Assembly: GCA_029964075.1 (NCBI GenBank)
Contig: CM057149.1
Coordinates: forward strand, 7,326,465-7,390,464
Direction: 5' to 3'
Length of the DNA stretch: 64,000 nt
DNA from: Patiria pectinifera
Lineage: Eukaryota > Echinodermata > Asteroidea > Valvatida > Asterinidae
Of the stretch, positions 1-64,000 are shown piece by piece; the stretch's first letter is position 1, and each line of letters opens with the position of its first letter. Under the pieces are notes generated by a model. It did no database searches, had not been told where the DNA came from, and worked only from the letters and a program-made list of their open reading frames with translations. The position numbers and the translations under genes were made by a program.

Positions 1-178
1 TTTTGAAAACAAACTCTTCGTATTACAGCTGTTGAAACTGACTAAACCAGGAGAAAGTACATTCTATAAATTAACAAAACGGCCTTTATTGCGTTTTCAT
101 GGTTTTGGAAATCAACTCCTCACTTCTAGAACAATGAAAGCAAGCATTCCACACATGAAATCGCAAAGAAAGACTTAC

Positions 179-374
179 CTGAAGGAAGGGCGACACCAAC
201 TTGCCGTAGATCTTGAGAAGCGAGACGTTAGCGACAGTGTCGATGATGCCCATGAAGATGCCCATGATGGCCATGTCCATGATGAGTAGGTACAGGTGAT
301 TGCACAGTGGGATGAGGGCGATGTTTGCCGCTATCATGATGGTGGATAGGAAGAGGAGGGGGTCCGGGCTAAAC
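179..374 (-). CDS. MFS transporter exon 2 (residues 135-200)
   Basis: 196-nt internal exon. Acceptor: a pyrimidine-rich tract ending CCTCAG| just above 374. Donor: TTCAG|GTAAG at 179/178. It starts with the third base of the Arg codon of motif A and finishes on a whole codon. It encodes helices 3 and 4, including ALIPLCNHLYLL and IDTVANVSLL, which match the family. Positions 1-178 are the next intron with nothing further recognisable. Confidence 0.85.
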
Positions 375-3300
375 CTGAGGCGGGAAAAATGGAGAATGAG
401 AACAGAATACTCGGTCAACTGAAGCTTCACTGAAAGCAAGGGCACCATGAACTGTGGACTCATAATGAAAAGTTGATATACACATGTAGGCAAACAAACA
501 TAAGCTCAAGTACGCGGTGCGCTGCATACACACACTACAGAACACAGATTACACAACAGGCGCGCACATTTATATACAATGTATATAATACACGCGCACG
601 CGTGTGTGGGTGGCTAACCGTGGGCTAACCATGCATGGGCTAACTAATCAAAACACTGACTGACTATATTTTTTTCAAGCCAAAATGGTCGTCGGAATTT
701 ATTGTCCAATTAGCATGCTTCTTTTATCAGCGTTTAGAGAATTTCATCAACTTTACGAATGACGACATCCCAAGGTTGCTGAGCTTTTCGTTTTGACGCT
801 GTGGTAAAAAACACTTGGACATGCATGCTAAAAAACTAGATGTGCACTATTGAATAGGAGCGCAAAGCGTGGATGTGTTTTTTCAAACTAAAATGGTCTT
901 TATTGGCCGAGCACTGTCAATGACAAATTTCATCCCTTTAGAAAGCTGAAGATGTCTTCTTTCATGTTCTGATCACCCCAGATTTGTACGTTTCCAAGTT
1001 TTAAAGATATGCCTGTTTTGGTCCCTCAACAACGCAAGCGCACACATACTGAGCGTGTAACACGAAGTGTTGCGATGAGCAAATGTCCGAAACTGTTCAT
1101 TATGTCTGGAACATTTGTTTTTCAAAGGAGGGGAGAAGGATCATTCCATAAATTTGGAGTTCAAATTTGTTTATATCCTCACTGCATCTGATGTGTCTGA
1201 TGTGCGAGGCGTTCTGGCAAAATGAGATGGAAGTGGGCACAGGCCGCAGTGGAGAAAATACAAAAAAGAAAAAACCAAATGGTGTGATTTTTTTCCCGAT
1301 TTTCAGATATATATTGATATTTGTAATCCTTGATACTGTATGTCTGCTACACAAACTTTAAAGAAATAGTATAACAATTGTGGAATAAAAGTGTTTTCAA
1401 GGAAAACCAATTGCTGTGTTTCATTTTCACGATTTAATAAAAAAGCCTTTTTCTCAGTACTTCACTTTTAAGACATTCAATTCAGTTGCATATCAATTCC
1501 TTTTTGCTCCTTTTCAATGCACCACACGACCGCTCGAACATCACCCATTGGAATGATACATGGAATCAGCGGGGTATTTTCATAACTAGAAAACGCGGTA
1601 AAAGTTTTCGTCGTTAATCAAGTATTATGAAGACTATATTATATGCTTCCAGTTAATGTGATTTATATTAGAAAAGAAGCCAATTAAACTCAGTCATTTT
1701 TGGGATAAACTTCACGGCTCTCCCCAGACCCCAGTTTTTGGTTCAAATGTGTGTCTAAAGTCGCTTTTTCGCAGAGTTTATGCTGCACTGACCATCTTCA
1801 ACTCGCCATAATTTCAGCTAGCACCCTCCTTTGACTTTGTTAAACGCACAGTAGACTTGGTGATTCATAAGCTCACTATCAATGTAAAATTCATCATGAT
1901 TGGGCAATGTTAACCCCCGTGGGCGGATCAGAAGAACATTTTTTTGAGTAAAATTTGGTCCCCCTAAAAAGTAAAAACAAAATTACGTGGGGTTCGGGGC
2001 TTAAGGGCCCAATTTGGATTCTAGATGCTCTGTGGGTGATAGGAGCGAATTTCTGACCACACACCACTTTAACCAATGTTTTTTGAGGGAAAAGATGGGG
2101 GTTTATCATTGCCTGCCTTTATTGCGATGTCACATAAAAAAAAAAGTTGTTTCGTTTTTGGGAGCCATGGCCCCCCCTGGATCCGCCTTGGTCCAAAATG
2201 AGACAAAGAACATCCATCCAATAAAGTAAGCTCTTTTATCCATGGACAACTATGCACAATGCAATGGGCCACTTCCACGCTCCTGTGTGTATGTGGCTGT
2301 GTGGGGGACCTTGTGTTTACACAATGCTCAAGACCATTGAATATGCACGGACTCCATTTGATTTAAAGACATAGTCCATCATTTGTAATTTGTGCATTTT
2401 GTTCGTTTGAAGCAACAAAAGTGTTCAAAATCTAATGAAGGATACTGAACAACTAACCTGATGAAGTTTCAGCTCAGCTTCAGCTGTACATGTATATTCC
2501 GAGAAAAACAGCATTCTAGGATCTCAATTTCAAATCAAAAGTTACTGAATCATGTTTTGAACTGTTTTGAATTGCAGCTATATGCGACGTCGCGCACTGA
2601 TCCGACAAATTATAGCAACCGCGCGCACGTGTGCATCGTGCCAATGCTTGCGCGCGCTTCGCCGAATAACAAAACGATCAACTACTAATTTAAATTTTCC
2701 AACGGTGCGTCCGTTGGAAAGGCCTCTATTCGTTGATTACTTCAAAATGACAGCTTCCCAGAAAGATTAATTTCACAGGGAGTTTAGTCCCCTTACTATC
2801 TTTCAACCAAGTTTGTTTTTCAACAATAATTACACCAGTTACTTTTCGGATGGCTGCAAATGATGGACTATAGCTTTAAGAGTAACCACAGTACTTTTCA
2901 GAGTAACCACAATGTTGGCATGTAGAACAGCTGGAATTTTCAAGAGTAGTAACATGCCTCAAAATCCTAATAATTACTCCAAAAGAGTAATGGTTGGCAT
3001 CTCTGAAAGATTGTCACACTTTTGGACCCCTAATTTATGGAATGACCCAGTAAAGATATACTGAGTGTTGCGATAAAATGCCGTGCTCTAGCATCGTGAT
3101 AGGAAAACTAGTACGCGATTCTTTGGCCTCGATTAAAACTCGAAAACCAAGGACGTATTATTTCAGGCAGTTTTGCTGGAAAATGTAGACACTAAACAAC
3201 ACATATAGTGATCGTGAACAAAAGTTTAAACATTTAAAAAATGTACCTCGATCCAAAATGAAAGTTGAGAACACAAAGTGGAACTGTGGCAGTGCTGTGG

Positions 3301-6300
3301 CATTGCAAACATCAGAATCACACCAGCTGTCATAGCTTAAAAGTTCAGGACACAAATGGTGACATTTTTACGTATTGTATCCTGACTACAATACATGTGT
3401 ACGATCATGGGGTAGGAAGAAGTGTTGTCATGGAGTGATTTACTAAATGTTTTTTTCATGGAAATTTCAATTTTGCAAGACGGCCGTTAAATGGAGACAA
3501 AGCCTTGGATTGAAAAACTGCAGAATGAAGGTTTTAAAAACCACTTAAAAATCCAGTGAAAGACATTAAAGCCGGAGTCCATCATTTGCAGCTATCAAAA
3601 AAAGTAACTGGCGTAAAGATAGTAAGGGGACTAAACTCCCTGTGAAATTATTCTTTCTGGCAAGCTGTCATTTTGAAGAAATAAACCAAAGAAGGCATTT
3701 CCAACGGTGCGTCTTAAGAAGCACTGTAGGAAAATTTTAATTAGTAGTTCGTTTTGTTATTCGGCGCAGCGCAGGCAAGCAATGGCACGACGCACAGGTC
3801 CGCACGGTTGCTATAATTCGTCGGATCGGTGCGCGATATCGCGTAAAGTTGCAATTCAAAACAATTCTAAACATGATTTGGCAACTTTTGATTTGAAATT
3901 GAGATCCTAGAATGTTGTTTTTCTCGGAATATACAGCTGAAGCTGAGCTGAAACTTCATCAGGTTAGTTGTTCAGTATCCTTCATTAGATTTTGAACACT
4001 TTTGTTGCTTCAAACGAACAAAATGCACAAATTACAAATGATGGACTATGTCTTTAAATCAAATGGAGTCCGTGCATATTCAATGGTCTCTTAACAACAG
4101 TATCCAAAGCTTTTTAATCAATTTAAAAAGACAGATAAAAAAAATTTCTCTGCATTCATTTACACAAGTATTATACATTTATCAATTATTCCAAAAGGGT
4201 CCAGGGCCCCAGTGCATATCGACAGGCAAGTTATATTCGTCTGTCTGAGTTATCTTTACTGTTTGTTGCTTTGTTTGCTTTGGTTATCAACATAATTTTT
4301 GGTATTGATCGGTCACATATGGTGTATGCAAATGTCCATTCTGATGGCTGTCTGACAGAGATACACAGTAGTTGGAAGTTTCATTTTATATATTAGTGAG
4401 CATCTTTAGAACGCAAAGTATATTTTTTCCGGCCTTTTTATTTTTGCAAATTGTTTCTTACAGTGACTGTATACAGTCGAGTCTCGTGAATACAAACTCG
4501 TTCGGACCTAGCCAAATTGTTTGTTATATCAGAATTTTGTATTAAGAGGAACATCAGTCCCATTCATTGTGCACATAAATGCACAGTCGGGACTAAGACT
4601 TTATGTTTGATATAAGCAGAATTTTGTATTAACAGAGTTTGTACTAACGAGATTTGACTGTACGTATACATGTACACACACTACACATCCATACACACTA
4701 GGGCCGTCTATTTAGAATAATTTAGTATTTGAGGATTCAAAACTGCCTTTGACCAAATATTCAAATATTTGAAACTGGCCAATCAAGTTTTACTTGCTCT
4801 ATGCTTGCGCCTGCTACAACTGCAAGTGTGCCACACCGGTCAAAAGTTGCATGCACAGTGCACCAGTTAAAATCATTTGTATGCTAAATGTTTTAAGTAA
4901 GTATTTTTTAACTGTCATCTGGTCATGGGCTTTAAACCTGCTAAAAGGATAGGAACAATGAACTGCCATCGACAAAAAAAAAGGGAAATCTGTCAATAAA
5001 ACTCCACAACTTTTCGTTTAAAATAACATGACAGCCATGCGTGTACAAATTGTACATGCACACTTTTTTTTTCTCTATCCAACATTTGAACCAGTAAAGA
5101 GTAATTTGAATATTGGGTTCATGATTGAATATTCTAATATTCAGTATATTCGGTATGTTCCAGACAGCCCTAATACGCACGTCAACAATCTGGGCAAACC
5201 GGTTTGTCTTTCCCCTTAAAACACAGCCTAACGCTCGAATCCTCTGCCCAATGTACTGCCGCAAGCCACCAATGACAAACAAAGCCCAGCCTATACTTAC
5301 GGTGTATTACCATTTAATTAGGTTAATACAGCCTCCAAATCCCCATGCCTCCAATTTTTTTCCCCCGTCGTTATGGCAAGGGAGAACTCACTAGCTAACA
5401 TCGCGGGCTCAGAGAGAATTCTGACTGGGGGGAAAAAAACTCCGAAACAAGAAATTGAAGATGATAGAAAGATGAACGGTGCCCTGGGAGCGACTGGGTT
5501 GTCAGCTGCGCCTGAAGGATCATTTCTGGCGCGTTATTGGTGGTCTCCCTAGCGACCTAAACAGTCTCTGTCAAACGAGAGGACTGCAAAGGCGAAAGGG
5601 AACGTGAAGAAGTAAGATAAATACACCGCATCTATCACGGAGATGAGAGCTAGCGATACTAGTCTCCTCGAGAGGACAAAGGAGGGGGAATGTATCCAGG
5701 GACAGGGTGGGTGGGAAAGTAGGGGGACAGGTTTCTTTATTATATTGGCGCAGCTGACATCTGCTTTTGAGGTAATTGGAGATTCTAGAAAAATTGACCT
5801 GATTCTTCGTAAAAAAGGTGTATCTTTTAAAAAAACCTGTATTCTGAGATTTTCTTTCTTTTCTTAAATGACAGCACTGGCCTGAATACCAACTCTACAA
5901 TTGTATAGTGTATATAGGCCTACATGTACATGTACATTACATAAATCTAAAGTTAGTGTATTCAAAATATTTTTAAAAGCTCCGTAATACTTTTATAAAA
6001 AAAAAAATAACATCACACTTGTTCCTATATTTTATGTTATTTCAGAGATGTACGTGTTTAATCTTTGAATAAAAATACAAATATAAACATTTTGGCTCTG
6101 CACAATGTAGGTGGTAACTTTTCTATTTTTAAAATAATTGTATTTTTTTCAATTAATTTTTTTTGGAGGGGGAAAACTGACCTTCCAGTGTGTTTTAAAA
6201 AGGTGGAAAAAAACCATTAGAATGATCGAGTCACTCATCGATCACAACCATGATCCCTAAAAAATTCAGTGATCCGTCAAACCAACTGAATTGTCGAATT

Positions 6301-9300
6301 TGTAGGAAAAACCATACCAGCAACTTTGCAGTTATAATTAATGATCATTGTCTGATCACCCTGCACACGAAGAACTGTCCGGAAATGCATGATACACAAA
6401 TGGCAAAAGGTAAAAATGACAACCAATTAAGGTTTCAGAAGCACTGGCCATGACCGAACAAAATTTGTCTCACAAACGATAATTCTTCTTTCAAAACGAA
6501 TACGGTTAAGGCCCTGTCACACTGTAACGTCCACACATGGACCAAGAAAATTTACTAAAACGCGGTGGGAACGCAGATGACGGCGTGAGGACTCATTGAT
6601 ACTAGTTGAGGACTTCAGAGGAACTCTAAGGACTTCGCTGAACGTCAAACTGCCACGTTCGTTTTGAACATGCAGAAAACAAACGCCACGCCTTGGCGTT
6701 TCGACAAGAACGCGGTTAGGACTCTGCGCGAGCATGTGATGAAATGATTGATATGTGTCAGTGTGACACACAACATGTAAGTCATTCTACACATGTTGAT
6801 GTATGACGCATAGCATTTTTTAAAAGCTTAAGTTTATGTTTGAAGCAAAGAAATCATTAACAACCATAACAGATGGGCAGTGCAAAGCGATTATAGAAAA
6901 CTGTCACGTGTTTGATCCCTTTTTTGTGAGTGTCAGGAGACCTTTAACTTTAGATTAAAGCTACGCTTGATGCAATTGCTTCAAATTCATTTCATGCAAG
7001 AGTGCATTTGTTCATCACCGTATAACTCCGGAAAGTTTTGTTAAGAAAAGGTCAGTCGGAAATCTAATGAATGGCCAGCTCGGGGAGGAAATCAGACACT
7101 GCAAAATCAGCTTTGCATTATTCAAGAATTAATCAAGGTTGCCGCGAGGTGGGAATGGATGGATGTAATCATGTGGGTTGGATTAGCATCTATCGGGTGT
7201 TTGGATCAGCACAGGTGATCGTGTCTTGAGATAGTGATGACACCAATGTCATGCATCACTTCTGAAAAAAAAAAGTCTCAAAGTGAAGACGGGTCCACTG
7301 GGTCTGTGCCATTAGGTAATAGATTGTTTCATTGGTTTGATCAGTAACATTTTTCATTTCGTTGAAAAACCACTGTTTGAAAAAGACAGCTTCTTTTAAC
7401 GATGCGCAAGAGCACACAACCCCCCAAAAATGCTCAAGACAAGAAACTCAGGAAATATGAGTGTGCTGCCCGAGGGTGATGGCTTCAACCCGCCTGGCTT
7501 GAGGTCGAGTGAAAAGTAATCCCACGCCTCATTCCGTTCTTGTCAAAATAATCCCGGTGTGAACAGGTTAACTACACGAAGACAAAGGAATGTCCACACA
7601 CTGTAAGGTACATGTACATGTACATGATCTGATATGCCCTCTGGAGACGTGCACACAATAGGGAACAAAAGATTGTATACGTCTCCACAGGGCACAAGAT
7701 TTTCACGAAATAGATATATGGATTTTACTCAAAAACTAGGAGTTTCCAAGGTGGGTTGATCTGTCACAAATAGAAAAGTTTTGGAAAAGTTTTAGAAAAG
7801 GGATATTAAGTTCAAATTTCAGCCAAGGAAATTAATTCTGCATTAGAGCATTTTCAAACTTCACTTTCAAACTCGAAAACTTTACTACACGAGAACAAAG
7901 AAATGTCTCCACAAGAATACAAATTTCAGTACTGTATGTGTGTATGTGTGTGACAAGATGTTTATGGGTTGCTCGCTCGCAAAGCGGATGATCACCCAAG
8001 ATGCAGGTGACTCACCCACACAGAAGGCGACAGGCGGCGAAGCCACAACCCCTGCAAAGCAGGCGAGGCAAAGCCTTGTACAAATAAATGAGCTATATTT
8101 TCATTTAATCAAAACTGTAACCCAGAAGAGCACCATTAATAACAATTACTTGATCATCTCTTTCATTTCTCTTTTGCAGGTTTTTGTCTGCTGTTTATCT
8201 GCAACCATGGCAACTGCAAAAAAAAAGGGATTTTTAAAACGCAGAATTAAATATACATGAAGATGCACACATGGCCATCGCGTGGAATTTGCTGCAACTC
8301 CCTGGGAATTTTGATGCATTGTACAAAGCTTCCTGAAACTTTACTTGATAAATTGATAAATCGGGTCTCATAGTGGCTTGGCTTGGCCTGCCCGACAGTG
8401 AAGTCCCAAATCAATCAGAATAACGCAAAACCATGCAGGGACCAATTCCATGGGGATGCTACATGTAACCACAGAAAATATTTTTGTACATGAATACATT
8501 CTGCAGGATGCATGTCCAAAATAAGTTCATCTGTGAGAATTCAACAAAAAAATGACTGTGGGACTAAAAAAAAAGATACCATTTGAAATTGTTTAATGGA
8601 TCTCTCGGGTAATCAGAAACAACCACCTCAGGTCAGTGAGCCCAAACTCGACACTACGGGACCCGGCGATATTTTATCTTTTTGATGATTTTTTTTGACA
8701 GTGACAAAGATTAACTCCTTCAACAGAATTGATGAAATCAGAATGGGGAAGGGGGCTGTTTTCCAGAAGTCAATGTCGACTGACAGGGAAGATGACTTGT
8801 ATTTCTTCCCCAACATTTCCCTCGGGATTTTGTAGAAGTCATCTTACAATTTTGCTTCACAAATTCGCGCGATTTTGAGAATTCACTGAATCTTAATTCC
8901 AAAGGAGAAGGTATGAGACGTTGCCGGGTATTGACTCGGACTCGGGGAGAAAGAAGATAGCTAGAAAGAGATCGTGTAAACTGTATTAATGAGAAATTTG
9001 ATTCACTCGCTGGAGCTTCAGGCTAGTGGGGAGATTGAATGAAAAGTTCAATAAGTCATTCCCTTGACTTGCATTACGATTTGCTTGACAGACACATCCT
9101 TGAGTGTTGTTTGCTTATAAGACTTACATGTTCACACAGTCGTGTTTCACATAACTCTCGAGGACAAGGCATTGTCTTTCCCTTTGTCCCTAATAATGTT
9201 ACACTCTCCCATAGGCTAAGAAGTACACAAACTCACGACCGAGGACCGTTTTCAACAAAAGATGAACTCTCGAGGTCAACAAAGAATCTGCTGTTCTTCC

Positions 9301-12300
9301 TTTGTCTGCCCTCTAGGTGTGTGTAATTCACAAACACGTACAAAAACACTGTATACATGTAAAACAAATCAGTAAAACAAAGTATTTTTTAAAGTTAACT
9401 TATGCATGCGCACTTATAGTAATGTGTGAATGCCTCTAGTCAAGCAATGGTCAAAACACCATCACAAAACTTTTGGGTCCGGCTCCCTGTTGTGCGTTAT
9501 GATACATGCGGCTATTGGTCACCAGCTGTGGAGAACTGAGGTGCCTCTCACTGTCTTTCTGAACCCACAAAACCAACCATCAGAGCCCTTCCGACAGGGC
9601 GGAGGCCTGCGCTGCACCTACCTCTCACAGATCATAGACGTCCTTAACGCCATCGCATCGGCTATAAACACTGTCAGGCTGTTCGTGCTGCCCAGGATCG
9701 GGCTGGATGGCAGAGACAAATTTCAAGCATTAGAAAAGCCATTGGTCATAACGTCTCAAGTCTTGTACGATGGAACCATATACCCTGTGGTTTGATTCCA
9801 CATTGTCGACCAGAGCAGTCCAACCATCCTGCCTTTGGAAAAACCATCCAAACTTGTGCTCCTAGATTTAATTTTAACTGTTTCCAAATACAATTAAGTT
9901 GATAACAAAAGCTTCAAAATCACAAGTTAAAATCAACAAAAGTGTGATTTAAACTGAGCTGGAATGTATAATCTTGTAGAGTTAATCTTAACTGACACCA
10001 ACTGTAAAGAATAAAAACTTTAGCATCTGTTCGTCTTTATCAATATTTAATGAATATAATTTTCCCCATATCACGTTACACTGCAGACCCTGTAGATTTA
10101 GAGTTTGCAGCTGAACAAAGCAGATTTTTTCACAAAGCAAACATCAAATGACTTCCAACGAATGCCGGAAGTTAACCATAAACAAAATCCTTTGGCCTCC
10201 CACCCAATACATCTGACATCCGCTAATAAAACAGTTTCTCCCACACACAAAAAAGGAAAAGGAGACCAAAGTTGACTGATAACATTAGGAGTCAACTGAA
10301 TGCAAATATTTTTCCTCAAGTATTGATCGGTCTCGTCAGTTGGGAACTAAACAGATGTGCTGAGGAACACCGAGATATCGCGTGCCGTAACAAAAAACTT
10401 CGAGGCGGGATACCGGAAAACGATACTCAAGAGTATAAAAGATCTCAAACAGAATGATAAGCCATGATGTACTGGTATAAGGAAATCTATACCAAAGTTA
10501 AGTATTAATTATAGAGTTGAAGAAAAAATCCAGTTACACAGCAGAGAGACTACACTAACATTTACATGTAAGTACATGTACATGTATATTGTACAATGCT
10601 ATGCATCAAGAGCCTTTTCTACATGAAATGGGGCAAAGTTTATTACTTTAATTTTATTTACTTGAAGTTCATAAGAAATGACAACCATAAACAGATACAC
10701 TGTACATGGACATGCATCTGTTCTGAAAGATTGTAACCTGAACTATATGGTTGAACCCTGCAGGGTTGCCAACTTTGAGAAAGAGCAGAGAGTAAGAATT
10801 TGGCGATGGAGCTTGATCAGAACTGATGCAAGCGCAAAGTGCATGTAGGAAGCCCTAACAACGTTGGATTCTAGATGATCTGTGGGGCTATATCTGAGGC
10901 AATTACTGACTAATTTTACCAATTTTTTGAGCACCTAATCATCCATTAAACAACATTTTCGAATGTTATTTATTTATATTTCTTAGTTGTGCATGAGAGT
11001 TCGAGAATAACCTGAAATGCGCGAGTCTCACGCTCAATGCATGAGAGTTGGCAGACCTGTGAACCTCAAAACCTTTACATTTTAACGTGCTGCTTAAAAC
11101 CAGACAGTTAAAAACGCCGGACTCCAGCAGGCTCTTATGGTTGTTTCTGCACATGCTGCTTCCAGGCGCTACAGGTACGCTCTCTAAAGGGTTTACACTA
11201 TGAGAAGTCAAACATTATACTGAATTACCCCGGCCCACCAGAAATCCATAACTTGCACAATAGACTACATGTATGAGACTTTTTAGTATTGATCCAGATC
11301 TGCAGGAACCGGCCAGCGAAGTTCCTAAATGTAAGACAGTTTACCCATTCCTATTGGTCGAGTGCCTGTGATGTGGCTGGTTTTAAAAGGCTGATAAAGA
11401 CCGGCTGGCCGGTCTTAAAAACTTTTCCAGTGTCACATGAAATTTGGACAAATCGTTCACAATCCCCACGTACAGACGTAGGCATGCGCAATACTACCAG
11501 TGAGTCGGTTTTTATAGTCCTAATTCAAAATACACCAGCACAGCTGCATTCTGCGCCACATCGTGCGCGCAAATCTCCATACAAGGAATTGTTTACCACT
11601 TTTCGTGAGATGGATTGACATATTATAGCTATAGAGGGGTGTTTTGAAAAACCTGAAGTAAACTTGTTGAACAAAATCGGTGGAAATTTATAATTGTTTG
11701 ACTAATGTTTTGACGTTTGGACCGAAAAGTTTTGATTTTTTGACCGAAAAGATATTTATGAAAGGGAATAAATGTGTTTGGCCGTAGACCGGTTGGAGTC
11801 TGGATGCTGATAATTATACCAGACTCCAACCGGTCTTAATCAAAGTGTTTAAACCTCCCAAGCACATATTTAATCCCTTAATATAAAAATGGATACATAA
11901 ATGTTCAGGGGTGGGTCCATTTTTCAATCAAGGGGGGGGGGGGGGTTTAGCTGCCACTACAGGGGTTTTAAAGGGACACTGCATCCTGGAACAGCCTGAT
12001 TGGGCTACAAAATGTGCTTTGAATGAAATGATGTTCATCGGAAAGAACATTTAAAAGTAGGATATAAACAACCACACAACTATATCCTTTAAAAACTGGG
12101 CATTTTTGTGTTATTCCTGTATTATGCGTGTACAAACGACTTTCGGGGTCCACTTTTGCGACCCCCAAAAGTTGAGCTGTTTGGGTGCTAATTGTGATTT
12201 CATCCGTAAAGTGTTAGCCTTTTGCGGACTTGTAAGAAACCACATTTTGTGCATTGGTGATTGGTCACCGCTGTTCATGAGCACGGTGCCGTATTGACAC

Positions 12301-15300
12301 ACACAACGTGTATATACAATGTACATTGACTGAAAGCAACAGGAAAAGCGTATTCGTACTCCGTCCTGTCCAATATAAACAATTTCCAGGTTTTTTTCGT
12401 CTTTTCTCGGGAACGGTAAGACATTAGGTTGTTTCCTTTCAACCAAATGCTTGAAATACATGTAGGATACACATAAGTAAACAATCCAAAACATGAAATT
12501 TTGGGGGATTTCAGGACCTAGTGCCCCTTTAACAGACATCTGCTGGGGTTGTTCTGCACGACTTTCCTTTTTTTTTGCGGCCCCTAATAAGGTCCCTCCC
12601 CCAATAAATCCACCACTTAATTTTAATTGCCAGAATACATGTGAAATGATCACTACTCCTGTTATTTTCTCACAGATCTTTCAACAAGGCTTTAAAAAAT
12701 TGATGAAATTACCATATTAAACACACAGACCCGAGGGCTTTAAATGCTATACTACGATAAATTTAAAAAAAAATTGAATCGTCACTCGTGAACTTTTGCA
12801 TCCTGACCCTGTGTAAGGCATGCTTCTACGCTGGAGATTTAATCATAGTACAATGTGTCATGGTCCAATGCCGGCAACCAGCAACAGCCAATAGCTTTTA
12901 AATAATAGAAAAAGGACATTTTATCACCATGCCATTAATAGTATCCTACAGGGTCGACAGATGGTAATTATCGGGTCTGATGTCATTCTGGTTTCATTTT
13001 TTATGGGGGAAACAGAAGACAGGGAAGTGGTCCACGTTTGCTTGCTCATTATCAGTGTAATATGACAGAAAATCAGTGAAATTTGCTGATAAAAGGCTAC
13101 TCATGCAGTGCATGTACACGTACTGCCATTGTTTATGAGTCAATTAATTTCAGTCAATTTCAATGGAGAAAATGACATTCACTTGAGCTCATTTTCGAGA
13201 TGACATAATTATTACATATAATACACACAGTACAGGCATACCCGTGTGTAGGTATAAGCAGTGGCGGATCGGGGGTGGGGGTGGTTAATTTAGGTGGTCT
13301 AACACCCCCCCCCCTCCCTTTGGTCTGCAAAAAATAGGACAATCATGCACAGAAAAAATGGGCACAGCCTGCTAACTGCCCCCCCCCCTTGAAAGCTCAC
13401 CCCCTCCCCCATTTGAGCCAAAGGTGGATCCACCCCTAAAACAAAAATTTAACATTGAAAATAGTATTAAAGGGAATGAACAACATTTGCTTTTGCTGGA
13501 ATTGTCAGAAACAAATGGATTTGGAGGATTAGTATGTTATAGCAAATATTGTTTATAGCTCCATGGTTAAACTGACTTGTTTCACGTTTTGGGCTTGTAG
13601 ATGCTGGAAAAACCAAGAAAACCATTCATGTTCTTGTAGGCTGGTTCCCTGACCCACTTAAAATGAAACGGAGCAATTAATTCACTTTGGGGAATTGTAA
13701 GGTCAGAGAATCAGTATAGCAGGCTTGTACCCTTTCATAGGTGTGTAATCAATTGCAAAGAAAAGTCAGAATATAACTAAATATTTAAAATTTGGAACAG
13801 TTGTTGGAAAAAAAGCCAGTTTTCTTCAACGCTGGTCGGCCGACCAGCGTTGGAAAAATACACTTTTTCTTCTTAATGTCAGCACACCAGGAGCCACGAT
13901 TTTAAAGGATCCTTTAGACTGTCAGTCCCTAACATTACAATTCAGTAAGGTATTTCGTGATAATTTGATCATTTCGTTTTTGGATGTTTGCAAATGTTAT
14001 ATCTTCCCTTTAAACTCTCCTGGATCCATGAAATTTCACAATTTCTGTGAATAATTTCCATTCATTTACTGCTTCGGAGCATATGGAGATAGGAGTATGT
14101 GCCATAATGAATATTGTTTTCTTTCTACCCCCTGATGCATGATATAGGTAAGCTACTCTTCATACCAATTCACAAGTTATGCATACATGATGTCAAAATA
14201 TATGACATATTCTTGTCCTATCAATTTTCCCATATTGCAGTAACTAAGCCACTAATGGAAAAGCACTCGCTTGGCTGTATAAACCCACCACTCTATGATT
14301 TACATTAAGGCAATGCAGGAAATTGAGTTGCTGATAATGGATTCAATCTAGCACTGCAACAAGTACAGTCGATGCGCTTCTGAACGGCTTCACAAGTCAT
14401 ACAGGCGACTTTTGACCAAACTGATGGCCATTTGAGGTCAGGGCCATTGTTAGCATTTGAAAATTGTTGGGTGCTCAAATTTGCTTTATGAAAATTATAC
14501 CAGGTATTCCAAGTTGCTGATTGATGTTTGATGCTTTCACATGTGTATATTTGCATTTGAATGGGCCGTCCAAAACTGCCAACAGCTGATTCGTAAGAAA
14601 AAAATGCAGTCAGTAGCACATAAGCCACGTCCCTATATGAACCCGCACAAGATGTGTGGCAATCGGTCACAATACAGAATACACACTGATAATTATACCA
14701 GGTATTCCAAGTTGCTGATTGATGTTTGATGTGTACATTTGCATTTGAATGGGCTGTCCGCCAAAACTGCCAACAACTAATTCGTAAGAAAAAAATGCAG
14801 TCAGTAGCACATAAGCCACGTCCCTATATGAACCCGCACAAGATGTGTGGCAATCAGTCACAATACAGAATACACACTGATAATTACTAGTAACTTTTCA
14901 TCACAGCTTAAAGGGAATGTACAACATTTGCTTTTGCTGCAATTTTCAGAAATAAATGGATTTGGAGGATTAGTATGTTATAGCAAATATTGTTTCACTG
15001 ACTTGTTTCACGTTTTGGGTTCGTAGATACTGAAAAAACCAAGAAAAACAATCATATTCTTGTAGTCTGGTTCCCAGACCCGACTTAAGATGAAACGGAG
15101 CAATTTATAGACTTTGGGGAATTGTACGATCAGATAATCAGTCTAGCAGGCTTGTAGTCTTCACAGGTGTGTAATTAATTGCAAAGAAAATGCAGACGAA
15201 CCAAATATGAACAACTACACATAGGAGCACTTTTTGAAGAAAAAAAAACAGTTTTCACTGGTCGGCCGACCAGCGTTGGAAAAATACAGTTTTTCTTGAA

Positions 15301-18300
15301 AATGTCAGCACACTAGGAGCCACAACTTTACAGGATGCTTTAGACTGCATTCCCTAACAATCATGTAAGATATTTTGTGATTGTTTTATTATTTCGTTTT
15401 TTGATGTCTGCAAATGTTGTATCTTCCCTTTAATTGCCAGGCATCATGTAGTCTCTTGCTGAAGTTGCCAAAGTATTTTTAAGACGTATTGAAGAAACAC
15501 AGCACATTTCCATATGCGTTTTCAGTGGCTGACTGACCAAATATGACATTTTAAAATTACTAAAAGTAGAGAGTGAAATATGTTACTTTGTAATCAAAAT
15601 ATTGAAAAAAAAACACTGTAAATGCTATTACTTGTCGACAAACGGTGATTCATTCGAAACAAGTGGATATTTACGTGCCTTTGATACACAGTGGTTTGTT
15701 AACAGTGGCATTGCCGCCGTAGGGGTAAGGGGTAATACTCCCCAATATTTTGTAACGAGTGCACTTTTTTCACGAGCGGCTTTTTTTCACGAGTGTCCTT
15801 TTTTTTAATAAATGTTGCCCGAACAATTGTGCGACCATGAAAAGTGCCAGATTATATTGTCCGATCGTGCCCATTGGATAAAGTTAGAACTTCGCTTGAA
15901 TCACATTACAACTTGCATAGTTGCTATACAAACTAACAAATGCACAGAAATTTGCTACACGTTTATTTGTACTAAATTGCTCATTTAATACCTCATACAC
16001 TATGTATGTCCACGCATGAAGAGTTTCTAGTTTCAAGCACAGATGCCATTTCTCGAAGTCTGTGCAACATTCACATGCTTTTTGGGGGAGAAATGTGTAA
16101 GTTTTGAAACTGAATTACTTTCAGTTTGCCAATGTAATTTGGAGTCAAGTTTCCTTTAAAATGGGTGCAAAGTATATAGGCACAACAAGACCTACAACAC
16201 GTTCAGTTAAAAATGACAAAAAAACACTACCAGAACGGAATCTGTAGTACACTGCTTTAAAATTTGCAATGGCTTAGGCTTTTAGCAGATTTTGGGTGGC
16301 TGTACTGTATTTGCTCTTTGCACGTTAACGTCTTGTGTACATTTTAAGGTGCCGTGTACTTCACCTTTGATTTATCAGAGATCAAGCGAAATTTGACCGC
16401 TCTCCCATTTTGTTTGTGTGCGGGGCTCTTCAATTTACTGCCCTAATGTGCCAAGCGTGCCTGTATATGAGTCACTCTGTCATTTGAACGTGGCAAAGAT
16501 GAAGGAGGACCCATACATTATAACCGTCATTAGTGGATAAAGTACCATGTTAATGCCATTAAAGAGGACATTGGTACAGTATAAATCAAGGTTTTTTTGG
16601 CCCAACAGGCAAATCAGTTACTTTTTCTGGATGATGGTATACACATAGCTAAAGAAACTTTTTGGAGCATAAGGTGCAGACACTTTCAAAAAAAAAGTTA
16701 ACAATTTCTCAAACTGTCGCCAGGGGACAGTTGCCCCCCCCCCCCACACCTGGTATTTGACCCACTAATTTAACTCCTTTTTTAATCTCTTTTTTTTAAC
16801 AACTGCTACTAAAGAACACCTTCTATTTAAGTATATGGGCAACTCCAGCATTTATTACAAAAGAAAGTGTAATGTCTGTATGACAGGGCCAATTAACATT
16901 GATATCTAATTAATGATTCAGAGAAATGATCCCAAACTCCTAGTCTGTAATCTCCTTGACCATTACTAGATGGTGGATGTATGCGATTTGAAAACTATTT
17001 TCAGGTTTATTCACTGAGCTCTGAAAAGCTTTGTCACAGACAATGCAGAGTTGCCATCTTTTTTTTTCAATTTCAATGGGCAAAACAACTTGTAATACCT
17101 ATAATAAAGTACATCTGTGAACATTACTTTCTACACAAATGTCGGCACGAACAGTAGCTGTAATTGGAAATGACAATCTTTTAACATACCCAGGTGTTTA
17201 TAAACTGTACAAATAAAAAATAATTGTATTAGCTCTAGCTGTTAAACATATTACATATCCTTTTGCCAATTTCCCTGTATCAATATAAACCGCGCACTGC
17301 AGCAACTTTGCACGCCAAATTAATCCACAGGTACCTCGCAAAGTATATTCCCTGATGCTTTCACTGTCCACCAAAATCAATAGCCACATGGATTTTCTTT
17401 ATGGATGTGGGAATTTCAAATTGCCTGTCAGTGCAGTGAATTACCCATAGATTAGGCACGGTGTAAATGCCGTGGATACAGATTCAATCGATAACAGCGC
17501 TTTGTATCAAACAGAGTCCTGTAGCAATGCATCATACAGTACATGTACACCCATTAAATGCATGGTTGTGCATGTGCATACGTACAAGGTGAATGAAGTT
17601 CTGCATGTAGCACGTTGCAAACCTAGGATATAAAAACCCAATTCATAAGCTTTCTTTTAGTACAAGAATCATCTAAATCACTCATGTACGTTTCAAGCTA
17701 CAGAATTTTGAGCACAAACACTATTTTAAAGTTCCGTCCATGGATCACAAAAAGAGTCAGTGTTCTTTCAGCAAAACGAAAATAATTCTCATAGGGATGC
17801 ATGTGAATTTTTCATTTTGCTGAAAGACCACTTATACCTTTTTTGTGATCCATGAACAGAACTTCGAAATGGTGGTGTGTTCAAAATTTCGTAACTTGAA
17901 AAGTACATGGGTGATTTGAACGATTCTCGTACAAAAAGAAAGCTCAATCATTGGGCTTTCACATAAATTGCTACATGCAACAATTCCTTCAAAATGTGCG
18001 GGTTTTTTTTTTTTTTTTTACTCACCCTGTATTGAACCAGGTAGCAATTGGGGAAGTGCCAAAGTTTGGATATTACACCCTAAACCCTTGAACAAGATAC
18101 ACTAATCTTGCAATAGAAGATGTTTTTTTGCCTCTTTCCTTCTCTGTCATGTCTGTATTCCAAAAATACCTAACCCCCCTCCTCCCCCGGTTAATATCCA
18201 CTATTGTAGGCTTTGGAAGATTTTACAGATTTACCAATTTTAAGAACAAATCAGCCAGTATACACAATGTTGGGGTTGGAGGACTCAGGAAAGTTATTGA

Positions 18301-21300
18301 CAAATTACACCATAGAAAAAAAATGGTCGGAATACTAGCATAATCTTATTACTTGTATAACAAGAGCTTATACTCAATATCAAGAAACCAAAGTTATACT
18401 GTAGTAAAACATAAGCAGATTATGTTTTCTTTAAGATGCTACACAAAGTGAGTGTTTGCTGAAGGCCGAACGGCTAGAAATCCCCCCCCCCCATTCCTCC
18501 CCCATCAGGTTTTGTTGGTGAAATCATGTTTCTGTCGGCAAAATCATGTTTCTGTCGGCAAAATCCTGTTTCCGTCAGCTAATATGCTACAACAAAAAGT
18601 GCAGGCTATTTGTTGTACAATAAAGCTTCAAAATCATCTGCTTTGAACATAGGCCTACGGCAGAAAAAGAAAATCAAACAAAATGGTTTTATTCCTCTGG
18701 AATTTTTTTTTGCAAACAAACATACACCGCAGTTGTTAATTGTCCATCTGAACTAGACTGTACAAAATGTCCTCCAAAATGTTCAGTTCCAATTCATTTG
18801 TCGAATTTACACCATGCTGGGGACATTGATTGAGAGCTAACCTCCCTCAACTATTCAGGGAGTGTTGGCCATACAAATTTGACTGAAGGAAGCAGTATTT
18901 GCATGCCTCGACTCACCTTGTTCAGTCATGGTTGAACAATGTCTTTTCAAACGAGGAACGACGGGTACACAAGGCCTTCATAAATCAGGTCACAAATAAC
19001 GGAAAACATATTTTGCAGAGAACAAATACTTCAGGGGTTTTGTTGAGAATAAAAGTACATGTACCTCAAACAGAATTACTGAGAGAACCTACAACATAAA
19101 CATTTATTGGGTGTGTATTACCACCTTGTTGAAAGTTTCCGTTTAATTGACACAGATCTCTTCTGCTTTAAAGGGAAAATACAACATTTGCAAACATCGA
19201 AAAATAAAACTACCAAGTTGTTACGAAATACCTTACTAGGATGTTGGTAAATGACATGCTTAAGCATCCTGTAAAATTATGGCACCTGGTGTGAAGCCAT
19301 TTTCAAGAAAATGGTATATTTGTATACATTTCCAACGCTGGTCAGCCGACCACCGTTGGAAAAACCTAACTATTTTTCAATTACCATTTTTTTTAGTCTA
19401 AATTTTGTTTTGCTAACTATTGGTTCCATGTTCATGAACGGGTGCAGGCCAGCTAGACTGGTTCCCTTACCTTACAATTTTCCAGTATTTTTGATCCATT
19501 TCATCTTTAGTGGAGTCAGGGAACCAGACTACTTGAATATTTTTGTTTTTCTTGGTTTTTCCAGCATTTTCGAACACAAAACTTCAAACATGTCAGTGTA
19601 ACAATATTTGATCTATTATACTAATCCCCAAATAGTTCATTTCTGAAAATTACAGCAAAAGCCAATGATGTACATTCCCTTTAATGTCAGTGACAAAAAT
19701 AAAATGTATGTAACAGTTTATGGGAAATATAAGAATCCAAATTTGTCGAATAATTTGAACTGTGTAAAATACTGAATATTGCTTTAGCAAGATATCAATC
19801 ATATGTCAACGAAGATTAAAAAATAAGTACAAGTGTGTGTATGTGTGTGTGACGTGACTTCTGAAGCCAATTTAGCCATTCTTGAAGATTTCATATACCA
19901 ATGACTGTCTTGCTTTGCGTACATGCACAAATTGCATAGTACACATGACACGGCTATCCTACTTGATTCAACGTTTTTTTGGCTTTTTTCTTTTTATCAA
20001 TGACTGCCTTATGTCTTACAGCTAATTCTTGTCTCTAATTGGCTCATGCATGAGTCAACAGTAATTAAACCACTGCACTCGCAACGAGGAAAATACGGCA
20101 TCAATTATGGATAGGCCTGACAGCTTTAGGCGCTCTGATGAGGCCACTGGAAGCACGTCGTGGGTATCCCAGAGGTAGTATTAGCGACATGGTCCCGCTG
20201 CTCCAAGGCCACCGGAGAAAAGAGCCACTCATAACTCAAGACACGCAAGGAAGTCATCAAATCCTAATTGCTAGTGTTTCTATTAAAGACATATCTATAG
20301 TATCATTGGCATTTATCCCCAAATAAACCTGCCGAATTATTATCATATAACTTATTTGGATTAACCAGTTCGCGTTGGGATTATTTTGACATTGACCGGA
20401 CCCAGGCGCGGGATTGTTTTTCACGAACTTTGATGCCAGACGGGTACAGGCCATCATCTGCAGGTAGCACACCCTGGTATTTCCGGTCGTTGACAAGATA
20501 TTTCCGGCCACGCTCATTGCGTATTGTATTTATTCATCATCCGTTCGGAATACTGCAAAACCTTTGCGTGTTTTCTGACGTGAACTGGTTAAAGATCGGT
20601 GCTAAATACCCCGTGAAATTATTCCATCTGGCTTGCCTTCATTGCGAAAAAAATCAAGAATTGCAGATGATTTGACTGATTTTTGGAAATACATGGTGCT
20701 ATGTATGAAATTGTGTTTCATGAAGGTTGTGCATGGCGTTTCACTGTTTTCTCGAGAAGTGTCATAGCCACTGTGCTAAAACTTCAACAGATTAGGTGTT
20801 GACCATTCTTCTTTTGATTTTGAGTGTGCTATTTTTGGAAACGAACAAGTTTTTTTTCTAAAACGCAATACCGCCATTTTGTTCCCTTTTAGAATCCTGC
20901 TCGCTCCTGGCTTCTCAAAAGCAATTTTAAGGGCTGTTACTTAAGCACAACTTAGCCCTTACCCCCTAGTATAGTTCCTCAGGACTACCCTGCTAAATCC
21001 AACCGAGTCCAACAGGACTTTCCTGTTCAATCCACTGTGCCTTAGTTTCAGTTGTCTGCTGAATCCAACGGAGTCCAACATGGCGTTACAATGTGGTTCA
21101 GTTGCCTGCTGAATCCAACATTTTGCATGAGGAATGTACAAAAGGGGTTTACTGCTCAATCCAACAGGCTCCATCGGGTATATGACATAGTGGGATCCTG
21201 TTGGATTCAGCAGGGTAAGAAACAGCTGTAAACTGTTTGTATTCTTTAAAGTTTCACAACCATGAAAATTGTTCAATACTTGCAAATGGATGTGTCGCCT

Positions 21301-24300
21301 TTTGGAAATAAAGTCTTCAAATGATTGAACAGTCCTATATCTAAATTTGTTGGGAAAAAAAATAAAGCTAAAATTTTCTTTGGTTTTTGAATGCTGTGCC
21401 AGTGACAAGCAAAAATTTGAACTAAATTTAGGTACCAGTATCAGTGTTGTAGTCGAGTCCTCCTCATCCGAGTCCGAGTCCGAGTCCTTGTCAATTTTTG
21501 ATGTCCGAGTCCGAGTCCGAGTCCTTGAAAAAAGGACTCGAGTCCGAGTCCGAGTCCTTATGTATCAAATTCAAGTCGCGGTTCACCAATACTATATTAA
21601 CGTTTTCAAAATGTCACTATCAAATGTCAGGTGATAGAGAAGGGGTAATGGTTTTGGCTGTATGCACTATGCAATGCATTCATTATGTTTATAATGTACA
21701 TAAAAAAAAAAACTTGCATTAACTTTTACCTTAGTATGCGTAGAAGCCTACAGATATTGACACAGATACTACAGTAAAGTGACAATTACAATTAGCATAT
21801 GATCTTCAGTAATTATTCTTCACATTTGTTGCTTTTCTTTATCATTGATCAATCGGCAAGTAATTTTTGCGAGCGGCAGAACTGCGGAATTCGGTTCCAC
21901 AGCAAAACCAAATCAAGGTGAAAGACATAAAATAATTGAAATAAAACACCTAAAAAAGACCCGATTTTGCCGGACTCGAGCCGGACTCGAAGCCGAGTCC
22001 TCGAGTCCTTGGGGTCCGAGTCCGAGTCCGAGTCCTTGAGCAAAGGACTCGAGTCCAAGTCCGAGTCCTTGAAAAAAGGACTCGAGTCCGGACTCGAGTC
22101 CGAGTCCCGAGTCCGAGTCCTACAACACTGACCAGTATATTTGAATATATACGTCATTCTCAACATATACAGTACTTACAGGACAAAACCAAAATTCCAT
22201 TGATTATTTTGCATCCGTTTTGCCTGCAATTTTTCAATGCTTCTGTATCATACTTCTGTCCTTCAAATAGAAGTAATTTATTCTGCCCCGCTGAAAAGCA
22301 AATCAATTGGAATAAAGGGCAGAAAAAAATCCTCCGGAAATGACTCCTGATTCCAGCGTTCTGAAAACAGTCTGGGCGGCCCCGCAGCTGAGCTCTTATC
22401 AGATTAAAACCATCCTAAGCCTTTAATCAAACAGTCATTCAGTCTCCGTTTTTTGTTTCTGACGAACGCCGCACAAATTGTCCCCATGTGTGACGCGGCC
22501 AATGAAATGCGCGGAGAGCCATACTCCGCTCCTGTACTGTCGTCACTGGCTGTTGATCAAGTCTGGGGGAGGTTTTTTCCACCGGAAAATCATGCGATCA
22601 AATTTGTGAAGGGTCCATTAGCCGCACGGTGGATCGTATCAGTTTGATCAATAATAGAGTCAAACAAGGTATTGGGACAATGCCTCCAAATTCCTGTAAA
22701 CAAAATTCACCTGATTTCGGGTTAACATAAAATCAGGATATCAGGGCAATTTGTTCTTGGAGGGAATGTACATCATTGGCTTTTGCTGTAATTTTCAAAA
22801 ATGAACTATTTGAGGGGTAACTTAGTATAATAGATCAAATATTGTTACACTGACTTGTTTGAAGTTTTGTGTTCAGAAATGCTGGAAAAGCCAAGAAAAA
22901 CAAAAATGTTCAAGTAGTCTGGTTCCCTGACTCCACTAAAGATGAAATGGATCAATTTATAGATGCCGGAAAATTGTAAGGTAAGGGAACCAGTCTAGCT
23001 GGCCTGCACTGTTCATGAACATGTAACCAATGGCAAACAAAATTTTAACTGAAAAAAAAGGTAAATTTGGAGGAGTAGTTGAAAAATAGTTGGGTTTTTC
23101 CAAAAGTGGTCGGCTGACCACGGTTGGAAATTTATACAAAAATACTATTTTCTTAAAAATGACTTCACACCAGGTGCCATAATTTTACAGAATGCTTTAG
23201 ATGTCATTAACCAACATCCTAGTAAGGTTTTTTGTAAAAACTTGGTAGTTTTATTTGTTGGTGTTTGCAAATGTTGTATATTCCCTTTTAGTATATAATA
23301 ATACTATGGTGCTTTACGTTAATTATAGCATCTCACACAAAATTTAAGGCTTGAAGTGCTTCACAATTATTACCCCTGTTAATCAGGCCAGTTTTTAGCA
23401 GCAGCTCGAGATCAGCACACTGGTTTATACCCTCGCAGAAGTGACATCACAATAAAGGTAGGCACTATGTACACCATCATCTTTTCCTCACAAAAAAATT
23501 GGTTAAAGTGGTCAGAAATTGCCTCAGATCACACCACAGCGCATCGAGAATACAAATTTTTGTCAAACCTCACACCGTAATTTTTTTGGCCCAATGTTTG
23601 GGGGACCAACATTTTGTTTGGCCCCCCCCCAAAAAATTGTGTTCTGGATCCGCCCTTGTGTAGAGGCAATTGTAGTAAAGTTCTTGCCCAAGGACATAAG
23701 CACAAAAACATCCAAAGTTGCATCCATCATGAATTCCAACCAGTTATACAATCACACTCCCAAAACAAAAAAGTGAACACACCTTTTTCTTTTCACTTAA
23801 AAACATCTTGAGGTTAACTGCACATCTAAAATTGATTCACAGCATCAAGAATACTCCCTAAATTGTGTGGTGAATCAAATACTTTAAAGCATTCTGTTAC
23901 AAAATGTCTCAACTCTCAAACAGTCAAACCTCTTTCTGCTGAGAGAGTTCCACGCATCGGCCATTACTTTTTTTGGTAATTTGATATTCGTGAGCAACAT
24001 TCACTCTGGATCCATTATAAGGTTTCCCGAGGGACGAAACAATTTCCAACATAGAAGAAAGTGAAATGCTCGCCGGAAGGTAGGTATCCATTTTGCTCAT
24101 CGCAAATGTGTCTGAGGCATGTAAACACGCTCTGTGGGAGGAGGTGTCGTGGACATGGGACAGGGATAATGGACTGTAAGTAGACAGGCAAGTGCACTCC
24201 CAGGACGAAATTAAGAGATGAAAATCCAATACCGTCGAGATCAGGAACAGCCTGCAGAATTCAAGAATTGTGACCAGTATTGGAAAGTTCGGGGCTGCAC

Positions 24301-27300
24301 CCGATTTCATCAAACTCTTCATAACTTGCGACGCAACGCAACGATACGACGCGTCGTATCTCCACGATGCGTTGCAGCTGTGACACGTCCTGCGATCCAT
24401 TTCACGAAACACGTCGTAAGTGCGACGCCTCGTAGGTGTATTTATAGAACAACTTGGTGACTGTTTTATGTATTTAATAAGCGTAAAGTAAATAGTCGTC
24501 TGATATTCAACAGTCTTAAAATTTGTTCAGACGTAAAACGAAATGGCGGCCGTGCAATGCAATTTTGAAGGAAAACAAGCTCTCATTGGACTGTATAGCT
24601 ACTTTGAAATTTCAACTCTAATATTCCGGTCTAATTCATAATTATTCAATGAATTTTCTATTTACAACTTTACACACATTGCCTCGGTATTATAATCTCG
24701 TTAATGTAATGTTTATGGCATAAAACTGGCTTAGAAATGACTCTTCTCATTTTGCGATGACCACTAGACACGTCGTAACTTGCAACGTGTTTTAAGCCGT
24801 TGTCAAGGAACTTTGCGTTCTACACATCGCAACTTTCGTGAAATGAAAGATACGATGCCTCGCGGGTTGCGAGGTGTTACACGTCATAACACGAGTTGCG
24901 ACGCATCGCAGAGCTTCGTGAAATCGGTAGCTGGGAGAACTAAAATATACAACACTGTACAAGGGCTATTCTACAAATTTGGGGTCCACTTTTTTTCCTG
25001 TCTCTGTTCTATCTGACATCTATGATTTTAGAAGTCTTATGCACTCCTCAATGCAGTTGTCCTCCAATATTGAGTATGAATAGCAAACAAGGGCGGATCC
25101 AGAACACAATTTTTGGGGGGGCCCAAAAATTTTTTGGTCCTCCAAAAAAGTGGGTCCAAAAATTACGGCGTGGGGTTCGGGGCCCGCTTAAGGGCCCCGA
25201 AAAATTTTTGGATTCTAGATGCTCTGTGGTGCGATCTGAGGCAATTTCTGACCACTTTAACCAATGTTTTTTTGAGGAAAAGATGGTGGTGTACTCATTG
25301 CCTGCCTTTTCTGCGATGTCACATATAAAAAAAAAAAATTGGTTTCGTTTTGGGGGGGGGCCATGGCCCCCTTTGGCCCCCCCCTTGGATCCGCCCTTGA
25401 TAGCAAACTACCCACCCAACAAATCAAAAAAATGTTTGAAGTCATTCCTAAGTTATACTTGAACGTTGAATGGCAAATTCAAGTATCGGCAAAATCTAGA
25501 CTTTTCCATTTAACTTGGCTTTTCCACGTGAACAAAATTGAGATTCTACCTTGCCATGCTTGCGGTAATATTCCTCCCATTTCACTCTTAGCCACTCAAT
25601 ATTTGTATAATGTCTGGTTGATTGCATGTATGGCTGACAGTTGATATATAGCGCCTGTGATTTTTCTGAGATGCCTAAATTGTCTACAAGCCTATTGATC
25701 ATGAGCAAATAAAGTGCTTGAATAGTTGAAAGTGGATTTTGTTTAATCGCAATCCAAAGATTTGATCCCTTAGGTACTATAGTAGTTTAACCCTAACCAC
25801 CCTGAATCCTCCAAAATCCTTTTTGCAAATTGGAGGAATTTGCAGGATTGAGGTTATACATGGCAAAAGTGCACTGCTGATTTCGGAGTATGCACTGTAT
25901 CAAGGTCTTGGGCCGGACCTTGTGTTGTTTATGATCAGCCGTGCATAAAGTTAGTCCTTGATTATACTTGACATCCTCCGCACTGCTCCAGGGTGTCACT
26001 GCCTCTGCCTCAGCCTATTGACAGTCACAGCCGGAGGATTTTCCAGGATTCAGGCAGTGGTCACCCCTCCATGGACCATATTCAAGAAATAACGGAGGAA
26101 TTTGCAGGATTGAGGCTATATGCACTTTTTCCATGAGGCTAATTGGAGGATTTTGCAGAATTGAGGCTACATCCTAGCAAAAAGGCCTAGGGAGTTAGGG
26201 ATATGTTCTGCGAGGTCGTTGAAAGTGTATACCTGTAGGTTCTGGCCTTCTTTAGACCAGTTTCATACTGAAAAAAAAAGAACTGCAAAGGATTCCGTTT
26301 TCAAGGATTCTGTTAAACAGAAATCCTTGAAGACGTATTGCCTCTATGTCTTCCTTTGCAGTTCTTTTCAGTATTTGTATTGCTCTTTTTCTAAGGGTGT
26401 TTGAAGAGACTGTACGGAATCTGTTATCAGGACATTTTTCTGGAAGATTTGCTCAACTGATACAAAGCTTCAGTAAATATCTTCCGCTAAAATGATGTTC
26501 TGGCAAGAATCGAGCCCTGGGCGTTGGGAGGTCTGTAGAAACCCATCTCCCCACAGAAGAACTGTGCCTAAAGTCATAACTCCCACGCTTCAATCAATGA
26601 TATACCCCTGAACCCTACACGCAAAACATATTTCTTCTTTCCTTGGAGTTCCACCTTATCAAAAGAAACCCTACCAGTAAAAAAAAAAATATCTTGATCT
26701 AGAAGGTAATGATTTACAGATGTTTTTGGAATCAGAAGCTTGATCTACATGTAGTACAATACACAGACGTTGCGTATTTCATCCCTGATCAACAGCCAAT
26801 CTTAGTCATCTTCAGTGCGGCACACTCTAGTGATTTGTGCCTGCATCTTCACTTATGACATAACAACACGGCTATCTGATTTCATAGCCGCCCACCTCCC
26901 AAACCAAATTACGGCCGCAATTAGCGCGTCCTCCTCACAGGATGTAGTCGCCGGATAGATTACTTCCCAATTCCAACGGCGTTAAAAGCCGTAATTGCAT
27001 CGATACAGGTGGCACAGAGTGGAATTTAAAAAAAAAAGAAAAAAAGAAGTGTGATGTTTTTGTCGTGTGTTGTACGCGGGACCCTTTGCACGCCATTTCA
27101 ACGTCTCCGGCAACCCTGGAATCAATAGTTGTGATATTTTACGCATGAGGGAAGGAGGGAGTCGCGGGGTGTACGGCGGAGACATATGTTGACATGCAAT
27201 ATGAGAAGGCTGGCGATGCTTTTAGAGGGCTGTCAGAAGGGCACAAACACTTGTCAAATTGTCCTCCCGTCTACCAAGCATCCTTGAAATGAAGACAGCC

Positions 27301-30300
27301 TGCAGCTCTTCGCACACGTTCTGTCCTGGCGCTTAAAAAAACTTGCCTAGAGTAGACATGCAGGTATGGTCAAGAAATTTATATCTTGCAGTTGCAGGTT
27401 GAAATTGTGTATCCGAGATCACCTTGATTGACAGCGGATGATACTGGGTGATGATACACCATGAATTGATTAATTTAGATAATAATGGCAACTAGTAAAT
27501 TAATAATGACTATCGTAATCAGAGATGCCACCAATATATCAATAAAAAGCCTGAAACACTCCTAAAAAAAACCTAAAACTACCCTTATTTAAAAAATGTG
27601 TGTTCTTGATTTTCAGACCAAATCCAGCATTTTTAATATGTCACATGTTGTGAAAAAAAACCTGAATTTGGGTTAAAACCTGAAAAGTGGAATCTCTGTG
27701 CAACTGTTGAAAATAAATCACCTAATGTTTGTAGCACCTAGCCAGGTTCAGATTACAAGGGAGGGGGGGGGGGTCGGGTGGATTCGGGAATTCTGTGATA
27801 ATGGTCCTATTGGTCTGTAAAAGACTTCTGGGGTGGGGGAGAGGAGGCCCTTATTGTAACTATGAAAGTACGGTATTTTTCAATTTTTAATAAAAAGGAG
27901 GTGGAGGAACTAGCACCCCGCCACATACATTGCTAACAATTGGCAAATTTTGCAATTTCAGACAAATGTTATCCCAAAAAATTGAGACATTGTCGATTGA
28001 AATGGTGTAGTAAATATAACACATTTATCAGAGAGAGCACGTTGATTCATGTGGCTACCCGCAGCAGACTGTTTGGTCTCATCCTATAGCAGGCGATGGA
28101 AATTGATGCAACGCAGCTCCAGACAATTAGGCGATTGTGCAAATCCCTCAGGTTTCCAAGTCAATCAACTAAACCAGCAGATGGGGCCTCGGTCATTCAT
28201 GTGATATGACACCAGTTGGTGTTTCAGAGGGCTGTGAATCTAGCACTGAACAAAAAAGCAATGAGCAAAAACGCTTACCCTGACAATTTAAAAAAACACT
28301 TTGGGGGGGGGGGGAAAATAATCCATCAGGGATGTGGTTGAGTCCATCCCAAGTCCATCACAGGTCCTCCAGTCCCAACTCAACTCACGAGCTATTCAAA
28401 TGATCTTTGACATTTCTTTGTTATTGTTCATCCAGTCAGGTTGGCGTAGCGGTACTTTGCTCGCCTTCCATCGCTGTGTCCCGGATTCGAATCCCGCCTG
28501 GGCCAATATGTGGATTGGGTTTTCAGACCCGTGGGTTTTCCCGAGAATATTCTTCTGGGTTTTTCCGCCACCTCTAAAACGGAAAGATTTCCATATACGA
28601 AGTTCACTCAACACCCTGTGTACAAACCCTATGAGATTGGACTGAAAAATTCTAAGTGTTTTCTAAGAAAATGCTTGTATTTTCTCACTGCTCAAATTGA
28701 CTTTGATGACATGAAATTGCTATCTGGGGGCTTGTTAGTCAATACAGAGGAAAATTAGTGAACTTCGTATATGGAAATCTTTCCCTCTAAAACTGTTTCC
28801 TAACAGAATTGGAAATGTTTCTTAGTCCCGGGGCTCAAAAAGTCCCATTTGCCCATGGGGAATGTGGAATACTATTCAACAGTCAGGATCCTTATTGTTC
28901 CATGTCGCGGTATTTGTGTGCAAATGCCAGCTGGTGTGCACATTCAGCATAGCGCGTAGCGCGTAATGTTCCAAAGAGCCAGCGCTACCGAGTTGGGTTC
29001 AAACTTTTTCCGGAAGGGATGGTTTAGAGAGAGAAATACATTGTCCAATAAAAGTTCAAAGATCAAATTACAAGGATCTATATGTCAGTTATATAAAGCA
29101 GATATTGAGGGGCTCAGACTGAAATGGGAGGATTATTTTCGCAAGGTAAAATCTACCTAGCGATGTGTCTTTCTTGATATGGAGCAGGTCAAAACTTTAA
29201 AATGGGGTAATGTACAAGTGGAAATCTCTCTATTGGAATAAATTTGGCCAATCGACAAAGTTTGCAGGCTCTACGCCTAGACACTTATGTAAACCATTCC
29301 TGCAGCCTAAAAAATCAATAACACAGACTAAATGTACTGTGCTGTCTACATGCTTTCAACAACATATGTTCAACTGTTGAATTATGCATAACCCATCTAC
29401 GATATACATTTGTAAACATGTGTTGCTGTCGTAGTGACAGCAAATAAACAATGCTGTGAATATGAAGGATTACAATAAACTGGGAGTTCCAGTGAAATGT
29501 CTTAAAATGCAAATTATTTTTTGCAAGGTTGCCTATCATTTGTGTACCACTCACGAGTAAAAAGGCATCGTGTACATTAATTTGCAAACATAAAATCAAA
29601 ACACATGTAGTAGGAAATGAAAGTAGGGTGGGGGCAAAACTGAAATACATTTTATTCATAATTTGGACGATTCACAAAATGCAGTGCACCACCAAGAGTT
29701 TGCCATGGAGTTTCCATTTTTCAATTTAATACAGTCGACAAAACATAGCCCATTTGAAAGATTGCGAGTAGACAACTTGAGCTAATTTGTTGTAGATTGG
29801 GGCATAGCGTTCTGCCACCTTACAAAAAACACCATATTATAGAAAAGAAACTTAGGGCAAACAGATACTCGAATCATACGCTTACAAAACTCCTGACCTG
29901 AAAAACTAACAATTTCAAATGTCCCGCACTGCAAATTTGTCGACCATCTCCCACAATGCACTGGGAAAAAATGCACCCTCCATGGCAAACTCTTGGTGGC
30001 GCACTGCACTGTGAATCGCCCAAATAATATGCTCAAACATTCGTACTTCACCGACTGAATGACCAAAAAGCTAGTTGGGATCAATGTGTCAGAGTTGGGC
30101 AACAGGTACATCAAATGCACACCACGCGACTACGGTGAATTTGTCAAGACATACGTACAAGGATTCGATTTAGCCTACACCAAGCGCGGGCACTGTATTG
30201 TTGAAGTCTATAAATGCAGCGGAGAGTATACAATTTAAATTCTCACTACGGCCAACTTTTGTTTGAAGCATAGGGCACTAAGTGGGCCAGGTCATCCAGT

Positions 30301-32092
30301 TTGCGATGGTCGGGGGAAAAAATCTGAACTTTATTGTAATGAGCCATAAAAAGCTGATTTTAAAAGCCACTACTTCGTTTAGGACCACTCAAACAAAAGT
30401 ACATGCATAGTGCCATCATTAACACAAAATACATATATACTCCCCTTCAGAAAAAAAAGTTATGCCAACAGACCGAGAGACCCTAATTTCCTCTATCCAT
30501 GTGACCCGAATCAAAAGTTTCAGTACAAGTACAACGCTAGTCTGCACTTGCAGGTATGAGTTGGCGCGCGCTCGCGTACAAATTAGTCCGCGTTCGAGTT
30601 GGCCCGCGTACGAATTGGTCTGCATACAAGTTGGCTTGTGTACTACGAGTTGATTTATGTTCGTGCAGGGAATTGGCAGTCAAAGCGGAGTACGAGTATT
30701 TGTACACTGTATGCATACAGATTTATTTGTTTAGTGTTTGTGTAGTAAGTATACGGGGAATAATGAAAACTTTTGAAGTGGGAAATGTTAAATCTGAAAG
30801 TTTCATTTTTGGCAAGATTACCACATGCGAAGTTCACTAATTTTTCCTCTGTATTGACTAACAAGCCCCCAGATAGCAATTTCATGTCATCAAAGTCAAT
30901 TCGAGCAGCGAGAAAATACAAGCATTTTCTTAGGAAACACTTAGAATTTTTCAGTCCACTCTCATAGGGTTTGCACACAGAGTGTTGAGTGAACTTCGTA
31001 TATGGAAATCTTTCCCCGCGTTCGAGTTGGCCCGCATACGAATTGGTCTGAATACAAGTTGGCTCACGTACTACGAGTTGATCTAAGTTCGTGCAGGGAA
31101 TTGGCAGTCAAAGCGGAGTACGAGTATTTGTACACTGTATGCATACATATTTATTTGTTTGGTGTTTGTGTAGTAAGTATACGGAGAATAATGAAAACTT
31201 TTGAAGTGGGAAATGTTAAATATGAAAGTTTCATTTTTTAACAAATTTGCAGCAAAAGTTTGTGTCAGTTTGGGCTTTTATATTTCAGATTGCAGAAAAA
31301 TGTTGCAACTTGACGCCACTTCAGCAGTTGTGTACAAAGTCTATAGAGACTCAACAAAATTTTCCAAGTATTTCCTAACAAATTGGAAATGTTTCTCAGT
31401 CCCAGATTCATGTCTACTCTTATCATCATTTTTGCAATGACCGACCTTCACTAAGATGATATATGAAGTAAAAAGTGGCGTCAGGTTGCAACATTTTTTC
31501 CAAAATAACCATGAATAAAATATAAAACAAACTGTCTAAAACAGTCTAAAACGACACATCAGAAATAACACTTGACAACAAACAGGAGTTATGGAGTAAC
31601 ACAAGTTTTAGCTAAAATCATGAAATAACCAAATAAACAAATATTTCAACACTTTCAAACTTAAGATGAACAAATCAAACGAACTCACCTGTCTGAAAGC
31701 ATGCCCCCAATCATGGACCCAATCAAGGTGCTCAGTGACTGAGACAGAAATGCCCAACTCATGCTAGCCACACTGCTCCCCGTCTGACAACCGAGATCTA
31801 AAAGGGTCGGTCCAAGTAAAGCCACACACATCCCGAAACTCCAAAACACGCTGCAGTAAGTCACAGTGGCTTGAAAGTTGTCTAGAAACAAAGTCTTGGC
31901 GGTGTGGGTGGGTTTTCTTCTGGCCGTGGACTGCTTTTCACTGCTGTCTGTCGGGCCGGTTTCCCCTTGCCCCGTTGTTGTTGCCGTGCTAGCGTAGCCG
32001 GCTGCCGGCCTGCCCGGGCCTGACGAGCTCTCAGCCCCGTCAGGGTCATGTGAACGGCCCGGTCCGGGACTTCTCTCTCGTAAACTCGCCAT
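179..32092 (-). CDS. MFSD4/NaGLT1-like MFS transporter, 5' part (2 exons)
   Basis: Join of 31689-32092 and 179-374 on the minus strand, giving the first 200 residues; the gene continues beyond the left edge. The family (MFSD4A/MFSD4B, the latter known as a sodium-dependent glucose transporter) consists of 12-helix plasma-membrane carriers. Seen here: a cytoplasmic Ser/Pro/Gly-rich N-terminus (residues 1-68), then four hydrophobic segments near residues 75-98, 105-131, 137-158 and 163-185. The first holds the family-like stretch GPTLLDLGCQT. Helix 2 is followed by GGMLSDR, an MFS motif-A form (G-x-L/M-x-D-R) split across the intron. The block IDTVANVSLLKIYG in exon 2 is also typical. Phases fit exactly: exon 1 ends with two bases of a codon and exon 2 supplies the third. 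Start chosen at the ATG at 32092, in a favourable context (A at -3, G at +4). Family confident; paralogue and substrate not determined. Confidence 0.85.
1917..2192 (+). mobile_element. hAT-like MITE, family V, copy 1 (decayed ends)
   Basis: Internal sequence matches the intact copy at 25088-25399: the GGGGTTCGGGGC block, TTGGATTCTAGATGCTCTG, the CACTTTAACCAATGTTTTTT stretch and TGCCTGCCTTT. Ends are GGGCGGATC on the left and GGATCCGCCTTG on the right, decayed versions of the CAAGGGCGGATCC terminus. No target duplication is visible. Confidence 0.7.
2367..2875 (-). mobile_element. TTAA-flanked MITE, family Y, copy 1
   Basis: Bounded by TTAA at 2363-2366 and 2876-2879, with inverted ends of the form AGnnnTAGTCCATCATTTG. 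The body has a GC-rich centre (CGCGCGCACGTG region) and the conserved segment around TTCTCGGAATATACAGCTGA in the opposite orientation. Three other copies are at 3570, 34760 and 41554. TTAA targets are typical of piggyBac-type transposases. It has no coding capacity. Confidence 0.8.
3570..4053 (+). mobile_element. TTAA-flanked MITE, family Y, copy 2
   Basis: Inverted partner of copy 1. TTAA at 3566-3569 and 4054-4057, with ends AGTCCATCATTTGCAG and CAAATGATGGACTATG. It contains the ATTCGTCGGATCGGTGCGC core. Confidence 0.8.
4474..4660. mobile_element. pogo/Tc1-type MITE with TA target duplication
   Basis: 187 bp flanked by TA (4472-4473 and 4661-4662). Left end CAGTCGAGTCTCGTGAATAC; the complement of the right end begins CAGTCAAATCTCGTTAGTAC. 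The inverted ends run about 28 bp with few mismatches. The CAGTCRARTCTCG start resembles the ends of pogo/Tigger-type elements. Confidence 0.8.
4699..5172. mobile_element. hAT-like MITE with 8-bp target duplication
   Basis: Ends are TAGGGCCGTCTA on the left and TAGGGCTGTCTGG (complement) on the right. Flanks ATACACAC (4691-4698) and ATACGCAC (5173-5180) match in 7 of 8 bases, as expected for a hAT duplication. It contains AT-rich ATATTCGAATATT-like subterminal repeats. A related fragment is at about 61495-61770. Confidence 0.8.
6511..6776. mobile_element. Probable degenerate MITE with GTCACACTG ends
   Basis: Left GGCCCTGTCACACTG and right CAGTGTGACAC form a short inverted end. The interior repeats AGGACTT/GGACTC words. 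No target duplication is visible, so the limits are uncertain. Confidence 0.45.
7635..7940 (+). repeat. Dispersed repeat family W, copy 1
   Basis: About 300 bp, alignable throughout with 40697-41020. Shared words are AATAGGGAACA, CACGAAATAGATATATGGAT, AAAAACTAGGA and ACACGAGAACAAAGAA. The ends are weakly inverted (CCCT-TGGAGAC and GTCTCCACAAG). No coding capacity; probably a MITE of an unnamed family. Confidence 0.65.
9395..9545 (+). repeat. Dispersed repeat family U, copy 1
   Basis: About 150 bp resembling 57008-57160: shared GTGTGAA-G-CTCTAGTC, GGTCAAAA and GGCTCCCTG-TGT words in the same order. Nature unknown. Confidence 0.5.
9530..9735. other. GC-rich coding-like patch of unknown identity
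   Basis: This stretch is clearly GC-richer than the intron around it and is open on the plus strand (reading SQIIDVLNAIASAINTVRLF). On the minus strand it is open into a strong donor-like GAGAG|GTAGGT at about 9625. I do not recognise a family on either strand. It could be a decayed gene fragment captured by the adjoining repeat, or an alternative exon. Confidence 0.25.
10862..10930 (+). repeat. Family V MITE fragment
   Basis: A short internal piece of the hAT-like family V: TTGGATTCTAGATG-TCTGTGG followed by TGAGGCAATT-CTGAC and CCAATTTTTTGAG. Both ends are missing. Confidence 0.55.
11786..11836. repeat. Perfect 18-bp hairpin stem
   Basis: Left arm AGACCGGTTGGAGTCTGG (11786-11803) and its exact complement at 11819-11836, with a 15-base loop. 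A smaller hairpin with the same GACCGG word is at 11397-11416. Probably the remnant of an element. Confidence 0.75.
11972..12528. mobile_element. TTAA-flanked MITE, family Z
   Basis: TTAA at 11968-11971 and 12529-12532. Inverted ends are AGGGACACTGCATCCT and, by complement on the right, AGGGGCACTAGGTCCT. About 557 bp. A 180-codon minus-strand open frame overlapping its right half has no recognisable protein and reads through the end of the element. Confidence 0.75.
13259..13432. mobile_element. Decayed hAT-like MITE (CAGTGGCGGATC end)
   Basis: Starts CAGTGGCGGATC, a form seen at hAT ends. A related inverted GTGGATCCACC lies near 13425. The interior is poly-C/poly-G rich. The expected 8-bp duplication was not found on the right. 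Confidence 0.45.
13471..14009 (+). mobile_element. TTAA-flanked MITE, family X, copy 1
   Basis: TTAA at 13467-13470 and 14010-14013. Inverted ends are AGGGAATGAACAACATTTGC and, on the right, GCAAATGTTATATCTTCCCT. The body contains the family words TCTGGTTCCCTGACC, GATGAAACGGAGCAATT and a perfect 26-bp palindrome at 13827-13852. 539 bp, non-coding. Six near-complete copies and one fragment occur in the window. Confidence 0.88.
14493..14882 (+). repeat. Tandem duplication, two ~195-bp units
   Basis: Unit 1 (14493-14690) and unit 2 (14691-14882) are nearly identical. Each starts AATTATACCAGGTATTCC and ends ACAATACAGAATACACACTG. Unit 2 lacks about 9 bases near the start. The copies produce matching minus-strand open frames that are not convincing genes. 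Confidence 0.85.
14912..15429 (+). mobile_element. TTAA-flanked MITE, family X, copy 2
   Basis: TTAA at 14908-14911 and 15430-15433. Ends AGGGAATGTACAACATTTGC and GCAAATGTTGTATCTTCCCT are near-perfect inverted repeats. Same orientation as copy 1, with about 0.9 kb between them, and it carries the GGTCGGCCGACC palindrome core. Confidence 0.88.
17585..18029. mobile_element. Long-palindrome MITE, family K, copy 1 (TA target)
   Basis: Flanked by TA at 17583-17584 and 18030-18031. The left end is shortened (CAAGGTGAATGAAGTTCTGC); the right end is ...TTTACTCACCCTG. Almost the whole element is self-complementary about a centre near 17805, for example TTTAGTACAAGAATCAT on the left against GATTCTCGTACAAA on the right. 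Full partner at 62097-62563. Confidence 0.85.
18511..18575 (+). repeat. Short tandem repeat, three ~21-bp units
   Basis: Three successive units of the form AAATCATGTTTCTGTCGGC, the last with two substitutions. Confidence 0.8.
19172..19680 (-). mobile_element. TTAA-flanked MITE, family X, copy 3
   Basis: TTAA at 19168-19171 and 19681-19684, opposite in orientation to copies 1 and 2. It carries the palindrome in mutated form (GGTCAGCCGACC) and the GGAACCAGACTACTTGAA word. Non-coding. Confidence 0.85.
20365..20588. mobile_element. TTAA-flanked MITE, family Q
   Basis: TTAA at 20361-20364 and 20589-20592. Inverted ends are CCAGTTCGCGT and, on the right, ACGTGAACTGG. 224 bp, single copy in the window. 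Confidence 0.75.
20985..21215 (+). repeat. Imperfect short repeats of CTGCTGAATCCAAC type
   Basis: At least five spaced occurrences of GCTnAATCCAAC(A/C/G)G and one inverted form, CCTGTTGGATTCAGCAGG, at the right end. Minisatellite-like; origin unknown. Confidence 0.6.
21442..22130. mobile_element. hAT-like element H1 with GAGTCC hexamer arrays
   Basis: Ends CAGTGTTGTAG and CTACAACACTG, flanked by a perfect 8-bp duplication ACCAGTAT (21434-21441 and 22131-22138). Both subterminal regions are made of GAGTCC/TCCGAG hexamers (about 21455-21556 and 21970-22121). The 410-bp centre is unique sequence with no long open frame. The terminus form and 8-bp duplication fit the hAT superfamily. Confidence 0.88.
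22350..22640. promoter_or_regulatory. Candidate conserved non-coding element
   Basis: A complex, repeat-free and relatively GC-rich stretch inside the transporter intron, with words such as CTTATCAG (GATA-like), CCTTTAATC and GGCCAATGA. Only composition and motif words support this; conservation was not tested. Confidence 0.25.
22761..23287 (+). mobile_element. MITE family X, copy 4 (decayed TTAA sites)
   Basis: Same ends as the other copies, but the flanking sites have drifted (TTGG on the left, TTAG on the right). It contains GTGGTCGGCTGACCACG in place of the palindrome. Confidence 0.83.
23487..23658 (-). mobile_element. hAT-like MITE family V, copy 2 (truncated)
   Basis: Reverse orientation. 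It keeps the terminus GGATCCGCCCTTG at the right and the GGTTAAAGTGGTCAGAAATT block, but lacks the other end. Confidence 0.75.
24290..24911. mobile_element. MITE with CGATTTCA / TGAAATCG ends
   Basis: The left end CCGATTTCATCAAACTCTTC is matched by the complement of the right end, ACCGATTTCACGAAGCTCTG. Subterminal regions are full of TTGCGACGC, ACACGTCGTAA and related CpG-rich words in both orientations, and the centre is AT-rich. Target duplication not resolved. Confidence 0.65.
25088..25399 (+). mobile_element. hAT-like MITE family V, intact copy
   Basis: 312 bp with ends CAAGGGCGGATCCA and TGGATCCGCCCTTG, flanked by perfect 8-bp duplications ATAGCAAA (25080-25087 and 25400-25407). It defines the family; other copies are at 1917, 10862 and 23487. 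Confidence 0.9.
25795..26175. repeat. Repeat with GGAGGATTTTGCAGGATTGAGG words
   Basis: Four occurrences of GGAGGA(A/T)TTTGCAGGATTGAG-like words, one inverted at the left end (AATCCTCCAAAATCC). The ends are therefore inverted copies, which suggests a degenerate MITE. Confidence 0.5.
26265..26374. repeat. Hairpin-forming inverted repeat
   Basis: ATACTGAAAA...GAACTGCAAAGGA on the left pairs with TCCTTTGCAGTTCTTTTCAGTAT on the right. An inner stem of TTTCAAGGATT is also present, so the unit is a nested hairpin of about 110 bp. Confidence 0.75.
26780..27190. promoter_or_regulatory. Candidate conserved non-coding element
   Basis: Complex repeat-free sequence with CpG-rich words (TACGGCCGCAATTAGCGCG) between repeat-rich stretches. 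No open frame resembles a known protein. Inference from composition only. Confidence 0.2.
28430..28810 (+). mobile_element. tRNA-derived SINE interrupted by a MITE
   Basis: tRNA-like promoter boxes: A box TGGCGTAGCGG (28442-28452) and B box GATTCGAATCC (28484-28494), followed by a body reading TGGATTGGGTTTTCAGACCC and TTTTTCCGCCACCTCTAAAAC. The body resumes after an inserted element at 28581-28784 (CTCTAAAACTGTTTCC). It cannot form a complete tRNA. Confidence 0.75.
28581..28784 (+). mobile_element. MITE family M, copy 1, 9-bp target duplication
   Basis: 204 bp with 28-bp inverted ends starting GGAAAGATTTCCATATACGA, flanked by CTCTAAAAC on both sides (28572-28580 and 28785-28793). A 9-bp duplication suggests a Mutator-like transposase. 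It lies inside a SINE body. Copy 2 at 30811-31015. Confidence 0.85.
29659..30029. mobile_element. Inverted-repeat element (~50-bp arms)
   Basis: The left arm 29659-29711 and right arm 29979-30029 are complementary over words such as GTGCACCACCAAGAGTTTGC and CCATGGAG. The interior is unique. Probably a MITE; target duplication unclear. Confidence 0.65.
30588..31240 (+). repeat. Direct duplication flanking a MITE
   Basis: The ~225-bp segments 30588-30810 and 31016-31240 are close copies, sharing CGCGTTCGAGTTGGCCCGC, GTGCAGGGAATTGGCAGTC and TTGAAGTGGGAAATGTTAAA. Between them lies MITE family M copy 2, so a unit of flank plus element was partly duplicated, or the element sits at the junction. 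Confidence 0.8.
30811..31015 (-). mobile_element. MITE family M, copy 2
   Basis: Same element as 28581-28784 in opposite orientation. Left end GGCAAGATTACCACATGCGA is diverged; right end matches TATGGAAATCTTTCC exactly. No 9-bp duplication, consistent with later rearrangement. Confidence 0.8.
31689..32092 (-). CDS. MFS transporter exon 1 (residues 1-134 + 2 nt)
   Basis: Coding part of the first exon, 404 nt, ending at a consensus donor (CAG|GTGAGT on the minus strand, intron starting at 31688). It encodes the hydrophilic N-terminus (GRPAAGYASTATTTGQGETG region, low complexity) and the first two membrane helices. The exon is much more GC-rich than the flanks, which supports real coding sequence. 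No clear TATA box or initiator was recognised upstream. Confidence 0.88.
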
Positions 32093-33069
32093 GATGATGG
32101 TGGGTGATGAACAGATTAACTGAATTACGCGATGAAGTCAGAAATCATCATCATGCCACATGCACACACCACACAAAACACAGCTGACTTGAAGAAAGCC
32201 TGAACAACAAGATATATGACTAAAGGAAAACCTAACAGGTTGTCGAAACATGGACACCCATGCCTACGCTAACCACCAAAGGCAACCACTACCACTCGCG
32301 TGTTGCATTGCAATATATTCAATACGTGACGATCAAACTACACGCAGGTGTATAATGTAGAGATAATGGATCAAGTGCTACTTCGGTCGTCACCACTTTC
32401 TTAAGAGGGGTGTTACATAAAAAAAATCTCGCCTCGTAGAATATATCGCACAAACTAATCGAATAAATGATTGCACGAAGATTTCATTTTAAATCAATGA
32501 ACATAATAGCATCGCATTTTGCAACAAAATTGCAATTTTAACAGCTTTCCTACAAAATATATAGTTACCTGTGAAAAATAATGATGGAACCTTCACGCGT
32601 GAGCAGGAAAGTTAGTGTACAATTGTGGCGTTCAATTAATACAATACGTTGTGTGTACAATCATACAAACGATTCCTGTGTGGTTGGGTACAGTACAATT
32701 ATTCTGAGATATGTATTACCGTGAATATGTGATGGTAATATGATTGTCAAAGAGTCTGACCTTGCTCCTTTTTATGCATGGTTGGAATAACTTCAAGTCC
32801 TCAAAATATCCGGGCAATTTTTTATTAAATACAAAGGGAGCGCAGGCAAGAGCGGCTTAGGGTGGGTGGGGCATCTCAGACCTTTAACCAATCTTTAATC
32901 TTTTACACTTTACAGGTACTGGAGAAATATAAAACACCTATCGTTGCTTGAAATACGTGCAAATTTCGGTTCATTGTTTTAAAGCTTTGGGCCACTGTAC
33001 ATGTATGTGGTGAACACCCCCCTTGTAAATTATGAAAGTGAACTAGTATCTACAACTATGTTGCAGATA
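32093..33069. other. Upstream flank / 5'UTR region of the transporter gene
   Basis: AT-rich sequence upstream of the transporter ATG. It should contain the 5'UTR and promoter, but I see no convincing TATA box, initiator or CpG-island signal. No repeats recognised. Confidence 0.4.
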
Positions 33070-33286
33070 CTAGATTCTATAAAGAGGTTTTAAAGAACAA
33101 GACTCTGTATCTGTGTCACAAAAATGGTCCCTTTTCCTTCAAGTTTACCAACCCAAATTCCATTAAACATACCTCATTATGTTTAATGGAATATGGCCTG
33201 GGATTAATAGAGGAAAAAGGAACCTTTTTTGTGATTCAGATACAGAGTCCCGTTTTTTAGGGCCTCTTAGAATCTAGAATCTACAA
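33070..33286. mobile_element. Palindromic MITE-like hairpin element
   Basis: Near-continuous inverted repeat. TAGATTCT-AAGAGG at the left pairs with CCTCTTAGAATCTA at the right; inward, GACTCTGTATCTG pairs with CAGATACAGAGTC, and the centre is ATTCCATTAAACATA/TATGTTTAATGGAAT. Confidence 0.75.
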
Positions 33287-33407
33287 CACAGTTTTAGCTC
33301 CAGCTCTATATGTCGTATTCCTCATGAGCATTGGAGCTGGAGTTACTCAAGCTAATGCTACAACATGAATGTTTCTGGTAAACCCATTTGGACAAACCCT
33401 GGACCAA

Positions 33408-33499
33408 CCTAGTCCGAGTAACTTGGACCCAACCTATCGCCAAACCATGTCCGAATGTTAAAAAAGGCGATAAGTTGGGTCCAAGCTACTCGGACTAGG
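33408..33499. repeat. 34-bp stem hairpin
   Basis: Arms 33408-33441 and 33466-33499 are complementary with few mismatches (CCTAGTCCGAGTAACTTGG against CCAAGCTACTCGGACTAGG), with a 24-base loop. It directly precedes the LINE remnant. Confidence 0.8.
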
Positions 33500-33524
33500 A
33501 ACAACCTGTGAAAGTATGACAGCT

Positions 33525-33850
33525 ACCGACTTTGGCAGAAGGAACAGGACAAGAACAGCCCCTAGAACAAGGAGCTGATTGTCGACCCCGCTGTTGGACT
33601 CCCAACTCCCACGCAACCTCTGGACCAAATGAACCGGTTCCGCACTGGCGCTGGACCCTGCAGGGCTACCGTCCAACAACAGACCAACAACAATCTGCCC
33701 CTCTCTGTACCGGCGGTGTTGAGGAGACGATGGAACATGTCGTGCGGGAGTGCCCTCTGCAGCGGTACCAATTAGGCACTTCACCTCGCGGATGACCTGA
33801 CGGTCATGTGGCTTTGCCAGACAACCATTGGCAAATAACATTCGGGCAAC
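33525..33850 (+). pseudogene. LINE reverse-transcriptase ORF, C-terminal remnant
   Basis: Plus-strand translation, in shifting frames, gives NRFRTGAGPCRA, then LCTGGVEETMEHVVRECPL, then LHLADDLTVMWLCQ. This order (RFRTG, a cysteine pair with ET-EHV--ECPL, then LH-ADD---WL) is characteristic of the tail after the RT/RNase H region of non-LTR retrotransposons of the Jockey/CR1 group. Frameshifts and a stop break it, and no RT domain lies upstream. The clade is not determined. Confidence 0.6.
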
Positions 33851-34759
33851 AGCGTTCGCGGAGAGAATGTTTCAAATGTTGCCGAGTGCTGTCCCATCTG
33901 AACAAAAGTATTCGTACACTTTTATTCATTTTGCTTATTTCGGATTAACTCTCATCAACAGCAAGAATACAAAACTCCGCAACATAAATCTTTTTTATTC
34001 ATTCTCTTAAAAAAACACCTTAATTTTCTTCAAATATTTACAAGCATTTTTAATAACAATGCCTACATTTGAAATTTAGGTTTCAATTAATAATGTAAAA
34101 TACAGGTTTAAAATCCATCCATTAACTGTAACTATAAACTTGGATTTTGTACATAACTTGTGTCATCTCTACAGGTTGTCCCACAAAAAAAAACAACTAA
34201 CAGACAAAAACCAATTATTAAAGGTACATGTATATTGCACGTGGGTTTTGGGATATTTTCAAATTACATCTTAAAGTCTGATATTAAACCAATCTACATG
34301 TACCGTACAAACTTTATTTCATTCTAATCAATGCATTCGAACAAACGCTATGCATCATCGAACTCAAGGGTTGAAAATCATCTTGGGCCACTTTCCTTGA
34401 AAGTGAGAAAGCGCAGTTAGAAACACATAAAGGATTTATTTCCTTCGTTCAAGAGTAACGCGGCGACTTATTTCACCGGCTACGATCTGTAAAACTTGAT
34501 AAAAAGTGGCCCACATGGTTTTTAAGTCCATATGTGATTGCTGTATCTTTTAACCAAAGGAAACATATAAGGAAACCAACTAAAAAGCATTTGGAAGACC
34601 AGTTATTCTACTCAGCAATACATTAGACATGATTTTGAATACTACCCCCACTTTTCTGAAAACGTGCCCGATATTCGACTGTTAGGTTTTTTTGGGGAGA
34701 CAACCTGTACAAAAACAAAATAATGAAAATTACCTATGGATTCTTGATGAAGGGCTTAA

Positions 34760-35265
34760 AGCTATAGTCCATGGTTTGCAGCCATCCGAAAAGTAACTGG
34801 CGTAATTATTGTTGAAAACCATACTTGGTTGAAATATAGTAAGTGGACTAAACTCCCTGTGAAATTATTCTTTCTGGCAAGCTGTCATTTTGAAGTAATC
34901 AACAAAACATTTTTTAAATTAGTAGTTCGTTTTGTTATTCGGCGAAGCGCGCCCAAGCGTTGGCACGACGCACACGCGCATGCGGTTGCTATAATTCGTC
35001 GGATCAGTGCGCAACATCGCATATAGCTGCAACCGGCTCAGTGAGAACATGTCTCGGACGCTGAATTCAGGCCCAATTCAAAACATGATTCAGCAACTTT
35101 TGATTTGAAATTGAGATCCTAGAATGCTGTTTTTCTCGGAATATACAGCTGAAGCTGAGCTGAAACTTCATCAGGTTAGTTGTTCAGTATCCTTCATTAT
35201 ATTTTGAACACTTTTGTTGCTTCAAACGAACAAAATGCACAAATTACAAATGATGGACTACATCT
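34760..35265 (+). mobile_element. TTAA-flanked MITE, family Y, copy 3
   Basis: TTAA at 34756-34759 and 35266-35269, with ends AGCTATAGTCCATGG and GATGGACTACATCT. About 506 bp, collinear with copy 2. It holds the extra segment GAACATGTCTCGGACGCTGA, also present in copy 4. Confidence 0.85.
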
Positions 35266-35505
35266 TTAATATAGTGGTCAAATTTCATGCACATCTGTTA
35301 CCTAAAAAGCCATCGTTTTTTAATTTCATGTGAATTTACATATTGATGTGTCAGTAATTCTCCGAAGTTTCAATTACTGGATAGACAAATAGCATATGAA
35401 ATCCAGGGCTGTTACAATTTGTAATAAACAACATTCCTTTCCAACTCTGTTACTCCATTCCCCCACAAAAAAAAGTATAGAAATTAAAATTCAGTGCCCA
35501 TGAAC

Positions 35506-35844
35506 AGTATCGTTTCGGTTTGCGGTAACACCATGTGGTAATAACTACTGTCGCTCAGTAGATATTTAGTTCTGATAAGAACTTGTCCTGCTTATTATCA
35601 ACTTTTGCTCAGTAGTTTCAGTTCTGATAAGAACAGTCTCCTGACGATGACTATAGCAGGCTAGACGAAACGTTGAGACCAAAGACAAGTTTTTTTTAGA
35701 ACTTAAAGCAGGACTTTTCTTATCAGAACTAAAACTACTTAGCGAAAGTTGATAACAAGGTGGACAAGTTCTTATCAGAACTAAATATCTACTGAGCGAC
35801 AGTAGTTATTACCACATGGTGTTACCGCAAACCGAAACGATACT
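35506..35844. mobile_element. Long inverted repeat with GAAACGTTGAG loop motif
   Basis: Outer arms AGTATCGTTTCGGTTTGCGG... and its complement pair over about 70 bp. The TTCTGATAAGAAC blocks pair further in. The region between the arms reads CTGACGATGACTATAGCAGG and then GACGAAACGTTGAGACC, a word set common near Penelope-type or other retroelement ends. Class uncertain. Confidence 0.65.
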
Positions 35845-35999
35845 CTTCTCCACCATGCAAAGCCTAAAATCTTAGACCATGAACAGAAAATAAATTATGT
35901 AACCTGCCACAACAGGTTCCTTAATTGAATTTCCACAAATTTATGATACAGGGTGGAATTAAAAAAAAGAGAAATTATCAAGCTAGATTGATCGGCCAG

Positions 36000-36300
36000 A
36001 TGTCACAGAGCCGACACTGAACTGGCCTCACTACCTGAGCCACTACCTGTAACTTGCCTGATTGTAAAGTTCGCATGAGTGAGCATTATTTCATCTCCAA
36101 ACAAAGGCACCCCACTCAAACTACGGCGATGCATTAAAGCTGTGCATTCAAAATACCATGACAAATTACCGATCCAAGGATAATGCGCTCGGCCAAAACA
36201 AGTGCTTTGCTCTGTTTCCAATTAGCCAGTTAATTAAAAGAGAACCGGGTTTAATTATTGAACGATGACTGCTCAAATACTGCGGCTCCTGGCGCCAAGG
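36000..36300. promoter_or_regulatory. Candidate conserved non-coding element
   Basis: Repeat-free complex sequence with homeodomain-like words (CCAATTAGCCAGTTAATTAA, TTAATTATTGAAC), upstream of the transporter gene and downstream of gene 2. Based on composition only. Confidence 0.25.
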
Positions 36301-36309
36301 CCAGAAACG

Positions 36310-37690
36310 TTACTCATTAATAAAGAAAGTGATGTCATTTGTAGGGTGAGGAATAAAAGGAGGCAGCATATGTAAAAATGTTAAGATGAGGCAAAGATGA
36401 TACAAAAAAAGTCGCGTGTGATTTGTTTTTGACACCAGACTTTGGCTGATCGAAGGCTCACCACGCGGGTAGGAGGGGGGAGGGTGGGGGTGAGGGGAGG
36501 AACCAGGTGCCCCCTCCCCCATTTTTCTTTTTTTTTGTACAGTGTATATTCATGGATCAGTAACTACACTGGACTGCAAATATACAAAATCCCAGATTTT
36601 GTTGTTATTTTCTACATTGCCAATTCCTTAAAAATACTACAAAAATGTCTGTGATGCAAATTGGGGAAAGAACCTGTTGGATTTTAAATAAGATGATCCA
36701 GTGCAAAGACAACGACTTGAAACCATTTCAGGTTGAATTTTCTCTTTCTGGGGGGTTGGTTTTTTGTTGTTTATTATAACGCTGACATCATTTTACTTCC
36801 TCTTGCCTTGTTTGAACAACTAAAATACAACAGCAAACCTATTCCTGATAATCTTTATACATTGGACTCATAACCGATTATCAGATAATTTGCTTTTGCA
36901 AACTTCATATTTTCGTCTGAAAAAAAACCCCAACAACAACATTCATGTGGATTTACAAATTTACTTTGAACAGTTCTGGAAAGATCTCAAGATCAGCTAT
37001 AAAATAGACAAAAACGTTTTGAGTACATTGATGGTTTCAAAAATTGCATCGCATAGTAGGATTTGTTTTAATTTATTGTAAATTTATACAAGCAAAACCT
37101 GGGTTTTAATTAACATTTTGTATACAGGCAATTCTGATAGTAGTAAAAGCGCAAATTCTTAAAAATGGGTTTTAATATGCAGACTAAGAAAATATCATAG
37201 CACAGCTTGGAGAACCTATTCATAACCAGACGGAATATAATTGTATCGGTTTCTGATTATCTGTCCAACAATATGGCCATTTTCTAAATTTAGAAACTTG
37301 TTTTTCAATTTGAAACTGAGATCACCGGAGCCCTTTGTAATAAAATGTCTGTACTCAATTGTTAATTAATAAGTAATGTGAGACTCGTGACAGACTGAGC
37401 TGGTGTATCACAAGACCACTCACGCAGATAATTAAACTTTCTTGTTCTGAAAGTTACTTCCCCATATGTTCTCAAAATTAGCCAAACTCACCCAAATTTT
37501 CAAAGAAAGAGAAAACATAATATCCCTGGTAATTAAAGATCAATTACAGTTTTGTCAATAATAAGCAAAGTATTTAATTATATTTGATTAAATTTCATCA
37601 GTAATTAAAAAAGTATGGTAGGATCACCTTTATGGCTTTTGTACAAGTTTGGCAGAAGATGACCCTTAGATAATGTGATATTCATTTACA
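36310..37690. other. Intergenic stretch, nothing recognised
   Basis: AT-rich intergenic DNA with a G-rich run near 36470-36520. No exon, SINE head or inverted ends seen. Confidence 0.5.
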
Positions 37691-37699
37691 CAAAAGAAA

Positions 37700-37835
37700 A
37701 TTAATCAAATGGGATTTGAACCTGCGACCATCCAAATACCGTATTAGTGCTCTACCAACTGAGCTATCCGACCCTATATGTTTGTCAATTGGATGCTAGT
37801 CAGAAGCCACAAATCATTATACTGTATACAGGGAT
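37700..37835 (-). mobile_element. tRNA-derived SINE, family S3, copy 1
   Basis: On the minus strand: A box TAGCTCAGTTGGTAGAGC and B box GGTTCAAATCC, with GGGTCGGA at the start. The acceptor and T stems do not close properly, and the body continues past the tRNA length into sequence shared with 60806-60925 (TGTATACAGGGATC against TGTATGCAGGGATC). A SINE rather than a tRNA gene. Confidence 0.65.
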
Positions 37836-37924
37836 CTTGTCAAAAGTTATGTTGCTTGCAATTTTGCAATTTTGCAATGCTGCAAACCTGTGATAAAGCA
37901 GTATGAGGAAGCTTCAACTGACAC

Positions 37925-39085
37925 ACTATCTCACTGACATGATGTACACTGTGAGATAGCACATCAACTATGTCCCTGACATAACGAGTGTGCTATAGAC
38001 AGTTGAGTGGTTTAATATGTTGAGGGTGCTATACACTGCGAGTGGACAGCAGATCAACTATGTCCAGGGCATATGGAGCATACTATACACTGTGAGTGGA
38101 TAGTATTATCAATTATGTCCCATGTTGAGGGTGCTATACACTGTGAGTGGACAGCAGATCAACTATGTCCAGGGCATATGGAGCATACTAAACACTGTGA
38201 GTGGATAGTATATCAATTATGTCCCATGTTGAGGGTGCTATACACTGCGAGTGGACAGCATATCAACTATGTCCAGGGCAAATATGGAGCATACTATACA
38301 CTGTGAGTGGATAGTATTATCAATTATGTCCCATGTTGAGGGTGCTATACACTGCGAGTGGACAGCAGATCAACTATGTCCAGGGCATATTGAGGGTGCT
38401 ATACACTGTGAGTGGATAGTATTATCAATTATGTCCCATGTTGAGGGTGCTATACACTGTGAGTGGACAGCAGATCAACTATGTCCAGGGCATATTGAGG
38501 GTGCTATACACTGCGAGTGGACAGCATATCAACTATGTCCAGGGCATATTGAGGGTGCTATACACTGCGAGTGGACAGCAGATCAACTGTGCCCAGGGCA
38601 TATGGAGCATGCTATACACTATGAGTGGATAGTATATCAATTATGTCCCATGTTGAGGGTGCTATACACTGTGAGTGGACAGCATATCAACTATGTCCAG
38701 GGCATATGGAGCATACTATACACTGTGAGTGGATAGTATATCAATTATGTCCCATGTGGAGGGTGCTATACACTGTGAGTGGACAACCCACGTATGTTGA
38801 GGGTGCTATACCCAGTGAGAGGACAGCATATACTATGTCCAGGGCATACTGAGGGTGCTATACACTGTGAGTGGATAGCATACCAACTACGTCCCATATT
38901 GAGGGTGCTATACACTGTGAGTGGATAGCATACCAACTATGTCCCATATTGAGAGTGCTATACGCTGTGAGTGGATAGCATACCAACTATGTCCCATATT
39001 GAGGATGCTATACACTGTGAGTGGATAGCATACAAACTATGTCCCATATAGAGGGTGCTATACACTGTGAGTGGATAGCATGTTA
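37925..39085 (+). repeat. Minisatellite, ~21 units of 50-54 bp
   Basis: Each unit reads roughly GAGGGTGCTATACACTGTGA, then GTGGACAGCA-ATCAACTATG, then TCCAGGGCATAT. In the left two-thirds two unit types alternate (GGAGCATACTATACACTG and GAGGGTGCTATACACTG), making a dimer of about 105 bp. The right third (38870-39075) is a homogeneous 50-bp array, and the left edge decays from 38030 to 37925. Confidence 0.92.
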
Positions 39086-40202
39086 ACTAGAGGTGTACAT
39101 TGGAACTTGATACTTGAGCACCCTACATCTGCTGATGTGAGGAACCGGTTCCAGATTATGGGATTGGGTACCCGTAACCAAGTTTACAAATTACTTTGAA
39201 ATTTCTCATCATACAATGAAAAAGAAAAGGTTTTGAATGCCATTTGTGGAGAATTTCCCAAATGAAAACCAGGCTGCATGGAAAACCAAAAGAGATTTCA
39301 CGTTTATGTGCATTTTAACGCATGACAGCTGACGCCCGCAATAGTTGCAGTTTACAACGTAAAGCTATACAAAGCCCTTCAGACAACTTCTAGGATTTGA
39401 ATGTTCGGGTTGGGTTTCTATGAGGGGTACCTGGGTAACTTTGTTTTACTTCAATAGTGTAAGCCTGCCCGAGTTCTTATACTATACCCATAAATATACA
39501 CCACTTGCATGTGCATTACAAATAATTCCAGTACCGCATTATAAACTTCTGTGCATACAACTTGCTTATTTACTGTGATAGGCCTTATCCATTTTGTGTT
39601 CGTTGTTTGGCGTGTAAATGAACAACAGGCCTATATCAACGGAGGACCAAAAATGGACCAGTCATATGCCACTTACAGAAAGGTGGTGTTAAGTAACATT
39701 AACAAATTGACTGACTATCCCTGACATTATTAAACCGAGGGTTTGACCTTAACTTTTTATTTCACTAGCCAGCCGGGTTACTGAAACAGATTCTTAACCA
39801 GCCCGCGGGCATGTTTTTCTTTTATGGAGTGTCTCATAAACAACAATGTGCATGCATGTAAAACTTGAATCATGAGGTAATCTTGTCGGTGTTTTGGGTC
39901 TAGATCTAGTAATCTAACCCTAAACAGTTGATAAAATTAGACACAAATTGATACAGGTTTGCTTTCCTGAATTTAATGATGTCTTTCTTCCTGTCCTTTC
40001 ATCTTTGCCACAGCCCAATATTTTTTGACTCGCCAGCCGGGCTACTTAAAGGATAGTTTGACTAGCCCGCCGCTGTTTTGACTGGGCATTTGGCTAGCGG
40101 GCTACCGCTAACGGCGAGCCCTGATTAAACCACCATTTAGTTTGACAATCAGTTGCAATCCTTCGAACAGATAGGGTTAGAAAGCAAATAAAATGTTGTT
40201 TT
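39086..40202 (-). other. 3' flank / probable 3'UTR of gene 2
   Basis: Region downstream of the gene 2 stop. Possible minus-strand poly(A) signals are ATTAAA at 39977-39972 and AATAAA at 39761-39756. It includes a diverged internal repeat (CTAGCCAGCCGGGTTACTGA near 39770, CGCCAGCCGGGCTACTTAAA near 40030). Confidence 0.35.
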
Positions 40203-40363
40203 TTAGTCACCATCATCATCTTCACCCCTATTGACTCGCAGGTTATTGGTACGAACCACCTTGAGGCTAGGGCAGCCGTGCATGCGATTGGCACCTTCCA
40301 CTGTGACACAGGTAGAGTCCAGATTCAGGAGGGACAGGTGGGGCAACTGCACGGCCTCAATGC
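40203..40363 (-). CDS. Gene 2 terminal exon: last LRR and acidic tail
   Basis: LPHLSLLNLDSTCVTVEGAN, then CPSLKVVRTNNLRVNRGEDD and stop TAA. Acceptor GGTTTCTTCTAG|. Confidence 0.88.
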
Positions 40364-43300
40364 CTAGAAGAAACCGCAACAGAAACAAATAGAGTTCACT
40401 ACCAAAAGGTTACCCATATGCGTGATTCACGAGATGGCCACATTCAATCGAAAGCGATTAACATCTTCATTTTTGGAACTACAAATAGAAGTCAAAGCAA
40501 TGAAACAAAGATAATTACAGATTAATACAAGTCTTTTCTGATGAATCATTTCAAATTAATGAATAAACACACCCTAATTATAAATAAATCCACGACATCT
40601 GCAATCCATTCCTGTTGCACATGGCCTCAGCATTATATATTTTTTGGTCACACACAAAGTTGGAATGTTTACGTTTGTATAACAAAGAGATCTGGTACAC
40701 AGTACCCTGTGGAGACATGTGCGTAATAGGGAACACAAGATTGTATATGTCCCCACAGGGCAATTTCTATAGGTGAATACGTCTCTACAAGGTAATCACG
40801 AAATAGATATATGGATTTTTTTCAAAAACTAGGAATTTCCAAGGTGTGTTATTCAGTCACAAATTGAAGTATTTATGTAAGGGATGTTAAGTCTGAAATT
40901 CATCCCAGGAACTTAATTCTGGTTAAAACAGGAGCATTTTGAAACTAGATTTTCAAACTCAAAATTTAAGTACACGAGAACAAAGAATTGACTCCACAAG
41001 GATACAAACTTCAGTATGGGTGTTTTATTTATATATAAATTCAGTATGTGTTTGTGTGGTACTGCGCCTAAACAATGAAGAACTGATAAATAATTGTAGA
41101 AAATCTATTTGATGTCGAAAAATGGTATCATTTCCAACTTTTTTCTTAGTCAGTCCAAACTTGACCATTGACAAGGATACTAGCAACAGGGCATCATGGC
41201 CGCCACTCATTAAGTCAAGTGGATGCTGTGAAGCCTGGACAAGTGAAGGACACTGACACTCACTGGTTCACATCTGTTGACATGTAATGCCACATGAATG
41301 CGTAACATGGAAGGCAAGGTTTTGTCAAGCGATAGGAGCAGAGTAGACTGGATTCCATACCGTCAGATTTCTTACCTCTGTTAGACACATCAGTTTTGCT
41401 CAGGTTCAGTCTTGTCAGATGCTCACACTTATTCAGAGTCTCAGAACAAAGAAACCTATTCTTAATCCTGTAAAGAGAAAGAAATGCATGACTGTCAGTA
41501 AAATGTTGAAAGGTACATAGTATCATTTGCTCTGTAGGGGTACTTCATTTTAAAGGTACAGTCCATCATGGTAGTTTTTGCATTTTGTTTGTTTGAAGCA
41601 ACAAAAGTGCTCAAAATCTAAAGAAGGGTGCTGAACAACTAACCTGTATATTCAGCTGTATATTCTGAGAAAAAAAAAACAGCATTGTAGGTTCTCGATT
41701 TCAAATCAAAAGTTGATGAATCATGTTTTGAATTGTGCCTGAATTCAGCGTCCGAGACACGTTCTCACTGAGCCGATTGCAGCTTCGCAATGTTGCGCAC
41801 CGATTCGACGATTTATAGCAACCGCGCGTGCGTGTGCGTCATGTCAAGTCTTTAGACCCACCGTTGGAAAGGCCTTCTTTTGCTGATTTCTTCAAAATGA
41901 CAGCATGCCAGAAAGAATAATTTCACAGGGAGTTTAGAGCCCTAAGTATGTTTTTCAACAATCATTACGTCAACTACTTTTTGGATGGCTGCAAATGATG
42001 GACTGCAGCTTTAAAGTAACAAAATTGCTCAAAATCTTAAAGCAATATACAACATTTGCAAACATCCAAAAACAAAACTACCAAATTATTATGAGGTGTG
42101 TTTCCAGGTATTACCAGTATAACCCACAAGATCATGAGTTCAATATTCCACACTATACAACACCTGAATAAATCCCCGTCATCTGATTGGTAGATCGTTG
42201 ATCACATGTCACTGAATTATTCGTACCAGCGCACGGGGCGCACGTGGCGCGCAGCGCACAGTGCAATGGAAGTTCTATTGCACGGTGAACAGAACTTCCA
42301 TTGCACGGTGTCACTGCTGCTGATAGAGGCGCTGTTTTAAATCAAGATAAACTGAATATGATATCATTATTCTCAACCTGTTGAACAGTTTGCATCAATA
42401 AAATATGATGAACTTGTCAAACTTTTAAACAGTTTTTAACCTGAATAAATTGGCTATTACAAGTCGACCAATCAGATGACAAGGATTTATTCAGGTGTTA
42501 TTTAAAACAAATAATGAATGTTTCACGTTCGTGCAATGGAAAGAACAGTTTCATTCGGTGACTCGGCTTCGCCTCGTGGAATGGAACATTTCATCAGTCA
42601 CCTCATGAAATTCTTCTTCCCATTGCACTCACAAACATTCATTATTTGTATATAACCCCTACATCATTTCCTTACTGTGTGGCAGCCATGCTGAGCACCT
42701 CCAGCTTTCTGAAGCTGCCAATGGCCATAGCTCCATGGTCTGTGACGGCTGTCCGGTCCAAATGAAGCTCCTTCAACTCAACCAACCCTGCTCAAGTCAG
42801 ACGAAAAAAAACCCCACCAATTATTACAAATTAACAAAATCAATCAATAACCATAAACTATCATGTGGTCCAGCTGTATTTTATCGAACTCTAGGGGTGC
42901 ACACCGGTAAATAGGCCTAAATCAATCCGCCGAGCTCATGAATAAAAGTTATACCCTCAAAATATTCTATATTAGAGAGTTCTGGGAGCCATAACATTGG
43001 GGAATTGAAGAGATATGGCAATGAACCTCTGGCCCGGACTTGGGGCTTCCAATTCTGAGCATTTTGGATACAATTGGGCTTGAAAGTGGCGCTATTTTGC
43101 CATGTTGTGGAGGGATCGTTTTTCGAGATGGCTGCCGTTCCGCTTTGGGGAAAATAGGGGTCGTCTTCTTTGGGCGAGAATTTCTCGAAAAGTCAATGGT
43201 CAACCCACCAAAAAATGAAAAGAAATTGAAAGACGACATGTCGATCATCATTTTTCTGTGCTGCTTAAATACCTGTGAGAGTTCTGAGTATTTTTAAAAG

Positions 43301-46300
43301 AATTTTGAAGTATGGGCATTTAGCACTAGTGTCTATGGGAATTTATTTGCAGGGTTGCATCCTATAAAGAATCACAAAGATGGCCGTTTCGCGCATGCGC
43401 TGTGCCGCGGCAGAGGTCTTTTCAGTGGGCGGAACCTACGGGGAGGGGGAAAAAAGTGTTTTAAAGGTATCAACCAGGGTTTTTCCGTCACGGATGCTCC
43501 CAAATCGTAAGAGAGCGGTAGGCTATCAGCCGATTACAACAATTGCTAGTTGAAACGGGGGGGGGGGGCATTTTGAGCTTAAAAGTAGCTGAAACTCAAT
43601 TTATTGTCGCTGGGGGCGCTCTACAGCTTAGCAGGGGCGAAAAAGTCACTATTTTCGGGCCTAATATCGACCTCGGATAATTTTTTTCTTTCATTTTTTT
43701 TTCAAAATATTGACTTTGGAGATATTCTGCTTCCCCTGAATGTGGTTTTGTGTTAATATTAAAAAGTTACCTGCTATTATAGGGTGCACACCGGTAAATA
43801 GGCCTAAATCAATCCGCCGAGCTCATGAATAAAAGTTATACCCTCAAAATATTCTATATTAGAGAGTTCTGGGAGCCATAACATTGGGGAATTGAAGAGA
43901 TATGGCAATGAACCTCTGGCCCGGACTTGGGGCTTCCAATTCTGAGCATTTTGGATACAATTGGGCTTGAAAGTGGCGCTATTTTGCCATGTTGTGGAGG
44001 GATCGTTTTTCGAGATGGCTGCCGTTCCGCTTTGGGGAAAATAGGGGTCGTCTTCTTTGGGCGAGAATTTCTCGAAAAGTCAATGGTCAACCCACCAAAA
44101 AATGAAAAGAAATTGAAAGACGACATGTCGATCATCATTTTTCTGTGCTGCTTAAATACCTGTGAGAGTTCTGAGTATTTTTAAAAGAATTTTGAAGTAT
44201 GGGCATTTAGCACTAGTGTCTATGGGAATTTATTTGCAGGGTTGCATCCCTAGGGCCACATTTCATTGCGCTGATCAGCACACAATTTTCGGCTATTCAT
44301 GGAGACCATAAGCAGTCAGCATAGCACAGCTCAGTTCAGTTCAATTTCAGTTATTTCCACAGTACAAAAACACCAATGAAAATGACAATCTTATAGAGAG
44401 CAGCAGAAAAACATTTTGAATAAAGTCGAAGATTAAGCAAACAATAAGTATGAAAGATTCTGTGGAGGGGCCCATAAAGAAGCAAAGTAGTGAGAAATGG
44501 GCATCTGAGCATGCATGTGCATTGAGCCGAATAATGACATTTTTTTTTATTAGTTTGTTTGTTTTGTTTAGCTTTGGAAGAAAACAATTGTAAAAGAAAA
44601 CAAGTGTACGAGTAAACAAGTGCAAGAAAATCAGTACCTGTACATCGGAATGTGAATGACCAGGCTCAATGAACATGCACCGTGAAAATTATACACGAAA
44701 TACTGTTAACCTTACAAAAGACGGGAACAAACAAATATGACTGATACGACTACGACAACGACAGGTCAGCAATGTACAGGCATATAAACAAATTGAAACA
44801 TCAACAGCAAAAGGCACGCTTACCCCAAAGGAAAAAGTCGGTTAAATCAGTGATGTAACAGCTGAAATGACCATGCGCTTAACTGTTAACACATCCGCTA
44901 TGAAACAGTGCTTAGGGTTCTCACAATTTTCAACTATAGTATGCGCAACTTTTCTGCTAACTGGTAAGCAGTGTCATGCAATTGACCCCTGGTAAAACAC
45001 CATCATGAATGTTGCACTTTGAGGAAAGAGACTTGTGGTGAAATTTTGGGTGGGAACATGTCAATTTTGATATCGGGTATGGACTCCACGAATGGACAGT
45101 AGAGGGCGCTTTGCGACCACTTTCAAGAGGCCCTGTGGAAGGAACACTCTGCGCGCATGTACTTGTTGGTGCACATACATGTAATAATAATAATAATAAC
45201 GAAGTCTTATATAGCGCACGTATCTACCAACAATTAGGTACTCAAGGCGCTGGAAATTATGTCAATTATTAAAGAAAGGTAAATAAAGTTTATGAGAAAC
45301 ATGAGACCCATTATGTAGCACCTTATAATGGTTTACAAGGTGCTGCGGCGCACATTGCAGCCACTGCCAGAAACACCGGGGCAAACCCCTTCTCTTAGCG
45401 ATAAGTGTTACTGGGTTCTTTAACGTGCATTACACAACACACATGGGACCTACGGCTTTACATCCCATCCGAAGGACAAAGCAATAATGGTAAAGTGCCT
45501 TGCTCAAGAGCACAAGCACCATGTTCCCACGGTCAGGATTCGAACCCATGCACCACGGCACACGAGTGGAACACCGTTACCATTGGACCACAGCGCCCCA
45601 CACGTATGGTGCCAAGTATTCGCAGCCTAATTCATTCCGAATGTGCACAAACCCATAGCGTCTCTGCGCGAGTGTTGGGTGTCATCAGCAAGGCATTCTT
45701 AATGTCCCTCCCAGTGGCCTCCTGCAACCTCCCTTTGTCGTTGTTGGGGCGGGGGGGGGGGGGGGTTAACTCATGCATTAAGTCCATATCACTTCACATA
45801 CATTATTTTAGAAGTATGGTACACTCAGTACATTCTATGAGCTTGTGAGAACAAAAACACACAAGCTTCAATACTCAGGAGAGCCTTGAAAGCAGGTACC
45901 AGTTTAAACCCACTGCTACAGCAGCCAGAGTTGTAACGAGTCAGTGATTTTATTTAAAAGAAGTGACTCGAGTCAAGTCGAGTCATTGGGTCAAGGGGGT
46001 CGAGTCGAGTCGAGTAGAGTCACAGTGTGTAGTCGAGTCGAGTCAAGTATTTAGCTCGAGTCAATTCGAGTCACAAATATTTGAGCACTATACAATAAAT
46101 AATCACAAGATAGAATGTCATTTTTTGGCAACACCACATTTGCCTCTTAATGAAAATAAAAAGGGGGTGCCAGCTGATCGCCATTCAACTAATGGGGACA
46201 CTGATCAAACCATGTATGTATATGTATACATTAGTCGCGAACAATCTAACGTGACGTGAACAAAAACCGGCGCCGGCGTAAGTCATTGCAAATATTTTTC

Positions 46301-49300
46301 GCAAGTAAGTTTTGCTTTTGTTTTTGGGACTCGAGTCTCATTAGCTTTCCTCGAGTCGAGTCGAGTCATTCTGATGAGGGACTCGAGTCGAGTCGAGTCA
46401 TTTGCTCGCAGTGACTCGAGTTTTGCTTTTATTTTTGGGACTCGAGTCTCATTAGCCTTCCTCGAGTCGAGTCGAGTCATTCTGCTGAGGGACTCGAGTC
46501 GAGTCGAGTCATTTGCCCTTAGGGACTCGAGTCGAGTCGGGTCACCAAAAATTGTGACTCGAGTCGGACTTGAGTCGAGTCATTGACTCGAGTCATTACA
46601 ACTCTGACAGCAGCAAGAACGACCCCATATAGCAAAGCTGACTGATTGAACAACGGAGCAACGTCACAGGAACAGAGGAAAACATCGATGTGCTGAAACA
46701 GGACAGAGGGCGAGAAGCACCGGATGTGGGGACAGCTATGTGGGACAGAAGACTCTGGCATACAGTTGTGACCCAGGATGACAACCTGGACTAAGCTAGC
46801 AAGTCCAAAACCCCCATGATGGCAAGTTGAGGTAGCTGGTCACCACCTGGACTCAAAATAAGTCTTGACAGTGTCTTTTCAGAAGACTGATGAGTCATCC
46901 TACCTTTGATATATTCCAGAGCCACGTCCGTGATCTTGGTATTGTTGAGAGACAACTTGGTGAGACTGCAGTGACAAATTAAGTGAAGAAAGGAGAAATA
47001 AAAACAGATAGGATGTAGCAGGATATGCAGTGATGATGACAACAAATGCATTATTCACAATCTCACCTCAATTTTTTTTGTCAAACAAAAATGATTCACA
47101 AAGACATCAGAAAAATATGAAAGGAGCACATTTCCAGATTTAGGTGATTATAAATGTGTATCCTGTGATTAGTCCATGATGAGAGAGAGTTAAAGAGGTT
47201 GTGGAATGCTCGAAGACATTTCCGTCATTTTTGGGGTATATGTAGCCTAAGGTGTGATGAAAAAAAAACGACTATTGTTTCTGTCATGAAATGAGTACAA
47301 AAGGTACTTTTGAGAACTATTTTTCTGGTCCTGTTTCGACCCGAACGTGCAATTTGTGTAAAAGTCGTCGCTGCGGGCAGCAAACAAAACACAGTGAATC
47401 GTGACGTAATAAACAGGACTCGTTTATGCTACTCTGCATCGGGAGTCCTGTTTATTACGTCACGATTTACTGTGTTTTGTTTGCTGCCCGCAACAACGAC
47501 TTTTACACAAATTGCACGTTCGGGTCGAAACAGGCATGACAGGACTTGAAAAACAGCTCTCAAAAGTACCTTTTGTACTCATTTTATGACAGAAACAATA
47601 GTCGTTTTTATTTCATTACACCTTAGGCTACATATACCCGAAAAATGACGGAAATGTCTTCGAGCATTCCACAACCTCTTTGAACTAGACACCAAAACTA
47701 CTCATAACAGTATGTCTATTAATTCTGTGCCATCATGCTGACTTACAAATCCTTTCACAAACTTAGACGGCATAGTTTGAGCACTTCCATTTTCCTCAAA
47801 TAAATCTTCGGTCTCACCACGAAGTGACGTATCGTGTGCGCAGAGTCCATAGACAATACGTCACTTCGTGGTGCACCCGACAAAAGATGTGGTCCAATAG
47901 TTATGGTGTTAATATGTTAGGCCATCAGCCTGGGGGTTTTGTCAGTATCAAATCAGGGCATAAATGATTATAGTGCGCATGCACAAGGTATACCGCCCCT
48001 AGAGTGGTAACAAGCATTTCGATGGACGTTTTGAAAAAAAGGGTGATAACACCCAAAAAGCTGCCACCGCTGCAATGCTATCACATATTTTCCAACTCTG
48101 GAGGTGTATTCCTTGCCAAAAAAACGCTATGACGATTATTCCCCTGAGTTGATACCGGCAGCCAAAATTTTGGACCGAGGCTGATGGCCTACATGGGTTC
48201 CAACATGAAAGCGAACACGATGCTTGTGTTCTTTGGCAAGACACTTTATTACAACTGCCTTTCTCCACCCAGGAGTATAAAGGGGGTACTGGTGAGGATA
48301 GTGACCAGACTGCGCGGATCACGTGCTGCCCCAGATAAAACTGATTAACAAAGGTAATAATTAGTGCTTCTGGGTATCCTTTTGGCAAAGTCGCCTCATA
48401 AATACCAATCCTACTTCTTAATATGTCATCCTTTCTATTTTACCTTTCTCTAATATTCGGTCTTTTATGACCTTAAGTATCAGAGAGTGAACGGCCATGT
48501 GCTTATACCTGGTCATATCGGCGATGTGATGGATGCCTTGATCTGTGATGTGAATGTAGTCGGTCAGATCCAATGCGACCAGCGGCATACCTGCAAGAAG
48601 AAAATACATCATGTCCAACCTGCTGAATAAAATCCGATCTTGGGAACTTTGACACCAGGACCCGGGAAATTCCACGCATACCTTGCATGCACTGTATCCA
48701 AGCCCATGCACCCCCCTTAAGGCATGTTTGGAATTACTTTAGTTTAGTGTCAAAGTTTTGTTTTGTGGAGTTGTTTCATCTTGTTGATAGCTCTATCTAC
48801 CTCCTCAGTCACTTGGCTGCGCTTGCCAGGGACTAGTCTATGGAATATCTCCTTGCACAGCAAGGGTCTATGATACGTGAGCAGATTTGGCGATTAATTA
48901 TGCAAAACAAAACAGCATCTTGACCTCTAAATTCTGACCATTCACCAGTGGGTGCCTTCTATCGGGTCTTCTGTAACCCGTTGACGTATTAAAAAAAAAC
49001 CTGGCATCCAAATTGACCAATCAACAGCTCAGTCCACATTTCTGATCAAAATGACATAAATGCTTCTATAGGCTACTCTGATTGGCTGGCTGGCGTGCGG
49101 GGTCTCTTAAAATGTACATGCTATGATATATCAGACGTTCAAGCTTGACTTTGCCCACGTGAATGTCTGATCCTCAGACTAGATAGGGACTGGCACAGGG
49201 AACAAAATCCACATGAGCTTGCAAGTTACCTGCAATGCAGCACAAGCCCATGTCGGTTGTCGTGTGTCTGTCTGGCATCTGAAGCTGCTTTAGTTCCAGG

Positions 49301-52300
49301 CCTGTAATTGAAAAAGAAAAGTTGGAGTAAATAGACTAGAGTCATTCTTCACTGCTCTCTGGAGTTGGCGACTCAAGTCAGTGAGTCACGCTTGAGTAAA
49401 AACTTACAACTTGATTTGAGACTTTGTTGAATCGAATTGAGACTCGACTTGAGACTTGAAATTGACTTGGAACCAACTATAGCTGGTCCCTTGCATACCC
49501 TTCAGATGGTGCATGCATTACGACCAATAACTGGTCCCCTGGATTCTTTGCAGATGGCGCAAGGGTTACCACCTAATTCTGGTCCCCTGCAAACTTTTCA
49601 GATGGTGAATGGGTTAACATTTATAGTTGGTCCTCTGTATTCCATGCATATGATGCATGGGTTATAATCTATGACCGGTTCCCAGCATTCATTACAGATG
49701 GTGCAAGGGTTATCATCCATAACCGGTCCCATGCACACTTTGCAGATGGTACATTTGTTACCATCTGTAAATTGGTCCTCTGCGTATCTTACAGATGCTA
49801 CATGGATTATCATCTACAACTGGTCCCCCGCCTTCATTACAGAAGGTATATGGGTTCACTATCTGTAACTGGTCCCCGCATTCTTTGAGGATAGGTGCAT
49901 GGGTTACCACCGATAACTGGTCCCCTGATAGTCCATGGATTATCATCTATAACTGGTCCCCCGCCTTCATTACAGATGGTATATGGGTTCACTATCTGTA
50001 ACTGGTCTCCCACATTCTATGAGGATAGGTGCATGGGTTACCATCAATAACTGGTCCCCTGCATATCTTATAGATTGTACACGGATTATCATCTATAACT
50101 GGTCCCCCGCCTTCATTACAGATTGTATACGGGTTCACTATCTGTAACTGGTGCCCCGCATTCTATGAGGATAGGTGCATGGGTTACCATCAATAACTGG
50201 TCCCCTGCATATCTTACAGATTGTACATGGATTATCATCTATAACTGGTCCCCCGCCTTCATTTCAGATGGTATATGGGTTCACTATCTGTAACTGGTCC
50301 CCGCATTCTTTGAGGGTAGGTGCATGGGTTACCATCAATAACTGGTCCCCTGCATATCTTACAGATTGTACATGGATTATCATCTATAACTGGTCCCCCG
50401 CCTTCATTACAGATTGTATATGGGTTCACTATCTGTAACTGGTCCCCCACATTCTATGAGGATGGGTGCATGGGTTACCACCAATAACTGGTCCCCCGCC
50501 TACCTTGCAGATGGTGCAGTACATCATCTCCAGTCATGCCTTCTATCAGCATCACGTTGAGAGCCATGAGTTCAGGCAGTCGACTCAGTCGGTCTAGAGC
50601 CCGAGGGACGATGCGATTCCTGGCGATGTTGAGAGAACGCAGACTGACAAGGGCCTCAATACCGTCCAGTTGGGAAACCTTGGGCAAATAAAGGGGTACA
50701 TAATATTTAAGAAGTTTTACTAATCAAACTAGGTTTTGCCCTTCACTGACATGTAAACACTGTACACTCAGTGTGTTACCTCCCGAGTGAAAGTTGGAAA
50801 AAAATCACTTGGGTGGGACTCGAACCCACGACCTCCTGCTTTCTAGTGCAGATGTCCCACAATGTCCCACACACTAAGGCAAAAAAAAAAAGTCTCCGGT
50901 TTCTGGTATGCGCACGCGTCGCCGTAGCCATGCGCGTCGGCAAAATGAAAAAGTTATTTTTTCAATGAAAGATGATGTCTCAAACCTGCCAAACTCACTA
51001 GTTTGACTGGAATCCTGCTGCTGCACAATTTTAACGTGTTTTAGATTGGGCTATGGTCAAGAATAAGCTTTATGTGGCCTCTCGGGACTCCCATATATTT
51101 GCACTAAGTTTAGTCGGGCACCATTGGCAGTCATCAGCCGACATTTGAAGCAAAAAAAATCAGGAAAAAAACAAAACAAAAAAAAAGCCGCGTCGCTGCA
51201 CCACTTTTTGGGCAAGCTCCATACCAGAAACCGCAGACTTTTTTTTTCTGGCCTAAGTATATAGTGTTTATACATCGGTGAAGGGCAAATCCTAATTTGA
51301 TTTACGACACCCCGATGCAAAATTCCTATGGACAAGTTTTACCACAAAAAGTGAGCAAGACTTGTCCTTTTCCAATGTAGACAGGTGCAGTCTTTGCTGG
51401 TCCTAGAGTGTCTGCTTTGTACCTATCTGACTAGCTGACTGACTGACTATGACTTGTGATCCGGGCAGTGCTGTCATATAGGATGACCTCGTAATGCCAA
51501 TGAATGGGCTACAACCATCCGATTGTGTAGACCAGATGCATGAAGGACTTCCTATGAATTCGCTCTTTTCACACTTCCGCCATTGGGCATGCACAGCCTC
51601 GATCTGGCAACTTTACACAAATACATATAGCCGCTTCAGTGATTCCCGTGTCGGGGTTCAGATCACTGAACCGGTTTTTTTTTTTATTGTGTTAAGTTGC
51701 CAGATCGAGGCTGTGCATGCCCAATGGCGGAGCGTGAAAAGAGCGAAGAGCAACTTGGAATAGATTGAATAGAATTATGGGCACTCTGGGACCAGCTCTA
51801 CTAGACTTGCCTAGTCTTGTTCCAAAATTCCGACCGAAAGAACAGAAATAATTCCAGGGCTGAACAGTTGAACCTCAAGACTTTTTCTGTCAACTAACTA
51901 TATTTTTCTGTTGACCCTAACCTCCCCAGTACTCCATCAAAATCCATCCCACATTATGGTGGATTATAGGGGAACGTGGTCCTGCAGGCCTGGTTAGACT
52001 TTTTGATGGAGTATGATGGACTTGGGCCTGGAGGCTTAAAGGGAAGCATGTATTGGAAGCAGTGTGATTGATGGATTGTGGTGGATTTGGTCCAGTGCTT
52101 AGTAAAAGACAGTAGGGAGTTGGGTTAAAACAAAAACACAACTGCTCAGTCAACTTGTTCTTCAAGTGCACTCGAAATCAGCGAAAGAATTCAACACCCT
52201 TCGTGCGACAGCTAAAACAACACAGGCTGTGCCAGTTGATGTTATCCCAGTAGGTTGTGTTGAGCACCGAGTCTACAACTCACCTTGGTCTGCTCCAGGC

Positions 52301-55300
52301 CAAGGCTTCTCAAATTTGTGAAAACTGAAAGAGAAACACAACGATCAATTAGAAACTACAATTGGAATAAACGTCTCAGTAAAAAAATACAATAACAAGC
52401 CGGTTGCATACATACATTTCATGTCAAGTTTAGGAATCTTAACTTTGAGGTTAAGACAGCAAATAAAACACACATCGGGGTTGACATTGGGGGGACAATG
52501 AAAAACCTACAAAATTATCGACAGAGGGTTTGAGGGCCACTGAGGTTCCCAGAACGTAGGGTCTATGGAATAAAGGCACACTTTATAATACCCAATTCTT
52601 TTGTTGTACAAAAACTTTTAAATTCCAGACATCAAACAGGATTCTTTAAATATCCAGAAATTAGGAGAAATCCTAACAAAAAATGACAAAAAATACTGAA
52701 ATAAGGGAAAAATCGTGCAAAAATCTCACCCCTGCACACACAGATCTAAGGGCGCAACTGAAACAGCAATGTTCAAATTTTCTAAATTTACAAAATACAA
52801 AATTACTGCTAAACATGGTGCTGTTCATAGTTTTTTGAATTCCTTTGGTACTGCTACAACTCTGGATCATTCTGAATTCTTCTCATCACTTTGCATTGAC
52901 AAGACAGTTTTGTAAAACGTGAAATTGTGAATGTGTAATTCTGAGTTGGCTTAAATACTTCTTTTTCGGAATAATATATGCAGGATTAATAGTTTCAGCA
53001 GTTTCAAACTTGTAATTTGTGCAAATGTTTAGGAGGGTTTCAGTTTCGAAGTCGCAGTCAAACATAAGGCGACACGTCTACACCAACATCTTATATTATA
53101 CATGTACCAATATTGAAATTCTTTTCAGAAAACAAAAATATTTTTGATCTTTTAGACAGAAAAATGGCTATACCTGTGAGGAAAGGAAGCATGCTGTCCG
53201 ACACGTTTGTTCTGTTGAGACTGAGATGTGTTAGTTGACTCATCGATGGCGATGAGGCTAGCACCTTGATTCCTTCATCACTCACCGAAGTCTCCTCCAA
53301 TGCTAACGTCACCAGGTTTGACAAATCTGGAATGGAATCGATTCCAACACCGTCAAATCATGTACTGAAGTAGCACAATATCACAATGGTAGCAAACACA
53401 CTGGTCCTTTTATCATTTCAATTAAAGGTAATGTAACGGACCTTATTGGGTTCTTGTCCTCCTAGTCCGGCCAAATGCAAGAAAAGGGGACAAACACACA
53501 GGATTTCCAACTTCTGAAGAATCTCTTATTTATTAGGCACAACAACTCTGTGGCCAACCTGCCACACTGCTACCAGTACCACGACTGCTCATTCCCAGCA
53601 TAGAAATACACACAGTCTGAACGAATGTATACAAATGTAACAACTTGCAATGACCCCTGCATCTTGCCAAACCTTTCCTGCGTCCCCAACAAAAGAAACC
53701 CACTTAAGCAACCTATTTCCGGAGCCTATTTCGGGAGCGCCAGCCAGATCAAAATCCAGGTCAGGCTTGCGCCGCCGGAGCCCCTCCGCCGGAGCACCAG
53801 CGCTAGAAAGCAATGACACCTAAAATGTGCGTAGACTGTTCGTTACAGTAATAAACAACATTTGCTTTTGCTGTAATTTTCTGAAATGGTTGCATTTGGG
53901 GTTAAGTATTTTATGGCAAATATTGTTCCACTGACACGACTGACCTATGTAAGGTTTTGTGTCTGTAGATGCTGGAAAAACCAAGAAAAAAAATGTTGTG
54001 GTTGTAGTCTGGTTCCCCAACCCTACTTCAGATGAAACGGAGCAATTTATAGACATTGGGGAATTGTCGGGTCAGGGAACCAGACTAGCTGACTTGCACC
54101 CGTTCACGGATGTGTAGCCGAATGCAAACAAAACGTGGACTGACTCAATTTGGGAAATTGGGGCAGTATCTCTTCTACTGATTGTCGGCCGACCATTGTT
54201 GGAAAGTGATACAAAAATTCCACTTTTCTTTAAGGGAAGATACAACATTTGCAAACATCACAAAACAAAATGATCAAATTATCACAAAATACCTTACTGG
54301 ATTGTTAGGGAATTACAGTCTAAAGCACCCTGTAAAATCGTGGCACCTAGTGTGCTGACATTTTCAAGAAAATGGTATTTTTGTAGCAATTTCCAACGCT
54401 GAGCGGCCAACCAGTGTTGGAGAAAACTGGCTTTTTTTTCCAAAACTGCTCCAAATTTTTCATAATTAGTCATTCCTCGTTTTCTTTGCAATTGATTACA
54501 CAACTGTGAAGAGGTACAAGCCTGCTAGAATGATTCTCTGATCTTACAGTTCCCCAAAGTCTATAAATTACTCCGTTTCATCTTAAGTGGGGTCAGGGAA
54601 CCAGACTACACAAAAATGATTGGTTTTCTTGGTTTTACCAGCATCTACAAGCCCAAAACGTGAAACAAGTCATTTTAACAATATTTGCTATAACATGCTA
54701 ATCCTCCAAATCCATTTGTTTCTGAAAACTGCAGCAAAGGCAAATGTTGTACATTCCCTTTAAAAACGACAGCACCTCATCTTTCCTCTTTGGTTTCTTT
54801 TGACTGGTTCAATTCCTGTCAGAGTCATCGTGTGCTAGAGTTCTTCAGTCCAGTTACCTGTGTTAGTTTGGACCGATGTTCTTAGGGATTTTCCTCTCAC
54901 GTCAAAAAATTCAATTCAACAATCTGACAGAAAACAGTACTGATGCACTGAGCGGGTGTACAGTATAACAAGAATCAACGAGACAACATAAATGACAGAA
55001 AGATCACATACCTCTGATCGAGTGTAGAATACCATCTGTGAGTTGTTTGTTATTGCTTACGTTCAGATACTGAAGCTTCTTCAGACCTACAGGGGGGAAG
55101 AAGAGTGACCAACAGAACCAGTAAGAACTGAACTACAAAGTGGCTGGTTGAAATCTATCTTACTGACTCGGACAATTGAATTTATGCAATTTTGAAGGGG
55201 AAAAAAGGTTGCTGGGGGAAAAATGGTAACTGGTGTCAAAGAAATCCTTACCAGTGAAGTGCTAAAAAAACCTGTTTATCTTGGTACCGAGAATGACAGT

Positions 55301-58300
55301 TTTAGCAGAGTAAATTTAAACTTTCTTTTGGATCTCAAAACTTTATTTAAAAATAACTTCATTTTCTTTAAGACCATCATAATTGGAAAATTGTCTAAGT
55401 GGCATAATGCATTTTCAATATCATAGACACAATTTAAGAGTACAAAATCTCAATTAGGGGTACCGATCTTCAAACTGTGTACATTAAGTGATGTTAGTTT
55501 TTTTACATCTTATTTAAACTCGTCAGTAAGCAATAGGTTGTGGGTTTAAGTCCCACTCAAGCAAAATTTCTCAGTCATCATCGAGTTTTCAGTAATTGTA
55601 AAATTAAGTTACTGAAAGGCAAAGTGCAATATTAAAATGTTGAGAAAGGTTGCAAAATGTAAAGATGTTGAACACTAATAATACGTGCCTAATACTCCCC
55701 CCCCACAAAAAAAAATCTTCAAAATGCATCTGGTGGGTTTTGTTAGGTTTTGCAGGATTGGGGAACCTAATACATCAAATGGGATTGGATAAAGAGATTC
55801 TTGGTAAAAAGGCAGAGGGAGTTAGAGTTGTTGACACGCTTACTGTTGATGGAGAGGAAGGCCTGATCAGTGAGTAGCGGGCAAGCACTGAGACTCAGCC
55901 TACTGATGTGGACGTGGAGCCTCGCCGCTTGCAGCAACTCATTGGTGGTGTACTTGTAGCAGTCTAACGTCAAATATTGCAGATGACTGCGGATACAGAA
56001 CAGGTCACTGAGGATGAAAATGAAGCCTGTTCCCTCCCCTCCCCCGCCCCTCCCCTCCCCCAGTATGACGGTTGTTCATTTTCTGTACATTCACATTGCA
56101 CTATCTTCTACTAGTCTATATTTTAACAGAAATGAAACTTTCTTTTAATGCATGTTTACCATTACTAGTGCTGTGCTTTTTCAAATAACCATGTGAGTAT
56201 TTGATTATTGGAACTTGCAATATACGCCAAAAATAGGGCCACTCCATCACATCTCTCGGTATTGCGACTTCCATAATTTTTGATTTAAGGATGGTACCAG
56301 CATGCGGTTTTCACAGCAGTAATGCTGAGATTGTGCTCTTTTCAAATCTGTAATTAAAAAAATGTACAGTCGACAAACGACTGATTTAGCTTGATCGCAT
56401 CACATCCTAACCATTACTCCAAGTTTTACACCCATGAGGATATACATATTATCAGCCTCTATCTACGCAATGCATAAAAGGGCCAACATCTAATAATAGC
56501 CATGTTCATTTTGAAACGAATATTTGAACTCTGTCAACCCACCACGGCAAGAACAAATTCAGCGTCTTGGGTCTGAGCACCCCGGACTTCTTCAGCTCTT
56601 CCACCAGTCGGCTCGCGAGGTGCGGGGGCAGCGCCTCCAGCGTTGTGACAGGCTGCCGGGTGCGCCCTTCGATTCGTTTACTGACGCAGCGCAGGCACAG
56701 GTCCTGCAGGGCTGTGATGGGCTTGTCGGTGGGGCTAGTCGGGCTCTGGGCTTGGGAGACGACTGCAGCCGCCAAACGCGACAATGCTGCTGCAGCTGTT
56801 GGCAAATAAAAAGAAATCAAGACACTGTTTTATTTTTACTGAAATTTACTTATCAGTGAGGATGCAAATAGCTGCAAGGGGGAAGGGGGAAGGGGGGGGG
56901 GGAAGGGGAAGCATGCGGAGAGGTAGGGGGGAAATCTCCCATTGCTGTTCCAAGACCTCAAATTACAAAGACCTTTTACAAAGATCAAGTAGTGACAGGA
57001 CCATTAGTCAATTGGATTTGTGACGTAACTTACGCCTACGCACTAATAGCAACGTGTGAACGTCTCTAGTCCAAGGCTGGTCAAAATGTAATCGCAAAAC
57101 TTCTGGGTCCTGGCTCCCTGCTGTAGGTTATTAATGCGCGCAACTACAGGTTACCAGCGGTGCAACCAGGCCGAGTAGGCTGGTTCCAAATAGTCGGCTA
57201 GCGTAGTCAAACATCGTCGACTAGACAAGAGTTTGGGTTAAATTTGGTCGAGCTGTATTTAACCATTGGTCAACAATAGTTCCTGCGCAAATTTGCCCAA
57301 TGTTTGCCTTGGGTAGGACTATGGGTGGACTGACCCTGGATGCATGAGAATCAACCTTTGACCTTTGACCTACCTGCTCTCTGTGGGCTGGGTGCCTCCT
57401 CCACGTCACGCTGTTCTTCCTGATGGCCAAATCCGTAGTTGAAGTTCAAAGGTCGTCTGCCATCGATGAGACGATTGCCGTCACCCCAGTCGTGGTGTGC
57501 TCTCCCTGCCGCTGTGAATCAAATTAAATGATTAGTATACACAAATGTGACAAATAGTTTGAGAGGAGACAGTCAATATGGGCTCTGTGCGCCAACAAAC
57601 GAGGGTGCGTTTTTTGTGAGCTCCGTGTACGGGACACACCGTGTGCGTACTGTACTGTACTGTACTGGTTTGCGAGTGAAGTACGCACAACTTCCTGAAT
57701 GTGCCAATTATTAGCCACAGCGTTTTCGCGTGAGCGTCATGCATCCTCAGCAGGCGAATATGTTCAAATTTAACTTGGGATGGTCTCCGAGACTATTCCC
57801 ACCTCCAATAACATTGGAAATGATTTGAAATACGCAGTGAATCATGGACCAGGAACCAGTCTAGGTCTCCACCTACTCTCCTTTTCTGGCCGTTTGGGGA
57901 GTACTTGCGCACCGAGCTCATAAGCTTCCGAAGGTGAGCTTCGGGTATTTGTCAACTTCCAATAACAAGTTAAGCTAATATCAACTATACATCCAAATAA
58001 TAATTAAGCCAAGACAGTTTTATAAATTACTCCAAAAGTCTTCCAGCTATATGCTTAGTCCATTTCAAATGACCATTTCATAAATGATAATCATCCTGAG
58101 CACTTTCAATGAATCTGGTATCACGCTCTAGCAAAGGTCAATGGACTGATACATAAATCCTGCACACTATGCACATGGGCAATATACGGTTTGTATGGCA
58201 AGTGGTTTTGGTGGGAGTGTTTTACTAACCTCCCATGGGATGTGGATTGGGGGCGGGGCCACCCCAAAGCATGGCTTCCTCAGCCCCTCCCACCCCGACC

Positions 58301-61300
58301 TCATCCACACCCATCATCTCTTCATCATCCATGGCCCCTCCCAAGTCATCAAAGTCCACTCTGGCCCCGCCTACTTCCATAGGCTCCTCCTCCTGCTCCT
58401 CATTGGCTGGACTGCTGTCGTCACCGAGGCTCAGGGCTTGGCCATGCCCCCAGCTGTGATGGCTTGATTGGGATCGGTGGTGAGGCGGGGCATGGGGCGG
58501 GGGATGGTGTGGGAGGAGTTGAGACAGGGAGGGAGGCGGTTGCTGCTGATTGGTTGGCTGGGATTGGCTCTCTGGGTCAGGTGACGCGGCAGGCAGGCTT
58601 TGGGCTTCTTGTTGCACTATTATATAAGACCATAAATTTACACGTCAATATGGCCAGTTCTACTTCATGCAAATGTGAAAGTGAAACCAAAATTTGCAAA
58701 AATTGAACATGGGGAGTGTAATGACACATTGACCTATTACCGTTTGCGAGTTAGCCATGCCCCTAAGACAACCCTATGGAGTTTTTGCACACTATGTTTT
58801 GATTGTCTCAGATTTTGCGCGTTCCACATCCATTTGTATATCATGTAATTGGACATTTTACAAGCTGCGTTGACGTGATCTTGATTCGATTCTACAGCGA
58901 TAGGTCAACTTCATGAAACTGTTCATCGTTATAAAATTTGTGAATGATGGAGATGCAAAAGAACACACCCTCATCGTTGAAACCCATTTTTTTTTCTCTA
59001 CTCTTTTTTTTTGAAACTCAGGATAAAGACAAAATTCTGCATCTAAAGTTTGCCCCCAAAATGGCCATTTCGCTCAGGCCAAAGATTTCTGAAATAAAAT
59101 TGCTGATCAACGCTGGAAACATGCTGCATTATTGAAGGCATTTTTCCCGTTCTGTGAAAGCCATTTTCATTGTGAAAGCCATTTTCATTGTATATTTGTG
59201 AATTTTAACCGTAACCTCACCCAACCCATCAAAGCCCCACAGCATTTTTTGTTGTTGGAATCTGTCAGGATGGGTACAGTACCCCTAAACTGACAGTCTT
59301 TTACATTGGGTTGGCACACCTCCAGAAACTAAGTCAAAGATATGTGAGTGCCATTTCCAACATGGTGTTGGAATTTGCCAGGATGGGTATGGTTCCTAGT
59401 GATAATGTTACGGAGTTAGGGTTAACCAAAATCATATTAAAATTGGATCATTCAGGACTGTTAGGGATTGTAACATATATGTGACCTGTTCTGTCAAAAG
59501 CAGACGCTTCTGGGCAGAGGTTGAAATTAAGATAGGGCCAAAAAACGCTGTGGGGGTGATTTTTTTTTATTTTCAAATTTTTGCAGATTTGTAATCCTGA
59601 ACATGTCTAAAATATACTATAAAAATTTGAAACCCTAAGTTGAACTCTAAATGTAGTATTTTTGACGATTTTTTTAAGGTATATCAGTTAAAGAAATGTC
59701 TGTTTTGAGACTTTAGTGGCCATTTTCTCCGTTTTCTACTTTTCGACACAATGAACTTCAAAATAGCATAACTTTGCACAGGAATGACCTGATTAAAAAA
59801 TTCAGCCACCTATTAAAAGGAAAAAGGACATATTTTAACAATATGCAAAAATCTCATTTTTGACCTTGTGCCCAGAAAAGTCTGATTTTGACAGAACATA
59901 TGTACATGCCATGTAAAATAATTTGTCCACATTTCGTACTGCAAACTAATTTTAAAACCTGAATAATTTTCCACACACAAAAATCCTCAAGTTTTAATCT
60001 CGGGTAACCACGGTTTAGACTCACATGAAACAGGTTCTGCTGTTCCCAGCTTTACAACCAGGTTGCCGGTTGGCGTCAGCTTGAGTTCTTCTAACGTTGA
60101 GTCTAGCTCTCTGGAGGTGAATAACCTGTGCGGAAACGGCTGCGGAATATAGCAAGAGGAAATAAAGTACAAACACTGGCAACCTTTATGAATAACAGTG
60201 TGAGATTGCGGAAAAATGAACAATCCATAAAATATACGGCAGTGGGTTTGATCCTAGAGCAACGTAGGGTCTATGGCATATGTTTGTATTTGCTTTTAGG
60301 CACCCTTTAAAATACCCATTTCTTTATTCTACATAATAACAATAATAATAACTGTATCTATATAGCGCCTTTTTCCAGAGGATACAAAGTGCTGGGGGAG
60401 AATGCAACCAAAGACAGGTAAATGAAGTATATGAACATATGAGACCCACTATGTAGCACCTTTTTGCTAGGTGCGGCGGCGCATATTGCTGCCACTGCCA
60501 GAAAACACCGGGGCAAACCCCTTCTCTTAGCGATAAGTGTTAATGGGTTCTTTAACGTGCATTGGATTACACAACACACGGGACCTACGGCTTTACGTCC
60601 TATCCGAAGGATGAAGCAACAATGGTAAAGCGCCTTGCTCAAGAGCACAAGCACCATATTCCCACGGTCAGGATTCGAACATGTGCATGTATGTAAAGCT
60701 TTTCAAGGTAAACATTCCTTCACGGTAAAAGCCCAGGAACCTCCATACTTTAAAAAGAAACAACATCCTGAAATCAGGGAAAAAAGATGACAACTGGAAT
60801 ACCATGACGGTGCTCTACCAGCTGAGCTATTCAGCTCTATGTTGGCGGTTTTCCCAATTTTATTAATATCTTGGTTCAAAGCCATAAATCCTTAAATACC
60901 ATGTATGCAGGGATCACGCCCAAACTCACTTTGCTAGCAAAATTAGCAAAGCTGCCAAATTAGGGGACAGCAAAGTGGGATCAATCAGTGCAGAAACATC
61001 TTTTTACTATAATTCTTAAAACAAATCTTAAAATGACAGAAAATTTGCTAACCAGAAAATAATTGCTTGGCTTAAAAAAACCCCCAAAACAGGTGACTAC
61101 CCAATAATGCTGTGATATTCATATTGCTTTTGATTGGTGTCCTGTGGTTTTTACCTTTTGAGCCTACATTTGCTAAGCAACATCTTTTTTTACTTAGCAG
61201 CTAGGTGAGATCGACTCAAAGTCTTTTACCTGTATGAGATTAATGTGAATCAGGTCCGAGTGTTGACTCTTGATGAAATCCACCACAGTTTGGAGAGTGG

Positions 61301-64000
61301 CTGTAGAAGGGAACTTCTCTCGCATGCTCTGCCCCGAAGGTAATCGGACCTATAACCATCAAAACAAAACACATGTTAGATAACAGTTTGTGAGCATTTT
61401 ATAATGGATGTGACATTTCCACAAAAATCTGTAAACAAATTTTCCCACCTGTGGAAACAGAATTAAAAAAATTAAGATCCTTTCCTATTTTTGACTTGTA
61501 TACCGTTAACTATCAAGGGCTTTACCCTGCTAAAAGGATGAGAATGGTGAACCGTTGTCGACAAAGTTTTTACTGTTGCTGTCGCCGTCTGACAGTGGCA
61601 TTTGACAATGAAGTGATGCAACTTTGCTATTAAAATAACATCACAGTTGTGTACATGCATAGTTTTTTCTTTTGAATATTTGAACCGGTAAAATGCTGTT
61701 CGAATTGTCGGTTATTGATCAAATATTCAAATAGTTAATATATCCAGGAAATCCCAACTCCCATCCCTATGGCTACTCAGTATGGCTACTGGCACACTCA
61801 GTATGTTACTTCAGAGTGACAGTTGGAAAAAAATCACTATGATGGGACGCGAACCCATGACCTCCTACTTTCTAGCGCAGACATCTTACCACTCGACCAC
61901 AGCGCTAACGGGATCGATTGGCTGGTTTGAATCTGATGTACATAGCAGCGGGTACTGCATTAACTATTCATAACCAGCTGTTAGCTCGGTGGTCGAGTGG
62001 TAAGCGTCTGTACTAGAAAGCAGGAGGTAGTGGGTTCGAGTCCCACCCGAGTGAATTTTTCCAACTTTTACTCGGGAAGGTAACACACTGAGTATACAGG
62101 GCGAGTAAAAAAAAAGTGAAACCCAAATGTCCGGACCATCATTTTAGTGAAGTTCTGCATGTAGCCCTTGCCAATTCTAGGATATGAAAGCCCAATTCAT
62201 GGGCTTTCTTTTAGTACAAGAATCATTCAAATCACTCATGTAATTTTCAAATTATGGATCACAAGAAGGTAGGTGTTCTTTCAGAAAAGCGAAAACAAAT
62301 AGGGATGTGTGTGGTCATTATGAGTTGTTTTCGTTTGGCTGAAAGAACGCACACCTTTTTTGTGATCCATGGACAGAACTTAAAATGGTGGTTGTGTTTA
62401 AAATTTTGTAACTTGAAAAGTACATGCATGATTTGAGTGATTCTTGTACTAAAAGAAAACATGAATTGGGCTTTTATATCCTAGATTTTGAAAGTGCTAC
62501 ATGCAGAACTTCACTAAAACAATAGTTCTGACATTTGGGTGTCACTTTTTTTTACTCACCCTGTACAGTGTTTATACGTCGGTGAAGGGCAAAACCTAGT
62601 TAGAAATTTCATTTTTCTTTCATTTACCTGAAGCATGCACATGGTTGGAGTGCCAGGCGTTGGCTTAGACTCTTGAGAAGCCGTTGCCTGTTGGGATGCC
62701 TCCATTTTAGCGCCCCCAGGAGGTTCCGCGGCAGTAGCGCCAGGCTGAGTAGGGGGAGTTGTCCCCACGCAGGTCTCAGGCTTGGGGCTTGTTGGTAGCT
62801 TGCCATGCTGGTGTCTGGCCTCCTTATCGGCTTCGATGTTCTTTAAGATGTTACTCCTCGCCTGGAGTTAGGACAGAGATTCTGGCATTAGTTGTACCTT
62901 GTTTATGATTGACCCATCAAGTGAAAGTGCATTGAAGAATGCATATGTGTTGTTCAGCTTGTGTCATATTATCCATATTGCTTGATACAAATAAATGTTT
63001 AACTTGCAATTCTTGAACATGTCTGCCGAGCCATTATTTGAAGAAAACTTGTGAAATGTATCAGTGTTGCAGTACTCGTACTCAGTACATGTACTGGAGT
63101 ACTACTTGAGTCCTTTTTTTTTGAGTACTCGTACTCGTACTCGAATGTCAAAGTACTCGTACTCGAAATGACAGTACTCCTACTCAGGCAGCAAAGTACT
63201 CGTACTCGACATGTCGAAATTGTACTTGGTCATCAAAGTACTTGTACTCGAATAGCAGTACTCGAAAAAAATTGTATAGCTTGACTTATCACGACTTCGT
63301 TTTATTATCGATACTTTCAGTTGGAAATGGTTGAGTGGCTTGCAGAGAAATCAAAGTATCCTGATATTTCTCTGTGCACGTCCGGACAAACACATAACCG
63401 TGAGTGGGTCTGTATATCGGTCTGAATGGGCCTGGGCCAATTACGCCCAAACGAACCATTTGCCGTATGGCCGTATTCGGAAATATAAGTACTTGTACTC
63501 GTACTGTACTTGTACTGCTAATTCTGAAATATTGAGAGCTAGTCCCATTGAATGCTACAGTTGTATCATGCTGCAGTTGCTGACCACGGACTCTGCTGCA
63601 GTTGGTGACCGTAGACTCTGAAGCAGTTTGGCCTTGAGATTTAGGATCGGATGGATCTTGCTACACTAAACAAGTCTGTCATTTTGACAGTCAAAAAAAT
63701 AGTCAAAATATCGTAGTGAGTTAGGTGAAGTGAGGCGGACCACTTGCCTGTTTCGCCTGCAGTCTGGCCTGCCGAGCTTCCACGGCAGCCTTTTCTCTCT
63801 GCTCCTTCTCCCATCTCTCTTTGTCCTGTCTCTTCTTCTCTGACAAGGAGAACCGACTCACGACGTCCTGCTGCTGAAACCTGCTCTCGTCTGACGTCGG
63901 TGGGACGGCGGGATGTGTCAGACCTTGAGGGGAGTCTCCTGGAGGGTCTGATGATGGGGCTGATACGGGCGGTAAGCTGAAGGGAAGGTAGCTGGCATCG
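40203..64000 (-). CDS. UBX-domain and leucine-rich-repeat protein, C-terminal 887 residues (18 exons)
   Basis: Exons in order: >64000-63748, 62861-62628, 61349-61230, 60139-60025, 58616-58230, 57511-57374, 56795-56546, 55986-55844, 55086-55012, 53326-53174, 52324-52284, 50678-50504, 49301-49230, 48590-48509, 46965-46904, 42787-42676, 41467-41376, 40363-40203. Every junction keeps the frame; the summed in-frame length is 888 codons with stop TAA at 40203-40205. Window residue numbering: charged helix 40-110; UBX domain about 157-236; Pro/Gln/His-rich then acidic linker 241-369; BC-box-like LQDLCLRCV at 445-453 and Cul2-box-like LPPHLASRL at 471-479; about 14 LRRs (500-870) of the LxxLxLxxTxVTDxG type; acidic tail GEDDDGD. 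UBX domains bind p97/VCP, and BC/Cul2 boxes with LRRs mark Cullin-2 substrate receptors (VHL, ZYG11, LRR1). The combined role is inferred. I know no vertebrate protein with this order. Confidence 0.85.
40697..41020 (+). repeat. Dispersed repeat family W, copy 2
   Basis: Collinear with 7635-7940. Lies in the last intron of gene 2. It contains an internal hairpin, ACCCTGTGGAGAC against GTCCCCACAGGG. Confidence 0.65.
41376..41467 (-). CDS. Gene 2 exon q: LRR
   Basis: Cys-containing RFLCSETLNKCEHLT, then RLNLSKTDVSNR. Acceptor TCTCTTTACAG|, donor AGAG|GTAAGA. Confidence 0.87.
41554..42010 (-). mobile_element. TTAA-flanked MITE, family Y, copy 4
   Basis: TTAA at 41550-41553 and 42011-42014, orientation as copy 1, within the intron before exon q. 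Confidence 0.83.
42041..42101 (-). mobile_element. Family X MITE terminal fragment
   Basis: TTAA at 42037-42040, followed by AGCAATATACAACATTTGCA and AACATCCAAAAACAAAAC: the end of a family X element, truncated after about 60 bp. Confidence 0.7.
42158..42499. mobile_element. Inverted-repeat element (AACACCTGAATAAATCC ends)
   Basis: About 40-bp arms, AACACCTGAATAAATCC followed by GTCATCTGATTGGT, and the complement at 42455-42499. The inner part contains repeated GTGCAATGGAAGTTCT words. Confidence 0.7.
42508..42648. repeat. Hairpin repeat (CAAATAATGAATGTTT arms)
   Basis: A 16-bp perfect outer stem with further pairing of CGTGCAATGG/CCATTGCAC and a GGCTTCGCCTCG centre. Directly abuts the previous element. 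Confidence 0.7.
42676..42787 (-). CDS. Gene 2 exon p: LRRs
   Basis: LVELKELHLDRTAVTDHGA and FRKLEVLSMAAT. Donor CACACA|GTAAGG, acceptor TTGAGCAG|. Confidence 0.87.
42894..43362. mobile_element. TA-flanked MITE, family T, copy 1
   Basis: 469 bp between TA sites (42892-42893 and 43363-43364). Inverted ends GGGGTGCACACC and GGTTGCATCC. Virtually identical to copy 2, 0.9 kb away. Open frames on both strands are duplicated with it and have no recognisable family. Confidence 0.8.
43782..44250. mobile_element. TA-flanked MITE, family T, copy 2
   Basis: 469 bp between TA sites (43780-43781 and 44251-44252), same orientation as copy 1. The 417-bp spacer between the copies is not repeated elsewhere in the window. 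Confidence 0.8.
45182..45597 (-). mobile_element. tRNA-derived SINE, family S1, full length
   Basis: On the minus strand it begins GGCGCTGTGGTCCAATGGTA (A box) and has the B box GGTTCGAATCC. The body includes TTCGGATGGGATGTAAAGCC and TGCACGTTAAAGAACCC. The tail is GCGCTATATAAGACTTCGTT plus ATT repeats. The TATATAAG plus microsatellite end suggests LINE-dependent mobilisation. Confidence 0.85.
45926..46606. mobile_element. hAT-like element H2 with GAGTC pentamer arrays
   Basis: Ends CAGAGTTGTAA and TTACAACTCTG with a perfect 8-bp duplication ACAGCAGC (45918-45925 and 46607-46614). GAGTC pentamers fill 45965-46075 and 46329-46596. The centre is unique and non-coding. Related to H1 and H3. Confidence 0.9.
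46904..46965 (-). CDS. Gene 2 exon o: LRR
   Basis: LTKLSLNNTKITDVALEYIK. Acceptor TTTGTCACTGCAG|, donor AAAG|GTAGGA. The following intron (42788-46903) is one of the longest in the gene and holds a hAT-like element, a SINE and twin TA MITEs. Confidence 0.88.
47194..47679. mobile_element. TTAA-type palindromic MITE, family P
   Basis: Near-perfect inverted repeat, arms of about 235 bp around a short centre near 47440 (AAACAGGACTCGTTTATGC). Ends AGAGGTTGTGGAATGC / GCATTCCACAACCTCT; TTAA at 47190-47193 and TTGA at 47680-47683. Lies within a gene 2 intron. Confidence 0.85.
47815..47873. repeat. Perfect 18-bp stem hairpin
   Basis: CACCACGAAGTGACGTAT at 47815-47832 and its exact complement at 47856-47873, with a 23-base loop. 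Confidence 0.8.
47920..48189. mobile_element. TA-flanked MITE with GGCCATCAGCC ends
   Basis: 270 bp. Left GGCCATCAGCC, right GGCTGATGGCC, a perfect 11-bp inverted end, flanked by TA on both sides. Confidence 0.75.
48509..48590 (-). CDS. Gene 2 exon n: LRR
   Basis: MPLVALDLTDYIHITDQGIH. Donor ACCAG|GTATAA leaves two bases. Read-through of this donor would stay open for about 29 more codons, but only splicing continues the LRR pattern. Confidence 0.86.
49230..49301 (-). CDS. Gene 2 exon m: LRR
   Basis: LELKQLQMPDRHTTTDMGL. Strong acceptor (TTTTTCAATTACAG|) and donor GCAG|GTAACT. Phase 1 at both ends. Confidence 0.86.
49480..50516. repeat. Minisatellite, ~22 units of ~48 bp, overlapping exon l
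   Basis: Units read ATAACTGGTCCCC-GC, then 8-10 variable bases, then CAGATGGT-CATGGGTTACC. The rightmost unit coincides with the 3' end of exon l and its donor (50484-50516): ACTGGTCCCCCGCCT, then TTGCAGATGGTG. In the central part units form a ~150-bp trimer. Non-coding apart from that overlap. Confidence 0.88.
50504..50678 (-). CDS. Gene 2 exon l: LRRs next to a minisatellite
   Basis: IEALVSLRSLNIARNRI and LPELMALNVMLIEG repeats. Acceptor TGCCCAAG|, donor TGCAAG|GTAGGC. The last 13 coding bases and the donor lie inside the outermost unit of the adjoining tandem array. Confidence 0.88.
50729..50871 (-). mobile_element. tRNA-derived SINE, family S2, copy 1
   Basis: Minus strand: B box GGTTCGAGTCCCACCC preceded by TAGAAAGCAGGAGGTCGT, then body CCAACTTTCACTCGGGAGGT, CACTGAGTGTACAGTGTT and AGGGCAAAACCTAG. 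The head is interrupted by the element at about 50875-51256. Confidence 0.75.
50875..51256. mobile_element. MITE with AGTCTGCGGTTTCTGGTATG arms
   Basis: Left GGC-poly(A)-AGTCTCCGGTTTCTGGTATG, right the complement CATACCAGAAACCGCAGACT-poly(T)-CTGGCC. CTAAG occurs at both borders. It sits beside SINE S2 copy 1, and SINE-like tail sequence (GTGAAGGGCAAATCCTAA) reappears at 51262-51300. Confidence 0.7.
51559..51747. repeat. Inverted repeat with ~58-bp arms
   Basis: TTCGCTCTTTTCAC, CCATTGGGCATGCACAGCC and TCGATCTGGCAACTT on the left are repeated in complement at 51690-51747. The loop holds ATCACTGAACCGG-type words. Confidence 0.8.
52284..52324 (-). CDS. Gene 2 exon k: 41-nt micro-exon, part LRR
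   Basis: FTNLRSLGLEQTK. Unusually short. Supported by acceptor CTCTTTCAG|, donor CAAG|GTGAGT and exact phase on both sides. Confidence 0.82.
53174..53326 (-). CDS. Gene 2 exon j: two LRRs
   Basis: LSNLVTLALEETSVSDEGIK and LTHLSLNRTNVSDSMLPFL. The T-x-V-S-D core is the best example of the repeat consensus. Acceptor CATTCCAG|, donor CACAG|GTATAG. Confidence 0.9.
53432..53847. mobile_element. Solo LTR (TGTAACG...CGTTACA) with 4-bp duplication
   Basis: 416 bp beginning TGTAACGGAC and ending TTCGTTACA, flanked by GTAA at 53428-53431 and 53848-53851. TGTAACG...CGTTACA ends are typical of Gypsy-type LTRs. No internal retroelement genes. An AATAAATAAGAG word on the minus strand suggests that transcriptional orientation. 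Confidence 0.75.
54234..54759 (-). mobile_element. TTAA-flanked MITE, family X, copy 6 (nested)
   Basis: TTAA at 54230-54233 and 54760-54763, reverse orientation, inserted into copy 5. Both ends are intact (GGGAAGATACAACATTTGC; complement AGGGAATGTACAACATTTGC). Confidence 0.85.
55012..55086 (-). CDS. Gene 2 exon i: LRR
   Basis: One repeat, LKKLQYLNVSNNKQLTDGIL. Phase 1 at both ends. Acceptor CCTGTAG|, donor AGAG|GTATGT. Confidence 0.87.
55844..55986 (-). CDS. Gene 2 exon h: first LRRs
   Basis: HLQYLTLDCYKYTTNELLQA, then ISRLSLSACPLLTDQAFLSI: two leucine-rich repeats. Acceptor TATCCGCAG|, donor ACA|GTAAGC. Confidence 0.87.
56546..56795 (-). CDS. Gene 2 exon g: BC-box/Cul2-box-like segment
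   Basis: Ala-rich start, then ITALQDLCLRCVSKRIEG and LEALPPHLASRLVEELKKSG. This fits the Elongin-C-binding pattern LxxxCxxx-phi and the Cul2-box pattern phi-P-xx-phi-xxx-phi. It resembles the N-terminal region before the LRRs in ZYG11-family proteins. The donor (TTGCC|GTGGTG) is weak but is the only one giving phase 2 for the next exon. Confidence 0.78.
57008..57160 (+). repeat. Dispersed repeat family U, copy 2
   Basis: Matches 9395-9545 (CGTGTGAACGTCTCTAGTCC, GGCTCCCTGCTGT). Intronic. Confidence 0.5.
57374..57511 (-). CDS. Gene 2 exon f: linker
   Basis: 45 whole codons plus split ends. AAGRAHHDWGDGNRLIDGRR, then PLNFNYGFGHQEEQRDVEEA. Good acceptor (TTGATTCACAG|) and donor (GCAG|GTAGGT). 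No domain recognised. Confidence 0.8.
58230..58616 (-). CDS. Gene 2 exon e: low-complexity linker
   Basis: Largest exon seen (387 nt). Gln/Pro/Ser/His-rich (NQQQPPPSLSQLLPHHPPPH), then strongly acidic (NEEQEEEPMEV, DEEMMGVDEVG). Probably disordered. The acceptor has a poor pyrimidine tract (ATATAATAG|), but both ends keep frame with neighbours. Confidence 0.78.
59473..59908. mobile_element. MITE with GTTCTGTCAAAA-CAGAC inverted ends
   Basis: The left GTTCTGTCAAAAGCAGACG, followed by TTCTGGGCA, is matched in complement on the right (GTTCTGTCAAAATCAGAC, TTCTGGGCACAAGG). The interior is AT-rich; target duplication not clear. Confidence 0.7.
60025..60139 (-). CDS. Gene 2 exon d: UBX domain, second half
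   Basis: PFPHRLFTSRELDSTLEELK, then LTPTGNLVVKLG: the S3/S4 loop, helix and final strand of UBX. The usual F-P-R loop reads F-P-H followed by R. Donor CAT|GTGAGT leaves one base. Confidence 0.9.
60334..60690 (-). mobile_element. tRNA-derived SINE, family S1, copy 2
   Basis: Minus strand, collinear with 45182-45597 (TGCACGTTAAAGAACCC, GCGCTATATA, ATT repeats). The tRNA head is cut off just past the B box (GTTCGAATCCTGACCGTGGG). Confidence 0.83.
60806..60925 (-). mobile_element. tRNA-derived SINE, family S3, copy 2 (fragment)
   Basis: Minus strand TGAATAGCTCAGCTGGTAGA (A box) plus a body shared with 37700-37835. The B box is lost. Confidence 0.6.
61230..61349 (-). CDS. Gene 2 exon c: UBX domain, first half
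   Basis: 40 codons, phase 0. VRLPSGQSMREKFPSTATLQ is the beta1-beta2 hairpin and start of helix 1 of a UBX (ubiquitin-like) fold. The Arg of the R-L-P-x-G motif, one of the p97-contact residues, is present. Confidence 0.9.
61495..61770 (+). mobile_element. Fragment related to the hAT-like MITE at 4699-5172
   Basis: Shares GGGCTTTA-CCTGCTAAAAGG, GAACCG(T)TGTCGACAAA, AATAACATCACAG and TTTGAACCGGTAAA in the same order. The left terminus is not found. Confidence 0.6.
61786..61915 (-). mobile_element. tRNA-derived SINE, family S2, copy 2
   Basis: Minus strand TGTGGTCGAGTGGTAAGA (A box), TAGAAAGTAGGAGGTCATGG, B box GGTTCGCGTCC, then TTTTTTTCCAACTGTCACTC. It is in inverted orientation to copy 3, 60 bp away. 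Confidence 0.75.
61976..62612 (+). mobile_element. tRNA-derived SINE, family S2, copy 3, split by a MITE
   Basis: Plus-strand head GTTAGCTCGGTGGTCGAGTG, B box GGTTCGAGTCC, body TTTTTCCAACTTTTACTCGG. The body continues as TACAGTGTTTATACGTCGG after the insertion at 62097-62563. Confidence 0.8.
62097..62563. mobile_element. Long-palindrome MITE, family K, copy 2 (TA target)
   Basis: 467 bp flanked by TA (62095-62096, 62564-62565). Ends CAGGGCGAGTAAAAAAAAAG and complement CAGGGTGAGTAAAAAAAAG. Self-complementary over most of its length. The uninterrupted SINE at 50729 confirms the empty site (GAGTGTACAGTG). Confidence 0.9.
62628..62861 (-). CDS. Gene 2 exon b: pre-UBX segment
   Basis: 78 codons, phase 0 at both ends. 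It begins ARSNILKNIEADKEARHQ, the basic helix usually found just before UBX in UBXN1-like proteins, then Pro/Thr/Ala-rich sequence. It ends with MCMLQ, the start of UBX strand 1. Confidence 0.87.
63062..63526. mobile_element. hAT-like element H3 with TACTCG hexamer arrays
   Basis: Left end CAGTGTTGCAGTACTCG, right end TACTGCTAATTCTG. Subterminal GTACTC/TCGTAC hexamers fill 63070-63270 and 63485-63515. Flanks AAATGTAT and AAATATTG agree in only the first four bases, so the right limit is provisional. Unique centre, non-coding. Confidence 0.65.
63748..64000 (-). CDS. Gene 2 exon a (partial): Pro-rich then charged helix
   Basis: Open from the window edge (first base completes a codon outside). 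Encodes a Ser/Pro-rich stretch, then RFSLSEKKRQDKERWEKEQR, a likely coiled coil, as in UBXN1-type proteins upstream of UBX. It ends in CAG before a GC donor (|GCAAGT). Only this cut keeps the frame into the next exon. Confidence 0.85.

Follow-up and report, generated by a model that had tools for sequence, protein, structure and literature searches.

The UBA-UBX adaptors of the p97 segregase, among them UBXN1/SAKS1, FAF1, FAF2, UBXN7 and p47, combine an N-terminal UBA domain with a UBX domain, and p47 additionally pairs its UBX domain with an SHP motif (PMC5559722) in a bipartite arrangement (PMC5042407). For p37, the SHP box and the UBX domain are described as sitting on neighbouring p97 N domains (PMC10641518). 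LRR proteins serve as substrate receptors of Cullin-2 ligases (CRL2): ZYG11B and the ZYG11-ZER1 family are described with a BC box, a Cul2 box, then LRRs and finally an ARM domain (PMC13201589), and in LRR1 the LRRs come before the VHL box, a PH domain standing in front and a zinc finger behind (PMC8682755). UBXN7, for which a UIM and a UAS domain are reported (PMC9358472), is reported to bridge CRL2-LRR1 and p97 (PMC9358472; PMC3349548). It contacts the neddylated cullin through its UIM and is not itself a substrate receptor. Ligase function and p97 binding also meet on one chain in gp78, HRD1, UBE4B and HOIP, which are E3 enzymes of the catalytic kind and do not serve Cullin ligases as substrate receptors. 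The p97-binding elements described for them are a VIM in gp78, a VBM in HRD1 and UBE4B and a PUB domain in HOIP, and the tabulated passages name no UBX domain for any of them (PMC10641518). The preliminary description of the locus studied here had stated that, in animals studied so far, the UBX and Cullin-2 receptor functions meet through separate proteins, with UBXN7 as an example. A single chain with both ligase function and p97 binding is not entirely without precedent, given these four E3s.

Here, we describe a gene of the sea star Patiria pectinifera whose predicted 964-residue product contains, in order, a UBA domain, a charged stretch, a UBX domain, two SHP-type motifs, a VHL-box-like segment and an LRR domain. 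With the UBA-UBX adaptors it shares the N-terminal UBA and the UBX domain, but the UBX domain is central and is followed by about 650 residues that hold the two SHP-type motifs, the VHL-box-like segment and the LRRs. In contrast to UBXN7, neither a UIM (one pattern searched) nor a UAS domain was detected, and SEP was likewise absent among the Pfam matches. The order BC box, Cul2 box, LRR is the same as in the ZYG11/ZER1 receptors of CRL2; compared with ZYG11B, however, the loop between the boxes is six residues shorter and a UBA-UBX-SHP part stands in front. The ARM domain that follows the LRRs in the ZYG11 family is absent, as the protein ends right past the LRRs with no ARM among the Pfam matches. 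LRR1 of CRL2-LRR1 also has an LRR domain and a VHL box for CUL2, whereas here the candidate box precedes the LRRs, and a PH domain and a zinc finger are absent among the Pfam matches. Among the matches listed from the open PubMed Central literature, we found no description of a UBX domain joined to a Cullin LRR receptor. The modules are known and the combination is new within the literature examined; annotated relatives may well exist.

Gene structure and a second copy

The window, i.e. the whole stretch of 64,000 nucleotides that was analysed (C21:7326465-7390464), carries the gene on its minus strand. Spliced from 63999 to 40203, the window part comprises 18 exons with 2,667 bases and 888 residues and has one terminal stop (Table 1), which bears out the single frame across 18 exons that had been proposed; the coordinates, exon count and motif strings given earlier were also correct. 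All 17 acceptors in the window are AG, and the 17 donors consist of 16 GT and one GC. The latter belongs to exon 4 (63748) and forms a GC-AG intron (CAG/gcaagt) that is kept in both gene copies. The start of the gene lies beyond the window edge, where upstream sequence adds three exons, the remainder of exon 4 and the start codon. The full gene thus has 21 exons and 964 residues, all joined in frame. Residue numbers refer to the full protein and are 76 higher than in the window part.

Table 1. Exons and candidate motifs of the UBX-LRR gene (positions in the window; residues of the full protein)
Feature	Position	Strand	Remarks
Exon 4	63748..64000	-	23 bases continue outside the window; low-complexity stretch, then charged helix-like stretch before UBX; GC donor
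Exon 5	62628..62861	-	end of charged stretch, spacer, first UBX residues
Exon 6	61230..61349	-	UBX core (VRLPSGQSMREKFP...); also recovered by PF00789 in the genome scan
Exon 7	60025..60139	-	end of UBX with FPHR loop
Exon 8	58230..58616	-	acidic Pro/Gln/His-rich linker; weak acceptor
SHP-type motif 1, WGHGQAL, residues 372-378	58432..58452	-	exon 8; preceded by H370
Exon 9	57374..57511	-	linker exon
SHP-type motif 2, WGDGNRL, residues 454-460	57468..57488	-	exon 9; preceded by H452
Exon 10	56543..56795	-	candidate VHL box, up to start of LRR domain
Candidate BC box, ALQDLCLRCV, residues 520-529	56683..56712	-	pattern match
Candidate Cul2 box, LPPHLASRL, residues 547-555	56605..56631	-	pattern match
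Exons 11-21	40203..55986	-	roughly 15 LRR units, then the stop codon
Exons 11-15	55844-55986, 55012-55086, 53174-53326, 52284-52324, 50504-50678	-	LRR part
Exons 16-21	49230-49301, 48509-48590, 46904-46965, 42676-42787, 41376-41467, 40203-40363	-	LRR part

Repetitive open frames on the plus strand at 38016-38849 (IHCEWTADQLCPGHMEG...) are probably a tandem repeat and not a gene, and an open frame on the minus strand at 31688-32137 resembles one of the first exons of a membrane transporter gene, perhaps an MFS-like one. Rfam placed two tRNA-like stretches, perhaps tRNA-derived repeats, on opposite strands within intron 5 (61834-61904 and 61983-62054); all that Rfam and ARAGORN returned was tRNA-like.

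Scanning the genome (613.5 Mb, 1,020 contigs) with PF00789 located, via its UBX exon, a second copy of the gene at C21:7757329-7784746, 389 kb away on the same contig. This copy has all 21 exons at equal lengths, with intact splice dinucleotides and the same frame, and the reading frame is therefore more than chance. The copies differ at 20 of 964 residues and show no indels across 2,895 coding bases; overall, 20 nonsynonymous and 32 synonymous changes give a dN/dS of 0.19. UBX with its 191 sites and UBA with its 115 are free of nonsynonymous changes. Elsewhere, dN/dS is 0.27 and 0.33 for the two linkers and 0.14 for the LRRs, and the candidate box has 0.18, from 1 nonsynonymous and 2 synonymous changes.

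We also compared exons with introns between the copies. In linker exons 8 and 9, 8 of 525 aligned bases are changed, whereas introns 7-9 have 116 differences in 2,679 bases (p 0.0012); these two exons contain no gap events, compared to 14 in the same introns (p 0.15). Exon 10 diverges at intron level (8/253 versus 39/1,121, p 1). For exons 2-7 (17/931 versus 368/4,815 in introns), the p value of 1.8e-13 is too small, given that the comparison includes introns 2 and 5, whose divergence is probably inflated. Exons 11-21 differ at 19 of 1,168 bases versus 318 of 9,229 in introns (p 0.00043; intron 11 included, introns 18 and 19 left out). Divergence stands at 27.8% in intron 1, 19.3% in intron 2, 9.9% in intron 5 and 8.1% in intron 11, values that are probably inflated by misaligned insertions, and the comparisons for exons 8 and 9 and for exon 10 are free of these introns.

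The neighbourhood of the two copies is collinear over about 90 kb or more, with offsets of about 385-391 kb, 90-98% identity and some off-diagonal repeats, among the matches listed (plus strand, at least 150 bases, identity of at least 90%). Because the whole neighbourhood is collinear, the second copy is probably a retained haplotype or a recent duplication and not an independent orthologue, and dN/dS may therefore reflect polymorphism. A decaying or assembly-made chimera devoid of function would gain from this, in that a second copy within such a collinear block is support that is not fully independent. Yet neither copy contains a stop, a frameshift or a lost splice dinucleotide, and the overall dN/dS with its 20 nonsynonymous and 32 synonymous changes also speaks against decay, so that we regard such a chimera as very improbable.

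Intron 18 of the window copy harbours a 1.4 kb element (42888-44252) with an internally repeated 468-base segment (42895-43362 and 43782-44249). Its counterpart near the second copy is 97.7% identical and lies 3' of the gene (C21:7754884-7756246). Given these two locations, the element is probably mobile and differently placed in the two copies. Other UBX exons are also paired on one contig, namely C14:43804795 with C14:44012277 (207 kb apart, one strand) and C3:1067578 with C3:1095146 (28 kb apart, opposite strands), which suggests duplicates or haplotypes kept in the assembly.

Predicted p97-binding elements and the exon 7-8 junction

Pfam confirmed the UBX domain that had been claimed, with PF00789 scoring well over its curated cut-off (62.1 bits, cut-off 21, E 6.1e-17). 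UBX domains contact p97 through an arginine of strand beta-1 and an FPR loop. In the predicted protein, the arginine of LQVRLP aligns with that of the PDB matches UBXN4 and FAF1, and the loop reads FPHR where both of these have FPRR. The N-terminal UBA domain, which is encoded outside the window, lies at the Pfam threshold with UBA_7 (27.2 bits, cut-off 27) and just under it with PF00627 (22.2 bits, cut-off 22.4). Ahead of the UBX domain is a charged helix-like stretch, delimited by eye to residues 118-182, of which 118-160 are encoded in exon 4. A coiled coil beside UBX is reported to be needed by FAF1 and FAF2 for stimulating p97-UFD1-NPL4, and UBXN1 is reported in the same paper to have no significant effect on this complex (PMC9377798). 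By analogy, and as speculation, the charged stretch could act like the coiled coil of FAF1 and FAF2.

SHP motifs have been defined as aromatic-x-G-x-G-x-x-L (PMC5559722) or F-x-G-x-G-x-x-h (PMC8181520), and UFD1 is said to carry two such boxes (PMC10641518). The linker downstream of the UBX domain contains two SHP-type motifs, which in context read HHSWGHGQAL (W372) and HHDWGDGNRL (W454) and follow the Derlin-1-like form H-x-W-G-x-G-x-x-L; the second copy preserves both of them as WGxGxxL. A scan of the protein for the strict pattern FxGxGxxL found no match. The C-terminal end of Derlin-1, RHNWGQGFRLGDQ (PDB 7czb), includes HNWGQGFRL, with the histidine two residues before the tryptophan as in both linker motifs. 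In Derlin-1, H240, W242, F246 and R247 are described as contacting p97, and changes at H240, Q244 and F246 as disrupting p97 binding (PMC10575581). When aligned with Derlin-1, both linker motifs lack equivalents of Q244 and F246. The UFD1 SHP box is FRAFSGSGNRL, with N233 and L235 reported to contact p97 (PMC5042407), and motif 2 combines the Derlin-type H-x-W-G with the UFD1-type G-N-R-L.

At least two WGxGxxL motifs occurred in 1 of 50,000 whole-protein shuffles and in 0 of 50,000 linker shuffles, and at least one occurred in 120 and 111 of 50,000, respectively, all of these being counts for a W-G form that was chosen post hoc. A looser SHP pattern made for this analysis (F or W, an optional spacer, and L, I, V or M at the end) turned up one or more times in 1,767 of 50,000 shuffles of the whole protein, and 22 of 50,000 shuffles of the linker had two matches or more. 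Searching exon 9 against the PDB returned four engineered or ankyrin-repeat proteins (best E 0.0067), which matched outside the SHP motif and were judged to be chance. Since an N-terminal UBA domain and two SHP-type motifs accompany the UBX domain, the predicted p97 side of the protein is stronger than the preliminary description had claimed.

The linker exons also bear on whether the locus encodes two adjacent genes or alternative transcripts, that is, a UBA-UBX protein ending past exon 7 and an LRR protein begun in the linker exons. We consider this quite unlikely. It is true that exons 8 and 9 have weak acceptors, which are better than 72.9% and 75.3%, respectively, of 1,539 intronic AGs, but the acceptor of exon 13 within the LRR part is weaker still (66.9%). 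Similarly, intron 7 holds the hexamers AATAAA (59571) and ATTAAA (59998), but 12 of 18 other scanned introns (intron 1 left out) hold one as well. In-frame methionines from residue 396 onward also favour a split; if the locus were split, however, motif 2 would stay on the LRR protein, and p97-type motifs within exons 8 and 9 fit a UBX protein. Moreover, frame and phase are continuous over the 21 exons, and the exon 7-8 junction is retained in both copies. Alternative acceptors for exon 8 at 58607, 58604 and 58571 are all in the same frame, so the frame is independent of any single exon 8 site. Based on this gene structure, one transcript is likely.

Candidate VHL box and LRR domain

The strings LQDLCLRCV and LPPHLASRL, which had been put forward as BC box and Cul2 box, are both present in exon 10 and fit in order the BC-box pattern and the Cul2-box pattern, the latter PhiPxxPhixxxPhi as given in PMC5216831. 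The BC pattern occurs once in the protein (at 520), the Cul2 pattern twice (at 547 and 747) and the ordered pair once. Of 20,000 shuffles of the whole protein, 3,182 contained the BC pattern, considered alone, and 341 contained the ordered pair, which also arose in 389 of 50,000 shuffles of exon 10. Smith-Waterman alignment with ZYG11B gave a score of 47 (shuffle mean 25.0, sd 4.3; reached in 4 of 3,000 shuffles), and the best ZYG11B alignment in the whole protein is the one at the box.

The preliminary description had looked to profile searches for the UBX, LRR and ZYG11 families. The UBX and LRR profiles were significant, but the ZYG11-family profile, which we built from human ZYG11B and two ZYG11-family-like genes of the same genome, scored 10.3 bits on the box, more than on any of 9,998 shuffles, with an E value of 0.36 in a set of 10,000 sequences. 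On the whole protein this profile reached E 0.0037, from five weak stretches that lie mostly in the LRRs and of which none is significant alone. No Pfam family exceeded its cut-off at the box, where GPP34 (E 0.14) was the sole match, and phmmer of the box against the PDB returned two unrelated matches (SsuA and PknG) and no VHL-box protein. Single-sequence AlphaFold models of the box had mean pLDDT values of 50.5 and 59.0, with helices on both boxes at low confidence; in the 61-residue model, helix 6-19 covers the BC box and helix 35-48 most of the Cul2 box, and of the model features these helices alone are consistent with a VHL box. Foldseek with these two low-confidence models found no PDB match at E 0.001 or better; with E allowed up to 10, there were 6 matches for one model and 11 for the other. 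As for possible partners, Elongin C and CUL2-like exons were found in the genome. Since the ZYG11-family-like genes sit elsewhere, on C3 and C10, the UBX-LRR gene is an additional gene.

The LRR domain is well supported by Pfam, with LRR_4, LRR_8 and LRR_6 all over their cut-offs. The LRRs described earlier are therefore present, but we count about 15 units, with the register set by hand, instead of about 14. Against the PDB, the LRR part matched 38 generic LRR proteins. Its own genome yielded at least 24 matches, 22 of them in the two copies, and other LRR matches at C21:18111506 (30%, E 1.9e-7) and C15:13839247 (32%, E 1.3e-4), all among the best candidates scored. A scan of viral contigs found no relative, and one of bacterial and archaeal genomes gave four LRR loci at 28-33%, which we set aside as generic likeness. 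Upstream of the gene, an LRR-like frame (L010:2749-3624), which may be NLR-like, is 23.6% identical to the LRR part, with E 9e-4. A minisatellite-like array of ggggaccagttatagatg... repeats, recognized by eye, occupies 49480-50500 on the exon 15/intron 15 side.

Similar-looking helical caps occur on other LRR proteins. The candidate box could accordingly be such a cap that does not bind Elongin C or CUL2, on a UBA-UBX-SHP adaptor of p97 whose LRRs choose the substrate; the protein would then bring LRR partners to p97 and would not be a ligase subunit. This fits the weak outcome of the box tests other than motif fit and one pairwise alignment, as well as the low confidence of the box models. 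A comparable case involves SDS22, an LRR protein. p97 is reported to act on a complex with SDS22 in a ubiquitin-independent manner (PMC10350818). However, both boxes fit their patterns, order and spacing at the ZYG11B position, and so few shuffles (4 of 3,000) reached the ZYG11B alignment score that we deem the cap, and with it a protein outside the ligase, somewhat unlikely. Taken as a BC/Cul2 box, the segment nevertheless makes for a predicted Cullin-2 side that is weaker than the p97 side, as it draws on how well the motifs fit, on the order of the domains and on an alignment with ZYG11B that is modest.

Proposed function

The single-chain ligase-to-segregase adaptor envisaged in the preliminary description stands as far as its one-chain architecture and its p97 side (UBA, UBX and SHP-type motifs) are concerned; on the Cullin-2/Elongin side, none of the Pfam, PDB, profile and fold searches matched the box significantly. 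Judged from these sequence features, we see an even chance that the protein is a UBA-UBX adaptor of p97 with an additional Cullin-2-type LRR receptor module, which would unite tagging and extraction in one chain. The LRR solenoid would select the substrate, and the BC/Cul2 box would dock Elongin C and CUL2, such that the substrate becomes ubiquitylated. The UBA domain might then hold the growing ubiquitin chain, the UBX domain and SHP motifs would grip p97 via two different N-domain sites, and the tagged substrate could be handed straight to the segregase. That the substrate is both tagged and unfolded on this one carrier, acting as CRL2 substrate receptor, ubiquitin-chain holder and multivalent (UBX plus two SHP) p97 adaptor, is a possibility that we put forward tentatively.

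The jobs of holding the target for tagging, sensing the tag and calling p97 are usually split between proteins, and the parts found here suggest one protein for them. If this is true, one chain would take on the role that UBXN7 has as a bridge from CRL2-LRR1 to p97. How Cullin ligases hand ubiquitylated substrates over to p97 is an active question, and a gene in which receptor, ubiquitin binder and p97 adaptor are naturally fused would show which partners evolution found worth tethering. It would also offer a compact system for reconstitution and a natural model for the targeted extraction of proteins from complexes.
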